This document shows, piece by piece, positions 1 to 64,000 of a DNA stretch of 64,000 nt. The notes below the pieces were generated by a model. It saw only the letters and a program-made list of their open reading frames with translations, did no database searches and had not been told where the DNA came from. The DNA is from Agelas oroides. Lineage: Eukaryota; Porifera; Demospongiae; Agelasida; Agelasidae. A program made the position numbers and the translations under genes. Within the stretch, counting starts at the first letter, position 1. Every line of letters starts with the position of its first letter. The stretch spans positions 1 through 64,000 of the forward strand of contig CASBWJ010000007.1 of the NCBI GenBank assembly GCA_949130485.1, written 5' to 3'.

Positions 1-615
1 GAAGTTCATTGACCTATAACATTACCGATACGTGGCTGAGCTCTGACCTACTCAATACTCATTAACAATAGCCTGGTTCACACATAACTAACTAACAGTT
101 ACTTAACTAGGTAAAAGGTAAAATTCTAAATCCAGCACAAGGACATGTATGCATGTGCTTGTGAATGTTGTTTAAATGCTTGCCAAAGTAGCTCTTGGTA
201 GATAGTATGGCATTTTCGGAGCCAGGCTTGTTTATTTGAAAGAGTTTCTTACCCAGTAAAGGAGCTGGGAATGAGACTAAATATGAAGAGGACCTTTACT
301 ATTGCTCTTGTGAGACTGCTGAGTGGGCCCAGAAAGGAACAGGATCTCCCTGTTTGAAACCTGACTCCCTCATACTAGCAGAAAGACTGGTAGGGAAGCA
401 AATGTTATGACAGGTGGGCCTACTCTAGGGAGGGAAGTTAAAAGCTATCCAATCTTATGGCCACAAGTTTGCTGAATGATGCATGCAGGATGGTACATGT
501 AGAACATTGTGGGATGAGTGTGATCAAGCGGGATTGAACTGTCATATAGCTAAAGCTTTACCAGTGAACTATCAGATCATAACATCACAGGCTATGGCAC
601 ATAGCTAAACAAGGC

Positions 616-711
616 TTTACTGTCTGCAAAAGTGCTTACCATAGTCGCTCTAATTTATGCTTGTCACTTTACTGTCTGCAAAAGTGCTTACCATAGTCGC
701 TCTAATTTATG
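616..711. repeat. 52-bp tandem duplication
   Basis: TTTACTGTCTGCAAAAGTGC and the following 23 bases recur with a spacing of exactly 52 bp (616 and 668). Nothing else is recognised in 1-1300 apart from weak copies of R2 ends. Confidence 0.9.
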
Positions 712-1514
712 GAATGGCCAAAAAGAATTGTTTTGCGACTGTTCGGCATTAATTAGAAAATTCTTTTCCGCAGCATTCAGAATAGTTTACAAATGGTTTT
801 GGGTCGAGATCGAGATGGACTGCCATGTTATGAACAAAACCTCCAAAGACTCATGATCAGGCATTCGACCCTCTAGCATAGTGTAGCTGCATGTGATCCT
901 GTCAAGGAGTCGCACGAAGCCCAAGGCTGAGCTGTCTAGCATTATAACTTATGCATTGCCATTGAGTCCACGTTTCCAACTGCTGTCTTTCTTCCCTCAG
1001 AAAGCTGTTTGAGAGTAGTTTGCATGTTTCCATTTGCACTATCGCCATTTTAAACTATGTAGCTAGCACATGTACAGAACCATGGATAATACAGTACTTA
1101 CAGAACCCATAGATATATAGATTGCGCTATTGTACCTGCATACCGTTTTGGGGCTTCTGTGAAGCGCAGATCTGCAAAAGAACTAGCCTGTCAATTTTTG
1201 TTTACTACCCAGGGAAGCGTGTAGCTACTGTATTTTTAGGTTACTAACTGATTAGTAGAAATCCAAAAGCAACGCATTCCATCACAGATAATACATACAG
1301 CATTAAGAACATACAGAATGATGTATGACACATGATATATATATCAGAGAACTCCCGCCGTTCAACTCACTAGTGTGGGGCTCGCTCACACTTGCCCCAA
1401 CTAACTTCTGCTATGTGCCAGCACCTGGCTCTGTGCCAACCTACGTATAGTGTAAATGTGGCATCATAGTTTGTTCACTTGCTAGTTATACACTAGAAAA
1501 TGTAGAACATTGTG

Positions 1515-1947
1515 GGGGCGAGCCTGAGCAAGCAGCTACCATGGCTACACATGAATAGACTAAGCTTCACGTTGAAATCATGAGCTGAATCGCTAGCGTT
1601 TATGAGTGCCGTTCATGCACGGGCCTCACCTGAAGCCGGCGATCTCAACCCGGCTTGTATGATTTGTACGGTCTGCGAGCAGCCTGCCGTTGATGGTCGG
1701 TCCGTAGCTGCCGTAACAAACAAGAAGTAAGGCGCCGTACATGCTTGAACTCGAGCTGTCTCCGCTACGGTTGCCGATGCTGCACTCTGGCAGTAGCCCA
1801 GCATTGCCTTGCACGAGGACGTTCAATTTCGGGAAATATTTATGTGCATTTAAAATTTACAGTATATGGCCGCAAACAAACAAACCAACATACACATGCG
1901 TCTTGCAATGCAGTCCCGCTAGTGTGGGGCTCGCTCAGGCTCGCCCC
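1515..1947. mobile_element. R2 family inverted-repeat element, copy 1 (complete)
   Basis: Bounded by GGGGCGAGCCTGAGCAAG and CTCGCTCAGGCTCGCCCC. The interior (CAGCTACCATGGCTACAC, GATGGTCGGTCCGTAGCTGC, TTCGGGAAATATTT) is shared with copies at 29634 and 54312. It has no coding capacity, so it is a non-autonomous (MITE-like) element. Another right end of the family lies at about 1366-1411. Confidence 0.75.
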
Positions 1948-2005
1948 AACTAGCCATGGCTAATTTTGAGGGTGGAATTTGTTCACTGCTTCTGATTAGA
2001 GTGAC

Positions 2006-3106
2006 TATCAGAGAGTCGGTAGACTCTCTATGTAGGGATGGCGCCAGACGTGCAATATATGCAATACTTAAGCAAAAGCCGTATAACTTTACCACAAATG
2101 CGCTAAAAGCTTATTTAAGCGCCCAGGCTTCCTCTTTGAGTGCCTTTGTGATCAGCAAGACTCATATAGTTGCCCAAAAGCCACGCGGAAGACAGCTAAA
2201 CGCAAAAGTGTGCGGTAGCAAAAGTGCCATTTTTCGTATTCTTTCTTCTTTCTTTCTTTCTTTCTTTCTTTGTTCAGACCACTTGTCAAACGACGATAAC
2301 TCGAAAACGGCTCAAGTACTCACCTTGATTTTAGCACGAAACAAATGCTCATCACAGCGCTCAGCTTCCCAGCCACTCAGCGTCTTCATAGCTTCAAATT
2401 CACCCTGGTCAACAAAAGCCATTCACAACACTCTGAGGCTGCTGTCCGTTGCTTAGGACGCCATTTTATAATTTTGTACGCATGCGCACAAGAAGTCTCG
2501 TTCCCAGACCAAAGACCACGGTCATTGGTCTGGAAGCGAGACTAGTACACAGGCGAAATGGCCAGCGGGCAGTACGCATGGCTGGCACGGTCTTTTCCCC
2601 CCGCAGCATTGGGCAAGGCTTATGAACACCACGTAGGTAAGGCGCTACCTACTTGTAGCTACACTAAAAATAGCCTACTCACCAGCTTTTGTGAACCGTA
2701 AAGCTAGGATGGTCAGTTGTCATGACAACTGAATCATGAAATTGGCTTCACAAAGTTTGGTAGGGAGAGCGGTTGGCCCTTCATCAGGTTCTAGCTGGCT
2801 ATATTACACATTATTACATGCCTGGAACTACTACTAAACTGTCAAACGCCGTTTCAAGTTCTGGTGTTGTGGTACACTTGAACGAAATCTTCTTAGGCTT
2901 TGGTCTAACTGTAACTGAGATTAACATCAAAAAAGTACAGAAACAAGACTTAAAAAACATTAAAAATGTAAAAAGATGTAGGGATGGCATGCCAAAAAGT
3001 ATGCAAACAAGGTAGGGCTAATGCATGAAAGCAAAGGTCAACATATTGGCAAAGCCCCATCCCTACATCTTTTTACATTTTTAATGTTTTTTAAGTCTTG
3101 TACTAT
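2006..3106. mobile_element. R1 family element, copy 1 (TGTAGGGATGG ends)
   Basis: It begins at ATCAGAGAGTCGGTAGACTC (itself a hairpin), then TGTAGGGATGGCGCC, and ends CCATCCCTACATCTTTTTAC. About 1.1 kb, with a (TTTC)n tract at 2245-2270 and a TCTCGTTCCCAGACC hairpin at 2498-2545. Three full-length copies and one partial copy occur in the window. I see no convincing protein in it. Confidence 0.8.
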
Positions 3107-3610
3107 CTATGAGTGGATCATTAGCTCAAGAAGTCTGCATTCTTGCTTGATGATCATGCACTACTGATGTTGCATGTTTGTAGCTTCTGCCTGGAATCTG
3201 CCATAGTTGTACAGCTGCAGATATCATGATTCTCGAACAAGGCAAAGAATGTCTGCTGAAGACCAGGACATGTTGTTTTCCAGCTTCAAATTTGCATGCA
3301 TAAAATTAATTGAAACATTTAATCGTTGTTCTGAAATACATATTCCACGGGAATGCACATACAGTAGAAGTCACATATCCGAACTGCAGTTATCTGAATC
3401 TGCATTTATCCGAACCCCCAAAATAATGATATTCATAGATATTTTGCTGTGCATTAAATGGAAAGTACTCTTTTTAGTATACAAATAGTATTGTTTCACT
3501 TATCTGAATATTTCAGTTATATGAACACCCCTTGGTCCCAGCGTATTCGGATAAGTGAGCAACATTCTTATATGTTGCCTAGGTAACAGGTTATACTTGA
3601 ATCAACTTAC

Positions 3611-3901
3611 CATTGCCAGGTATAATTGTTGTCATTGATGATCCATTTCTGGCATTCGCCACTGTGCAGCTGTATAACCCTGCAAAACCACTCTGACCCA
3701 CTGATGGATCAATGGTGAGCACTGTCTGGTAGGTACCTGCAACAGGATCAGCTACTCTCTTGGTCTGCTGGTAGGTTGCATTGGGAGTTAACACAGCTCC
3801 ATCTCTGTTCCAGGTGACAGTGGTAGCAGGTCCACCAGTGGAGGTGCAGGTGAGGGTCCTGGACTGGCTGTTTAAAATTAAACCAGTTACATTGGGTGAA
3901 C
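3611..3901 (-). CDS. Second receptor gene, exon 3: Ig domain; gene continues off the left edge
   Basis: 291 bp, phase 1-1, acceptor ATGCAG, donor G|GTAAGT. Landmarks are [27 protein letters not shown] and GLYSCTVANARNGSS. It shares [11 protein letters not shown] with exon 44294-44593. The R1 repeat at 3951 begins only 50 bp upstream of its acceptor. No further exons of this gene were recognised between 1 and 3610. Confidence 0.82.
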
Positions 3902-3950
3902 CTGCATGGATACGTATACAAGCAAAAGGCACAGGTGAAGGTTCTGAACT

Positions 3951-4953
3951 ATCAGAGAGTTGGTAGACTCTCTATGTAGGGATGGTGCCGACACGCAATA
4001 TACGCAGTACTTAAGCACAAGCCACTAAAAGCTTATTTAAGGGCCCAGGCTTCCTCTTTGAGTGCCTTTGTGATCAGCAAGACTCATATAGTTGCCCAAA
4101 AGCCTTGCGGAAGACAGCAAATTATGTGGTAGCGAAAGTGCCATTTTTCATATTCTTTCTTGTTATCACAGCGCGGAGCTCTAGGACCACTCAGCGTCTT
4201 TGTAGCTTTAAATTCCCTGGTCAGTAAAAGCTATTCACAACACTCTGTGCCTGCTGTCAGTTGCATAGGACGCCATTTTGTAATTTGTACGCATGGGCAC
4301 ACGTAGTCTCGTTCCCAGACTAAATACCATGAGCATTGGTCTGGGAACGAGACTAGTGTACAAGCGAAATCGCGAGTTGGCAGGCAGTATGCATGCACAC
4401 GGTCTCTTCCCGTAGTAGTGCCTAGTGGGCAAGGCTTATGAACACCACGTAGGTAAGGCGCTGCATTCAGCTGCTGACTTATATAGCTACACAAAAAAAG
4501 TAGCTACTCACAGCTTTATTAAACTGTGATGCTAGGATGGTCAGTTGTCAGTATAGTTTTCTGTGCTGCAGCTGGTCAGTCGTCATGTGAACGAAAATCA
4601 GGAGATTGGTTTCAAAAAGTCTGGTACGGAGCTCCGGAGAGTGGTTGGCCTTCATCAGACTGGATATGTTACACATAATTATTACATGCTTGGAACCACT
4701 ACTAAATTGTCAATGCCGTTTCAAGTTCTGGGGTTGTAGTTACACTTGAAAGAAATATTCTTCTTAGGCTTAGGTCTAACTGTAACTGAGATTAACATCA
4801 AAAAAGTACAGAAACAAGAAAATAAAAACATTAAAAATGTAAAAAGGTAGGGATGATATGGTGCAGGAATGAGGCTTTGTATATTTACCTTCACCCTACC
4901 TTGTTTGCATACTTTTTGGCATGCCATCCCTACTTCTTTTTACATTTTTAACA
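3951..4953. mobile_element. R1 family element, copy 2
   Basis: Same layout as copy 1: ATCAGAGAGTTGGTAGACTC, TGTAGGGATGGTGCC, the internal TCTCGTTCCCAGAC hairpin, and an end at ATGCCATCCCTACTTC. It lies in the intron just upstream of exon 3611-3901. Confidence 0.8.
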
Positions 4954-5188
4954 AGTTAGCTAACTCATAATAGAAACTAAGGCTTTAGGAACAAAAAAAA
5001 AAATCAGTGCTGAGCACATTGAAGCATAATGAGGCTTGGTAATTACATCATACTCTCGGCCCATATGCAGTGTTATATAAATGTATGTCACATTTTTGGT
5101 CCCTGGGAGCCCCTGCATGTCTATAGACACACATGATATCCATTGTTGCTGATCATGAGATAGTGACTGACAAAGCATTCAGTTTGAC

Positions 5189-5335
5189 TTTCATCACTCA
5201 CGATCTTAGTTCTAGACAGCACTACGAAGCAAGTGAGTGAGCTCGGCATATCCAGCTCAACTTTCCTCACTCATGATCTTGGTTGTAGATAAGGCTACTG
5301 AGCAAGTGACCAAGCTGGGCATGAGCATCCAACTC
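5189..5335. repeat. Imperfect duplication of about 75 bp
   Basis: ACTCACGATCTTAGTTCTAG and ACTCATGATCTTGGTTGTAG begin two diverged copies that each run to CATCCAACTCG-like text. It lies in intron 2 of the second gene; the rest of 5000-7900 shows no gene. Confidence 0.55.
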
Positions 5336-7910
5336 GATCTATATTGCTCAGCAGTTTCTGGACTTCACTTAGGTGTTTACTGTAGTCTGCCCTCCATTGT
5401 TCAGCAGTTCTGGACTGTATTTTACTGAAGGAAAAAACCCAAACAATCACTTTTCAACAGCTACTGTTCGAGGATTGTGAGGTATTATAGACAGTTACTG
5501 AGCATCCACCCCAATAAGTTTACTTCACAACAAAATAGTGACCAGGTTCTGCTTTGCACATGAGGCTTTCTGCACACATGTACCCTAGTATATTAACAAA
5601 ATGATTTCCTACCAGACTAAATATGGACAAATTTGCCAACAAATGATGTAGAATTCCTTCTCATTGGCATGAAGGTGGGAGTGGCTTCGAATTCTTAAAC
5701 AACAATATGCACTCGCTGTGTAGCACTGCATCACCACGACAAGACAATGCCGTGGGCAGCATCCACTTAACACAACACCAAACTTCATGAGTCAGGTAAA
5801 GATGTCAAGCTTGAAATACACATCAAATTAAATAAAACAGACTTTATAGTGTAAGGGCACAAAAATTTCACCAGATCTTGTACCATGCATTCTTTAGACT
5901 AGCCTTTATTAGACAAGGCACACACACAAAGGTTAACTAAGAATGAGATGTTAGTTACAATTACATGTATACTTCCCTAGCCAGCAGAAATCTTGCACCA
6001 ACCAAGTAGAGCAGCATTCTGAACACATATCATAGGCACTGGTTGTTAATTAAGCGCACCTCTATAATAAGTGTATGAGCTGCAGAGGGTCTTACCCATT
6101 ATGTGTGTAGCGCATGTATAAGTGTGATCAGTTGTAAGAAGTGTGACAAAGAGCGGCAGAGACACTGCAACTGAATTAATAAACATGTGCTCTAGGTCTA
6201 TGTACATAGGCAATGTAGTCATGTATACTGTAGGCTAGGAATTGTTTGTGAGATTTCAAGTTTGTTGTGAGTGTGCAAAAATGAGAGCGCATATAGCAAT
6301 AAAACGAACATGGATCTTGCTAGTGCAGTTTTCTCCAAAGTGTGATATATCTGCAATCTGTGAATAGGCTTCCAACTCCAAACGAAGCAGGGCTACCTCC
6401 CAATATTAAGCAGGCAGTTGAAAATGCATGTCTGACCACAACACTGTTCTTCATAATATTACTCTTGTGTCATTATCGGAGCTCTCCTCGTGTTTTAGCA
6501 ATAACTGCTCTCCCACATCAGGGGTCCAAATATGTTTACATATGTGGTGCTTGCATGGCATTCTCTAATGTGTACACACCACCATCAGCACGCTGACTAG
6601 TCATTGTTTTTTCCAAAAATTCTAATAGAAGCCTATTTTGTGGGTATGGCCTAAACAGGGGGCCAGCGCAAATCATGGTTATTAGATACGCAAGTTGTCC
6701 TCAAAATGGCATTTTTTTAACTCATAACCTGGCCTATGGTATTGAAACCAATCTCAGGAAGTGGAAGATAGAAGAAAGCTCTAACACACTACAGAGGTAC
6801 AAAACAACCAGGTTACAAACATCAAAACCTACCACTGAAGGTTGCGATTTTGGGTATAAAACATTTACATTTCTCTCACAGCTTGTACTCTGGTGATGAG
6901 CTTCAAAACTGAAGTGAGGCTAGGCAGGCATAAGCCACCGTTTTTACCATTAAGTCTATAGCTGTTTTACACACTGCAGTTTAGTGTACAATAATGAGTT
7001 TTATTATCTAGTTGATATTTCTACAACAGTATTTTCCTATTCCTGTGCCGTGCAATATCACACGATATTGCATGGGTAGTTATTGCACGGGTAGTTATTG
7101 CACGGGCCCTGAGGCTATATACGCGCGATATCCTAGCAACCAGCGTGCGCTTTAATTAGAACCAGTGCGTTCGAACGGCGAGTTACTCCGTACTTCGTGT
7201 AAGAAGAGACACGACGCTGTTGTGGTAATGGATAATAAATACTTTATTACACTCGTTAGCGTGCATATCGCGGTTATTGCATGCTAACTCGTGTAATAAT
7301 TAAGGTATATATAGTGAAGAAAGGGATCACTTCTTGCACTTAATCTTTGTTAAGTGCATCATTTCTTCATCAGAAGCACATGCACTGCATCTACAATACA
7401 GAGGTTTAGTTTAAACAAGTGGACTTCGCATATTGCACTTGTGCAGTTTGACAAGCAACCTGAAAACGGTGGCAATTTGACGTGACAATCACAAAACTGG
7501 CACTTGTCAAGTAGATATCTTAGTGTGAATGGCACGTTAACTACTGGTTTCTCCAGGCTGCCTCAAACAAGGCTACAAGTATGCAACACAGACAAGTCAG
7601 ATCACATAAGGTACTAAAGTGCTAGCCCTGTTACTCATGAGAACATTCGAGAATGACTGATATGGTTCATAAAGGTAGCCTTGTTCACAGGCCTTCCCTC
7701 TGCTTCCAGTTTACTGTAAGTGATAAAAAAAAATTGGAGGCGGGGAAGGCCTGGGAGCGAGGTTACATAAAGCCCATTGACTATAGTGTCGTTTTGCATA
7801 CTTTTGATGCAGCAGCCATTTTTTAAGCTACCATACATATGGAGTTTTAATGTATTCCATGATATCTTGATGCTATACAAACATGTTTCTCTCCAATGTA
7901 TAGGACTCAC

Positions 7911-8243
7911 CTGTGGTAGCAGTATATATCCCCACATAGATGCTCTGAAGGTCTCCACTGCCATCAGGTATGTCACAGTGGAAGACTCCTGTTGTGGTAG
8001 CCTCAGCATTACGGTTGAGACGTACTGATCCAGATGTAGTCCTAGTTCTGTAGTATGGTAGATTATTAGCATTTGAGAGCTGATTTCCATTGGGCAAGTA
8101 CCACTGTGTCTCTTGGTTTGTAGATGAACAGCAGGGTCTGTAGGCAGTTGTACAGTGCAGAGCAGCAGCATCAGTTCCAATCTCTGTGCTGGTCACAACA
8201 CTGTTGTTGGTATACTGCTCATTGTTCAGAGTTAATGTAATAC
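7911..8243 (-). CDS. Second receptor gene, exon 2: V-like Ig-like domain
   Basis: 333 bp, phase 1-1, acceptor GCTACAG, donor G|GTGAGT. It reads YRPCCSS, QWYLPNGNQL, YYRTRTTSGSVRLNR, GVFHCDIPDGSG and SIYVGIYTATTG. It is the same domain type as exon 45324-45692 of the phosphatase gene (PNG, YR.R, VRL, C.IPD, Y.G.YT). Confidence 0.8.
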
Positions 8244-8689
8244 CTGTAGCACATGACAAACACACAAACCGTTAGCAACTTCTGCTACAAATGCATAATA
8301 CAAAGTCAGGGTTTCATTTATTCAAGGCGGGGGTATAGCAAAGTAAAGGGGGCAAGAACGTTAAGATGGTGTTTTGTAGAAACACCAATATCTCGGGGGG
8401 GTCTGAGGGCATGCTCCTGAACAAGGATATACACTTGCATAGCAAAATATCACACAGTTTTTTAAGAGTGATCACATGGTAACAAAAATGTTTAAGTGAC
8501 AATGAGTGATATTTGTCTGCATGAACATTGCTGATTTTCATATAGCCAGTACCAGTGATTGAGTATTTCAGAAACAGTTACGCAAGACGATCAGGAGGGG
8601 CAGCTGGGGCATATGCAATGACTTGAAAGTCTCTTTCAATAATGCAAGCTAATGGTCATTACCGTACTGTCCCAAGCAAGTGCCCATGG

Positions 8690-9175
8690 GTGCTTGTAGT
8701 TCAAGGAGGTGCATGAATGGTTCAACTATCCCTGTGCAAGCGCCCACCCAGATGAGAAGTTAGCCGCTAGGGGGTACCGAACTGACTTGCAATGTCGCTT
8801 CACCCGTGCTTCGTCGAGGCCAGCCAGACGGTGGAGAAAGCTGTATCATGTTAGAAAGCGGACCGACTGTAGCCTTGTTGCCAAGCTTCTGCAATGTTTG
8901 TCGCTTGCAGTATGAGAATTCCGTGCTGCAAGCGAGGAACGTTGTGAATGAGGCTACGGGCGGGTGTGTGCGAAACTTTGCTACTGGATGTGGTGGCAGT
9001 TGAAGCACATCAGAATGAAGGCAGCTACGTAGGTCAGCTCAGCGGACCTACTTTTGGTTCACTACACAAAAATTTGGCATGGTTGGCAGTTACATGGAGG
9101 GCCCCCACAAAACTGTCAAAATTAGGGGGTGGGCACTTGCACGGGGATGGGCGCTTGCCCGGGACAATATGGTAA
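8690..9175. repeat. R4 dispersed repeat, copy 1
   Basis: Shares CTTGAATGGTTCAACTATCC-like text (here GCATGAATGGTTCAACTATC), TTGTCGCTTGCAGTATG and AAAACTGTCAAAATTAGGGG with 25840-26345 in the same order and direction. GC-rich GCGCTTGC motifs recur at both ends. Confidence 0.75.
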
Positions 9176-9835
9176 GTGCACACAACATTAACTAGTAAAA
9201 GCATAATTATTCCTCCAGTCCAGCAATTCTCCTGTTCAACCTCAAAATCATTGTCAGATAGCTTGTCATGCAATTCTATTGTGATTTTATCAAGCTTGAT
9301 AAGCTGAGCTCCCCTACATAAACCTACTAAACTAGTCAAAAGAGCCCTCAGATGCCACCGTATGAAGCCTAAAAACCAAACTTGGGAGCATACCCTCAGA
9401 CTCCTTAGACATTTGGTGTTTCTACAAAGCACTTCAGTATACCTCACTTCCCTTGAGCTATTCCATTTAACCACCGTAGGCTATTTACTGGAAGTCTTTA
9501 TTACTAGGCTATGGATACCTTCCTTGGTCCGTATTTCCACTTCTGCTTGGAGCTAGCACTAGAAACTTGAGTCAAAGCTTTATTGACACATTCTCTGTGG
9601 GTTCATACGTAAGCGTTCAATGGTCAGGGCCCTCTGACCAGAGAATGTTCCTCCGGACTAAAAGCTGCCTAAAATGCCAGAAATGGAGTCCCTACAAGGT
9701 AAAAGGAGTATTTTCTACGCCTGTTTGTGCAAGAAAGCAGACAAATGGCCCACCTGGCGCTGACCAGGGTTTTTCTACAGGCAGCTGCAACAGCTGCCAT
9801 GTACTGTCAGCCAGAGCGGTGCACTCACCCACCTC

Positions 9836-9942
9836 CCCCTGTCCCTTTCTGCTAGCGTAGAACCTATCTTCAAAACGGATTGCGCCAACTTATGACAAAG
9901 TCAGACAACGCCAAAAAGCGTCATCGGTGGTTAAAGGGTTAA
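9836..9942. repeat. R5 dispersed repeat, copy 1
   Basis: CAAAACGGATTGCGCCAACT and GCGTCATCGGTGGTTAAAGG are shared with 63855-63990 in the same direction. It is non-coding. Confidence 0.8.
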
Positions 9943-11098
9943 TAGATGTTGTTTACCCCCCTTGTGGATGAACAGATTTCCTTGAACAACAAATTTTACC
10001 AGTATATTTATCCTTGGACATAATCAAAGTAGGCTACTGAACCCCCTAGATACAATCAATTTGGACATTCCCCCCCCCCCCCTCCCCTTCCAGGACACGT
10101 TTTGCCTAGTCTCGTCCCCAGACCCTACCCTCTCATGAGGAAAAATGGTGTGGTGAACCAAGTTGAATTTCTTTGGCTAGCGCAAGGTCTTGCAACTGTC
10201 CTAGCAACCCTCAAAACATCTTGTGCCAAACTCACTCAAAAAGGTAAGGATACCTGAGTTGAGATTAATAAATTTTACTGCCGTTAGGGAAGTGCTATGA
10301 CATTATTGATCTCGCAATCTTATTGGTCCTTACTACTTTTTGGGAATAGGCCCAACTTTGTTCTTCAGACTGTTTCTCACCAGGAGGTGTGTGCAGACTG
10401 GGCACATGACTAGTTTTTGCCTTACATGTATATCTCCCTGGATTAAATAACATGATTATCCTCCCCCCCCCACCAACTGACACAATTAAGGGCACATCTA
10501 CAATCTATTTTTTCCAAAATAATGTCATTGTGACCCCCTCTCCCTACCCTCCTCATAACGTCATTCATACTGTCAATCATCGATCAGACATTGCCCTCCA
10601 ATAGAGGAAGCCCCAAGTGAAACGTCCTCAAATAGTAGCCTCGTTCCCAGGCTCTCTCCCCTTGCCCCGATGAAAAATTAATGTTGTTCATGTTGACAGT
10701 AATTTGCACACCACTGACTCGAAAGAAAGTGGTTTTGGTTTTGGTGGGTGTACAGGGTCCCAAATCTCTTAATTAATCAAAGCCTGTTAATTACTACTTA
10801 TCTTGTAAGTTTATATTAATGCACACACAATCAACGGACTGGTAATCTTTAGCCCCGGTAGTATAAACAAAATACACAGCACAATATAGTTATACCTGCA
10901 ATATAATTTCTGTAATTAAGTTATATTAAATGCTTGGAGGGGTTATTTTTGAGGCCAGGGGGCCCCTCAAAATGAGATGCAACATGGACCCTGTACTGTC
11001 ACGTCCTTTTCAGGACGGAGGTCTATATAAAATTGGTAGGGATGGGTTGGGTGGGGAAGAACACAGCAGCTCCCAAACCAGAAGGTTGACCCTCTCAG

Positions 11099-11238
11099 AT
11101 AAGCACACAAGGACTTAAACAGTTTGGTACAGGAGCACGGAGACTTAGATAGCTCGGTACAAACACACAAGAATTTAAACCGCTCGGTACAAGCGCACAA
11201 GGTCTTAGCTCCGTACAGGCACACAAGGTCTTAGATAG
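11099..11238. repeat. Imperfect about 33-bp tandem repeat
   Basis: Repeating CACACAAGGNCTTA, CTCGGTAC and related words, about 4 to 5 degenerate copies. It is non-coding on the sequence evidence. Confidence 0.65.
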
Positions 11239-11825
11239 CACTGCTATTGCGCATGCGCTGGCCCTATACACCCCAATAAGCGCGCACCAACATTCCAACA
11301 TTAACTTGGTTTAATTGGCATAAAACCCCATTAAAAACGGAGGGGGAGAGCCTGGTATCGATGTGACCAATCAGATCCGCGCTCTTTGTAGATCGCATCC
11401 GTTGTCATGGAATAACAATTACGTCACAATGCACTTAGCTGATGTCAGATCTGTTATGCTCGATAATTACGTTCCTCGGCGACAACTTGATGGTTGCAGC
11501 GTGACCAGACCCTTCCTCTCTCTGCAAAGGGTGTGGCTTGCGAGACTACATCCTTACTGTAGATTACAGTAGATTAATACCCAGGGGTGTAAATGACTCT
11601 GTAGCCCTGTATTGCTCTGTATGTACCTTAGCCATTTTCAGTATCGTTTGCATGCAACAGGTCACTATAAATTATGTTGTAGAGTCTACCCCTCTTTACA
11701 TCACAATGACGTTATTTTTCCATAGTTTGTAGATGCCCCTAAGGTGTGTACACCGGAATAGTTTAAAACTCTGATTCTCAGCCCGCAGTACGACTGACTA
11801 ATGGTTTTTACCTTAGTTACATACC

Positions 11826-12524
11826 CCGTATAGTAGAGTAACCCATCCGTTATCGGACACCATCACGCGGACAGCACGATATCTCTCGGACTGCTGAACG
11901 CTATGCGTCCGTACTTGGGACGCTTCTTGACATCATCAAGACAAACAAGATAGATAACTGCCAGACTCACTCGATTAAGATCTATGCAGTCACAGCTGTA
12001 AACGTAGCAATTGTCCAAACCATCGGTACTCGGAAAGTGACCCCTAACTGCGGACTATGTTTCTGTAGGGTTTTAGCAAATAGGTTACAGCTGCGCTACA
12101 CACAAATAGCTAGCTAGCACTCCGATGTTCGATCGGAGCGTACTCTCGACCCGGAAGCCACGGTAATGTTTGCGTACATGCATGCGGCTATGCAGGCGCT
12201 CGCTGGAGGGGGGCTTACAACCAACTCAATGTAAACAGCTTGGGTCAATGTCAACACTGCCTACAACATCTCGCAAACCGAACGGGAGTGGTTTGCCCTA
12301 GCACATGGCGCGCCTTCGAAACGAAATAGGGGAAGTGCGGAACGAGGAAATGGGAACTGGGGAACGAGGACATGGAAAGGAGAAATTCATTGATTATGTC
12401 ACGGTCTAGCTAGAGTAGGTGAGATTAGCTAGCAGCTATACGACCTTTAAAGATTTGTTGTCCGACACTTTGATGGTGTCCAGAATTAAGTGGTGTCCGG
12501 TGATTGATGAGCTACTCTATAGAT
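11826..12524. mobile_element. MITE-like element in intron 1 of the second gene
   Basis: Inverted ends TATAGTAGAGTAACCCATCC with GTTATCGGACACCATCA on the left and TGGTGTCCGGTGATTGATGA with GCTACTCTATA on the right. About 0.7 kb; no gene seen inside. Confidence 0.65.
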
Positions 12525-12709
12525 ATGCAGAGTAACGGACTACTTTCTCCTCTTATAGAATCATTTTAAACAGTTTTGTTGCCCTGAAACAAAAGCCTAG
12601 AAAAGGTGTTCAGACTCTGCATGCCGCACCGACCGTAGCTAGCTAGCATGCGTGTGGCCAGACCCAACCCAAATGAACACCAAATACAGTACGCTGGGAA
12701 TGTACCCAC

Positions 12710-12794
12710 CTTCTTGAGCATTGGATCTTGGCCCCAAGCACGCCAGCGCCACTGCCAACGCTAACAAGTAGTAAGAGATCCCTTGCGCCATCAT
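12710..12794 (-). CDS. Second receptor gene, exon 1: signal peptide
   Basis: 85 bp from ATG (12794-12792) to donor G|GTGGGT, leaving phase 1. It encodes MMAQGISYYLLALAVALACL then GPRSNAQE: a hydrophobic core followed by a likely signal-peptidase site around SNA-Q. The phase matches the V-like exon 7911-8243 downstream on the same strand. A second ATG lies directly after the first. It lies about 2.2 kb after the stop of the phosphatase gene, so this should be the start of the next gene. Confidence 0.65.
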
Positions 12795-13295
12795 CTGATC
12801 GTCACAAACAAAACTGTCAGATATTTTTTACTTCCGGGTTTTGGGGTGCGCGCGCACATAAATGGCCGGCCCCATCCCGCCCTTGCCCCCCGGCCAGTTA
12901 TAGTCTCGACCCACCCTGGGTCTTGGGTTACGGAAGCTTGCAAGTAGAGCTGGCCTAATTTCCCATAGTGCAAATTAGCAGTTTAGTGTGCTTGAGTCTT
13001 GGTTGACTCAGGAATGCATCCGAAGGAGCAGTGAAAGCAAGCAAGCTAGCAAAAAAACGAACAAACATAAAATTGTAGCTAAGTTATACCTAAAACAGCA
13101 GAAATATGTGGAATAAACCTACTAGGAACAATATAGGGCTAGCTTTCTATGTGAAAACTGTGTCATACCTCTACCATCGTATGTTTGCAAGTCAAGGAGA
13201 TAATAATGTGTACATATAGAACATGTGTGACCAAAGTATGGTTACACGGCAAAAAGGCAAATAAAAAATCTTTACTTTATTTGAGGCTAACTGCA

Positions 13296-14216
13296 CCCCA
13301 AGTGGAAAGAAAACGGTGACTTGAATGCAGTTGGACAAACCAGCTTGTCCTGCCATAAATAAGTCATTAAGCTAACCCACTAGATACACATAGTGTGGAA
13401 GCCTGGCTGGATTAGGGCAAAAGTGGAACAGCGAAAAGGGAACCAGAGTTAGGTGCACAATCCAGCTTCTAGCCATTGCATGTAGAGTGAAGTGAAGCTT
13501 ACTTGCTATTGCATGAACACTGTATGTCTAAGACCTACAATGAATGGGTGCTAATTGGTGTGTTTGAAGCCATGTAGAGGCAAGATGATACAAAAGCAGC
13601 CAACTTACTGGGCAGAAGGTGGTCATGCTATTCTGTATCTGAGTTGTGTAAGAGCTAAGAACACGTACCATGCAAAGCCTATAAGAGATGTCGGTCAGTG
13701 TTGTAAAGAAGCACCGTTCCTATCAAAAGCACTGGAGGCATGGGATGTGCTGCAGTGCAGGAATCCAGTAGCTAAGTGTGCACTTCACTGAAGTGTCCAA
13801 GTGACTTGTAGTTCAGGGTGGCTGTACTGTATCGGTAGTCTGCAATGTACTACCTTAGCCTTTATACAAGGCTCCAGAGCTGCAAGAAGTTTGTGTGGTC
13901 ACTGAAGTGTCATCATAACAGTGGTTTAAAAAATCTGCTTTTCTCATCTTTAGCAAATGTAAGTACCTTCATGCTAAGATAGTTAGTTTGGCCACTGTAA
14001 AATCCTGTGTCACCATAGGTCCCATTTCGTGATGGCAAATGTTTGGCCCTATATAGCCTCAATAGATTACCTCTCAGCCATAGCACTTTAACCAAAGATA
14101 CTTCAATGACAACTGTATCTAGCTGTGGTGTCAAACTTCTGTATGTCCTCTCAGCTCAGGCTTGGAAAGACAGGCTAAAACATTGGACATACATGTGCAC
14201 TTTTGTAGCTTTTCAT
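13296..14216. mobile_element. R3 family element, copy 1 (internal inversion relative to copy 2)
   Basis: The left end CTGCACCCCAAGTGGAAAG is the reverse complement of the right end of copy 2 at about 55985-56020. The middle block (13470-13900, from AGCCATTGCATGTAGAGTGA) runs in the same direction as in copy 2, while the right block (13930-14215) is inverted. The right terminus is missing. It sits in the intergenic region upstream of the second gene. Confidence 0.65.
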
Positions 14217-14279
14217 TCATTCATTACTATAATTATATAACACAGCAAGAAAAAGCAAAGTGCACAAGTTGTACACGTC

Positions 14280-14525
14280 CAAAGTGATGCACAAAGTGCC
14301 AAGAAATTGTGACACTACGTGCATCTCCAAGTATAGTGTGCAAGAAAGTGCACAAGAAATTGTGACACTACGTGCATCTCAGAATAGTGTGCAAGAAAGT
14401 GCACAAGAAATTGTGACACTACGTACATCTCCAAGTATAGTGTGCAAGAAAGTGTACAAGAAATTGTGACACTACGTGCATCTCCAAGTATAGTGTGCAA
14501 GAAAGTGCACAAGAAATTGTAATTG
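14280..14525. repeat. About 53-bp tandem repeat, about 4.5 copies
   Basis: The unit contains GTGCAAGAAAGTGCACAAGA, ATTGTGACACTACGTGCATC and TCCAAGTATA. One copy is about 3 bp shorter. It lies in the intergenic stretch between the phosphatase stop (14987) and the start of the second gene. Confidence 0.85.
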
Positions 14526-14986
14526 TAGTGCACAACTTGGAAACTCTGGGAAACTGCCCTCTTTCTTAATTGCTGTGTAATTTAGATAACAGTAGCAGAT
14601 GGCACCCTGGTAGGGTGAACAACTGTAGCATGCTTCCCTGCTGGATCTCTAACATATGTGTAGCAGTGCTGTCCTTAATCCTATCTCAATCAACTGTAGG
14701 TTAGTGAACATTCCATTAACCAAGTGTTTAAATTCAAATTCAGGCTGTGAGACTAAAATACTGTGGTCATCACCTGGCTCCCAAAACCTGAAACATGGTT
14801 CAACATGCAAGTAAATAAGATGTAATGTGCATGGTGAAAATCAGCATGAAAGCTCAACTATATAGAAGTAGTAGAACATCAGATTCTAAAATGACAACCA
14901 GAAAAAAAAAAGCTGCAAATATCTACAAATATCTACTGTGTGTACACCACCAGCTACTACAATCATAACAAACCAATACAATTTAA

Positions 14987-15070
14987 TTAAACCATGTCCT
15001 TAAAATTGGCATAGTTCTCAAACTTATCCACATAATCAGCCAGCACTTCATGGCAGAATGCATACTGGTC
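14987..15070 (-). CDS. Receptor PTP exon 38: C-terminus and stop
   Basis: 84 bp, phase 0, acceptor CCCACAG. It encodes [20 protein letters not shown] and seven more residues before TAA at 14987-14989. This matches the last helix (QY.FC...L.Y...) of receptor PTP D2 domains. No clear AATAAA was located downstream. Confidence 0.88.
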   Translation of the reverse strand, partial: DQYAFCHEVLADYVDKFENYANFKDMV

Positions 15071-18000
15071 CTGTGGGAGAGCATGATAAAACTGTGATTG
15101 CTATGTTTCATGCTAGTCCTCCCCTCCCAACTCAAGTTTCACACTAGTCTTAACATGATGAAAAAATGTGGGCTTTGGGTATTTGATGTTTGCATTGGCA
15201 AGGGATGAGGCCTGTAGTTTAGGCTTTCACAATGGGAGAAGTAAGATATCTCCCCCAGTTAGTGTGCAGTACCTGCCAGTGTAAGTTATGTAAAATCACC
15301 AGGAAGGTCATATCAGTCTGGTTGATGAAAATTAGGTAGACTATGTTATTATGCTAGATCTATTTCCCACTGCATGGTCCTGAAGTGTGGCTCACACTTG
15401 CTTGGCTTGACCTACTTTGTGAGATCTTGTATAGTTAAAGGAATTTTATAGTATGTTCCATGGCATTGGTGTAGCACTTAGGGCAAGATGTCTGTACAGG
15501 TTGTTGTAGTTTCTCTACCATGATTAAGAGTACCATAAAGCACTAGTTAATAGTTGAAGGATCTGAGATTTTGGTACTCTCGTGGTCATCAAGACTGGTC
15601 AGTATGCTCTACATAGAGCAAGAGATCAATAGCCCATATGTATGACTTGTTATAATAGCTTGATCACAGCAGCCTTCCATACCGCAAAGGAATCTGAGGG
15701 ATCATAGTGGCTTATCAATGCTGCCCACTAATGTGATCATGGCACTGTTAAAGTTTGTAGCATTATATAGTGTACCAAAATTCCATGACTGGACTACACT
15801 GTATAATAATATGGTGAGTGTATGCAAAAATGTCCAACCCCTTACATCTTGTGGCACAAGTCCAGCACGTTGTATGCGTGCTGACTTAATGGACTGGAAG
15901 ATGTCTACCACACCCTCAGTTTTCAGCCGTTCTAGCTGGGAGTGGATACAGATGAAAGCCCCAGTGCGGCCAACACCATCACTGAGTAAAGGTACAGTGG
16001 TGTGTGTGTGTGCATGTGTGTGTGTGTGTGTGTGTGCATGTGTGTGTGTATGTGTGTGCATGTGTGTGTGTGCATGTGTGTGTATGTGTGTGTATATGTG
16101 TGAAACAGCTAACATCGAAACATCTATGGAATTTTGAATTTAATAGCAATCCAGAAGCTTCGAGATCTACTATACCCAGTAGCTTTCCATTTTTTGGTTT
16201 ACTTTGTCAATGTGCAGTAAATGCATTCCTCTAGAAAGAAAATGCACCAGCATCACACAAATTTTTGGACCTTACAAAGTCTAACTGACCTCATCAAATT
16301 CAATCAGGCAGAAACAGTATTCACATGGAGCAGAAACAATCATTCAATTACAGGATTTCTTAGGATGGAAGTGTGCTTGAGGGTACTAAAACTATTAGCA
16401 GAATAGTATAAGGAGAGGGCTATACCTGTTCACAGCATTGAGATCATTGGCAAGCAATAACTGGCACCCATTGCTCCTATGCTATTTTCAGTTCTATTCT
16501 CCGCTATTCAATTAATATTGAACAGCAATAGCCACACTCAACTGGAAGAAACACTTGAGTTACAAGTGATGAAAGCTGGGGGTGATGAAAGCTGGGATGT
16601 AAGAGCCCGGGAACAAGTGATGAAAGCCGGCGGTGTAAGAGCCCAGGAACAAGTGATGAAAGCCGGGGGTGTAAGAGCCCAGGAACAAGTGATGAAAGCT
16701 GGGAGTGTAAGAGCCCGGGAACAAGTGATGAAAGCTGGGGGTGTAAGAGCCCGGAAAGAAGTGAAAGAAGCTGGGGGTATAAGAGCCCAGGGACAAGTGA
16801 TGAAAGCTGGGGGTGTAAGAGCTCGGGAACAAGTGATGAAAGCTGGGGGTGTAAGAGCTCGGGAACAAGTGATGAAAGCTGGGAGTGTAAGAGCCCGCTT
16901 ATTGAATAAGTGCAATTTAGAATTCATTGGCATATATTAACTGTTGTTTTCTCACTTGCACATCACAGTGATGGTTCGATTGCCAGTATTCATCTGAGTC
17001 TTCATCAGTAGGTCTATCATCTCAATCAGGCCACCAGCAGCAGGGGGTTTGCCAGTTTCTGGCCACTCAGTGTGGTGGAACTGTGTCACCTGAAAGCCTT
17101 CAGTTGGGGAACCCTGACTCTAAGGGGAAAAAGTAGCACACAGAAATTTGACCACATTCTCTCCATAAATTACTTAGTCCCCTTCTTCAAACAGTTGCTG
17201 GCCTTGTTTAAAGACTGGATACAAGTTCAGTGTTTATGGCAATACCAGCAAACACTGAGCTGCAATTGAATGCTGCACACTCTCATGGCTACTACCAGTT
17301 GGGTGGATGTGGCTTTTTGGGGCTTATATTTGTGTCTATAGTTAGTAATAAAATTAATACTTCTGGAGTCAGAATTATCAATAACAATACAAAGTAACAA
17401 TAAACAACAATTTAAATATGTATGCTTCAATTTTGAAGTTTAATGCAGAGTATTAGCACAAGCAAACCTTGTCCTCCTGCAAGTTGAACTTTCTCACAAT
17501 AAAGTCACCATAGGCTGCCTTGGATTGCATCGTGACAATGATCTTCCCATACTTTATCGTCTCCTCCTCCTTGGTGGGCCAGTATGGGTAGGAGGTCTCC
17601 TGGTTATCCTCCATCATGTTGCACAGCATCACAATTGACTTGCTCTTAAACTCCCAGATCATCCGCCAAAAGTCTTTCACAGTAGTCTGGAGTGGTGCCT
17701 GAGTGGCTATGTAGGCATTTCGATGTTTGTAGCCCTATAGACAGAGAAATATGTCTTGATATAACTTCTATATGAATATTGTGGCGAATGAGATGCTATA
17801 ACCTGGAAGGACGCATCCTCCATGTGCCCACCTTATAATTAATACATTCCATACTGCAAGTAAACTGAATGTGGTAAAGTCCTACAAACTAGAGTTTAAC
17901 GTACATCCACAAAGCTGGCATTGATGTATTCAGAGCCATCCTCTGCAGTTGGCCTCAGGCGTGCTCGAGACATGTTGTCTAGAGGATCAAATAGGAAGTT

Positions 18001-21000
18001 CTTGTAAGTTCCGCTTATGTACCACTGATCCTGTAGTAACATACATGGTAGTTTGTCTGGGTAGCGGTTCTTTTCTCTGTTATAGTGTTCCTGAGCATCA
18101 CTGAAGTCTCCCTCCTCTGGCTGCCTACTCACCTGATCTAGAAGCTATAAACACGATTCAAAGTCACAATACAATATGCAAGTATAAAGTATTGACAAGA
18201 AGCTAACAGTGACTGCAGAACAAGGCCAAGTTCTATAATCTATTTCTACCTTGAACTGTTCAGCAAATCCAGTGATGCCCTTTCCAGGGACAATCTTCCT
18301 CAACCGGTTCACCTTAACCCTCAGGCCAGCAGCCGGGATGTCTGTCTCTCCACAAGTAATGAGTTCATCAAGTGCATCATGTATGAAGATGTACTGGGGC
18401 TGCATGTGTGGGCACATGTATCTTCATTTGAACAGTAGCTATGTCTCAAAAAAGCAACACAGTGTATGGTAACTTACCTGTGTTTGCACCATCAAAACCC
18501 TTTTGGTTCTCATATTATGTAGGAATTCGTACACATTCACTGTGTCCTCAGCCTTCATCCTTTCGAGCATGCTGTCCAGCAGGATGAAGGTGCCTGTCCT
18601 ACCCACACCAGCACTGCAGTGCACCAGCAAGGGGTAGCCATCATCCTTGTTGTGTCCCTTCTGTACTCGACGGATGAATGCAGTGAGGGAAGTGGCGAAC
18701 TTGGGCACTCCATGATCAGGCCAGGAGGTGAAGTGATAGTGGGTCACCCTCAGTGGTTCAGCATCAGGATTTTCAATCTGTAAGGTGAAGAAAACAATGA
18801 GAATTAACACAAGATTTGTTAGTCGGTTCAACTTATACTTACACTTTTGACAGTGAAGATGTGAACATCAAAGTCAGCAAGAGGCAACACGGAGGTGGTA
18901 GTGATTCTTAGCTTATTATCTGGGGTCTCAAAATCATCTCCAATGTTGTCACCCCAGTATTGTTCACACTTGCGCTGCATGAAGAGATATTAAAGTTGCT
19001 GATCTACATGTATGTTAAACTAAACTGCGAGTGCTAACCCTGCCTGCTTCCATGCATTTAGTGAGCATGACAATGTTTGGAAGACGCTTCTCCCAGACCA
19101 TCCGCCAGAAGTCAGAAATGCTGTTAGGCATGGGTCCTGAAATGAGATATTGATGGATACTTCTAAGGAGTACATATATAGGTACACTTAGACACAATTA
19201 GGTGATTCTCAATAGATACAGTGCATACTAATGGTCATATCACTCCTTCATTAGGTTATCACAGGTTAAGCATATGTTGGTGTTACAAATGTTTGTCTCA
19301 TTATGTTGCTCAGAGTAGCTAGCTGTCTATATCTGTAGTGGCAGATACAGGTAATGTGCAATATAGTTGGGTAATAAGATGTGCCGGTTACTCTCTACTG
19401 TCACCAAGAGGTAGATCATGGTTATAATCAACTACTGAGATCAGTACATGTGCAAACCTGTACTGTAGTACAGTCAGTTTGTAAATTTAGGAAAACAGAT
19501 GATAGAGCTAAATATTTTCGAGACACAACCAACCTTGTGAAGCAATGTATGCCCCCTTGCGATTATATCCCTAAATTGTGGAGTAAAATAGATCATCCGG
19601 ATGAGGAAAGAGTTGCACTAAGGTATTACCTAATACTATAGTGCATTTGCAAGCAATTGTATCTTACATCCATGATGCTGGCATTGATATAGTCTGAGCC
19701 TTCCTCTCCCGGAAGTTCATTCAGTTTTACTCGACAATAGTCATCTGTGAAACCAGCAAGAAAATAACATCTACACCTGTGCCTGGATGGTAAATCCTTG
19801 AACAATGGAAAGTTTATCTGCAAAATATTGGATACATACAGCAGTGTATATGCAGTGAAAGTTATGTGGCTGTCAGAACAATAAAAAAACAAAGAAAATG
19901 AACAGCACTGAAGTGCAGAACCCTCGGCGCAAGCTATATGGTAAGTGTTTATGCTTGCCATATGTGTTCGGTTCTGTTCTTGCCTGTGCAAAGTCCGCTC
20001 ACGTGTTTCAGAAGCTCTCTTACTCGCTTTGCGGACTTTGTCTCTCTCTCAAGTTCCTCACTAATAACTCTTCCTCAGACAGTAGGCCTAAGGCTTTTCT
20101 ACGTTTCACTGCGTTCTCAGGCTCCCCAACAGCAGTACACCGTGCTTTCCTTTTCTTCGATGCGAAGGCATGGCCAGTCACAAACTGATCTCTTCACGTG
20201 CACTACGGTATTACACTGTGGGCATACCTTTCTCAGACGCATAGACCTATTGCACTCCATTGCATGCACTACGGTATTACACTGTGGGCATACCTTTCTC
20301 AGACGCATAGACCTATTGCACTCTGTTGCATGCACTACAGTATTACACTGTCGGCATACCTTTCTGAACCTCTCGTAAAAGATAGTCGCAAACGTCTAAG
20401 TTTGACGGAAAACTGAAACAACAATACTGCGTACTCAAAGTTACTGTGATCACACATTACCGTTATGTACGTGTTACGGAGAGGTATATGGAAACATTGC
20501 AAGTGAAGAAAATGGCTGACTTAGTCGGGGTAAGTTTATAACGCTTCTAACTTTTGAACTAAGCAGTTTTAGAGAAAACGGCTTTTTAGTTTTACTGCGT
20601 TTTCCGCGCTGTAGCCGCTGATACCTCTCGTTGGATGCCTAAAAGCGCGAGAAGGCAGAATAGAGAAAACGGACACACAGACACACACACACACAGACAC
20701 AGGACAACTACTGTAACCCTCCTCGCGCATGCGCGCCGAGGGTTAATAATACTGAGGTTTTACAGATACATAGGTTAGCTATGCAGCTCAGTCTTATGCA
20801 CAAATGCTACAGCCTCAGGGCAGGTGTCCCCTTTGTCTGCCGAGAGATGTCCATGATTGCCATCAAAGGCTTAGTAGTGCCTTTGATCTTCTTTTGTTCT
20901 CTAATCACAACCCTAACCCTAACCCCACACATGTATATCCTCACCACACATCACAACAGAGAGTTAATTTTGAGTAACATATAGGAGACCAATACACTTA

Positions 21001-24000
21001 CATGGGAAGATGTTAGCAAACCGGTTCTTTGCTCTGTTGAAAGGTAGCTTTGCCACTTCATGGGAAGCTAAGGGATCTGATCCCAGGGACTGGAAGGATA
21101 ACAATTTGGGAATGTTTTGTACGATCCAATCCTGTCCGCAGTGCACAGTACACACATCTGTACCTGGTACTCAATCTCAAAGCCTCTGTCTCTTTCTGCA
21201 TGCATTTGCTGTACATGGTCTCTGAAACTGATGACACTGATTGGCTTCATTCGATCAGTCACTGTTGATTGAGGAAATGAAACATAACAATTGGGTGAAT
21301 ACTAGTCTGGTATAGATACTTCTTAGAAAATGGTGAACTTTCTCCTGGTATGACTTGTGAACACCACTGAGCCTTTTTGCATGTTGTTGTGGTAATTAAC
21401 GTCACTTGTGGACCAACTCACAACATGGTGTAGAGCTGCTGGAAGCAAGTTGAGAATTGTTAGCTGTGCGTAACATTTTTTTAGAAATCAGGAAACACTG
21501 TAGCTACAATGTAGTGTACTTTGAGGTTTCTGTGTGCTCTTTTGTAGGTCTACAACCAACCAAAGCAACAGTTAATCTAAACTGCAATTCAGTGTGGGAA
21601 CAAGAATGCATATAAGATGAATGCGGATAGCACTAAGTCAGGCAAGTCAGCTGAAGGTTCGGCTATGGCCGGACTAGCTGGACTGGTTCTGGCTCCTATG
21701 CAGTGTATTAAACTCACATACACCAGCCACGTTCTAGCTGACCAATTGTATGTAGCTGTCTAGTTAGCTGGTTGGTCATTGGATCTTGTGTGTGAGGAAT
21801 AATTGCACATCTCCACAGCTGAAGATAAAAAATGGAGTCACCAGTCTGTAAGCAAACCGATCCATCTCTAGCTGCCTTTTATGCGACAACCATCACATTT
21901 AAGCTTACATACATACATACAGCCATTAGGGTAAATCAGTGTGTTAGACCTAACCCTCAGTAGACAGCAGAAGAATTGGTGCTGACTCCTCAACAGTTCC
22001 ATCTGCCTGATTTTCATCTGCAGCTTCATTTTTCTTGTTTCGAATGCTAGACATGAGTGGTCGGATGGAACCTGACTTCTCTGGCTTGCTTTTCCCTGTC
22101 ATCTCATACATCTCTTTTGTCTTGATGGATACCCCACCTTTATGTCGTGACCTGAGACAGACAGAAGTCAATGAAACAAATCAAGTGTATATAGTGCAAT
22201 GTGTTTAATGTTTTTCAGTATCCCTTCGTCTAAGCGAGTAAAACTACCTCAAATTTTGGCATGGGATATAGGGTTTAAATACGGACTCACTATACAAAAC
22301 CAGATTGGTAGTACACATTTCAGTGATCACAACTAAACTAGACTTACTTGTACAGAAAGTAGGCTATGACCACCACAATGACAATGACGATAAGAGCAAC
22401 AACAAGTGCTGCAACTACCCCAGCAATGGCTGCACCACTTCCTCCAGGTGGAGACATAGGCTCTGGCTGCACACGTGTTGGTGGTGACACTGGGAAGAGG
22501 CAATAGCAAGTGCGTACATTAGTTGGTCTCAGATCATGAGATAAAGTGGTTTAGTGAAGTATACACTTCATGCTTCATCTCATTACATAAATACAGCGGA
22601 ACCCCTCTTAGACCACTCATGAATAATTAATGAACCCATAAGCTTTGATGTTCTAGTATTTATATTCACTAAAATACCCCAGAGCAACTTAAACACCTCT
22701 CCCAGAGGTGTTTAAGTTGTATATATATAGGATGCAAACCGTGACAATTTGAAAGCTCAATAATATCAGAGTAAACATACAACAGGGCAAGAAGATGAAA
22801 AAACAGTTAAGAATGCATGTGAAAGTTCAAAGTGAAATGTAACGATCCAGCAAAGTTAAGAACAGGCTGTGTGTTCTCGTTTCCAGCAGGCATTGCTTTT
22901 TCAGATCCCACTACCTCATGCTCTTCCTTCAGCTTCTTTGCAGTTGGTAGCTGGTCATTTAGAAGTGAGCATATTCAGATTATCAGTAACCCTCTTATAA
23001 GAGCGTACACCAGCTACACTCCGATGACCCGTTCTTTCATCTACCCCAGCATCAAAAAGCCTGGTTGCAGCCGTTGTATGCAGAGAATGATTTGTAAAAA
23101 ATCCTGGTATTTCTGCATGTTCAAAGAGACGACAAATGGTACTTCCCAAACGATTGTGTCAAAGGGGAGAACACCCAAACCAAACATCAGCCTTCGGTTT
23201 TTTTAGAGCTGAACCAGGCACCTTTCAGGGTTCCCTTCATTCGCATAATGAATCACCTCCTTGTTCTCGACTTTTCGATGCTGAATACCCCCCTGATTAG
23301 TCTTGGAGATATCCTCACGATAGATGAGGTAAGTGGTTCCTCCAACTGGCTCCACTAGCTCTATCTGTGCTGGATGGTACCTGAGACGTCGATGCTCCTC
23401 TCCACTTCTCAATGCAAAACACATGCCGATGTAGAAGACAACAGTATCAATCAAAGCTTGCGGGGAGTGATCACCCAGTAGTCCCTTTTCCCACAAAATA
23501 TCTTCGTGTTCTTTGGTAATTGGCTGTGCCTTCTTTGGCATGTACTTTCCACTCGCTTGTAGTTCTTTCATTTTCGCATCAAGGGTGCACTTAAAAGCCG
23601 AAAACTTCGGATCATTGAAAAAGTTTACATCAGCCCGATCATTCTCTCTCAACGCCCAAAGAAGTGCACAGCATATATGATATAGAGTGTTGGGAGGGTA
23701 AGGCTGACCATCCACACGCCTAGCTTCAGCTACAAACCTGCAGAGCCAAAAATTCATGTTACTGACGGTCATCCGCACGAAATCTGTTAACAGATTCTGA
23801 CTTCTCTCTTCGTCATCTCGTAAGTTGTTTCTGCAATGTTCAGCCCAGTCACTCCAAATTTTTAGGCCCCATGCGGTACTCTTCTGCGTTTTTTGGGGGA
23901 TTGCCGACTGCCGTAAATCAGTGATTTCTTTCGACGAGACGGGTTCTGCAATCGATCTTCCAATTTACTTTTTTCGATTCAGGCTCACTGCTCTCATCAG

Positions 24001-27000
24001 CACTTTCAAATTTCTGGGAAGCAGCTAGAAACAACTCATCAGTTTCTTGAAAAGCATCAGAGTCACCAGGACCAATCCCCCATCCTTCAGGCACTATATC
24101 CAGTTCGTTTGAATAACCCCCTGGACCAAAGAAGTCATCATTCTGCCACTGTTGCTGGATTTTCTTCCACAAAGAGGGGCTTATGATCTTCTCTCGGTCC
24201 ATTGTCTCTTGAACAAACAGCTCCACCAACACTAGGACTCGCAGTAGCTGCAAAACGCACTGTACGCACTGGCAGTTCAAACTGACAAAATCACATTCCT
24301 GAAAGAATCTCCATAGAGATTTCCCCACGATTTGACGTCATAGCTCGGTTACTAGGTTACACCCATGAGATTTACCCACAGTATGATGTCATAGCTCCGT
24401 TACTAGGTTACTCCTGACGACACTTTCTGGGAACTGGGTGGGTCTAAGTCAGTTAGACACCTCGTACAGGTTTCCCTTAGCCTCGTTCCCAGGCCCGTGC
24501 CCAGCTTCCCGTCGCTTGCAGTACGGTTAAGCGGGAGAGGGCCTGGTACATTTCCTCACGTGAGTGACGTCACAGACAGGGCAAATTATGCGAACGTGGG
24601 CGTCATGTAAACCACAAAAAACTTCGCTCGCACGCACGTACTGGAGCGCGACTATTCCGAGTCGAAAGATAGCAGCGCACGAAGGTGCTTTTATGTCGCT
24701 ATTCACGAGACAGTCGGGAGGACAGAGAGTTTTACCAAGCCAAAACAGTGAAGACACACACCAGCAATCAGTGAGCAATTTAGTCGTGCTTGCCCACGTT
24801 CAATTAAAGTCTTTCTACCGCCTTTCTACCCGTGACGTCACTCACGTGAGAAAATGTACCAGGCCCTCTCCCGCTTAACTGTACTGTACTGCAAGCGACG
24901 GGAAGCTGGGCGCGGGCCTGGGAACGAGGCTAGGTTTCCCTCGGTTTTGACAACCATAGCAGTTAACATAATTACCTCGGCTTCGCCTTGGTAATTATGT
25001 TAACTGCTGTGATTGTCAAAACCTCATAAAAACCTGTACTTGGTGTCTAACCTATACTTAAAGGACACCGCTGAAATAAAGACACCTCACTAATCAGGAC
25101 AAATATTTTGGTCCCAATGGTGTCCATATTAAAGAGGTTCCACTGTAGTTTCCAAGTGTAATGATTGTCTTACTGTAGAGCTTTAGTACATTTGTGTGAT
25201 TATTACAGTAGTGCCCCTAACAAGCGCCCACAGGCGCTTGCAGCTCCAGAGGTCGAAATAAGGTTTATTGAATGTCTGGTCACTATGTCCTAGCACTTTT
25301 GATGTTGAGTGGTCATATTTACAATCTGTCTGGACGTGCTTGTCACAGCCATCCAATTTTACATCTGTATATACCTTTACAATAACGACAGTATATATAA
25401 CCTTTAGCCCGACGCGCATGCGCAGAAATCAACCACGTGTTACGACAGAAATTGATTTCGATTTTGAGTCGTGTAGCTATACTTAGCTTGGTTTGAAATG
25501 AACCTACTTCACGCTGGGAATAGTGAGAAGAGAAGCCAGTAAAGTCTGAACGAGATACAACGGTGGAAAAACCGGTAGCTACTTGACATTGCATGCCAGC
25601 GTTCATGAAAATGAGATGTGAAACGACATACTGAGCGCGCGCTGTCACTAACGGAAGGTAGCGTACTTGAGGTGTAGTTTCTTGGTACTGTCTGCCTCGT
25701 CTCGTCTCTACTGGAAGCGATCCGCGCCAGTTGGGTCGGGCTTGAGACTACGAACGGTTGGTCATGCCTATCGACCACTTACATTTATGGTCGGTCATTG
25801 TAATAAAACACACGGAATTTGACCGATGACCGCATGTAATTTCGACCTCTGCAGCTCAAGCACCAAAATTTGGGGGTGGGCAGTTGCATGGAGGAAGTGC
25901 TTGAATGGTTCAACTATCCCCGTGCAAATGCCCACCTCATATTCAAAATTAGAATCAATGCTTCAAACATGCTTTGTTTTTAGCCAAACGAGGCTAGCCC
26001 AGTGGTGGATAAAGCTGCATCCTGCAAGAAAATGGACTAACATGAACTTGTTGCCAGCAGTTGTCGCTTGCAGTATGTGAATTTCATATTGCAATCGAAG
26101 AACAAGGCTATTGCGGACCGATGCGTGCAAACGTTTGCTGTCCGATGTTGTGGTGCCTGAAGCACAATCACAGTTATATGCACATGAGCTCAGTGACAAT
26201 ACAAACTGTGAAACAAACTCATGTTTGGGTTACCACACAAGAATTTTGCATGGTGGGTGGTTACACAGTGGACCTTGCCAAAAACCACAAAACTGTCAAA
26301 ATTAGGGGGCGGGCGCTTGCACAAAAATGGGCGTTTGTTCATGGCAATTTGATACAACTTCATTGATTGTTCAAGCCCAATGTTGATTAAGTGTTCCTAC
26401 TGACTTGTAAAGCATTGCAGAGGATTTGTTCAATGGTACTGTATTTCTTTTGTTGACAGTACATACCAAGGTCATTCTAGCTCACCTGGGCCAGTCCGTG
26501 TGGTCATTCCAGAGACTGTAACGTCATAGGCAACACCAGGCTGCAACCCCCCAACAACGGCGTAACTAGCACTTCCATTCACTTGCTGTGTCTGCACTTG
26601 TCTCCTGCGTCGACTGCCACTGCTAGCTTGCTGATATGTAATGATGTAGCCCCGAACAATTCCTCGGGCCTCTACCAAGTTCAGGGGGACCCAGCTGACA
26701 TTCATGGCAGTACCATTCAAGCGAATCACCTCTACATTGCGTGGTTCAATACTTGGAGCTGAAGTGGGAGAATGGTTTTATTATTGCCAGGTGAGAACCA
26801 AGGCAGTATAGCTAAGATATATGTCTGTATACATCAATGCAGCATTTTGGTATGGATGTTAGCACTTTATCAACAAAGGAGAATGGTACTGGTGACTGGG
26901 AAGATAATGTGTGATAAATCAATGATCACTGATGGAAGATCAATTTATGTACTAGACTGATTGCCCACAAAAATGAACACAAGTTAATTTATAAGTAGTT

Positions 27001-30000
27001 TATCATACATACCTCCTTCTCTCGTGAAGAAATTCATTGTTTCCTGTTCTCCAGGACCAGCAAGGTTAACTGCCACAACAGTCACATTATAAGGAACAAG
27101 TGGTTCTGTGGAGAGATAAGATCACCAGTGGTAATTAACTGCTAAACTAAAAAATTGTGAAATTGTTGCCAAAGATGATCATTTGTGTCCACACATAACC
27201 AACTATATGGATTTATCCATAAGTGTCTCACTCATAGTCTCACCTAAACCTTCACTGATATTGATCATAAACCTGCCATCACTTGATAGTGCGAGCATTG
27301 TAGTAAAAATGTTTCTGTTGAACTCTGGATCAATCGCCATAAGCTCCAACTCCCTTGATGATCCACTCACAGGTTGGTACCTCTGCACTTGTACAGTGTA
27401 GTTTACAATAGCTCCATTAGTGACCTCTGGTTCTCTCCATTGTAGACTCACAGAGTGGTTTGAGATACGTATAGATCCCAGGTTTTGGACCCTTCCTGGA
27501 ACTAAAAGAGAATGAACGGCACGCATGCGCAGCGAGTACTTGGTCTGTGTGTCTGTGTGTCTGTTACTCAACATCTCACTTTATACGTGATTATTCGTGC
27601 CACAAACAATACTAACCTTCTCAGCGGCGGATGAAGGTCGAAAATTTTAAGCGATTTTCTCTGAAAATGCTTCGTTGCGAAGCTAGAGCGTTTCCTGTTG
27701 GTATGGCTACATGATAAGTCGGGTGCTTCTCCATGTAACCGGTCACTTCATTACATCATCTTGACATAATGACTATTGTGACAGTGGTGGCTGCAATGAT
27801 GCAGATGTCTACAGTGTCCATTGTGTCTGAGGTGCCTGCAGTGTCCATGGTGCCCCAGGTGCCTGGTGTGTCCATGGTGTCTGAGGTCCCTGCAGTGTCC
27901 ATCATGGACACTGCAGGCACCTCAGACACCTCAGACACCATGGACACCTCAGACACCATGGACACCTCAGGCACCTCAGACACCATGGACACCTCAGGCA
28001 CCATGGACACTGCAGGCACCTCAGACACCATGGACACCTCAGACACCATGGACACCTCAGGCACCATGGACACCTCAGGCACCATGGACACACTCAGGCA
28101 CCTCAGACACCATGGACACTTCAGACACCTCAGACACCATGGACACCTAAGACACCATGGACACTGCAGGGACCTCAGACACCATGGACACCTCAGGCAC
28201 CTCAGACACCTCAGACAACATGGACACCTCAGGGACCTCAGACACCATGGACACCTCAGACACCATGGACACCTCAGGCACCATGGACACCTCAGGCACC
28301 ATGGACACACTCAGGCACCTCAGGCACCATGGACACTTCAGACACCTCAGACACCATGGACACCTCAGGCACCTCAGACACCTCAGACACCATGGACACC
28401 TAAGACACCATGGACACTGCAGGCACCTCAGACACCATGGACACCTCAGGCACCTCAGACACCATGGACACCTCAGACACCATGGACACCTCAGGCACCA
28501 TGGACACTGCACCTCAGACACCATGGACACCTCAGGCACCATGGACACCTCAGGCACCATGGACACTCCAGGCACCTCAGACACCTCAGACACCATGGAC
28601 ACCTCAGACACCATGGACACTTCAGACACCTTAGACACCATGGACACTGCAGGCACCTCAGACACCATGGACACCTCAGACACCATGGACACTGCAGGCA
28701 CCTCAGACACCATGGACACCTCAGGCACCATGGACACCTCAGGCACCACGGACACACTCAGGCACCTCAGACACCATGGACACAGCAGGCACCATGGACA
28801 CCTCAGGCACCATGGACACTGCAGGCACCTCAGACACCATGGACACCTCAGACACCATGGACACTGCAGGCACCTCAGACACCATGGACATTGCAGGCAC
28901 CTGGGGCACCATGGTCACCTCAGGCACCTCAGACACCATGGACACTTCAGACACCATGGACACCTCAGACACCATGGATACCTCAGGCACCATGGACACT
29001 GCAGGCACCTCAGACACCATGGACACCTCAGGCACCTCAGACACCATGGACACCTCAGACACCATGGACACCTCAGGCACCATGGATACTACAGGCACCT
29101 CAGACACCATGGACACCTCAAGACACCATGGACACCTCAGGCATCATGGATACTGCAGGCACCTCAGACACCATGGACACCTCAGACACCATGGACACCT
29201 CAGGCATCTCAGACACCATGGACACCTCAGACACCATGGACACCTCAGGCACCATGGATACTACAGGCACCTCAGACACCATGGACACCTCAGATACCAT
29301 GGACACCTCAGGCATCATGGATACTGCAGGCACCTCAGACACCATGGACACTGCAGGCACCTTAGACACCATGGACACTCCAGGCACCTCAGACACCATG
29401 GACACTCCAGGCACCTCGACACCACAGACACTCCAGGCACCTCAGACACCACAGACACTGTAGGCACCTCAGACACCATGGACACTCCAGGCACCTCAGA
29501 CACCATGGACACTGCACGCACCTCAGACACCATGGACACTCCAGGCACCTCAGACACCATGGACACTGTAGACATCTGCATCGTTGCAGCCACCACTGTC
29601 ACAATAGTCACTAGTCAGATGATTCATCATCGTGGGGCGAGCCTTAGCAAGCAGCACACAGCTGATATTCTATTCTGTCATAGCACACAGCAGGGTTGTC
29701 ACTGTCTTTTCGCGGTTATAAGCCAAACTTGATAATGCATAATAGCCTTGTTCCCAGGCCGTTCCCGCCTCCAGTTTATGATCACTTGCAGTATAAAAAC
29801 GGAGGGGAAGGCCTGGGAGAGTCACATGCGTGACGTCAGGTAGACGTGAGGGTAGACGTGAGGGGGGCGGTTCCCAACGAAGAATCTCGAGGTCCTTCTT
29901 GTAACATCTTGTCCAAGAACTTGAGATCGTAATGTATGAAAGACAGCATCAATACAGCTCGCTGTTTGGTAGACTCGAGTCTGATCAACGGAAAGTTTGT

Positions 30001-33000
30001 GAGTTACAACGATCGGGCACCGCCCCCTTCATGTCTACGCTCACGTCTACCTGACATCAAGCACATGACTCTTTCTCCCAGGCCTTCCCCTCCGTTTTTA
30101 TACTGCAAGTGATCAAAAACTGAACGGCCTGGGAACGAGGCTAAGCTGGCTAAGTCCTCCACCAAAGGTAGTCCTGTTCCCAAACTGCCCTTTTCGCGCC
30201 CGCCGCAAAAGTAATCTGGGCACGAGACTACACCAAGGTCCAAAGCGTACAAATTGCATGCAGTGACATTTACCAAGGCAGCTACCGTGGCTACACGTGG
30301 ATAGACTAAGCTTTACGCTGAATCATGAGCTGAATCTCTGGCGTTTATGAGTGCCATTTATGCACGGCCCTTACCTGAAGCGATCTGAACCCAGCGTGTA
30401 TAATTTGTAAGGTCTGCAAGCAGCCTGGCGTTGATGGTCGGTCCGTAGCTGCCATGACAAACAATAAGTAAGTTGCCGTGGGTGCTTCAACTTGAGCCGT
30501 ATTCGCTGGGGTTGCCAACCTGCACTCTGGCAGTAGCCCTGTCATACTATAAGTGGTCCCCCCCAAAAGTGGTCCCCCCGGACCATCCATGGCACTGTAG
30601 ATGGTCCCCCCTAGGACCATCTACGGCGCTGTAAACAGTCCCCCCTCGCCATAATTGGTCCCCCTCTACTTCACTATTCCAAGTCAAAAATGTGAACTAC
30701 TCAGTCAACTATGGAGCGAGATAGCTTACTCAAGTAGTTCAAACTTAGTCTCCATGTCACAAAACCATCGCAGAGGGCCTACAAAAATAATCGATAGATG
30801 CCGCACAGTTTCTCGATCGAATGCTGCGCTTGTCGTTTTTCGTGTATAGTTAGCTGGCTACCTCTTTTCAGCGAGATAATAATATGCCTTCTCCAGTGCC
30901 ACTCTGCCATCCTCCTGGCATAGTATAGACACTACTCTAGACTCTAATACCTGCCGAAGGATGCTGCGTGAGTAGTGAAGGGCACTGCCACTGGGGTCCA
31001 TTATTAGCTTCGAACATAAACTTATATACACGGATGCACTAACTATAAGTGCCAGTGTTTAGCTCGCCATGACAACCTAGCTTAAGGCTGACTGTATAGA
31101 CAGCTTCACCTATCCTGGTCTACTTGTTAGCCTCGACAGTCTTGCTGAACACCATGCCTAGGGTGGGACCATCCGCGGCAGGGGGGGACCAGGTATGGCT
31201 GCGGTATTCGGTCCGGGGGGACCAATTATTCTGCTACGGACGGTCCGGGGGGACCGTTTTTGAGGGGGGACCATCCACGGTGTGACAGCCCTGCCTAAGT
31301 GGACGTGCACGAGGACGTTCAATTTTCGGGAAATATTTAAACGCACATTTAAAATTTACGGCATATGGCCGCAAGCAAACTTAGTCTCGTGCCCAGACCC
31401 CACCCGCGAGGAGAGGGTCTGGTGACATCCGGCTGATTCCTTGGGCTTCATTAAAAATTCATAGCTTATTGTATGCATAGTTGCGAACTGATAACTAATT
31501 TACGCACCAAAAAAGTGCTGCGTCAGATCATCGTGTTGAAGTAGTCAAGAATTTCCGGTGTAGCAACCACAGATTGTGTTTTCTGCAACGTGATTGGCAC
31601 AAGCAAAATTACTCGTCAAGAAGCAATCAACTTAATGAAGCCAAGGAATCGGCTGAAGGTCACAGACCCCTTTTTTCCTCGTGAGAGGGCGGGGTCTGGG
31701 TACGAGACTAAAGCAAACTAGCCTCGTCCCCAGGCCCCACCCAAACGAAGACTGTTGACACAGCACATACGGGAATTTTTGTAAGTTACACCAGGTCCCT
31801 TTCCCGAGTTTTGGGTGGGGCCTGGGGACGAGGCTACAAGCAAACCAACAGACATACACACGTGTCTTGCAATGTCTTTCAATCCAAATGAAAAGCAGAG
31901 TGTAATTTGCGAGAGAAACTATGAAAAGTATGAGATCAGTAGAATCAGATAGTGTGAAATCAGCTAGGAAAAGCTAAAGATAAGTTGCACAAGGTCTGTG
32001 AAAGAGCATCAGAAACTCGTGAGCGAACTTTGTATAGGCAGGAACAAAACAGAATGTGGATGGCAAGCATGAGAGAGTCTGAAACCTTTGAGCAAACTGT
32101 GCAGAGGAAAGAGCGAGATAGAATGCACAAAGCAAGCATCAGAGAGTCTGAAACCTTGAGCAAACCTATTCTAAAAATACCATGCCCACTTGTGCAACTC
32201 TATAACCTATCATCAATCAATTACCGTAGACTCCGGTTAATAAGCATATGCGCTTATAAGTGTAAGTGGTAAGCAAATATGCGCCTAATAGAGGATATGC
32301 GCCAAATAAGGATGTAATTATAAAGCCACGCCCAACGTGTATTGCACGTGGTACGTACGCAACGTGGACGTGGACAGCAATCGATCTATCGGTGCTGTAT
32401 AAGTGAACATGTCTTCAGCTACAGCTACCAGTTGTTCGAGATGGCAAGTACTGACGTGGAATCCGAAGACTAGCTCCATCCTTCTCAAAGAGAGTGTTAA
32501 GCGAAAAGCGCTTGGAAGTCTGGTATAAATTGTTCTAATGGTAGAAACGCACCACCTCGAGCTTATACTCCCTAGTATAGCTTTTCCTCGTCTGAACTCT
32601 GCTTTCTTGATGCCCATCATGTGTTATGCACGCTCTGGATGCCATACTGATAGCTCACGATCTACGCTCAATCTTTCGCTGTCACCGTCTTTTACGCACT
32701 GTCGTGTTTCTATTTTATTAAGCACATGCTTAATAAATAATCCCTTGTACCAGGAAGGAGGCATGCGCCTAATAAATAATGTTACTTTTAATTGCGTGTA
32801 CTAAATTTAGCGATTTTAGCGGTCAGAGTCATTATCGCTAAAATAAGTACTCGCAATTATTATAAATTCCAATAATGATAATGTTGGTTTCTGTTAAAAA
32901 CAGCTAAAATTAATACACGCTAAACGAGGTGTATTTAAAATCGCTAAATTAAGTATGCGCAATTAAAAGTAACATTAAGGTACGCCTAATAGCGAGGTGC

Positions 33001-36000
33001 GCTTAACAACCGGAGTTTACGGTATGATAAGCATAAGCACTTATCATCTACCCTGTGCCAAGGGTTCTGCACTTCAGTGCTGTTCATACTTACCTGCAAA
33101 GGTCACTTCAGCCACAACATGTTCACAGTGTCCTTCTATAGCAGCTTTATTAATGGAAATGCAGGCTCGGCAGGTGTAATTCCCAGTGTGAGATTGAGCC
33201 AGTGGATTAATTTCAAAGAGCAATGTGGTTATGTTGCCATCTCTCTCTTGTTCCCCCACAGTGATGTCATTTACATTCCAGAGTGGGCTGCCATCAGGAG
33301 CTAGCCATGTGACATTAGGGGGGGTTGTAAGGTACTGAACAACCTGAACAGTGCAGGTAAGGGAGTATGGCTGTCCAGTCATTACAAAGGTGGAGGGAGT
33401 AAACTGGACATTTGGGAGAGGGAGAGCTGTGGAAGAAGCCATGCATATCCATATCACATTTTTATGTACAACATGCTGAAATACTGCCAGAGGTTATAAT
33501 CTTACCTCTTACACTCAGGAAGAATGAGTTACTGGTAGAGATATTTCTGATATATTGTGGCTTTAAAAATGGTGTGACAGCGGCTTCACAGACATAACGA
33601 CCTCCATTTCTGGAATTGTTTCCAAGTGGTTCAAATTGCAAGAAAGTCTGGTAAGTCAAACGTTTAGCAGTCTGAATATCTGATACAGTAATGCAAGTGG
33701 TGTTGGAAGTGGTTAGCACATTGTTTGAGTTCAACCATGTTGCAGATACATTTACTGCAGTGTCCACTGAAGAGTCCAGTGTAATGGTGCAGATCAAGGT
33801 GACATTTGTGCCATTAATTGTCGGCTGTATAGTGTCAAGATCTATGGTGGGTGCTGGTACTGTAAAACAAAAATGGAATAATAAATTTCAGGGTTTGGTA
33901 ATACACAGATCACATCTTACAACCATGGAATTACGTAGCTACTATTCAGCCATGAGCATTGGTATAAGCCAGCAAATGTAGCTGATTATCAGAGAGTTGG
34001 AAGACTCTCTATGGAGGGATGGCGCCGACACGCAATATACGCAATACTTAAGCAAAAGCCGTATAACTTCACCACAAACATGCCAAAAGCTTATTTAAGT
34101 GCCCAGGCTTCCTCTTTGAGTGCCTTTGTGATCAGCAACACTCATATACCAAAAGCCACGCGGAAGACAGCTAAACACAAAAGTGTGCGGTAGCAAAAGT
34201 GCAATTTTTCGTATTCTTTCTTCTTTCTTTATTACGACTTTTGTTCAACAACGATAACTCAAAAACGGCTCAAGCACTCACCTTGATTTTAGTACGAAAC
34301 GGATGCTCATCACAGCGCGCAGCTTCCCAACCACTCAGCGACTTCATAGCTTCAACTTCACCCTGGTCAACAAAGCCATTCACAACACTCTGAGGCTGCT
34401 GTCCGTTGCTTAGGACGCCATTTTCTAATTTTGTACGCATCTGCACATGAATTCTCGTTCCCAGACCAAAGACCACGGTCATTGGTCTGGAAGCGAGACT
34501 AGTACACAAGCGAAATGGCCAGCGGGCAGTACGCGTGGCTGGCACGGTCTTTCCCCCCCGCGGCATTGGGCAAGGCTTATGAACACCACATAGGCAAGGC
34601 GCTATCTACTTGTAGCTACACTATAAATAGCCTACTCACAGCTTTAGTGAACTGTAAAGCTAGGATGGTCAGTTGTCAGTATGATAGTTTTCTGTGCTGC
34701 AGGTGGTCAGTTGTCATGACAACTGAATCATGAAATTTGTTTCACAAAGTTTGGTAGGGAGAGTGGTTGGCCCTTCATCAGGTTCTAGCTGGCTATATTA
34801 CACAATTTTTACATGCCTGGAACCACTACTAAAATGTCAACGCCGTTTCAAAAGTTCTAGTGTTGCGGTTACACTTGAAATATTCTTCTTAGGCTTAGGT
34901 CTAACTGTAACTGAGATTAACATCAAAAGAAATAAGACTTAATTAAAAATGTAAAAAGATGTAGGGATGACATGCCAAAAAGTATGCAAACAAGGTACGG
35001 ATAATGCATGAAAGCAAAGGTCAACATATTGGCAAAGCCCCATCCCTACATCTTTTTCACAATGCAGTTAGACAGCGTGCTTGAGAGCTGAATCTGCACC
35101 CATCCATGCAGCTTTTAACGCTGTGCATGAGTGCTTGAGTTTTACACACTGATTACTATGACCAGTCTGCAGCCCACTCGAGCTCACTGTCTAGGTTATA
35201 CCAGAGGCATATAACAAGGGTACCACTGTCACTACAAGTAGTATGTTGGGTACTAACCTTGGTAGCCACCTACAAGGCACACATATCTATATGCTCATAT
35301 TAGCCTCATTCCCAGGCCATGTGGGCGGAGCTAGGAAGTGGCCTGAGAATGAGGCTACAGCAGTAAGGTCGGTGAACTTGTAGTCTCGTTCCCAGGCTAT
35401 GTGGGAGGAGCTAGGAGGTGCATGGCCTGAGAACGTGGCTACAGCCATGAACTGCCAGTAAAGACTATCCATGCACTGTCTAACTGCAGTGTGAAAAAGA
35501 TGTAGGGATGGGGCTTTGCCAATATGTAGACCTTGGCTTTCATGCATTATCCCTACCTTGTTTGCATAGTTTTTGGCATGCCATCCCTACATATTTTTAC
35601 ATTTATAATGTTTTTGTTTTTTTAATTAAGTCTTGTCTTACTTTGAATGACAACTCCAGAAAACTGACTCCCATTGAGGCCAGAGATAGAAATAGATGGA
35701 ATGTTGATGATAGCTCTGCAGGTGTATTCCCCTCCATGTGATGTTCGGAGGGGACTTAATGTGAGATTGCGGGTGGTTGCATTGCCTGATGTTGCCATAT
35801 CACTCAGAGTGAAGGTCGATCCATCCTCAACTACGCTTCCATTAGAATACTCCCACTGTATGTTTGGCACAACTACCAGATTCTCCACCACTGTTGCAGT
35901 ACAACTAAGAGTGTACATTTCACCAGCAGTGGTGTTACCAGTACCATGGATGGCCACCTCAGGGACAGGTAGAACTGGAGAGATAAGAACAAAAAGTACT

Positions 36001-39000
36001 TGAAATCTATCTGTACTTTACCTAAGTTGGGCATAGCAATACTCACCATGTACAGTGAGTGGATGTGTATTACTGCCAGTTGTGCTCATGGTGACAAACT
36101 GTGACTGAGAAACTGGAGTAACAGTAGCCTTACACTCATAGTTACCACTGTCAGTAGTGCTTAGAGGGCCAAATTCAATGGCTGCCACATACAGGTTGTC
36201 AGACGTTTTAACCAGGTTTGGCACAGTGACATGGCTACTGTTACTGACTGCTTGTGATCCTGGTCCACTCCACGTCCTGGTCACCATCACAGTGGTGTCC
36301 ACTGCTGGGTTCAGTTGAATGGAGCAGGTGAGGGAGAGGGGTGTGCCAGCATAGGGAATACCAGTGCGGATTGGTGTGATGGTTACAGTTGGCTGTGGAA
36401 CTGTGTGTAAAGAGCCATTAGTTGGTGCATGCACATGCAAACCTAATTGAACAACAGATTAACATACTTTTTACAGTGATGTTCATTGAAGTACTGTTGC
36501 TGAGGTTTGCAATGGATATACTTGAAACAGAGATGCTAGCTCGGCAGGTGTACTCTCCTCCATTAGATGTGCGCAGGGGACTGAAGGTGAGGTTGCGAGT
36601 GACCACCCTGCCCTCAATGCTTGTTCTACCTGCTGTAATATTCAATCCACTGACAGTCAATCCATTGGAGTCCAACCACACAGCATTAGGATCCACTACC
36701 AGACCTTCCACTACACTAACTTGGCAGACAAGAGTATATGTGTTCCCAGCAGTTGGTTCTCCCTCTGAAATAATCATGACAGTAGGAGCTACAAGGTCTG
36801 GGACAGATAAACAGTAAGCAGGTTAGGTAACCAGGAATACACATGCACGAAATGTGCCCTGCACACACATGCATAAAATCATAATAGTACCAAGCCTGTG
36901 AGTTATATCTCCTAGTAGAGATTGTGTGACTACATGTCAAAGGCTGGAAAATGCAGTACATGTTAGCTGTGGATGTGTGAAGGTATTCAGTTTTCCAGTC
37001 AATCAGCCATCAGCCAGTGTACTGCTGAATAGGCTGACTAATCCCCACACTATTGTTAGTTATATACCAAGTCTAGCATGGCTTCTTGCTGGCAAGAATG
37101 GATTACTTCGCTTATCTGGGTAATCCTTAAGCTGTCAAGTTGCTAGAACAGCAGTGTAATATTGTCCACAATGCAGAGACAAGAGATCAACGGTTGACAG
37201 TTATCTTATTCTGCTAGCACTTGGTTCTCTGCTATTACTAAACATGACAGCGGCACTGTGCCTACACTTCCTAACTAATAGTCTACTATATGTTGCATAG
37301 CAACTATGACTATATGGCATTTAGGACTGTTTTTACTCACTTTCCACAGTAATAGTCTGTGTAGCAGCATCTCTATTCATCATAATGAAAGGAGATGAAG
37401 CATTTGGTCTGACATCAGCTTGGCAAGTGTAGGTCCCACTGTCTGTGATGTTGAGAGGACTGAAGAGGACTGTAGTGTTATATGGTGTTACCAATTCACT
37501 AACATCTGTTATTGAAATTCGGCTGTTAGAGGCAAACACAGCAGGTCCAGTCCATGAGGTATTCACCACAACATCAGTGTCTACTGCAGTATTCAACCAA
37601 ATGGTGCAGATCAGGGTAAAGCTGATCCCAGCTGACAGCACACCAGCAGGAAGCATACGGCTGATAGTCGCATTTATAGGAACTGTGAGGGAGAGAGTGT
37701 GACAATCATACGCACATTCTGTTAAGTTGTGAGCTACTTAAAACTGTGTTCTTACTTCGAACAGTAACATTAATAGAGGATTCACTGCTAATGCCTGAGA
37801 GGGATATGGCTGATACATTAATACTGGTTCTGCAGGTGTACTGCCTTCCATGTGATGTGTGCAATGGGCAAAATGTGAGATTACGGGTGAACACATTGCC
37901 CGTCATCCTCGTAGTGCCAATTGTAATATTAGTTCCACCAACAGTAGTGTCATTGGTGTACAGCCACTGAATATCAGGTTCAACAAAGAGGTTCTCCACT
38001 ACTGTTGCATTGCAGGTCAGAGTATACACATCTCCAGCAGTGGTGGAACCATCAGGGCGGATGACTACTTCAGGTGGGGGGAGTGCTAGTGTTGAAAAAA
38101 AAGAAAGAAAAAGAGAGGTAAGGAGGTAGTAGTTTGATTTACAAGTGAGTTGTCTCACCTTGTATAGTAATAGACAGTGTGCCCCTGCCTGCTGTGCTTG
38201 CAATGATGAACTGTGACTCAGGAGATGGACTGACAGTGACCTCACATGTATAGTCACCACTGTCACTTGTGTTCAATGGATGGAACATGAGAATAGTCTG
38301 ATATCTTGGTCGTTTTCCAGTTGGTTCTGAGGCATTAACACGTGTATCAGTGGGAATTCCCAGTGGTTCACGCCATGTGCTATTTATCACCACTGGAGTG
38401 TCCACTGCTGTGATCAGCTCAATGGTACATGTGAGGTTGAAGTTGGTGCCAGCATAGGTCCCACTAGAGTTGCTCACACTCACAGATGGAGGTGGTACTG
38501 TAGATAAAGGTATACAGGTAACTCATGTAAATATGATGATCAAGAGAACTAAGAGGATGTCACACTTTAGCCTAACCCACTGCAAAGTAATGGCAATGGT
38601 TTGTGGCCATAAGCAGTATATACCGTGTGTTGTATAGCTTATGTGTGAGCACCTTGTGTGGCACTAATATGCATGTAAAAGAGTACAAGGTCAAAAGGGA
38701 AACTAAGGGCAGAAGATCGGCACCCTCTTGTGATAAATTTTAGAGTACACGTACGTACCCATTTTGTCTGGTAGACAATAAATGCCTTGCTGGTTAAATT
38801 TTTATCTGTTGAAATGTACTTAGGCCTGTCTTATAATTCTCCAATATTAAGTTGGTAGGTAAAGAATGTGAGCACCAGCAACATTTATAGTCATGCACTA
38901 TTCATGTCATTGGAGGTCAATGGTTGCTCCTCCCTTCCTGTCTCCTCCTCACTGCAGTCCAGCAACCAGTCCTCCTTCCTAGTTGAAGTGTAACTCCCTA

Positions 39001-42000
39001 ATTGCTGGACTATAGTGATGAGGAAACAGAAAGGAAAAAGCATCCTTAGTAGTAAATGGCCATAAATATCAGTAATGTTTCCCACTTTCTTCATTTTCAT
39101 GCTGATGATGACTGAAGTATTCAGATGAAATATTGATAAAAGTTTCCAGTTGGTAACAGACAATCCTCCTCCATTATGCAGGAACTAATGAGAAGCCACA
39201 TAGAGTAGCCAACAGAGATGATTAAAGAAAACAATAATTTGAGCACTTGGATTGAGATTTAACAGAACCCCTCTTCAGCTAGGTGGTGATCAAGAGAGTA
39301 ATCATTTGTACATAAGCTTCTCCAGGCACATAACTCTGTCTCACAAACTGTGATCTCTGTGGCATGCTTGTATCTCCATATATGGAAGAGACAGTGGTGG
39401 ACTCCATGCATGGAATACAAGCTGTTACTAGTTAATCTATTTTACCTAAGCAACAGCACAGTTCTGTTATAAAAGATTTTGTGCATGTGGCCAAGCTAGT
39501 AAACTGTAGCTGGCTAGCTAACATGCAGTTGATACTTAAGTGACCAAATCACCTCCTCCAACACTGCCAGTTGCACTGCTATCCTCTACAAGGATAGCTT
39601 TCCTTCTTTCACCACTGTGATTTCAATTGGTTCCCTAGAGACTACTATAGCTCCTGTCGACCAGTATAGTTATATGTAGTATCATTTATGAGTGAATATT
39701 TGATTAGCTACCATAATGCTATAATATTTTGCGTGTGAGAAACCTTTGTGATTTGCCATTTTTAGGCTAATTTGAGTACTTTGCGATCTTGCAAATGGTT
39801 ATTTTAGCCCCTCCTTCAATTTTCACAAGTGTGCAATATGAGTCATGAATAACAGTCCTGGGCTGTGTAGTGGCAGATTTCGGCTATGTCAGCATCTGAA
39901 ACATATACTGCTTGCACTTTTAGGCTTTTGTTGGCAGGCCTGCTTCACTTCACACTTGCTTTTTTGTTAGTGCCAAATTGTGTATCTTTCACAGTACCTA
40001 CGCTCACTTTCAGAGCAACTTGGAGCTGTAGAAAATTGCGGTTTCTTTCTCCAACAATCTGCTCCTTCGAGATTTAACCCAAAGTTCTAACCACTACTCG
40101 TGAAATGCTTCATGGATAGTACACAAAGATCAGCATACAAGTCACCTTCAAAGAAGTCAAGGGAGAAACGTGATCACATCAACTCGTTCTTGGTCAATCC
40201 TTGCAAATTACGGCACCACTTGTTTCACTTTCGTATTACACCGCGCACTAGACTGTAACTTACCTGAGATTAATGTCAGTTTCTGATTATGATAAGATAA
40301 AATGATAAATTTACTATTATATAATTACCAGGAGCCTCCCAAGCTGTTTACCACAACCTTAATTTATCTTTACGATGCTGTCAGCACATGCAAATTTCAT
40401 GCAAAACATAGCATTATGGTAATAATGAATACTCGGAAGATTTTGTGTTCACTAAACATATTTGTGCCTTGGTAGTTTTGATGCAAAAGAAAGTATAAAA
40501 CTGACATAACAACACTTCTCTTTTTGCCATGATGTAAATGTGCTGATTTTCACTTGACAGACAGACAGACGAAGACAAAACCAAGTAGGGCAATTACCCA
40601 ATAAAATGCATGTAGAATGCCATTAAATAAACATACGTACTTTGCACTGAAAGCTCTGTACTGATCATAGCAGATGCTTGACCCAAGGTAGCTTCGCAAG
40701 TGTACTGTCCTCCATGAGATGTATGTAGTCTAGAGAAAACCAGCGTCCTCTCATAGGTTGAGTCGTTCACCATCACCATATTTTCCACAGTGAAATTACT
40801 GTTGTTGACTACTGGGTTGTTGTTAAGGCTCAGCCACTCAATAGTTAGGGATCCTGTGATACGATTCAGTACGACAGTACAGGTTAGGTTGTATGACCGT
40901 CCAGCAGTTGGAGCATCATCATCATGTCTGATGACGACATCCAGAGCACCTACAAAGCAAAATAACACAAGTACATGCATGGTATCATACAATAATTTCT
41001 TTGTTAATGCAAGCTACATGTTCTAGTACTGTGTGTGTTATACTTGTGTGTCTCTTGAAGTCTAGTAAAAAATGCATTTACTATATGTAAATAACCAAAT
41101 ATTAGTCAGTTTTTTTAAACTTGTATACCGTATTTCCTCGATCAGACACTGTCCTGAAATATTCTGGGTGAAATACGTAAATGCCACCCTCAAGTAGTGG
41201 CCGTGGCTAGAGTACAAGGTGCACAAACACATGTACAAATAATTGCCAATGATGGTCACTGAACTAGCACCAGGACTGTTTGTATTCTATGACCCGTTTC
41301 AGTTTCAACAACTAAGAGGAGGATTGAGGGGCTGTGCGTACTACTACCAGCGTCTATCAGTCATCGCATCGTGGTTAGCTGTAGAGACGTCGAGTGTTGT
41401 CTGCCCAGTGGAGTAAAATGCTCTGTAGCCCTAGGCCTAGCTATATTGCTTGCACGTACGTACTTTAGCCAGCCATCGTTGATATTCATGGGCTTTCCAA
41501 AGAATAGACACAGCCCTCAAATAGTAGTCACCCTTGAATAGTAGCTCCACAAAGACGAACAGTGGAAAAAAACAGAAGCCGCAGCGTCTGATTGAGGGAG
41601 TACAGTATCCACTTACAATTGAATGAAAGCAAGACATCAACAAACACACAAAAATGTGAATGCTAAAGTTGGTAGTCAAAGAGAGGCATGTATTTGTGGG
41701 AAAGTTTCCACTTTAAAAATAAAAGCATCTATAGATGCAGGAGCTTATGAGTGGCCCTGCAGGAGCGTCAAACTACCATACATTAGTTGGTCCCATCCTC
41801 TCCCGAATTTGGCGCCTCCAAAATGCGCCTTATAAGGTAGCTGCATGTTAGCACCTACTTTGTTAAGAAGCCAAGCAGGTGACTTTTGTAACAGCAGGCC
41901 GGCTTTTGAGAATCCAAAGCTCGTTAACACGAGTAAGTTAAAATCCATATAAGGCTCGTTTGAAAGTGTGATTCAATACAGGATGGATAAGCTAGTTTGA

Positions 42001-45000
42001 CGCTTCTTTTCGTGTAGCGGTTCATAAGCTCCTGATAGATGTAATCTTTTATAGGATAGTTCCATAGTGGCATATATGCGTGTAACCATATATACTTAAA
42101 AATGACCATTCTATACAGAACATAAATGCTGAATCCTCACCAGCCAGCCGCAGAGGAGGTTGGAAGCTAGTAATTAGTGATGCGCGTGGGATAGCAATTA
42201 GTGCTACGTAATGACGTAATCATACGGGCTACCATGGAGGCCCATAGTGAAATGTGAAATCGATTTACACAACGGTGTCCTCGCTTGTTTGGAAAGAAAC
42301 TCGCTCAGTGGACACTGCTAGGTGAGCTCTAGATCGCCTGCTATAATCCTTCGTTATAAGTGAAGCATTCAAGCGGTTCCTTGGGAATCCCCTCAGACTA
42401 CTCTGCCCATCATCAAATGCCACAGTGGGCGATCTAGATTTCACCTGGCGGTATCTACTGAGTGAGTTTCATTCTGAGCAAGTGAGGGTGCGTAGTGTAA
42501 ATCGATTTCACATTTCAGTATGGGCCTCAATGGCTGATTATGTTATCACGTAGCTATCCCACGCACATCACTAATTACTAGCTTCCAACTTCCTCTGAGC
42601 TAGCCGTTAATATGGCAACAACTATAAAACTAGTATTTATTGAGACTAAATGTGTGGTGACGTTGGTCCATCACATGTAACATTACACAACAATATCTTT
42701 TGAATTCAGATTATTCTTACCCAGTGTAACTGTAACAGGTCCTACCACAGGACTTGGAAGGTGTGGAGAGAGAGCCACCATTGTGATGGTGTAGGTCACA
42801 CCAACCATGCGATTATCTATGGTAATGTTAGTTGCTGATGCACCAACATCCACACTACCACTGTCATCAGCTCCACTGTAGTATATGCGGTACCCAGTCA
42901 GGTTAGCCAAGGAGGCTGGTGGGGTCCATGAGACTCTGAAGCTCACAGGCTCTTGTGGCAGTTGATCAGTAGTGAGGTCATTGGGGCTGTCTACAGCTGT
43001 ACAGAGGAAAATAATGTGCACCAAAGATGTAATAGCAAGAACTGCCAAAGAAGCCCACAGTGAATGATTAAAACCTTTTTTGCCTCACATAGTTGGCAGG
43101 TGTGAGTCCTTTGACAAAGGGGATGGAGACTGTTGCTTCTAGGCCAGGTCTGTTTCTGTCAGTCTCCATCCCCTTTTATCAAAGGAGTCAGTGAAGGATG
43201 TGTGCCAAAGTGGGAATCAGAGTCTGTTTCAATACCAACTGAACTCTAGGCTCTTCCTCAGCACCGTCAGACTGAGGGTGCATCCCTTGTCAGGATTGGA
43301 CAAATCATACGATGCAGAATCTGGCAGAACCTTATAAACAAAATGTACTAAACACCATACAAATTGTTGTAATGGTGAAGTAGAGAAGTCAGGTGTCACA
43401 CAATATACAGGAGAAGAATTGGCTATCTTGTGCTTTTTTCTGTATTGCATGAAGACCAGCACAGACTTGTCCAACTGTTGCAGTCAAGTTCTTTTCCTAG
43501 TTACCATGTTAAAGTTCTATAAACAACTACAATGATGTGTGTCCGTGGTTATTTGAACCTTAATTATCTGACACCTCAATTATTTGAACAAGCCACATCC
43601 ACATTTACAAGCCATGTGGGGTTGTGGCAATTGCCAAATCTTGCAAAATGGCCATCAGAACAACACAGAGCACCAAAAAGAAGAGAAAGGTATTGAAGCT
43701 GGATATTTGCATGCTGACAGCCATCTTGCACTGTCATTTTGAAGCATACAAAATTGGACAATAGACTCCAGTCGCACAAGCTTGAAGAATTCTTGGAAAA
43801 AATATGGTCGACAGGGACATGAAGAAAACAAAGACAATGAAGAATGGTGAGTATGCAGAGCTAGACGAAGTTCTGTATATTTGGTTTAGGCAACAGAGGG
43901 AGAAAGCCATGCCTGTTTACTGGGCCACTACTTAAGAAAAGGCCAGGATTCTGTTTCCACAGCTCAATCTAGATGTGGAGAAGCACCATCAGTTTAAAGC
44001 TAAACATTTTTGATTGATTTCACTTATCTGAATGAATTTACTTATCTGAACACTTCCCAAGTGTAACTTAAGATACACTGTACTTCTGGTTTTTCTTATT
44101 CGGCTCAGTGTGTGCTTTTTCCAAACTGTCATTAGAACTAGAGGAGCTTAGCTGAGTGGTTTCTCTTCTCTTAACTTTGAAACAAGAAACCAAGCAGTTG
44201 TATGGTGTAGGTAGATATACTGGAGCCCTCTCAGTTAAAGGGCTCCCTAGCAACTTCACTCAGCATTTTGAAATGCATAGTTGTAATTCTTACCTACTAC
44301 TGCTAGCATTCCACTAGATGAAGATGGTTTGTTGTTGGAGACATTGCACTCATACTCTCCCACCAGTCTCCCTGTCACTGTCAGTGTGTGAGTGTAGGTG
44401 GCTGTCTCTGCATCTGTCAATACTTGAGAAGTGATGTTGTGAGCACTGTCCTCAGTCACTGCACTGTTGTTCACTGTCCAGGAGACAGTAGTGGCAGGAC
44501 CACCAGTGGAGGTGCAGGTGAGAGTGAATGCTGGAGTAGTGGCATTCAGTGCTGATGTTAGCTGAAATTGCACGGAGGCTACGACAACATCTCCTGTGGA
44601 GGAAATTCAATGTAATAGCAATACAGTAATTAAAACGCAGATTACCTCAAGATGTGTGCAGATACATACGTAGCTCTAAGCTGGAGTGTATCACATGCAT
44701 GTATGCTTGAAGGATCATGACATCATCAAGCCTCCTTGCATTTCACTGTAGTTAATAACATGTTATCAATTTTATAAGTTTCAGCACTGTGAGGGTACAC
44801 ATTTCTTTATGGCCACACAAAAAACATTCTATTTATAGCTGTTCACACAGACAACTAGGAAATGATATATGACATCATTATGGTTAATACTGCCTCCCAA
44901 CTGCCTATGATGAGCATCTAGGTAGTCCAGTTGCTTTAATATGCTGACATTTCTAATGGTCATCTTTTATTGTCACAAGCTGGTTTCCTGAGAATACCCA

Positions 45001-48000
45001 CCAGTATCAGCTGTATACACTCCAAAATAAGCTTTATGTGTGCCTTAATTTTGATCAGGTATCTCACAGCAGTATGCCCCAGCTACTCCACCTCTCCTGT
45101 GGTGCATAAGTACCATCATCCGACCTCTTGTTCTGTAGAACTCCCACTGATCACCCATGTTTGGAACCGTGGTTCCATTGGGGAAGAACCAGTGCCCTGG
45201 GGGAGGCCCACTAGCACCAGTATAAGGACTTCGGCTGTATACACTCCAACATTTTACTTGACACATTTTACTGTAGTCAACCACAATTACAGAAATGATG
45301 ACCAACTGAATTTTGTTACTCACCAGTGCTTGTTGTGTACACTCCAATGTACATGATCTGATCAACACCTGTTGTATCAGGTATCACACAGTGGTAGATT
45401 CCATCCACTCCACCGCTTCTACGGTGAAGCCGTACCATGCTAGGACCTCTGTTTCTGTAGAACTCCCACATCATAAGTGGTGGTTGATTATTGATTTGAA
45501 AACTAAAATTGGGAACCACAGTTCCATTGGGGAAGAACCAGTCCCCTAAGGGCATCCTAAGTGGAGTGTCAGAACTTCGGCAACAAGCAGGAAGGTTAGT
45601 CAGGCAAAGAATTGACTCATGAGATTCACCAATATTGTCCAAGAGTACTAAACCATGATTTGGGATGATAACACCATTAAAAACAACAACATCTGTGGGT
45701 CAGAATGTGCTCACGTTAATAAAAGAAAAAAATTACACATAAGTCGTCAACCATAAGTGTCGCACAGACTCACTTCGTGGAGGTGATGTTGTCTCAGTGA
45801 CAGTGGTACTGAATGGTCCAGTGACTCCAGTGCTGGTAACTGCTGCCACCTGAATGGAGTAGCTGGTAGAGGGTACCAGCAGTGTTGCAGTGTAGGTTCT
45901 CTCACTCTGGCCAGTCCCAGACACAGAAACACTCACTGGAGTGTCACCACCTGTGCTGTAGTGTACTGTGTATCCTGTAATGTTACTGCTGCGATTAATG
46001 CAAGGGATACGGCCCCATCGAATGAGAATGCTGACAGGGCTGGTAGCCATGGTAGTGACCTCCGTGGGTGGCTCACCAGGAGCTGAGGGTTAGAGAAAAT
46101 AAGTGACTTATGAAACTCAGGTGAGAGTCAAATCAGAAAAAACTTGTTTAACTCACTGCATGGGGAAATAATTGATATGTCACTGTTTATTAATTATTGA
46201 AAACATGGCAATTATACAATTATAGAAGACAATGCAATTTTCAATCTGGTCATTACGCGCAACTGCATCAGCTGCTAGAAACCTGTACTTGAGGATTGCA
46301 CAGCTCAACAGCAGGAGCCACCTTGAAATCACCCTGTGAGACATGCTTAATGTGGAAATTATTATTAGTGCTATCTTGTCCGAGGTCAAGCGTGGTAGTG
46401 AGCCCTGGGCAGTGCCATCAGTGTGATTTGTGTAGATAGTGTGCTACTAAGCTTGACCAGTTGGCTTATCACTGCCTAGTAAGCTGTTTCTACTCATTTA
46501 AAGCCATTCTCTGCTGGCTATATATACATCATAACTTACTAACAATATGAAACGCTGTCAACTTTCCCAGTTTACTTACAGTGGCGATAGAATTAGCCAA
46601 TTGCCAATTTATTCGAACGTAGAACTCCTACTTCAAGAGAAAACTGGAGGCTGTTTGCTTGCTGCGTTGAGAAAAAGTTTTGTGTATGGTGGCACCTGCC
46701 CATACACAATGACTCATGAACTAGTACCGCCTTTCCTGCTTTCCTAGTGTGATGATGTCAATCAAAGGTTTGGCCTAGCCTCATTACTAATCAAAATGAA
46801 GGGGCATACCCACCAGTCTCGCTAAGCTTCTTGGCTTTGTGCAGTAAGTACACATACAGTGGAACCTCTATAATGTGGACACCATGCATTGGTGCCATCT
46901 AAAGAGGTGTCCCTACTTCGGAGGCTTCCGATATATTTACGGAATAGTGAAGTGTCCACATTTCGGAGAGCTGTAAAGTATTACGTGTAATGCAGATTCA
47001 ATCCGGACTGCAACATTTTGTCCTGTATAATGAGGTGTCCGCTATAGAGAATGTCCATTAGGGGAGGTTCCACTATAATACTTTACGGACCATTAAAGTG
47101 ACCTCCTGTGTGCAATGAGTTAAGAGTTCAAGCTACTGGAGTCCATGATGCTTTTTGTTATACCATGCATGGATTCAATGTCCATGGTCACTTGGTCAAG
47201 AGTTGGATTATACTGTAAATCATGTCATACGCACAAGTCATTGAATCATATATGCATGTATATGATTGATCAGAGGTAGCAGCAAGAATTGTGCATGGAC
47301 AGAATATAAGCACATAAGAAATAGTTCAGGTACTACCAATGCATATGAAAAAAATATTTCATGGCTCGATCATAAAAGCATTTGATTTCTGCACAGTTTA
47401 GAGTTGTAGCCCATGGTAAAGGAGCATATGGTATTTGTGAAAAACGGAGTGGAGGCTAGGGAGCAAGGTTGGTGTGTAAATAAGTCCAAAGATCAGCTAG
47501 TACACTTGATAAAATGATGATAATAGCTGATAGCTCGACTTTTAAGTGATGAAGAGTAGGTTGAAGCTACAGCTGCACACTTACCAAGAAGACAAAATGA
47601 ACAAGTTAACTTAAGCACCAGTTGAATTTTTCATGTATAAGATGAAAAGATGGGATAGGAAGCATTTCAGCCTACTTTTGAAGGAGGATGAGGAGTGACT
47701 GTTTACAATTGAGGCAGGCAGAGAGTTCCAAAAAGGTATAACATTGATAAAAAAGAAGTACTTATAAGATGTCCTTGCAAAAGAAGTGTATAAAATTTTA
47801 CTGTGTGGATAACAAGGAGAGGGATGAGGGTGAGGGGTAAACATAGAGGGAGGAATGCAAGAGAAATTGTTCAGTATGTTGAAACAGACTTTGCTTGTAT
47901 GTATATATGTATGTGTGTATGTGTGCATGTCCGTACGGGTTTATGGTTGGAGTATACGAGGTTTACATACCCCACTGCCATATGCATGTGCTCTTTGCGA

Positions 48001-51000
48001 CAACGAGAAGCTAGGAAGGCCATTTACCAAGACAGTTAACTTACTGTATGGCAGAGAAAATACACAAGATCTGGCCACACAATACTAAGGCAGGCCAGTG
48101 TTGTCGTGGAGAGACTCCTCAATGAAGATAAGCTTGCTTACTGTTCGATTTTCCTCCGTATGTTAGACCATGCTTGTCTTTCCACTGTCACTCACTGTCA
48201 CAAAAAACCTACTAACCTATTTCCACATCTGCGTAAGGCACGATGCACCTGTGTAAACCTAGTAATACGTATCACGACTATTGTAATCATTACATAATGT
48301 TGCACTCTCGGCATTGCAACTACTGACATGCCATGAGCATGATGTACGCAAATACCTCAGTATAGTTGTTGTGTTTATCATGATTGGTGTACAATCTTGG
48401 TATGGCTAATTCCACTTATGTTGCATACTAAATATTAACCAGATATTGACAATGTACACAAGCCAATAAATTTCAGTTCAAGCAACTGTTTCTACACACA
48501 TAACAATGGCTACAATGGCAGCATCCAAACATAAAAACTGACCCCCCCCCCCCCCCCCCCAGAAGCCACAGTGGTGTTGCTCTACATCTGTCTGAGAACC
48601 AATCTAAAGAATTTTGGATCCCTTTTCATTTGGAACATACTTTGGACCTCTCAGAATCTTGACCAACATCCTTGTTCCTCCAAGACTACTTGACCAGAAA
48701 AAGGGAGTTACATAAGACCTTGGACCTGGCTGAACATGCAATAACTAAGGCATTGCAAGGAACAAAAGCAGTCTAGTGGGTAGGAACCCAAGAGGTTTTG
48801 GGTTCCTACCCACTTCCGCACTAAAGATATGCCTTGGAGGCATGGCATATTCATTCACAGCCCTACCCTATGAACAGCCTGTTATCTCAGCCCTACAATC
48901 TGCTGATCTAGCCCTCAGCTACACCTGACTCAGCTACCGTATAGCGGGAAATTTTTGCGAGGCAGAATTTTTTTTCGCAATTATCGCGATCAAACACTAG
49001 CTCGCGAAAATTTCTTCCTCCAAAACCTTCAAGTTAAGGAAGCCAAGCACATTGTCGTCGAGCTGTGGATCCAGTAACTCAACAGAAAATTGACTCATTT
49101 TGTTGTTGAGCAAACTGCGGAAATTTTTCGCGACCTACAATCAACTCGCCTGTTGTCACTGCAACTACAAATGGATCCTTGGAGTTAGCTCGCTCCCTTT
49201 GACATGGGAGCTCTTCATCAACAGTGACCTATGCGCTTTGATAAGCGTAGTAGCCTCTTACTACCTTTTCGACGTTGAAATACACGCTGAGTTCCCTGGC
49301 AGGGTCGCCATTTCCAAGCGTGAAAGTGTGGTCAGAGATCGCGACCTTGAAATTTTTTCCTGTCGTGTTTGTTGGTGATTCGTGAAAATTTATGCTAGTA
49401 AAAATTTCCCACTATACGGTATGTGAACTCACCGTCCCCCTTCCTTTCTCCACTCTTCTATTCTTGAGTTACTGTATTTTTAATTGTTGCCTACCTGCTT
49501 CCCAATTATTGCCTACTTCCTGTCATGCATCTAATTAGGCTCTTGTAACGTCTTACTCATATCATTGATGACTGCTATGTATAGTTTGTTGAAACATTTG
49601 GGTGAGTTAATATCTCTTGGCTAGTGTACAATGTCCATATGTGGTACTTACAAACAAGATGGTGATGCAACTACGTATTGAGGCATATATATACAGTGCC
49701 AAGGATGGAGGCTAGAGAAGAGCATGTACCTTTAATCTCTCGAAAATACGCCCATGGGCGATGAACTTAAATGCCTCCTAAAAGAGGGGGGTGGGTGTAT
49801 TTTCGAGAGTTGTCTTTCAAAAATACGCCCACCTCATTCACACACAGTCTAGCTCTTGTTATGTGCGCATGAAGTGATTGTGCAATGCTCTTTTGTCATG
49901 GGCTTGCTTACGCAATAACAGCAAATGGTGTCTGCCTTCATTTGTTAGTCCCTCCCCTTGCACAGTGCTGCTTCTTCAGTGTTTCTTGCCTAGCATAAAT
50001 ACGTAGGCGTACTTTCAAGAGAAAAGCACCCTTTGCAACAACTTCATTCAAAAAAGGGGGGTGGGCGTATTTTCAAGGGTGGACTTATGTTCGGGAGATT
50101 ACGGTAACTCCAATAGAGCCCGTAGTCCAAAAAATTATAGTAACATACAACAACACCCAGTCACGTGGTGTAGCTAGTCTGGCTACATGAGACTATGCTG
50201 CAGCAACAATGGCTTCTGCCTACGCAGCTGTGCTTGATTTTGTCAGTTGGAGTACTTCATCTGGCAGCAACATGCAGGTGTGCATGGTAAGCTGTGTGGC
50301 AAGCACGCCTGCAACTCTCAAAAGGTGAACATACAGAAGAATGATGCCGCAATCTATTCGAACAAACTTAGGTAGCGCAAAACAACAAACTATTTTATGT
50401 CTTCAAGGGTTGATACAATTTCATTGTAGCTTGGCTTAGCCTAATGGGCCAAAAGTGCCAATCAGGCAGACTGTAACAACCTGGATACTGGGCTGACTCA
50501 TACTCCAAAGTGCTGCCTAGCAAAGTCCATATGGCAGTAAATTTCGCCTAGTTTCAAATTTTACGTAATTACACTAGCCACCCATTCTTATTCACTCTTG
50601 ACATTGGTATTGGGAATAGCAAAGCAATCGCATCATCTCTTAGAAGAATCACTTGAGTTGATACTAATTGTATGACATACCGTTGTTATATTGATGGCAA
50701 TATATCTTATCCACACTCCAACATACCATCTGCCATGGTTACGATGTTCACACTGCTCTCCTCACTCCTCCCAGCATCATTCACTGCCACCACAGTCACA
50801 GTGTAGTTACTGAACTCCTGCAGTCCTGTCAGTGTGTACTGCCTGGTAGTACCATTCACAGTAATGGTGTTGGTGTGGTTGAACCCACTGCAAGGTCCCT
50901 GGTAGGAGAATGACACCTCATAGCTGTCCACAACCTCCCCCTCTGGCTGGGTCCAGGTGACGGTGATGGATGTGGGGGACTGGGAGACTGCCATGGTGAT

Positions 51001-54000
51001 GGTAGGGGCAGAGGGAGGTGGGACTGGGGGATGGAAGAAACAGATACACATATGAATGTCCCAGCAATCAACTATATTTCAAGTGTTAGTACTTGTCTTA
51101 CCTACAGTAATACTTAGTGTTGCTGACTGTCCTTCACTCGATACAATGAATGGTGATGGTGAATCAGGACTTGCAGTGGCATTACAGGTATAGTTACTAG
51201 AGTCACTGATCATCAAATTGCTGATATAAAATGTAGCACTGTATGTAGGAAAAGAGCCAGTCACAGGTGAGACTGTATAACGACTGGTATTAGTGATAGC
51301 CACTCCATCTGATGCACTCCATACAACACCAACTGTAACACTGGAGTCCACTGTGTTGACCAGACGAATCAAGCATTTCAGTGTAACATTTCCTCCAACA
51401 TAGAGAGCCCTAGTTGGATCTCGGGTGATAGTCACAACTGGAGTGGCAACTAAAAAAACCAAACAAACATAGAAATGCAGAAATATGTAATTACTTTGTT
51501 TTCTATCAATTTTCCATACACTCTTATGTTGTCAGTAGGCAAGCATGAACACAATGCCATACTGTCTCAGTGGCGAAGGAAGATAATTTAGATTGGGGGG
51601 TTGAGTATGAGTTGGATGCGTAAGCACGCAGCAGCTAGGGGGGTCTGGAAGTATGCATCCTTAGTAAAAATTTTATATTACATGCTCTTAGATTGCGTCC
51701 ATTTTTGAGCCAAAAAGCCACTAGAATAGTTCTTTCAGTATAGCGATTGCAGATTAGCAGCTAGACAAGGGCATGCAGCCAGGCCAAGTGTAAATATCGC
51801 ATTTCACGTCACGGCTACAAATTTTCGAGTTTACATTCTGGGTACACCGAGGTACATCGAACAATTGTGGATTTGAACGATGCCGCTGCTCAGCCAATGG
51901 TCAAATTTGTGCTGCAAGTTGAAAAGGTAGCAATACGGATATTACACATAGGCCAATAGTCTGAGAGCAATGCTCCCCTTTTGTGCATGTTGTGTGGGCA
52001 ACTGCCCCAACGGCCTCATTAAACCACATTCTGCCACAAGCTTTTTATGTGCAATCTCAATAGTTGTCCTGGTTTCAGGCTCCAGACTATTTCTATGACA
52101 GGTACATGTATTAGAAGTGGGAATAGATACACTCACCTTGGACAGTCACATTTCTTGTGGCAGTAACTGTTGATGAAGGTGTGTCAGTTGTTGACTGACA
52201 GGTGTACTGTCCTCCATGGGATGTGTGCAGAGGGTTGAATGAGAGGGTGAGGGTGGTGGTAGAGCTGGTGGTTCTCTGAGTCCCCACTGTGATGTTACTA
52301 CCATTGGTCACTGCAGTATCATTACTGGAGTACAGCCATTGAACAGTTGGTAGTACATTAGCCTCAACAGGACAGGTCAGGTTGTAGGCCTCTCCAGAAG
52401 TTGGTACACCAGAGCTCATGATGGTGATGTTGTGGAGTAGCTCTGTAGAAAATACACATAATAAACCAACAAGATAATAAAATTACAATTACTGTCAGAA
52501 TGTCACGCCTAGGGAACCACAAATGGAGTGATGGGGAATGCAACTTGCTTTTGGGTCCCTGCTACTTTTCATACAGGGGGAATCCTAGCCTCGTTTCCAG
52601 GCTTCCCCTGTTTTTGTCGTTCGGTTTGTGCTCAGTATGATACACAGGAGCGGAAGTGCAGCGAAAAATGGGGAAGGCCTGGGAACAGACTAGATATTTG
52701 ATAGAGGGGTCTGCATTCAAATAATACACTCGACTTCATCATCGAGCGCTCCATTGCTAGGCAAGGCCCCAGACGTTCACAAGATCGTGAGTACTCCGCT
52801 TGACCGGTAAGAAACTTGCTCTCAGATTTATTGCATACGTCTTTGTAGTTGGGTACCGCCTGCCCCCCACCCCCCCCACCTACGTCCACGTCACATGATT
52901 AGTGTTCCCAGGCCTTCCCCATTTTTCTCCGCTCTTCTGCTTTCGTGTATTTACTGAGCGCAAACCAACAAACAAAAATGGGGGAGGCCTGGGAATGCTA
53001 GAAACCAATCCAGAGTTCCAGAATTGCCCCTTTCAACAGTATTTGTTCCAACCTTGCGTGACTTGCATTGGGACAGAACAGACCAGTAAGCTAAGCTATA
53101 GCCTCGTGCCCAGGTCACATGGGAGGAGAGAGACGGCCTGGTATCGACTGCTTGCATAAGCGTGGGAATTTCCGCAATTTTTCTGTAAAATTGTAATGTT
53201 TACGTAGCTTGTCCATGTGGAATAATATATGGACTAGATATTTGAAAATTGTATACGTACAAAGCTGAGAGAAGAGCTACGACAAAACAACACTCACTCA
53301 GACAGATAAATTTGGCAATCATAAGTGATACCAATGGTGAGACTAACAAGACAATGGCATAGCACACAAATGACAGGACCTCGTAGCATACAGACTTACC
53401 AAAACTAGTTGGTAGCCGCAAGAAAGCATCTTCACCTTTGCAATTATCCTCTACTTTCATGGAGTTGGGGTACAAGGCTAGTTACATGCATGTGTAAACG
53501 TAAGTCCACACATGTACACAAAGGAGTCAAGCAGTGGGATGTCTATTAGCTTGCATTTCATGCATAGTCCAGGCATTGGAGGCTAAAAGCTTTTTATTTA
53601 CAAAATCTTCCTGGTCCTTCCTTAGAAGATCTTTCCTGCTCAAGGTGAGATATTCTTCCACTTTCAACAGAACCAAGAGTTTTGCACTGGTAAAAGGGTG
53701 CCTGCATTGAACTCAAAGTAGTTGGTGAATTAAGCATTTTAATTCTGAAAAACACATTCGTTAATGCTAGTACTCAAGGTTGAATGGCTGGCTGGTGTGA
53801 TAAGTATAAATCGTTTCATGGCCTTCCCTGCCATGGCCTTTCCTTTGCTTAGCTGATCTCTGATTTTGCGATGACTTTGGCACACTTCTGGAAGTATTTG
53901 GAATAATCCATGTTCACAATGAGTAGCAGTACAATTCTAAACGGAATGATATACTGAGATGCAAAAATACTTTCTGCTCAAGAGTCACAATTGTGCAATT

Positions 54001-57000
54001 GTAAGACCATGTATTGTTGGATCACACACACTTTGTCCTTATATGAAGCATGTTGGTCCATGCACTGGACATACGATATACAATATATTATATATTATAA
54101 TAATATATCAGAGAAAATCTACTGTTCAACTCACAAGTGTGGGGCTCACTCACATTTGCTCCAACAGTATTACACCACCCCCCCCCCCCCTCCCCCCCCC
54201 CCCCTCCCTCCCTACCTCAAAATATCAACAGTGCAACTATTAACCCTTTTGTGTACACACATTGTATCTAAAAGCACTTTTGAAATTGCTAGAAAGATGC
54301 TGAATCATCCTGGGGCGAGCCTGAGTGAGTAACAAATTGCATTTGGAATGCCCACACAGACATGCAGCTATTCGTCCAGCTGGACTACTATGGCTACACA
54401 AGTATGGGCTAAGCTTCACAGTCAAACCATGAGCTAGCAGGGGAATCCATGCTATGTATGAGCGGTCATGCCAGACGCGTACCTGAAGCCAGTGTACATC
54501 CTGCTGTCTGTCTCACAGCCTGCGTCTTGTCACGCGATTGTCAGACTCGTACCATAGTTCAGAAAGTAAGTTGCCGTGCGTGCTGCCAATGCATTCAACT
54601 TGAATCATCATTGCTCTCGCTCTCTTTCATGCCAACCCTGCAGTCTGGCAGTAGCCCTTCACGCTCATTCTCATGGCTTAGCTGAAGTACATATCAGCGT
54701 GGACATTCAATCATCGTTAAGTATTTGAATGTGTTCATTTAATAAGTGGTCGGCCCAAACAAACCAACACATCAACAAGTCGCTCAGGCTCGCCCCAATT
54801 ACACCCCAAGTGGGGAAAAAAATGTAATAAAAAGCCACAAAAGTGCACATGCATGTCCAATGTTTTAGGCTTTCTCTCCAAGTCTGAGAGGACTTACTGA
54901 AGTTTGACACTACAGCTAGCTACAGTTACATATCATTAAGTATCTTCGGTTAAAGCACTAAGGTTGAGAGATATTCACAGAGACTATAGAGGGCCAAACA
55001 TTTACCATCGCGAAATGGGACTGATGGTGACACAGGATCTTACAGTGGCCAAACTAGGTATCTTAACATGAAGGTACTTACATTTACTAGAGATGAGCCT
55101 ATATGATTTTTTAAACCCATTGCCAACCTGAGTTATGATAAGAAATGTTGACACTTCAGTGCATGAACAATAAGCATAGCCATTGCATGTAGAGTGAAGT
55201 GAAGCGTACCTGACTTGCTATGTCATGTACACTGCTGTATGTCTAAGTAATCTGCCGACCTATGGTTTAAGTGTACAGGTGGGTGCTAATTGATGGTAAT
55301 AGAGCCATGTAGAGGTCAGATGATAAAGCCAGTAGCCTCATTCCCAGGCAAAAGCCAGCCAACTTCTATATATGGCTATAGCCATATATAGAAGTTGGCA
55401 GGTCCTGTTTAGTGTTGACAGGCTGGGCTGAAGATGGCCATGCTACTATTGTGTATCTGTATCTGAGATATGTAGGAGCTAAGAACACTACGCAAAGCCT
55501 TTTGAGAGACATCAGTTGGTGTTGTAAAGAAGCGCCGTTGCAAAGTACTGTGGATGCACAGGATGTGCTGTAGTGTAGCAAGCCAGTAGCTAAGTGCGCA
55601 CTTGACTGAGGTGTCGAAGTGACTTGTAGTTCAGTGTGGCTGTGCTGTATTGATAGTCTGCTACTAGAAAGTAGATCTAGCTTGTTAGCAATGTACTACC
55701 TTAGCCTTTATACAAGGCTCTAGAGTTGCAAGTCAGGATGAAGTTTGTGTGGCTGGATTGTGCACCTAACTCTGATCCCCTGTTCTTCAAGTACAACTTG
55801 TAGATTAACTTTCACACTACATGTATGCATGTATGCCTCTTAAGGCTTGCTTAGTAGCAATGTCTGTGCATAGCCATTGTCTGTGCTTAGCTGACTTGAT
55901 TCTGGCTAGGCTTCCACACAGTGTAGCTAGTGGGCTAGTATTTATGGCAGGACAAGCTGATGTGTCAACCTGCATTCAAGCCAGCTGCATTCAAGTCACC
56001 GTTTTCTTTCCACTTGGGGTGTAGTTAGCCTCTGAAAAAAAATTAAGAAATTGCAGGACAGAAATTTCTCAATTATTGCAACATTTTGTGCAGCCACGTA
56101 TCTGAGAAATGGCACAAGCTGTAGGGATGGTGCAAAAGAATTGTGGTGCTGTTACTTTGTTTGGCTGCCTTTTGGAAATTTCATCATTTGAAATGTTTTT
56201 CCACTTGTGTAGTATATAAAGTAAATTGTCCTTACCAATAATTGTCAAGGTTGCTGATCCTTCACTTGCAGTGATAAAGATGGATGGAGGGCCAGAATTA
56301 ACAGTAGCTGTACAGGAATAGTTACCAAACTGATCAGCATCCGCTGGACTAATTGCTAGGATTCTCTCATATCTTGATGTAGGTATTCCTGCCATTAGGG
56401 AGGGAGTGCTGCTACCAGGGAGTGTATTTCCTGCTGGTCCAGTCCAATTTATGTTCAGTGTAATATTGGTATCCACTTCTGGAGGTAGCTCAATGACACA
56501 GGTCAAGGTCAGGTTGGATCTAGCAGAGATTATACTGCTATTTTGGTCAATTGTAATGGTCACATTTGGAGAAGGAACTGTAAAGAATAGCATGGAGAGT
56601 ATGGAAACAAAATGAGATCCCAAACATTACTACATGAAATGACAGTACACTCTTACTTTGCACAGTGACGTTTGTGATAATGGTGTTATTGACAGCTCCT
56701 AAGGTAGCCTGGCAGCTGTACTGTCCACCATGAGATGTGCGTAGGGTAGTGAACTGTAGGGTGGTGGTATAGGTGGAACAGTTCACTGCCACTGTATCCC
56801 CTACAGTGATGTCACTGCTACTGTGTAGTGGGCTGTTGTTTGGGTCCAACCATTCAACAGTTGGGGTTCCTGCTGCATTCTCCAGTGTGACAGTGCAGGT
56901 GAGGTTGTAAGACTGTCCAGCAATGAAGGGACCACCAACATGGCTGATAGTAACGTCCAATGTAGGGACCACTGTGAACAAACAATTATGCACGGTGGTA

Positions 57001-60000
57001 TAACATAGGAACCACTGTGAACAAACAATATTACGCACGGTGGCATAACATAGGGACCACTGTGAATAAACAATATTATGCAGAATAGTAAGGAAAATAG
57101 AGCCTAGTAGAAGTTATAGTTATTAACCGCTCACGAGGGCTTTAGTAGATATATAAGCACACCGCCCGAGGGCGGTGTTGCTTATATATCAACTAAAGCC
57201 CGAGGGTGCGGTTAATAACTGGCTTCTAGCCCGTTTGCGCATGCGCTTCAATGTGTTGCTATGTCAGCGGTATGTTTATTTGTGAACGCAGCTGTTTTTC
57301 GAAGGTTGCACTCGTAGTCTAGCTAGCTTACAGGCACGGTAGTACTCAGTTACTTGTAGTAACAACCAGTTTTGTCGTAGCTGCGACTTTGAAACTGTTC
57401 AACACTGCGATGGGCGACGACAGCCAGTCCGGAAACGGGCCCGAGTGGCAAAGCCTTATGAGAATTGACGGCTATGCCGTGATGCTTTCTGCTGTTTTCC
57501 AACAGCGCTGTTGACAAATTATGTTTCTCAAGGCATCCTAAGTCCACGAAACAAGCCTCAAAGCTAGCTTCGTAGCCACCGTGAGCACACAGCGTTACCG
57601 GTTTGATTTTCGTCTCTTTTGGCCCGTTGGGGCTTGTCCGCGTGGCTTGTTCTCGGACTGGCTATCGCTCTCGTCGACCCATTCTGTTATCGCAATGCTG
57701 AGCGGTTGAGAATGCACATAAAAATATATATTTCTGCGTAACTCCAGGCAAATAAAGTTACCTGTACTTGATGCCCACGGGATACAAACTACAAGGCTTT
57801 ATCTGAAATATAATGCACTCTATTACATAGCAACCACATAGTAACGGGCTAGAAATATATATAATATATGCACCTTCAGCAGTGCTGGATTATGTACAGT
57901 AAAAACCTCATGTCCAGGCCTCCATCCTAGCTTTTGCCTCTTGAGCAAGGTAATGCAAATCTTGCCATGTGCAGTGACATACCTGGACATCCCAAGGCAC
58001 ACCACAATGTTTTTATTTTAATGCTATTAGGTTGTACGTAAATGCTTGAGACTTATAGCCATTAAAATTAATGTGATGGTTTAGGCCATCAGTAAAGTGA
58101 TGCTCCATCCAACTAACTGCTGCACTAGCCAACTTGTCCCGCTACAGTTCGAGATGACAGCTGTGTACAAGGACACCACATTTCCAAAACACTTTGCTTA
58201 TCGATTCTTGGAAAAAAACTTTTGTGTAGTCAACTGGCTGACTTGCATACTGTGGAGAAAGAAACTGCACAAATGTCACACATGTACCAAAGTAGATCTC
58301 TACTTAGCTAGCTACATGCAGTGAAACCCCTCTACAGCAGATGTCATAGGGACCACCACTGTTTGGTATATGGAAATATCTGTAATGCAGGGCTTCCAGT
58401 ATATTTCAAGTAGGCATGACAAAGCATACTCTGGCTGTTGAGTACAAGGGAGCCACATTTCCAGCCTCCCCCCTCCCCTTCCCAGCTGGTGAGAAGGCTA
58501 GTACTGTGAGCAACAGTGCTAATATAATTCCAGTCTTTGGACATGGTGACGGTGGCAGATAATCCTTCGTAAGTGGTAGACAAGCATCTGCATTATCAAA
58601 TAAATACTGTACCTGAAAATATCGAGGAATTGGTAAATCAGGGGGTGATTTGTATATGTTTATAAAGTACTTTGTAGAAAGTACTGACCATATGTAGCTT
58701 GCAAGACTGCTGGATAACACAGGACTGTGCTGCTATCAGCCCATCACTTATATGAGGTATTCTCTGGCTGTCTTGTGTCATGGCTGTCTTGATAAGTATT
58801 GTATAACAATTACAGAATTCATTTTCAAGAAAAGTTATATATATAGCAGCTTTATACCTTGAAAACTGGATGTGAAGTAATTATGTTCTTTTGGTGGAGC
58901 TGGAAATCAGGCTACCAATACACTCACCTTGGACAGTTACATTTCTTATGGCATTCACTGTTGATGAAGGTGTGTCAGTTGTTGACTGACAGGTGTATTG
59001 CCCTCCATGGGATGTGTGCAGAGGGTTGAAGGAGAGGGTGAGGGTGGTGGTTGAGCCAGTGGTTCTCTGGGTCTCCACTGTGGTGTCACTGCCATTGGTC
59101 ACTGCAGTGCCATTACTGGAGTACAGCCACTGAACAGTTGGTGGTACATTAGACTGAACAGTACAGGTCAGGTTGTAGGTCTCCCCAGATATTGGTAAAC
59201 CAGAGCTCAGAATGGTAATGTTGTGCAGTAACTCTGTAGAAATAGACCATGCAGGTATCCATCGTCTGTAAATCTAATGATTGCACAAGTGTCAGCAAGC
59301 CCCACACTTGAGATATGTCTGTATGTGTTTTAAGTTCACATGTGTTTATGGTATGTTGTAGCTGGCTTAGCTGGTCAGCTGTCCAGAGTTCACTAGGGTT
59401 GCATGATATTATTTTGCCATTAAGACACTATACACTGTTTCTCAGGCAATCGCGCATGCCAATTTCCACCCGCACGACAATTTTTTAATAATGGTCACGT
59501 GACAGTTTTCCCTCAAGCATGCGCATTTACCTTCGTAGCCAGTGCCTCATGTCGACTTTCAATACTTGTTGTGATACAGCTGATCAATTCAGTCTCTAGC
59601 TGTCTACAGGAAGGATGGTCTTTGTGTTGATACAAATCTGCAACAGTCTGAGGGACTTGTACTTCATGAATGAGCTGGCAACCATGGTGGAAGTCTTCAA
59701 AGAGTTTGCACAGCAACAGATGGAAGGCTGTTCTGGTTTTGTCTTCTCTGAAGACTTACGACATTTGTTTTGAGTGCTTCTGGACTGTTTCAGACTTTGA
59801 TTTCAAGGCTGATATCTTGCCAACTTCTGACTTTTTTATTCATCTGAAAGAAGGGTTAGTCTCACAAGTCAGACCCTTTCCATTTCCGTGGCAGTGTCGA
59901 TTGCATATTGGATACGAGTACTGAAGTGATCGGTGCTGCGGAAGGGTCTGCCTTGTGAGACTTAGTCAACAGTTCGTAAGCAAAAGCAGATGCAGCTCTC

Positions 60001-62581
60001 TTCGAACAAGCATGAATTGATGGTACAAAGGTCACCAACTAATAAAAATAAATTTTAAATAGCTGACGTGTGCATGGTTTGGGTTAAAAAAATTGCCCTG
60101 TGAAACAACATATTTTATTATTATGGCCTATTGCGTATTGAAAGACACCAGTTTGTCCAAACCCACTTTATGGAGTAGGATTTTTGAGTGTACTGCACTA
60201 ATGGAAAAATCGGTGGCATGAGCCCATGCGCCACCGCAGACAACTACAGAAAGTCTGTCATCCACAGACATGGTCGGAGCCAACAGAAGAGGTGAGCATG
60301 ATCCACTGCCTATGATATGAAAGCAGGGCACCTACAGTAAGCATGGTGCAGGGGCTTTTTTGCCATTTTTGTGTTTACAAAACGAATGTAACTATGCACG
60401 TGCTTTGAACTACAACACACGTGTGCATTCATCAATAATATTGTTGACTGGCATTCCCAGATGGAAAGTACCAAAAGGGAGGGTAAAAAGAACTAGCTCT
60501 ACACCTTTGTTGCTAGACTTGCATGAGTCAACTGCATGTGTCGCCAAAATCCAGTGTGACCATTTGTTCTTGTAAACTTCTTAACTTGCACAAGCAGTGC
60601 TAATGGTTTTAAGTTGCCCAACCTGACTATCACCTCAAGGGGTCTGAGGGGCATGCATGCTTATACCATGCAGCCTCATGCTCCCAGCATATGTGCCTTG
60701 CTACTTGGTTGGCTTCAATTGCTGACCACACAACAATGTTGACATAGCTGCATATATGCCACCTAACTTTCCTTGCCTGAGACTGAAATTTTTTGTGAAG
60801 CAAAGGTATAGAAAAGGGCATAAGTCCAGCTTGAATTGGCCATGCTTGGAGAGAGGAAGTAAGTGGCAAGCTAATTACACATTGGAATGAAGCCTCCCGA
60901 GCACTTCCTGTTCTTGCTTTAAATCCAATTATAGCAAGACTGCCCAAGCACTAGTCTACTGTCCTATTTCTGTGTAAATGATGTGCGATATGGTCCATAC
61001 ACTTGTATTAATGACTCTTGTGACTATACAGAAACAGAAAGGTCCAGTGTGTCCATGAACACTAACACCAACTTGAATTCAAAAGGTAGGATGTCTGTAG
61101 TTGCAAACTGTGATAAATCAATGACTTCTCTGATCTTTTGACCTTTGAGATGTTCAGGGTCTGATATTGAGCAAGCCAATGTAGAAGGCCTATATATGCA
61201 TTTAAGGATAAGTTGATGGAAGAACAGTGGTCTGCTAATGAATGTATTTTGCTGAACGTAGCAACTGCATTATGCTCATCACAATTCATTTTTAAATCAT
61301 GAGCAAATACATAATGTAGCTAATTTGTGAATTCAACAAAGGCAGCAGTTACTCATGACATCTCACATACAGTAAGTGAACATGCACTGTCAAAATGAAA
61401 GACTGGTAGTAAGTCTAGGTGTGAGGTGACACAGACGCGACAGCTAAGCATGCTGGTCTGTTAGTTGACTAGCTTTGCTCGTGCTACTTACTTTGTTGCT
61501 GGAAAGGGGTCCACAGTAACTTAAAACTTAGTCGAAGTAAGCTGTATAATCAGAACTATCACTAACTGGTTCTGTTAGTATGCTCAGCACGTTAACCAAC
61601 CCTAAGTATGATGGCTACTGTCTTAGACAGGAGTGCTAGTAACTACTATCTATCTGTTTTTGGGAAATGCCATTGCAAAAAGAGAAGCCAGAAAAATGCT
61701 ACATCATAACACTGCAGCACAAAAGTGCTACTTTACAGTTGCACACAATAAAATGCGTGCAGTGCTAGAGGCAGAATCGAACACAACCTCTTGGAGTATA
61801 CTAAAAGCAGAATGCAAAGTCATACTTTACTCTCAGTTACATTCGCTTGTTCTATTCTATTCTGTTACGGATTTTACTACCACTACAGACTCTGTCATAA
61901 CCAACAAGTTTTTACACTGGTACAGAATGTGTTGTATTGTACGCTAACACCTACAATTCCCCAGCTGTACATGCATTCATTGACAATTAACCATACTGCT
62001 GTCTAGTCTAGTTCCCTGGCCCCTGGCCAGCTTTCCATCACTTGCAATACGGGAAAAGCGGGAGAGGGCTTGGTATCTTTACTCATGTGAGTGACGTCAG
62101 GGTAGGAAGGATGGTAGAAAGGGTTTTAATTGTGCATGGGCAAAGGTGGGCGAAGGGAGCTCAGAACAGCATTAAGAGCAAAGATACAACACATATCAGG
62201 AATAATTACTATTTGAGTGATGCATAAGTAGAGTGCATACAGTGAAGCTTGCAGATTCTATATGTACATGCTCACCTTGGACAGTCACATTTGTTGTGGC
62301 AGTCACTGTTGATGAAGGTGTGTCAGTTGTTGACTGGCAGGCGTACTGTCTTCCATGGGATGTGTGCAGAGGGTTGAATGAGAGGGTGAGGGTGGTGGTT
62401 GAGCCAGTGGTTCTCTGAGTCCCCACTGTGATGCCACTAGCATCGGTCACTTCACTTCTGTTATTGGAGAACAGCCACTGAACAGTCCGTGGTACATTAG
62501 CCTCAACAGTACAGGTCAGGTTGTAGGTCTCCCCAGAGAATGGTACACCAGAGCTCAGGATAGTAATGTTGTGCAGTAACT
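14987..62581 (-). CDS. Receptor-type protein tyrosine phosphatase with giant Ig/FN3 ectodomain (38 exons traced, 5' end not found)
   Basis: I joined 38 minus-strand exons by GT..AG sites and matching phase; the total of 9,317 coding bases gives 3,104 complete codons plus a stop with no internal stop. Domain order is Ig x6, FN3 x2, V-like, Ig, FN3, Ig x9, FN3 x2, transmembrane helix, juxtamembrane, phosphatase D1, phosphatase D2. The family removes phosphate from phosphotyrosine on the cytoplasmic side under control of extracellular adhesion domains. D1 has WPDHGVP and [10 protein letters not shown], so it should be catalytic; D2 looks inactive. All ectodomain exons are phase 1-1, and the phase changes only from the transmembrane exon onward. 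No signal peptide was found upstream of the first exon, so the start probably lies beyond 64000, or the array contains two genes. Known LAR-type receptors have about 3 Ig and up to 8 FN3 domains, so this ectodomain is far larger. The chain is inferred without transcript data. Confidence 0.8.
15071..15845. other. Last intron of the phosphatase gene, nothing recognised
   Basis: About 0.8 kb between D2 exons 37 and 38. No repeats or exon-like segments noticed. Confidence 0.5.
15846..15981 (-). CDS. Receptor PTP exon 37: D2 signature loop
   Basis: 136 bp, phase 2 to 0. It completes [18 protein letters not shown]; Cys and Arg are kept but the usual HCSAG is changed to MCNDG. It continues with an EGVVDIFQ segment. 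The intron before it carries a (TG)n tract and a 36-bp minisatellite. Confidence 0.88.
16000..16103. repeat. (TG)n microsatellite
   Basis: An alternating TG tract broken by CATG and TATG steps, in the same intron as the 36-bp minisatellite, starting about 20 bp from the acceptor of exon 15846-15981 and replacing a normal polypyrimidine tract there with CA/AC repeats. Confidence 0.9.
16558..16898. repeat. 36-bp minisatellite, about 9 copies, in a D2 intron
   Basis: The unit is GTGATGAAAGCTGGGGGTGT plus 16 more bases (AAGAGCCCGGGAACAA) and is repeated with few changes. As 36 is a multiple of 3, open frames appear on both strands. It sits between D2 exons 16956-17113 and 15846-15981, so it is intronic. 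Confidence 0.9.
16956..17113 (-). CDS. Receptor PTP exon 36: D2, WPE loop
   Basis: 158 bp, phase 0 to 2. It encodes [12 protein letters not shown] (WPE codons 17057-17065) and ends VMC-N, splitting the signature loop across the intron. WPE instead of WPD is typical of weakly active or inactive D2 domains in this family. Confidence 0.88.
17468..17734 (-). CDS. Receptor PTP exon 35: D2, FWRMIWE
   Basis: 267 bp, phase 0-0. It encodes [32 protein letters not shown] and [10 protein letters not shown], then strands ending [10 protein letters not shown]. The donor is AAG|GTTTGC. Confidence 0.9.
17905..18144 (-). CDS. Receptor PTP exon 34: start of D2
   Basis: 240 bp, phase 0-0. It encodes [12 protein letters not shown], an insert [12 protein letters not shown] not usual in D2 domains, then [12 protein letters not shown] perfect donor consensus CAG|GTGAGT lies 12 bases into the exon, and an in-frame AG acceptor (GATCAG) at the same place could start the exon 12 bases later. 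Confidence 0.87.
18250..18399 (-). CDS. Receptor PTP exon 33: end of D1 and D1-D2 linker
   Basis: 150 bp, phase 0-0. It encodes [13 protein letters not shown], finishing D1, then the [12 protein letters not shown] and [10 protein letters not shown] linker into D2. Confidence 0.9.
18478..18777 (-). CDS. Receptor PTP exon 32: D1 catalytic centre
   Basis: 300 bp, phase 0-0. It carries the general-acid loop SWPDHGVP (Asp; codons about 18703-18726), the phosphate-binding loop [11 protein letters not shown] (nucleophilic Cys and Arg; about 18591-18623) and the Gln-loop start (MVQTQ). All residues needed for catalysis by the Cys-phosphatase mechanism are present. Confidence 0.95.
18843..18974 (-). 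CDS. Receptor PTP exon 31: D1, CEQYW
   Basis: 132 bp, phase 0-0. It encodes [10 protein letters not shown] through [10 protein letters not shown], the beta-sheet segment between the KCxxYW motif and the WPD loop. Confidence 0.9.
19039..19136 (-). CDS. Receptor PTP exon 30: D1, FWRMVWE
   Basis: 98 bp, phase 1 to 0. It encodes [18 protein letters not shown] and [12 protein letters not shown], a hallmark PTP helix and strand. The donor is AGG|GTTAGC. Confidence 0.9.
19534..19570 (-). CDS. Receptor PTP exon 29: 37-bp microexon of D1
   Basis: 37 bp, phase 0 to 1, encoding [12 protein letters not shown]. It has acceptor TTTAG and donor G|GTTGGT. It was found by searching for the GY..KNAYIATQ segment that must lie between DYINAS and GP.P.....FW; both phases fit. 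Confidence 0.85.
19668..19744 (-). CDS. Receptor PTP exon 28: D1, DYINAS motif
   Basis: 77 bp, phase 1 to 0. It reads [10 protein letters not shown] and [10 protein letters not shown], the conserved core strand of PTP domains, and joins cleanly to exon 27 as FPYDYCRVKL. Confidence 0.87.
19896..20748 (-). mobile_element. Transposon insertion in a D1 intron, Helitron-like fragment at one end
   Basis: The minus strand encodes [20 protein letters not shown] and on to [18 protein letters not shown] near 19.9-20.06 kb, the same text as at 32.0 and 33.05 kb. AACCCTCGGCGC (19920-19931) and GCGCCGAGGGTTAA (20731-20745) are inverted near the ends. It contains the 66-bp tandem repeat. Confidence 0.55.
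20195..20370. repeat. 66-bp tandem repeat, about 2.6 copies
   Basis: The repeats start at 20200, 20266 and 20332 (GCACTACGGTATTACACTGT) and each contains CATACCTTTCTCAGACGCAT, weaker in the last copy. It lies within a transposon-derived insertion in a D1 intron. Confidence 0.85.
20916..20935. repeat. Short interstitial telomere-like repeat
   Basis: About two and a half CCCTAA units (ACCCTAACCCTAACCCC). The length is compatible with chance or DNA repair; it is not a telomere. Confidence 0.5.
21002..21089 (-). CDS. Receptor PTP exon 27: D1, KNRF motif
   Basis: 88 bp, phase 0 to 1. It contains [12 protein letters not shown], the phosphotyrosine-recognition KNRY motif with Phe in place of Tyr. 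Tyr is usual at this place in active domains, so substrate fit may differ slightly. Confidence 0.85.
21164..21261 (-). CDS. Receptor PTP exon 26: D1 N-terminal wedge
   Basis: 98 bp, phase 1 to 0. It encodes [18 protein letters not shown] and EIEYQ, matching the helix-turn-helix (wedge) start of receptor PTP D1 domains (pattern PI..F..H...MH). Its phase supports the unusual donor of the exon before it. Confidence 0.85.
21955..22151 (-). CDS. Receptor PTP exon 25: juxtamembrane cytoplasmic region
   Basis: 197 bp, phase 2 to phase 1. It is Lys/Ser/Glu-rich ([30 protein letters not shown]). The donor is G|GTTAGG. If the intron is retained, the frame reads GAG GGT TAG and stops at once, giving a membrane receptor without a phosphatase. 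Confidence 0.83.
22348..22489 (-). CDS. Receptor PTP exon 24: transmembrane segment
   Basis: 142 bp, phase 1 to phase 2. A Pro-rich stalk ([16 protein letters not shown]) leads into about 24 hydrophobic residues, from [12 protein letters not shown] to VIAYFLY, followed by Lys and Arg in the next exon (stop-transfer). This orients the Ig domains outside and the phosphatase inside the cell. Confidence 0.9.
22687..22719. repeat. 33-bp hairpin
   Basis: AACTTAAACACCTCT and AGAGGTGTTTAAGTT flank a 3-base loop. It lies in the intron before the transmembrane exon. Confidence 0.8.
22955..24328 (-). pseudogene. Decayed Crypton-like tyrosine recombinase (DUF3504-type)
   Basis: A minus-strand reading with an acidic N-terminal part (24328 to about 23950), a frameshift, then a long conserved block (about 23960-23203: [54 protein letters not shown]). 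Next come a deletion, a shifted KKPKADVWF segment, an in-frame TGA near 23164 and the recombinase end [19 protein letters not shown] followed by RTGHRS and SYKR. The catalytic His-x-x-Arg has His in place of Arg, and the few residues usually between GVDE and RTGHRS are missing. Such genes occur as Crypton transposons and as domesticated vertebrate genes. This copy is dead and lies in the intron between the last FN3 and the transmembrane exon. Confidence 0.8.
24478..24932. mobile_element. 455-bp foldback element with a 9-bp target duplication
   Basis: TAGCCTCGTTCCCAGGCCCG at the left and its complement ending AACGAGGCTA at the right, with arms over 100 bp long (shared GTGACGTCACTCACGTGAG). GGTTTCCCT flanks it exactly on both sides (24469-24477 and 24933-24941). 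An 8-9 bp duplication suggests hAT-like or Mutator-like mobilisation; the family is inferred. Confidence 0.8.
24945..25021. repeat. 77-bp hairpin
   Basis: TTTTGACAACCATAGCAGTT pairs with AACTGCTGTGATTGTCAAAA around a CGGCTTCGCC loop. It lies next to the foldback element 24478-24932. Confidence 0.8.
25027..25146. repeat. Fragment of a MITE with GGTTCCACTGTA end
   Basis: It contains GGTGTCTAACC, GGACACCGCTGAAATAAAG and ends AAAGAGGTTCCACTGTA, like the element at 46855-47076. Related ends occur at 22591 (CAGCGGAACCCCTCTTAGAC) and 58320 (CAGTGAAACCCCTCTACAGC). Confidence 0.6.
25840..26345. repeat. R4 dispersed repeat, copy 2
   Basis: Same order of shared blocks as 8690-9175, ending GGGGGCGGGCGCTTGCAC. 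It lies in the intron between the last FN3 and the transmembrane exon. A further fragment (AAGCGCCCACAGGCGCTTGC) lies at about 25220. Confidence 0.75.
26486..26758 (-). CDS. Receptor PTP exon 23: membrane-proximal FN3 domain with RRRR
   Basis: 273 bp, phase 1-1. Landmarks are [15 protein letters not shown] and YDVTVSGM. A tetrabasic GSRRRRQV loop (codons at 26601-26612) is a possible furin-type cleavage site; LAR-family receptors are cleaved by such proteases near the membrane. Here the site lies inside the FN3 fold rather than after it, so cleavage is only a possibility. Confidence 0.86.
27013..27105 (-). CDS. Receptor PTP exon 22: last strands of the split FN3 domain
   Basis: 93 bp, phase 1-1. 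It encodes [17 protein letters not shown], the classic F-G strands of FN3, which the preceding exon lacks. It was found by extending from exon 21 and is too short to stand out on its own. Confidence 0.83.
27244..27501 (-). CDS. Receptor PTP exon 21: first part of a split FN3 domain
   Basis: 258 bp, phase 1-1, acceptor TCTTTTAG, donor G|GTGAGA. It reads [16 protein letters not shown] and NYTVQVQ. The remaining strands are in exon 27013-27105. It follows a 5.6 kb intron that holds a large minisatellite. Confidence 0.83.
27770..29613. repeat. 1.8 kb minisatellite (9-bp unit) inside an inverted-repeat element
   Basis: The array is built from 9-bp words such as ACCTCAGAC, ACCATGGAC, ACCTCAGGC and ACTGCAGGC in mixed 18- to 45-bp higher-order blocks. 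About 52-bp inverted arms lie at 27770-27822 and 29560-29613 (left arm starts TGACTATTGTGACAGTGGTG). The first about 80 bp of the array (27823-27902) run in the opposite direction to the rest, with the turning point near 27902. Because the unit is a multiple of 3, several frames stay open by chance (Thr-Ser/Met-Asp repeats); I do not call these genes. It lies in the 5.6 kb intron between the last Ig and the first membrane-proximal FN3 exon. Confidence 0.9.
29743..30143. mobile_element. About 400-bp foldback element (TAGCCTTGTTCCCAGG ends)
   Basis: The left arm TAGCCTTGTTCCCAGGCCGT and GGAGGGGAAGGCCTGGGAGA pairs with the right arm TCTCCCAGGCCTTCCCCTCC and GCCTGGGAACGAGGCTA. It belongs to the same loose family as 24478-24932 and is inserted into R2 copy 2. 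Confidence 0.75.
30540..31287. mobile_element. GGTCC-rich inverted-repeat element
   Basis: It starts TGTCATACTATAAGTGGTCC and ends GGACCATCCACGGTGTGACA; GCCC stands on both sides. Both ends carry several more GGTCCCCCC/GGGGGGACC copies in different orientations. It interrupts R2 copy 2. No gene recognised inside. Confidence 0.7.
31381..31710. mobile_element. TAGTCTCG-type inverted-repeat element, first of a serial pair
   Basis: TAGTCTCGTGCCCAGACCCC and GGGGTCTGGGTACGAGACTA bound about 330 bp. AAGCAAAC stands at 31373-31380 and again at 31711-31718. Confidence 0.8.
31719..31836. mobile_element. TAGCCTCG-type inverted-repeat element, second of a serial pair
   Basis: TAGCCTCGTCCCCAGGCCCC and GGGGCCTGGGGACGAGGCTA bound 118 bp. 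The third AAGCAAAC copy follows at 31838-31845. Confidence 0.8.
31975..32170 (+). pseudogene. Helitron-like protein fragment with 22-residue repeats
   Basis: The plus strand encodes [20 protein letters not shown] and a second similar 22-residue unit ([20 protein letters not shown]). Such R-x-SE-T...EQ repeats precede the helicase part of some Helitron-encoded proteins; that link is from memory and unverified. The remainder of the protein is absent. A matching text continues at 33025-33085 after a MITE. Confidence 0.5.
32222..33024. mobile_element. MITE-like element with TA target site
   Basis: Inverted ends TTACCGTAGACTCCGGTTAA and AACCGGAGTTTACGGTA, next to TA. It contains a second nested element (32778-32976) and interrupts Helitron-like sequence on either side. 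Confidence 0.75.
32778..32976. mobile_element. Nested 199-bp MITE
   Basis: Inverted ends AATGTTACTTTTAATTGCG and CGCAATTAAAAGTAACATT are near-perfect over 19 bp, with further inner symmetry (TTTAGCGATTTTAGCG). It is inserted inside the larger element 32222-33024. Confidence 0.8.
33025..33085 (+). pseudogene. Helitron-like fragment, continued after the MITE
   Basis: It reads [18 protein letters not shown], matching [18 protein letters not shown] in the insertion at 19.9 kb. It stops about 10 bp before the donor of Ig exon 33094-33426. Confidence 0.5.
33094..33426 (-). CDS. Receptor PTP exon 20: Ig domain (alpha), last Ig before the FN3 pair
   Basis: 333 bp, phase 1-1, donor G|GTAAGT. Landmarks are [19 protein letters not shown] and TGNYTC. 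Transposon-derived sequence ends about 10 bp from its donor. Confidence 0.86.
33506..33859 (-). CDS. Receptor PTP exon 19: Ig domain (beta)
   Basis: 354 bp, phase 1-1. Landmarks are [19 protein letters not shown] and GGRYVC. The intron before it has been enlarged by a full R1 repeat. Confidence 0.86.
33988..35057. mobile_element. R1 family element, copy 3, in a phosphatase-gene intron
   Basis: It is very similar to copy 1 over its whole length (ATCAGAGAGTTGGAAGACTC, GAACACCACATAGGCAAGGC, CATCCCTACATC). It fills most of the intron between Ig exons 18 and 19. Confidence 0.85.
35303..35443. mobile_element. Two short TAGCCTCATTCCCAGG hairpins in tandem
   Basis: 35303-35356 (TAGCCTCATTCCCAGGCCAT ... 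GAGAATGAGGCTA) and 35383-35443 (TAGTCTCGTTCCCAGGCTAT ... GAGAACGTGGCTA) each carry GTGGG(C/A)GGAGCTAGGA in the middle, so they are two copies of one mini-element. Confidence 0.75.
35494..35637. mobile_element. R1 terminal fragment abutting an exon donor
   Basis: An inverted copy of only the R1 end (GATGTAGGGATGGGGCTTTG ... TGCCATCCCTACATATTTTT). It ends within a few bases of the donor of exon 35642-35974. Confidence 0.75.
35642..35974 (-). CDS. Receptor PTP exon 18: Ig domain (alpha)
   Basis: 333 bp, phase 1-1, separated from exon 17 by a 72-bp intron. Landmarks are [25 protein letters not shown] and GGEYTC. Its donor (A|GTAAGACAAG) sits directly against a fragment of the R1 repeat (35494-35637). 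Confidence 0.87.
36047..36400 (-). CDS. Receptor PTP exon 17: Ig domain (beta)
   Basis: 354 bp, phase 1-1, separated from exon 16 by a 67-bp intron. Landmarks are [19 protein letters not shown] and SGNYEC, with a QFVTMS tail. Confidence 0.87.
36468..36788 (-). CDS. Receptor PTP exon 16: Ig domain (alpha)
   Basis: 321 bp, phase 1-1, donor A|GTATGT. Landmarks are [25 protein letters not shown] and [16 protein letters not shown]. Confidence 0.87.
37341..37682 (-). CDS. Receptor PTP exon 15: Ig domain (beta)
   Basis: 342 bp, phase 1-1, separated from exon 14 by a 73-bp intron. Landmarks are [19 protein letters not shown] and SGTYTC, with a SPFIMM tail. Confidence 0.87.
37756..38085 (-). CDS. 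Receptor PTP exon 14: Ig domain (alpha)
   Basis: 330 bp, phase 1-1, separated from exon 13 by a 73-bp intron. Landmarks are [25 protein letters not shown] and TSHGRQYTC. Confidence 0.87.
38159..38497 (-). CDS. Receptor PTP exon 13: Ig domain (beta)
   Basis: 339 bp, phase 1-1. Landmarks are [20 protein letters not shown] and SGDYTC, with a QFIIAS tail. It starts the dense alternating run of eight Ig exons that ends at 33094. Confidence 0.87.
38498..40640. other. 2.1 kb intron, nothing recognised
   Basis: Intron between exons 12 and 13. I saw no inverted repeat, tandem repeat or coding signature in it. It is one of the few long introns without an obvious transposon. Confidence 0.5.
40641..40949 (-). 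CDS. Receptor PTP exon 12: Ig domain (alpha-prime)
   Basis: 309 bp, phase 1-1, donor A|GTACGT. Landmarks are NLTC, IEWLSL and [14 protein letters not shown]. It is closest in wording to exon 56657-56971 (QYSCQATLG). Confidence 0.85.
41126..41607. mobile_element. MITE-like element, about 480 bp
   Basis: Inverted ends TACCGTATTTCCTCGATCAG (GACACTG) and CAGCGTCTGATTGAGGGAGT (ACAGTA). It fills part of the intron between exons 11 and 12. Confidence 0.7.
42151..42599. mobile_element. About 450-bp long inverted repeat
   Basis: CAGAGGAGGTTGGAAGCTAG with ATAGCAATTAG and GTGAAATCGATTTACAC in the left arm recur as complements in the right arm (GTGTAAATCGATTTCACATT and CTTCCAACTTCCTCTG). It is intronic. 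Confidence 0.75.
42721..42996 (-). CDS. Receptor PTP exon 11: FN3 domain
   Basis: 276 bp, phase 1-1, donor G|GTAAGA. Landmarks are [16 protein letters not shown] and [10 protein letters not shown]. It stands alone between repeat-rich introns on both sides. Confidence 0.85.
43107..43186. repeat. 80-bp hairpin
   Basis: TTTGACAAAGGGGATGGAGACTG pairs with CAGTCTCCATCCCCTTTTATCAAA, lying just upstream of FN3 exon 42721-42996. Confidence 0.8.
43540..44070. repeat. Remnant of an inverted repeat with TTATCTGA motifs
   Basis: TTATTTGAACCTTAATTATCTGACACC at the left and ACTTATCTGAATGAATTTACTTATCTGAACAC at the right resemble a similar pair at 3358-3565 (CATATCCGAACTGCAGTTAT ... CACTTATCTGAATATTTC). 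No gene recognised inside. Confidence 0.5.
44294..44593 (-). CDS. Receptor PTP exon 10: Ig domain
   Basis: 300 bp, phase 1-1, donor G|GTAAGA. Landmarks are [23 protein letters not shown] and GEYEC. The [11 protein letters not shown] string also occurs in the Ig exon 3611-3901 of the left-hand gene, which likewise follows a V-like exon. The V-like plus Ig order is therefore shared between the two genes. Confidence 0.85.
45002..45246 (-). pseudogene. Decayed duplicate of the V-like exon
   Basis: The minus strand again reads [30 protein letters not shown] and YFGVYTA, ending at a G|GTGGGT donor, but a TAA stop falls between EIPD and YFGVYTA at about 45051. The N-terminal third of the domain is missing, and sequence matching the YTA end of another copy stands just before it. 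It looks like an unequal duplication of exon 45324-45692 that lost function. It is left out of the traced chain. Confidence 0.7.
45324..45692 (-). CDS. Receptor PTP exon 9: V-like Ig-like domain (WFFPNG/YIGVY type)
   Basis: 369 bp, phase 1-1, acceptor CCCACAG. Cys occurs in LPACCRS, followed by [36 protein letters not shown] and MYIGVY. The domain resembles the exon at 7911-8243 in the neighbouring gene. The fold assignment is by pattern only. I believe this family is common in sponge receptor-like proteins, but I could not check that. Confidence 0.75.
45774..46082 (-). CDS. Receptor PTP exon 8: FN3 domain
   Basis: 309 bp, phase 1-1, donor A|GTGAGT. Landmarks are [22 protein letters not shown] and [18 protein letters not shown]. 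It follows a 4.6 kb repeat-filled intron and lies only 81 bp from the V-like exon. Confidence 0.85.
46855..47076. mobile_element. MITE with ACAGTGGAACCTCTA ends
   Basis: TACAGTGGAACCTCTATAAT at the left and TAGGGGAGGTTCCACTATA at the right. Inner GTGTCC/GGACAC words suggest further symmetry. It has relatives at 25027, 22591 and 58320. Confidence 0.7.
47611..47900 (-). pseudogene. LINE reverse-transcriptase C-terminal fragment
   Basis: The minus strand encodes [20 protein letters not shown] followed by a Ser-rich stretch and FKSRLKCFL. The pattern F..I..WN.LP.....S...FK..L is the usual C-terminal tail of non-LTR retrotransposon polymerases. The rest of the protein is absent, as expected for a 5'-truncated insertion. 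Confidence 0.65.
48542..48560. repeat. Poly(C) tract
   Basis: 19 C in a row. Shorter C tracts occur at 10071-10083 and 54177-54204. All are intronic. Confidence 0.95.
48776..48813. repeat. 38-bp hairpin
   Basis: GTGGGTAGGAACCCAA and TTGGGTTCCTACCCAC are perfect complements around a short loop. Confidence 0.85.
48935..49421. mobile_element. MITE-like element with TACCGTATAGCGGGAAATTT ends
   Basis: Left end TACCGTATAGCGGGAAATTT and right end AAATTTCCCACTATACGGTA, followed inward by TTTTCGCGA-like words. About 490 bp, intronic, TA-flanked. Confidence 0.75.
49733..50105. mobile_element. MITE-like element with AATCTCTCGAAAATACGCCC end
   Basis: The left end TTTAATCTCTCGAAAATACG and right end GGGAGATTACGGTA are complementary at the tips; GTGGGCGTATTTTC and its complement recur inside in several orientations. 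Confidence 0.65.
50727..51023 (-). CDS. Receptor PTP exon 7: FN3 domain
   Basis: 297 bp, phase 1-1. Landmarks are [23 protein letters not shown] and [13 protein letters not shown], a complete FN3 fold in one exon. It begins with a proline-rich PPVPPP linker. Confidence 0.85.
51102..51449 (-). CDS. Receptor PTP exon 6: Ig domain (beta)
   Basis: 348 bp, phase 1-1, donor G|GTAAGA, acceptor TTTTTTAG. Landmarks are [19 protein letters not shown] and SSNYTC, ending in a SPFIVSSEG tail typical of beta domains in this gene. Confidence 0.85.
52137..52442 (-). CDS. Receptor PTP exon 5: Ig domain (alpha-prime)
   Basis: 306 bp, phase 1-1. Landmarks are NLTC, VQWLYS and GGQYTC. It is the third member of the near-identical set with the exons at 58928 and 62276, although it lies 6.5 to 10 kb away from them with a beta exon between. 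Confidence 0.85.
52588..52997. mobile_element. Two hairpin elements of the CCCAGGCCTTCCCC family
   Basis: 52588-52692 (TAGCCTCGTTTCCAGGCTTC ... GGGGAAGGCCTGGGAACAGA) and 52908-52997 (TTCCCAGGCCTTCCCCATTT ... AATGGGGGAGGCCTGGGAA). A lone end lies at 53100 (TAGCCTCGTGCCCAGGTCAC). Confidence 0.7.
54312..54796. mobile_element. R2 family element, copy 3
   Basis: It starts GGGGCGAGCCTGAGTGAG and ends TCGCTCAGGCTCGCCCC. The interior shares GTAAGTTGCCGTGCGTGCT and CAGTCTGGCAGTAGCCCTTC with copy 2 but is more diverged. It lies directly beside the R3 element at 54799. Confidence 0.7.
54799..56025. mobile_element. R3 family element, copy 2
   Basis: Terminal repeats ACACCCCAAGTGGGGAAA and TTTCTTTCCACTTGGGGTGT bound about 1.2 kb without a convincing gene. 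It contains the perfect palindrome 55358-55399. It is intronic. Confidence 0.7.
55358..55399. repeat. 42-bp perfect palindrome
   Basis: GCCAACTTCTATATATGGCTA followed at once by its exact reverse complement, with no loop. It lies inside R3 copy 2 and is missing from R3 copy 1. Confidence 0.95.
56236..56577 (-). CDS. Receptor PTP exon 4: Ig domain (subtype beta)
   Basis: 342 bp, phase 1-1, donor G|GTAAGG. Landmarks are [18 protein letters not shown] and FGNYSC, with a conserved [15 protein letters not shown] tail. Beta domains are marked by a VDT motif before the Trp strand and a polar ending before the last strand. Confidence 0.85.
56657..56971 (-). CDS. Receptor PTP exon 3: Ig domain (alpha-prime)
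   Basis: 315 bp, phase 1-1, donor A|GTAAGA. Landmarks are NLTC, VEWLDP and TSHGGQYSC; the exon ends NVTVQS. It is separated from the next exon by a 79-bp intron, so the two form a tight pair. Confidence 0.85.
57118..57220. repeat. About 100-bp hairpin
   Basis: TATTAACCGCTCACGAGGGC (continuing TTTAGTAGATATATAAGC) pairs with GCTTATATATCAACTAAAGC (CCGAGGGTGCGGTTAATA) around ACCGCCCGAGGGCGGT. It lies in the intron between exons 2 and 3; the following 500 bp are CpG-richer but show no gene. Confidence 0.85.
58928..59233 (-). CDS. Receptor PTP exon 2: Ig domain (alpha-prime)
   Basis: 306 bp, phase 1-1, with the same splice sites as its two sister exons. Ig landmarks are NLTC, VQWLYS and GGQYTC. 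The Ser/Thr-rich stretch ending in [15 protein letters not shown] is shared word for word with the sisters. Confidence 0.85.
59234..62275. other. 3.0 kb intron between exons 1 and 2
   Basis: It contains the 59853 hairpin and a lone TAGTCTAGTTCCCTGGCCCC end at 62008 with the ACTCATGTGAGTGACGTCAG motif seen also in the element 24478-24932. A minus-strand frame at 59513-59716 has no recognisable domain. Confidence 0.45.
59853..59968. repeat. About 115-bp hairpin element
   Basis: GTTAGTCTCACAAGTCAGAC (CCTTTCC) pairs with GGAAGGGTCTGCCTTGTGAG (ACTTA). It lies in the intron between exons 1 and 2. Confidence 0.75.
62276..62581 (-). CDS. Receptor PTP exon 1 of those traced: Ig domain (subtype alpha-prime)
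   Basis: 306 bp, phase 1-1, acceptor CTACAG and donor G|GTGAGC. Ig landmarks in order are NLTC, VQWLFS and TSHGRQYAC. It is nearly identical in wording and exactly equal in length to exons 58928-59233 and 52137-52442, so the three are recent duplicates. It is the most N-terminal domain visible here. Confidence 0.85.
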
Positions 62582-63151
62582 CTGTAGAATAGACAATGCA
62601 TGCATTGTACTAGTTCAAGCCATCAACATTACAATACTCCAGTGTGTCTCTAGCTTTTGTAGGCTGGTGACAGGATTTATGTCAGAAATCAAATTGCATG
62701 TGAAGCACCATTCCTCCATACAACTACCTTATGACTACTGTGTATCACATGCATCGGATAAGTAATTTATTTGACAACTGAAAGTTGAAGTCTGAGTGGC
62801 AGAAAACATTACTTGGCTGCAATTTCCTTTTTATTTTCAAGTGGGCACTCGTAAAATTAAAATAATAAACATGCATTTTTGAAACATTGAAGTACAGTAA
62901 CTTTCAGCACCTTTGCAACACAGTGAACAACTCCACAAAACCACAATTAGATAAACTTACAGCATAGAGTATGGTTTCACTAATTACTCAACACTTAGTT
63001 GTGGTTTAGAAGTGTGGTGCACTTGTTCCACTGTACTACCATAATTATTAGCAAATACATAGCTACTGGTACGTATGTAGATCCTTTAGCAGTCCGGACA
63101 CAGGAATTGAACATAAGATGGATCTCTTCAAGAGCATACTAACTGATTATT

Positions 63152-63789
63152 GGGGCGAGCCTGAGCGAGCCCCACACTAGCGAGTCGAACGGTGGATTGT
63201 TCATATTTATATATATAATATATATGTATTCTGTATATGTCTGTTTAGACTGTAACTTAACGTAGTCGTGCGCCACATGCAGACAATAAGTAACATTTTC
63301 GCTCTGCAAACTCTAGCCTTGTACCCAGGCCGTGTGAGAGGAGAGAGACGTCTCTCTCCTCTCACACGGCCTGGGTATGAAGCCATGCAAACTCCTTTCC
63401 AGCACCAGCGGTGTGGGCGAAGATGGTGAGAAGAGAGGCTTGGGAGGAGTAGCTGGAGCATTGAACATTTACTGTACAAGGGCTGGAAGTTGTGAAGACA
63501 AACCTGGCTATTTACAGAATGCAGAAAGCGGCAGAGATCCTTTGATGCTCCAAGTTGAGTAGCTGATGGTGCATTTATCATGCGTAACGACTTTTCGACG
63601 CCTCTCCTATTTGTGTAACAACTATGCATGACAAGCCAGGCAGTCTGTCCAGAGTCAATAGTAAGGGCCTGACTTAGCTCCTGCTAGCTGCAGTCATGCA
63701 TGATTTGTATACTGTAACTTAGCAATTCACTAGTCAAGTCTTACCTAACCAAACGATGCTGCTGTGCGTTGCTCGCTCAAGCTCGCCCC
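63152..63789. mobile_element. R2-ended element, copy 4, reversed
   Basis: GGGGCGAGCCTGAGCGAGCC with the CACACTAGCGAGTC subterminal stands at the left and GCTCGCTCAAGCTCGCCCCA at the right, the reverse of copy 1. It holds a 70-bp hairpin (63314-63383). I did not establish interior similarity to the other copies. Confidence 0.55.
63314..63383. repeat. 70-bp near-perfect hairpin
   Basis: TAGCCTTGTACCCAGGCCGT (GTGAGAGGAGAGAGACG) is followed directly by its complement. It is a very compact member of the TAGCCTCGTTCCCAGG hairpin family. Confidence 0.85.
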
Positions 63790-63854
63790 ACAATGTTCTA
63801 CATTTACACTAGTTTGTTAAATTGAGCTTTTTGCCTTAACACTTTAACCACCAT

Positions 63855-63990
63855 AGTGCACCCACCCACCTCCCCATGTCCCACCCTTTCTGCTAGCGCA
63901 GAACCTATGTTCAAAACGGATTGCGCCAACTGATAACATGTGGCCAAAGTCTGATGACGCCAAAAAGCATCATTGGTGGTTAAAGGGTTA
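63855..63990. repeat. R5 dispersed repeat, copy 2
   Basis: Same blocks as 9836-9942, with a short extra segment (GATAACATGTGGCCAAAG) in the middle. It runs close to the right edge of the window. Confidence 0.8.
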
Positions 63991-64000
63991 AATGAAGGGT

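Follow-up and report, generated by a model that had tools for sequence, protein, structure and literature searches.

Does a very long receptor ectodomain, in which each exon begins and ends in phase 1, represent a special device for generating receptor variety, or has the biology of such a gene to be sought elsewhere? The question is raised by a stretch of sponge DNA of 64,000 bases (the window), which covers bases 1–64000 of the unplaced contig C29 (69,543 bases); the assembly comprises 259 Mb in 141 contigs, and the genome searches reported below concern this one genome. An earlier note on the window described a giant receptor phosphatase and mentioned, as speculation, a role in adhesion or self/non-self recognition. 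The receptor gene lies on the minus strand. The end of C29 falls inside the gene, with its 5′ end off the contig, and two more Ig exons are present upstream of the window (Table 1, duplicates of exons 3 and 4). No signal-peptide exon was recognised up to the end of C29, and therefore the full ectodomain probably exceeds the exons found on this contig. A gene on the plus strand was considered and dropped, since no receptor domain was recognised by eye in plus-strand frames of at least 70 amino acids between 25.5 and 64 kb of the window. Elsewhere in the assembly, C141 is a mitochondrial contig in which TGA encodes tryptophan. By eye, its cox1 is split around an open frame resembling a LAGLIDADG intron protein and an atp9-like protein is encoded; 23 tRNA genes are predicted over three pieces. 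The presence of atp9 in animal mitochondrial DNA is a mark of demosponges, and the animal is accordingly taken for one.

Exons were first called by splice-site scoring on Ig and FN3 frames, with phase 1 forced. All 23 consecutive ectodomain exons are open and stop-free, with AG/GT borders and a length divisible by three, and they fit the phase 1-1 that the earlier note had proposed; the two end positions given there are exact (62581 is an acceptor, 26486 a donor). In a control without forced phase, which covered the 23 exons and the two beyond the window, the site with the highest splice score in a range of 45 nt was taken. Phase 1 resulted at 24 of 25 acceptors and at all 25 donors, the phase-1 share of all candidate sites being 55/100 for AG and 76/180 for GT; the top acceptor differed from the chosen one in three of 25 cases, and two of these alternatives were also in phase 1. 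The exon chain consists of predicted joins, between which short exons of another phase could be missed. An independent view of the exons is given by a paralogue on the 9.4-Mb contig C12, the tyrosine-tail gene at 7.094 Mb, which is the one of the eight C12 genes whose exons were compared singly. There, 18 of the 23 exons are matched one to one at 60% amino acid identity or more, in the same order; of the type C exons, a single one of the three enters this count. Seventeen of these counterparts start at an AG acceptor, run on without a stop and keep the GT in frame, and 16 are exactly equal in length; the far end of the remaining one, the counterpart of the exon starting at 45692, was not cleanly found in the C12 copy. 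Since borders and frame are kept in the paralogue, the sequences indicate that the ectodomain exons are under constraint and are not chance frames.

Table 1 Features of the receptor gene and its copies (window positions unless a contig is named; all ectodomain exons are phase 1-1)
Feature	Position	Strand	Remarks	Basis
Exon 1, Ig (type C)	62276..62581	-		splice scoring, Pfam
Exon 2, Ig (type C)	58928..59233	-		splice scoring, Pfam
Exon 3, Ig (type B')	56657..56971	-	duplicate at contig 66593-66279, upstream of window	
Exon 4, Ig (type A')	56236..56577	-	duplicate at contig 64715-64389	
Exon 5, Ig (type C)	52137..52442	-		
Exon 6, Ig (type A)	51102..51449	-		
Exon 7, FN3	50727..51023	-		
Exon 8, FN3	45774..46082	-		
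Exon 9, no Pfam family	45324..45692	-	four cysteines, WFFPNGT...GxYxC	
Exon 10, Ig	44294..44593	-		
Exon 11, FN3	42721..42996	-		
Exon 12, Ig	40641..40949	-		
Exon 13, Ig (A)	38159..38497	-		
Exon 14, Ig (B)	37756..38085	-		
Exon 15, Ig (A)	37341..37682	-	every Pfam match under curated cut-off	
Exon 16, Ig (B)	36468..36797	-		
Exon 17, Ig (A)	36047..36400	-		
Exon 18, Ig (B)	35642..35974	-	no close counterpart in C12 7.094 Mb copy	
Exon 19, Ig-like (A)	33506..33859	-	no Pfam match at E ≤ 0.01; alignable to other Ig exons	
Exon 20, Ig (B)	33094..33426	-	nine close genome copies, one per gene, among matches listed	
Tandem repeat, 18/27/45 bp	27812..29566	.	intron between exons 20 and 21	
Exon 21, split FN3, first part	27244..27501	-		
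Exon 22, split FN3, second part	27013..27105	-	alone without Pfam match	
Exon 23, membrane-proximal FN3	26486..26758	-	nine close copies among matches listed	
QRICH1/DUF3504 open frame	23206..23964	-	intron between exon 23 and TM exon; outside receptor	
TM exon of phosphatase form	22348..22489	-	phase-1 acceptor	
PTP D1, C-terminal half	18442..18783	-	WPD loop and [10 protein letters not shown]	
PTP D2, N-terminal half	17456..17734	-		
Frame with D2 C-terminal part	15705..16139	-	CSDGVGRTG across exon border	joined by eye
Exon 23 copies	C12 6062574, 6151434, 6294982, 6382224	+	one further copy on C29	
Exon 23 copies	C12 7065604, 7094019, 7186171, 7215499	-		
Tyrosine-tail genes	C12 6151434, 7065604, 7094019, 7186171, 7215499			anchor and tail exon searches

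The number of 21 Ig/FN3 domains claimed before is also right. By Pfam and alignment the ectodomain in the window comprises 16 Ig and five FN3 domains, which are intermixed, and one unnamed domain. Pfam names 15 of the 16 Ig exons at E ≤ 0.01, and 14 are at or over the curated cut-off, with exon 4 (56577-56236) just on it and exon 15 (37682-37341) under it; exon 19 (33859-33506) can be aligned with the other Ig exons and shares their invariant C, W and YxC. All five FN3 domains are found by Pfam, one of them split over exons 21 and 22. For exon 9 (45692-45324) no family was significant in Pfam or PDB profiles, and its only resemblance to Ig is a weak match of profiles (hhalign probability 27%).

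LAR consists of three Ig plus up to nine FN3 domains; with 21 such domains in the window, and 23 with the two upstream, the sponge gene is indeed larger than LAR-type phosphatases. Its domain borders carry phase 1 introns on both sides, as in class 1-1 exon-shuffled animal ectodomains. The phase pattern was first taken as a special sign, and this idea was dropped in view of the literature, at least in its accessible part: the shuffled modules of animal ectodomains are as a rule of class 1-1 (PMC8001218), and the FN3 domains of R3 receptor phosphatases are mostly encoded by 1:1 exons, with some split FN3 domains of the 1:1:1 layout (PMC5336234), which exons 21–22 match. For the group of R3 receptor phosphatases, the tunicate protein CionaNocat and the uroplakins UPK2/3, such 1:1 and 1:1:1 FN3 exons are a feature in common with the sponge gene according to the accessible text (PMC5336234; PMC5242461), and R3-type receptors have 8 to 18 FN3 domains (PMC5242461). 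With the class 1-1 rule and the layout and size of R3 receptors, the phase pattern and the size of the sponge gene thus represent the extreme of a known layout. The R3 group differs in having FN3 domains only and a single PTP domain, and the accessible parts of these two papers mention for it no gene cluster in which ectodomains can be interchanged (PMC5336234; PMC5242461).

A frame-neutral chain could also serve alternative splicing, as the earlier note had it, with many Dscam-like isoforms produced from one gene. All 23 exons are suitable in this respect, and some Ig types occur in several copies. We nevertheless consider this very unlikely, as no array of equivalent exons from which one is chosen per transcript was seen and the A and B types mostly alternate, while eight of the 22 introns measure only 67–81 nt, as expected for constitutive joining. 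Exon content does vary between the gene copies. What phase-1 uniformity would permit is the swapping of exon cassettes and tails by recombination without a frameshift.

Regarding the cytoplasmic part, the presence of a TM exon and two PTP domains downstream of the ectodomain exons bears out the assignment as a receptor phosphatase. The active-site motif of D1 is intact (WPD and [10 protein letters not shown] are kept), and D2 has WPE. When the exon translations, joined by eye, were compared with PDB sequences by phmmer, the best matches were PTPRS (E 6e-131) and LAR (1.8e-114). By definition, the ectodomain of type IIa (LAR) phosphatases has three N-terminal Ig domains followed by FN3 domains only. 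The sponge gene shares with LAR, PTPRS and PTPRD the tandem cytoplasmic PTP domains and an ectodomain of Ig plus FN3, and LAR and PTPRS are its nearest solved structures. It differs from them in that at least 21 domains are intermixed, without the type IIa order in the part that is on the contig (the N-terminus is off it), in the extra unnamed domain, and in the membrane-near exons, which are common to non-phosphatase receptors. Judged from these matches the cytoplasmic part is a LAR/PTPRS-like tandem phosphatase; the ectodomain layout is not LAR-like. Relatives were also sought in bacterial and archaeal contigs, with one bacterial PTP-like frame as the result. The QRICH1/DUF3504 open frame between exon 23 and the TM exon is one that we take to be of the tyrosine-recombinase transposon type.

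The gene is not alone. Genome searches, of which the match lists give lower bounds, detected nine copies of exon 23 with 82–100% amino acid identity among the matches listed, eight of them on C12; the next-best matches listed are six on C6, with 43–48%. The search with exon 20 led to the same nine genes (67–100% among the matches listed, one copy being split over two places), and exons 20 and 23 pair gene by gene, one each per gene, among the matches listed. Behind four of the nine genes there is a D1 copy of at least 89% identity (on C29 and at C12 6065905, 6298332 and 6392931); the D1 search, in which 140 first-look candidates were scored, listed none at C12 7.0–7.3 Mb or near 6.15 Mb. The other five are followed by an anchor exon (78–100% amino acid identity), which encodes about 105 extracellular residues and a TM helix, and by a tyrosine tail exon (84–99%), again among the matches listed, which include no anchor or tail match behind the four phosphatase genes. 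This gives at least two classes of cytoplasmic tails, four phosphatase and five tyrosine tails. Clustered homologous genes with closely related ectodomains, one of the marks of paired receptors, are present. The tyrosine tail has 81 residues, with four tyrosines kept in all five copies. The motifs YEVV, YDVI and YENI occur in each of them, and the fourth is YELA in four copies and YELT in one. By consensus these are not strict ITIM or ITAM motifs, and YxxPhi may also serve as an endocytosis signal. The nine genes may include products of recent segmental duplication, or haplotypes that were not merged; the genes at 6062574 and 6294982 score alike in the searches with D1, phosphatase-region DNA and exon 20, but not in that with exon 23.

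The two tail types diverge at the phase-1 donor of exon 23. Joining this exon directly to the anchor exon was rejected because the phases misfit and a short phase 1-0 exon was found in between, which had first been hinted at by related C6 genes. With in silico splicing, all five tyrosine-tail copies give one open frame from exon 23 via the short exon (1-0) and the anchor exon (0-2) to the tail exon (2-stop). The intron between short and anchor exon is about 65 nt long in four copies and absent from the 7065604 copy, which supports the predicted short-anchor junction. Furthermore, a truncated phosphatase-type TM exon is located 126–133 nt behind exon 23 in all five tyrosine-tail genes, with the same stop in mid-helix. 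The C12 6.382 Mb phosphatase gene has the TM exon in intact form at 6382720-6382854 and lacks both the anchor and the tail exon; the other two C12 phosphatase genes have 78% DNA matches to the TM exon region. The simplest reading of these arrangements would be that a phosphatase gene gave rise to the tyrosine-tail genes of this set when its tail was replaced. So simple a story is opposed by two observations. First, the truncated exon retains a good acceptor, the same frame and the same stop in all five copies, and thus may be a used alternative end, yielding a short secreted form, instead of a dead relic. Second, in four C6 genes that were read an FN3 domain resembling exon 23 precedes an anchor exon of related type (a fifth was assigned by position only), and so the anchor type is old and part of a wider family, mostly on C12 among the matches listed. 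Pfam and PDB profiles gave nothing significant for the anchor exon; our impression is that it may hold a SEA-like domain.

It is interesting to compare the parts of the C29 gene with their nearest relatives. The ectodomain is collinear with C12 7.094–7.120 Mb, with main blocks of 80–94% nucleotide identity and a match that ends beyond exon 23, whereas the phosphatase tail matches C12 6.382–6.400 Mb (main blocks 84–90%, others down to 74%). The idea that C29 is a simple haplotype of the 7.094 Mb gene was therefore rejected, as its tail matches at 6.39 Mb instead. The region of exons 13–17 has 94% nucleotide identity to the tyrosine-tail gene versus 80–87% to the 6.37 Mb phosphatase gene, and for exon 20 the values are 91.6% and 81.2%; exons 21–23 are about equally close to both tail types (88–95%), so that the mosaic is not sharp. 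Of 16 introns compared between C29 and the 7.094 Mb gene, 12 can be aligned (75–98%, some partly) and four hardly or not. The intron between exons 20 and 21 measures 5.6 kb in C29 and 77 nt in the 7.094 Mb copy, and part of it is filled by the tandem repeat of Table 1.

Exon duplication, which had been anticipated, is evident within C29, which has three exons of type C and two B'-A' cassettes. The duplicates are 88–92% alike and their similarity ends 10–30 nt outside the exons, for which reason a simple neutral segmental duplication of Ig exons was discarded; the 79-nt B'-A' intron is preserved in the form of both edges of an intron of 1.56 kb. Such patterns would fit exon-level conversion or shuffling among the cluster genes.

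Mixed affinities could also result from misassembly, with the ectodomain and the phosphatase tail of C29 coming from different loci, and C29 is indeed small and unplaced. This is hardly credible, since exon 23, the TM exon and PTP follow each other in the same order on C12 at 6.38–6.40 Mb, and the receptor parts of C29 are several percent off both nearest loci, while identities of 98–99% elsewhere are reached only by its repeats. Another possibility is that the C12 cluster is a polymorphic self/non-self locus of which C29 represents one haplotype of a part. The collinearity with gain and loss of exons would agree with this, as would the stronger divergence of some exons relative to adjoining introns: exons 15–17 are 92–96% identical to those of the 7.094 Mb gene and the 543-nt and 67-nt introns between them 97.8% and 98.5%. 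The tail of C29 that does not match 7.094–7.120 Mb argues against it, and in a single genome alleles and paralogues look the same; we consider it unlikely. To its bolder form, in which the C12 cluster is the sponge histocompatibility complex and polymorphic, exon-swapping ectodomains with two opposed tails, a built-in phosphatase and a docking tail for phosphotyrosine, would decide on fusion or rejection through the balance of these tails, we also assign only a small chance; in that case a sponge would possess receptors of activating and inhibitory logic.

The substitution patterns (dN/dS from Nei-Gojobori counts with Jukes-Cantor correction) differ between the parts of the receptors. For the ectodomain, the C29 gene and the 7.094 Mb gene give 0.55 over 18 pooled exons, with a range of 0.07–1.09 and three exons near 1; exon 18, which is not orthologous, was excluded from the pool, and exon 9 was included in spite of its uncertain end in C12. 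Values are 0.45 for exon 23 (21 pairs, seven copies), 0.42 for the anchor exon, 0.19 for the tyrosine tail (all 10 pairs) and 0.11 for PTP (two exons in one pair, C29 versus the 6.382 Mb gene). These ratios indicate that the tails are conserved and that the ectodomain evolves faster; overall they are below 1, and none of them indicates positive selection. Phase-1 uniformity may be what lets the ectodomains diversify while both tails stay conserved.

On this basis, we give an about even chance to the proposal that the window contains the greater part of a gene from a sponge family of paired receptors, with shared ectodomains and opposed tyrosine signalling. The gene layout, the intact D1 motif and the constrained tails are the observed part of it. 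The two receptor forms would recognise identical or similar ligands, which probably sit on adjacent cells. Src-type kinases would phosphorylate the tyrosines of the tail, which would thereby become docking sites for SH2 proteins, and the phosphatase form would be attracted to these contacts as well and strip the phosphates, so that the balance of the two forms would set an adhesion or recognition output. The role in adhesion or self/non-self recognition is possible, and is more plausible given the fast-changing ectodomain and the swapped tails.

It could instead be that the gene is an ordinary giant adhesion-type receptor phosphatase, of which the tyrosine-tail paralogues lost the phosphatase and act alone in adhesion, without any pairing. 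A precedent is CionaNocat, a tunicate receptor phosphatase relative without PTP domain that resembles the tyrosine-tail forms in its short phosphorylatable tail, and the uroplakins are related to PTPRQ; the accessible text describes no pairing for either (PMC5242461). The anchor-exon family is wider than the nine-gene set, and sponge Ig proteins are tied mainly to adhesion and cell recognition, according to the accessible part of a review (PMC11999971). We find this account less likely, because purifying selection acts on both tails, which follow closely related ectodomains, and because in its Ig region the C29 phosphatase gene is nearest to a tyrosine-tail gene.

If the genes do form a paired-receptor family, two known systems invite comparison. 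In CD300-type pairs the inhibitory form recruits phosphatases through ITIMs. The predicted sponge family differs in that one form carries the phosphatase itself. What it has in common with vertebrate paired receptors such as CD300A/CD300C is the combination of related ectodomains with different signalling tails in Ig receptors, as the accessible text describes them (PMC12447643). Botryllus fester and FcoR, likewise from a source accessible in part, are receptor families of an invertebrate too; they share a single locus, and the tails of FcoR bear tyrosine motifs. They differ in having sushi and Ig domains, and the link with allorecognition is that of Botryllus (PMC12065747). Titles and abstract openings among the literature matches listed, from which subscription journals were mostly absent, described no such sponge receptors and no pair of phosphatase and tyrosine tails.

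To our knowledge, apart from the aggregation factors little is known of the genes by which sponges tell self from non-self. As a directly testable candidate for this function there is now a compact family, whose members share ectodomain exons and carry one of two tails for tyrosine signalling. The uniform phases suggest a possible use, in that tails and domain cassettes can be swapped at phase-1 introns without a frameshift. In its appearance the family is an early-animal counterpart to the paired receptors of immune cells. If this is true, it would mean that paired-receptor logic, with the phosphatase built into the receptor itself, is present in a sponge, a non-bilaterian animal.

Several further features were noted in the receptor phosphatase gene, its surroundings and other contigs (see table). 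The domain encoded by exon 9, an ectodomain exon without a Pfam family, is present in a partial second copy that lacks a good in-frame donor and, when compared by eye, is similar to the version in the gene at 7.094 Mb of contig C12, which carries eight further genes of the family; as judged from the sequence, this copy resembles an exon that has decayed. About 1.7 kb of 18-, 27- and 45-bp tandem repeats with a strong strand skew lies in the intron that separates exon 20 from exon 21, and the same intron measures 77 nt in a tyrosine-tail paralogue on C12. A sampled word of this repeat had no occurrence in either of the two C12 stretches tested. Another tandem repeat, of 36 bp, is found in the region of the second PTP domain (D2), and its counterpart in the C12 phosphatase gene is longer. 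Within the intron preceding the transmembrane (TM) exon, QRICH1 and DUF3504 domains share one open frame, which we take to be of a tyrosine-recombinase transposon type.

Among the five tyrosine-tail paralogues, one (the copy at C12 7065604) has lost the roughly 65-nt intron that separates the short exon from the anchor exon. Past the 3' end of the gene lies a further Ig-domain open frame (Ig_3, E 7e-10), perhaps part of a neighbouring receptor gene. The mitochondrial contig of the same genome, C141 (22,436 bases), carries a gene resembling atp9, and its cox1 is interrupted by an intron bearing a LAGLIDADG-like frame.

Positions of features in the window and on other contigs
Feature	Sequence	Position	Strand
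Partial exon 9 copy	window	45048-45383	-
18/27/45-bp repeats	window	27812-29566	
QRICH1/DUF3504 frame	window	23206-23964	-
36-bp repeat	window	16582-16897	
36-bp repeat counterpart	C12	6396460-6398022	
Ig frame	window	3594-3971	-
PTP array, ten D1-like copies	C12	4.87-5.07 Mb	
PTP array, PTP-domain matches	C1	6.4-7.0 Mb	
PTP array, PTP-domain matches	C18	0.50-0.60 Mb	
PTP array, PTP-domain matches	C3	1.39-1.47 Mb	

Further arrays of PTP matches occur elsewhere in the genome, where PTP-domain matches number at least 180, with 150 of the 330 candidates scored. A PTP-like frame was also seen in a bacterial record titled Endozoicomonas ascidiicola (L037, 3001-3189; 43% amino acid identity over query residues 4-67). 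When C12 7.04-7.16 Mb is set against 7.19-7.31 Mb, and 6.05 against 6.29 Mb, several pairs of matches score equally or similarly, which suggests either that large segments were duplicated recently or that haplotypes were left unmerged.
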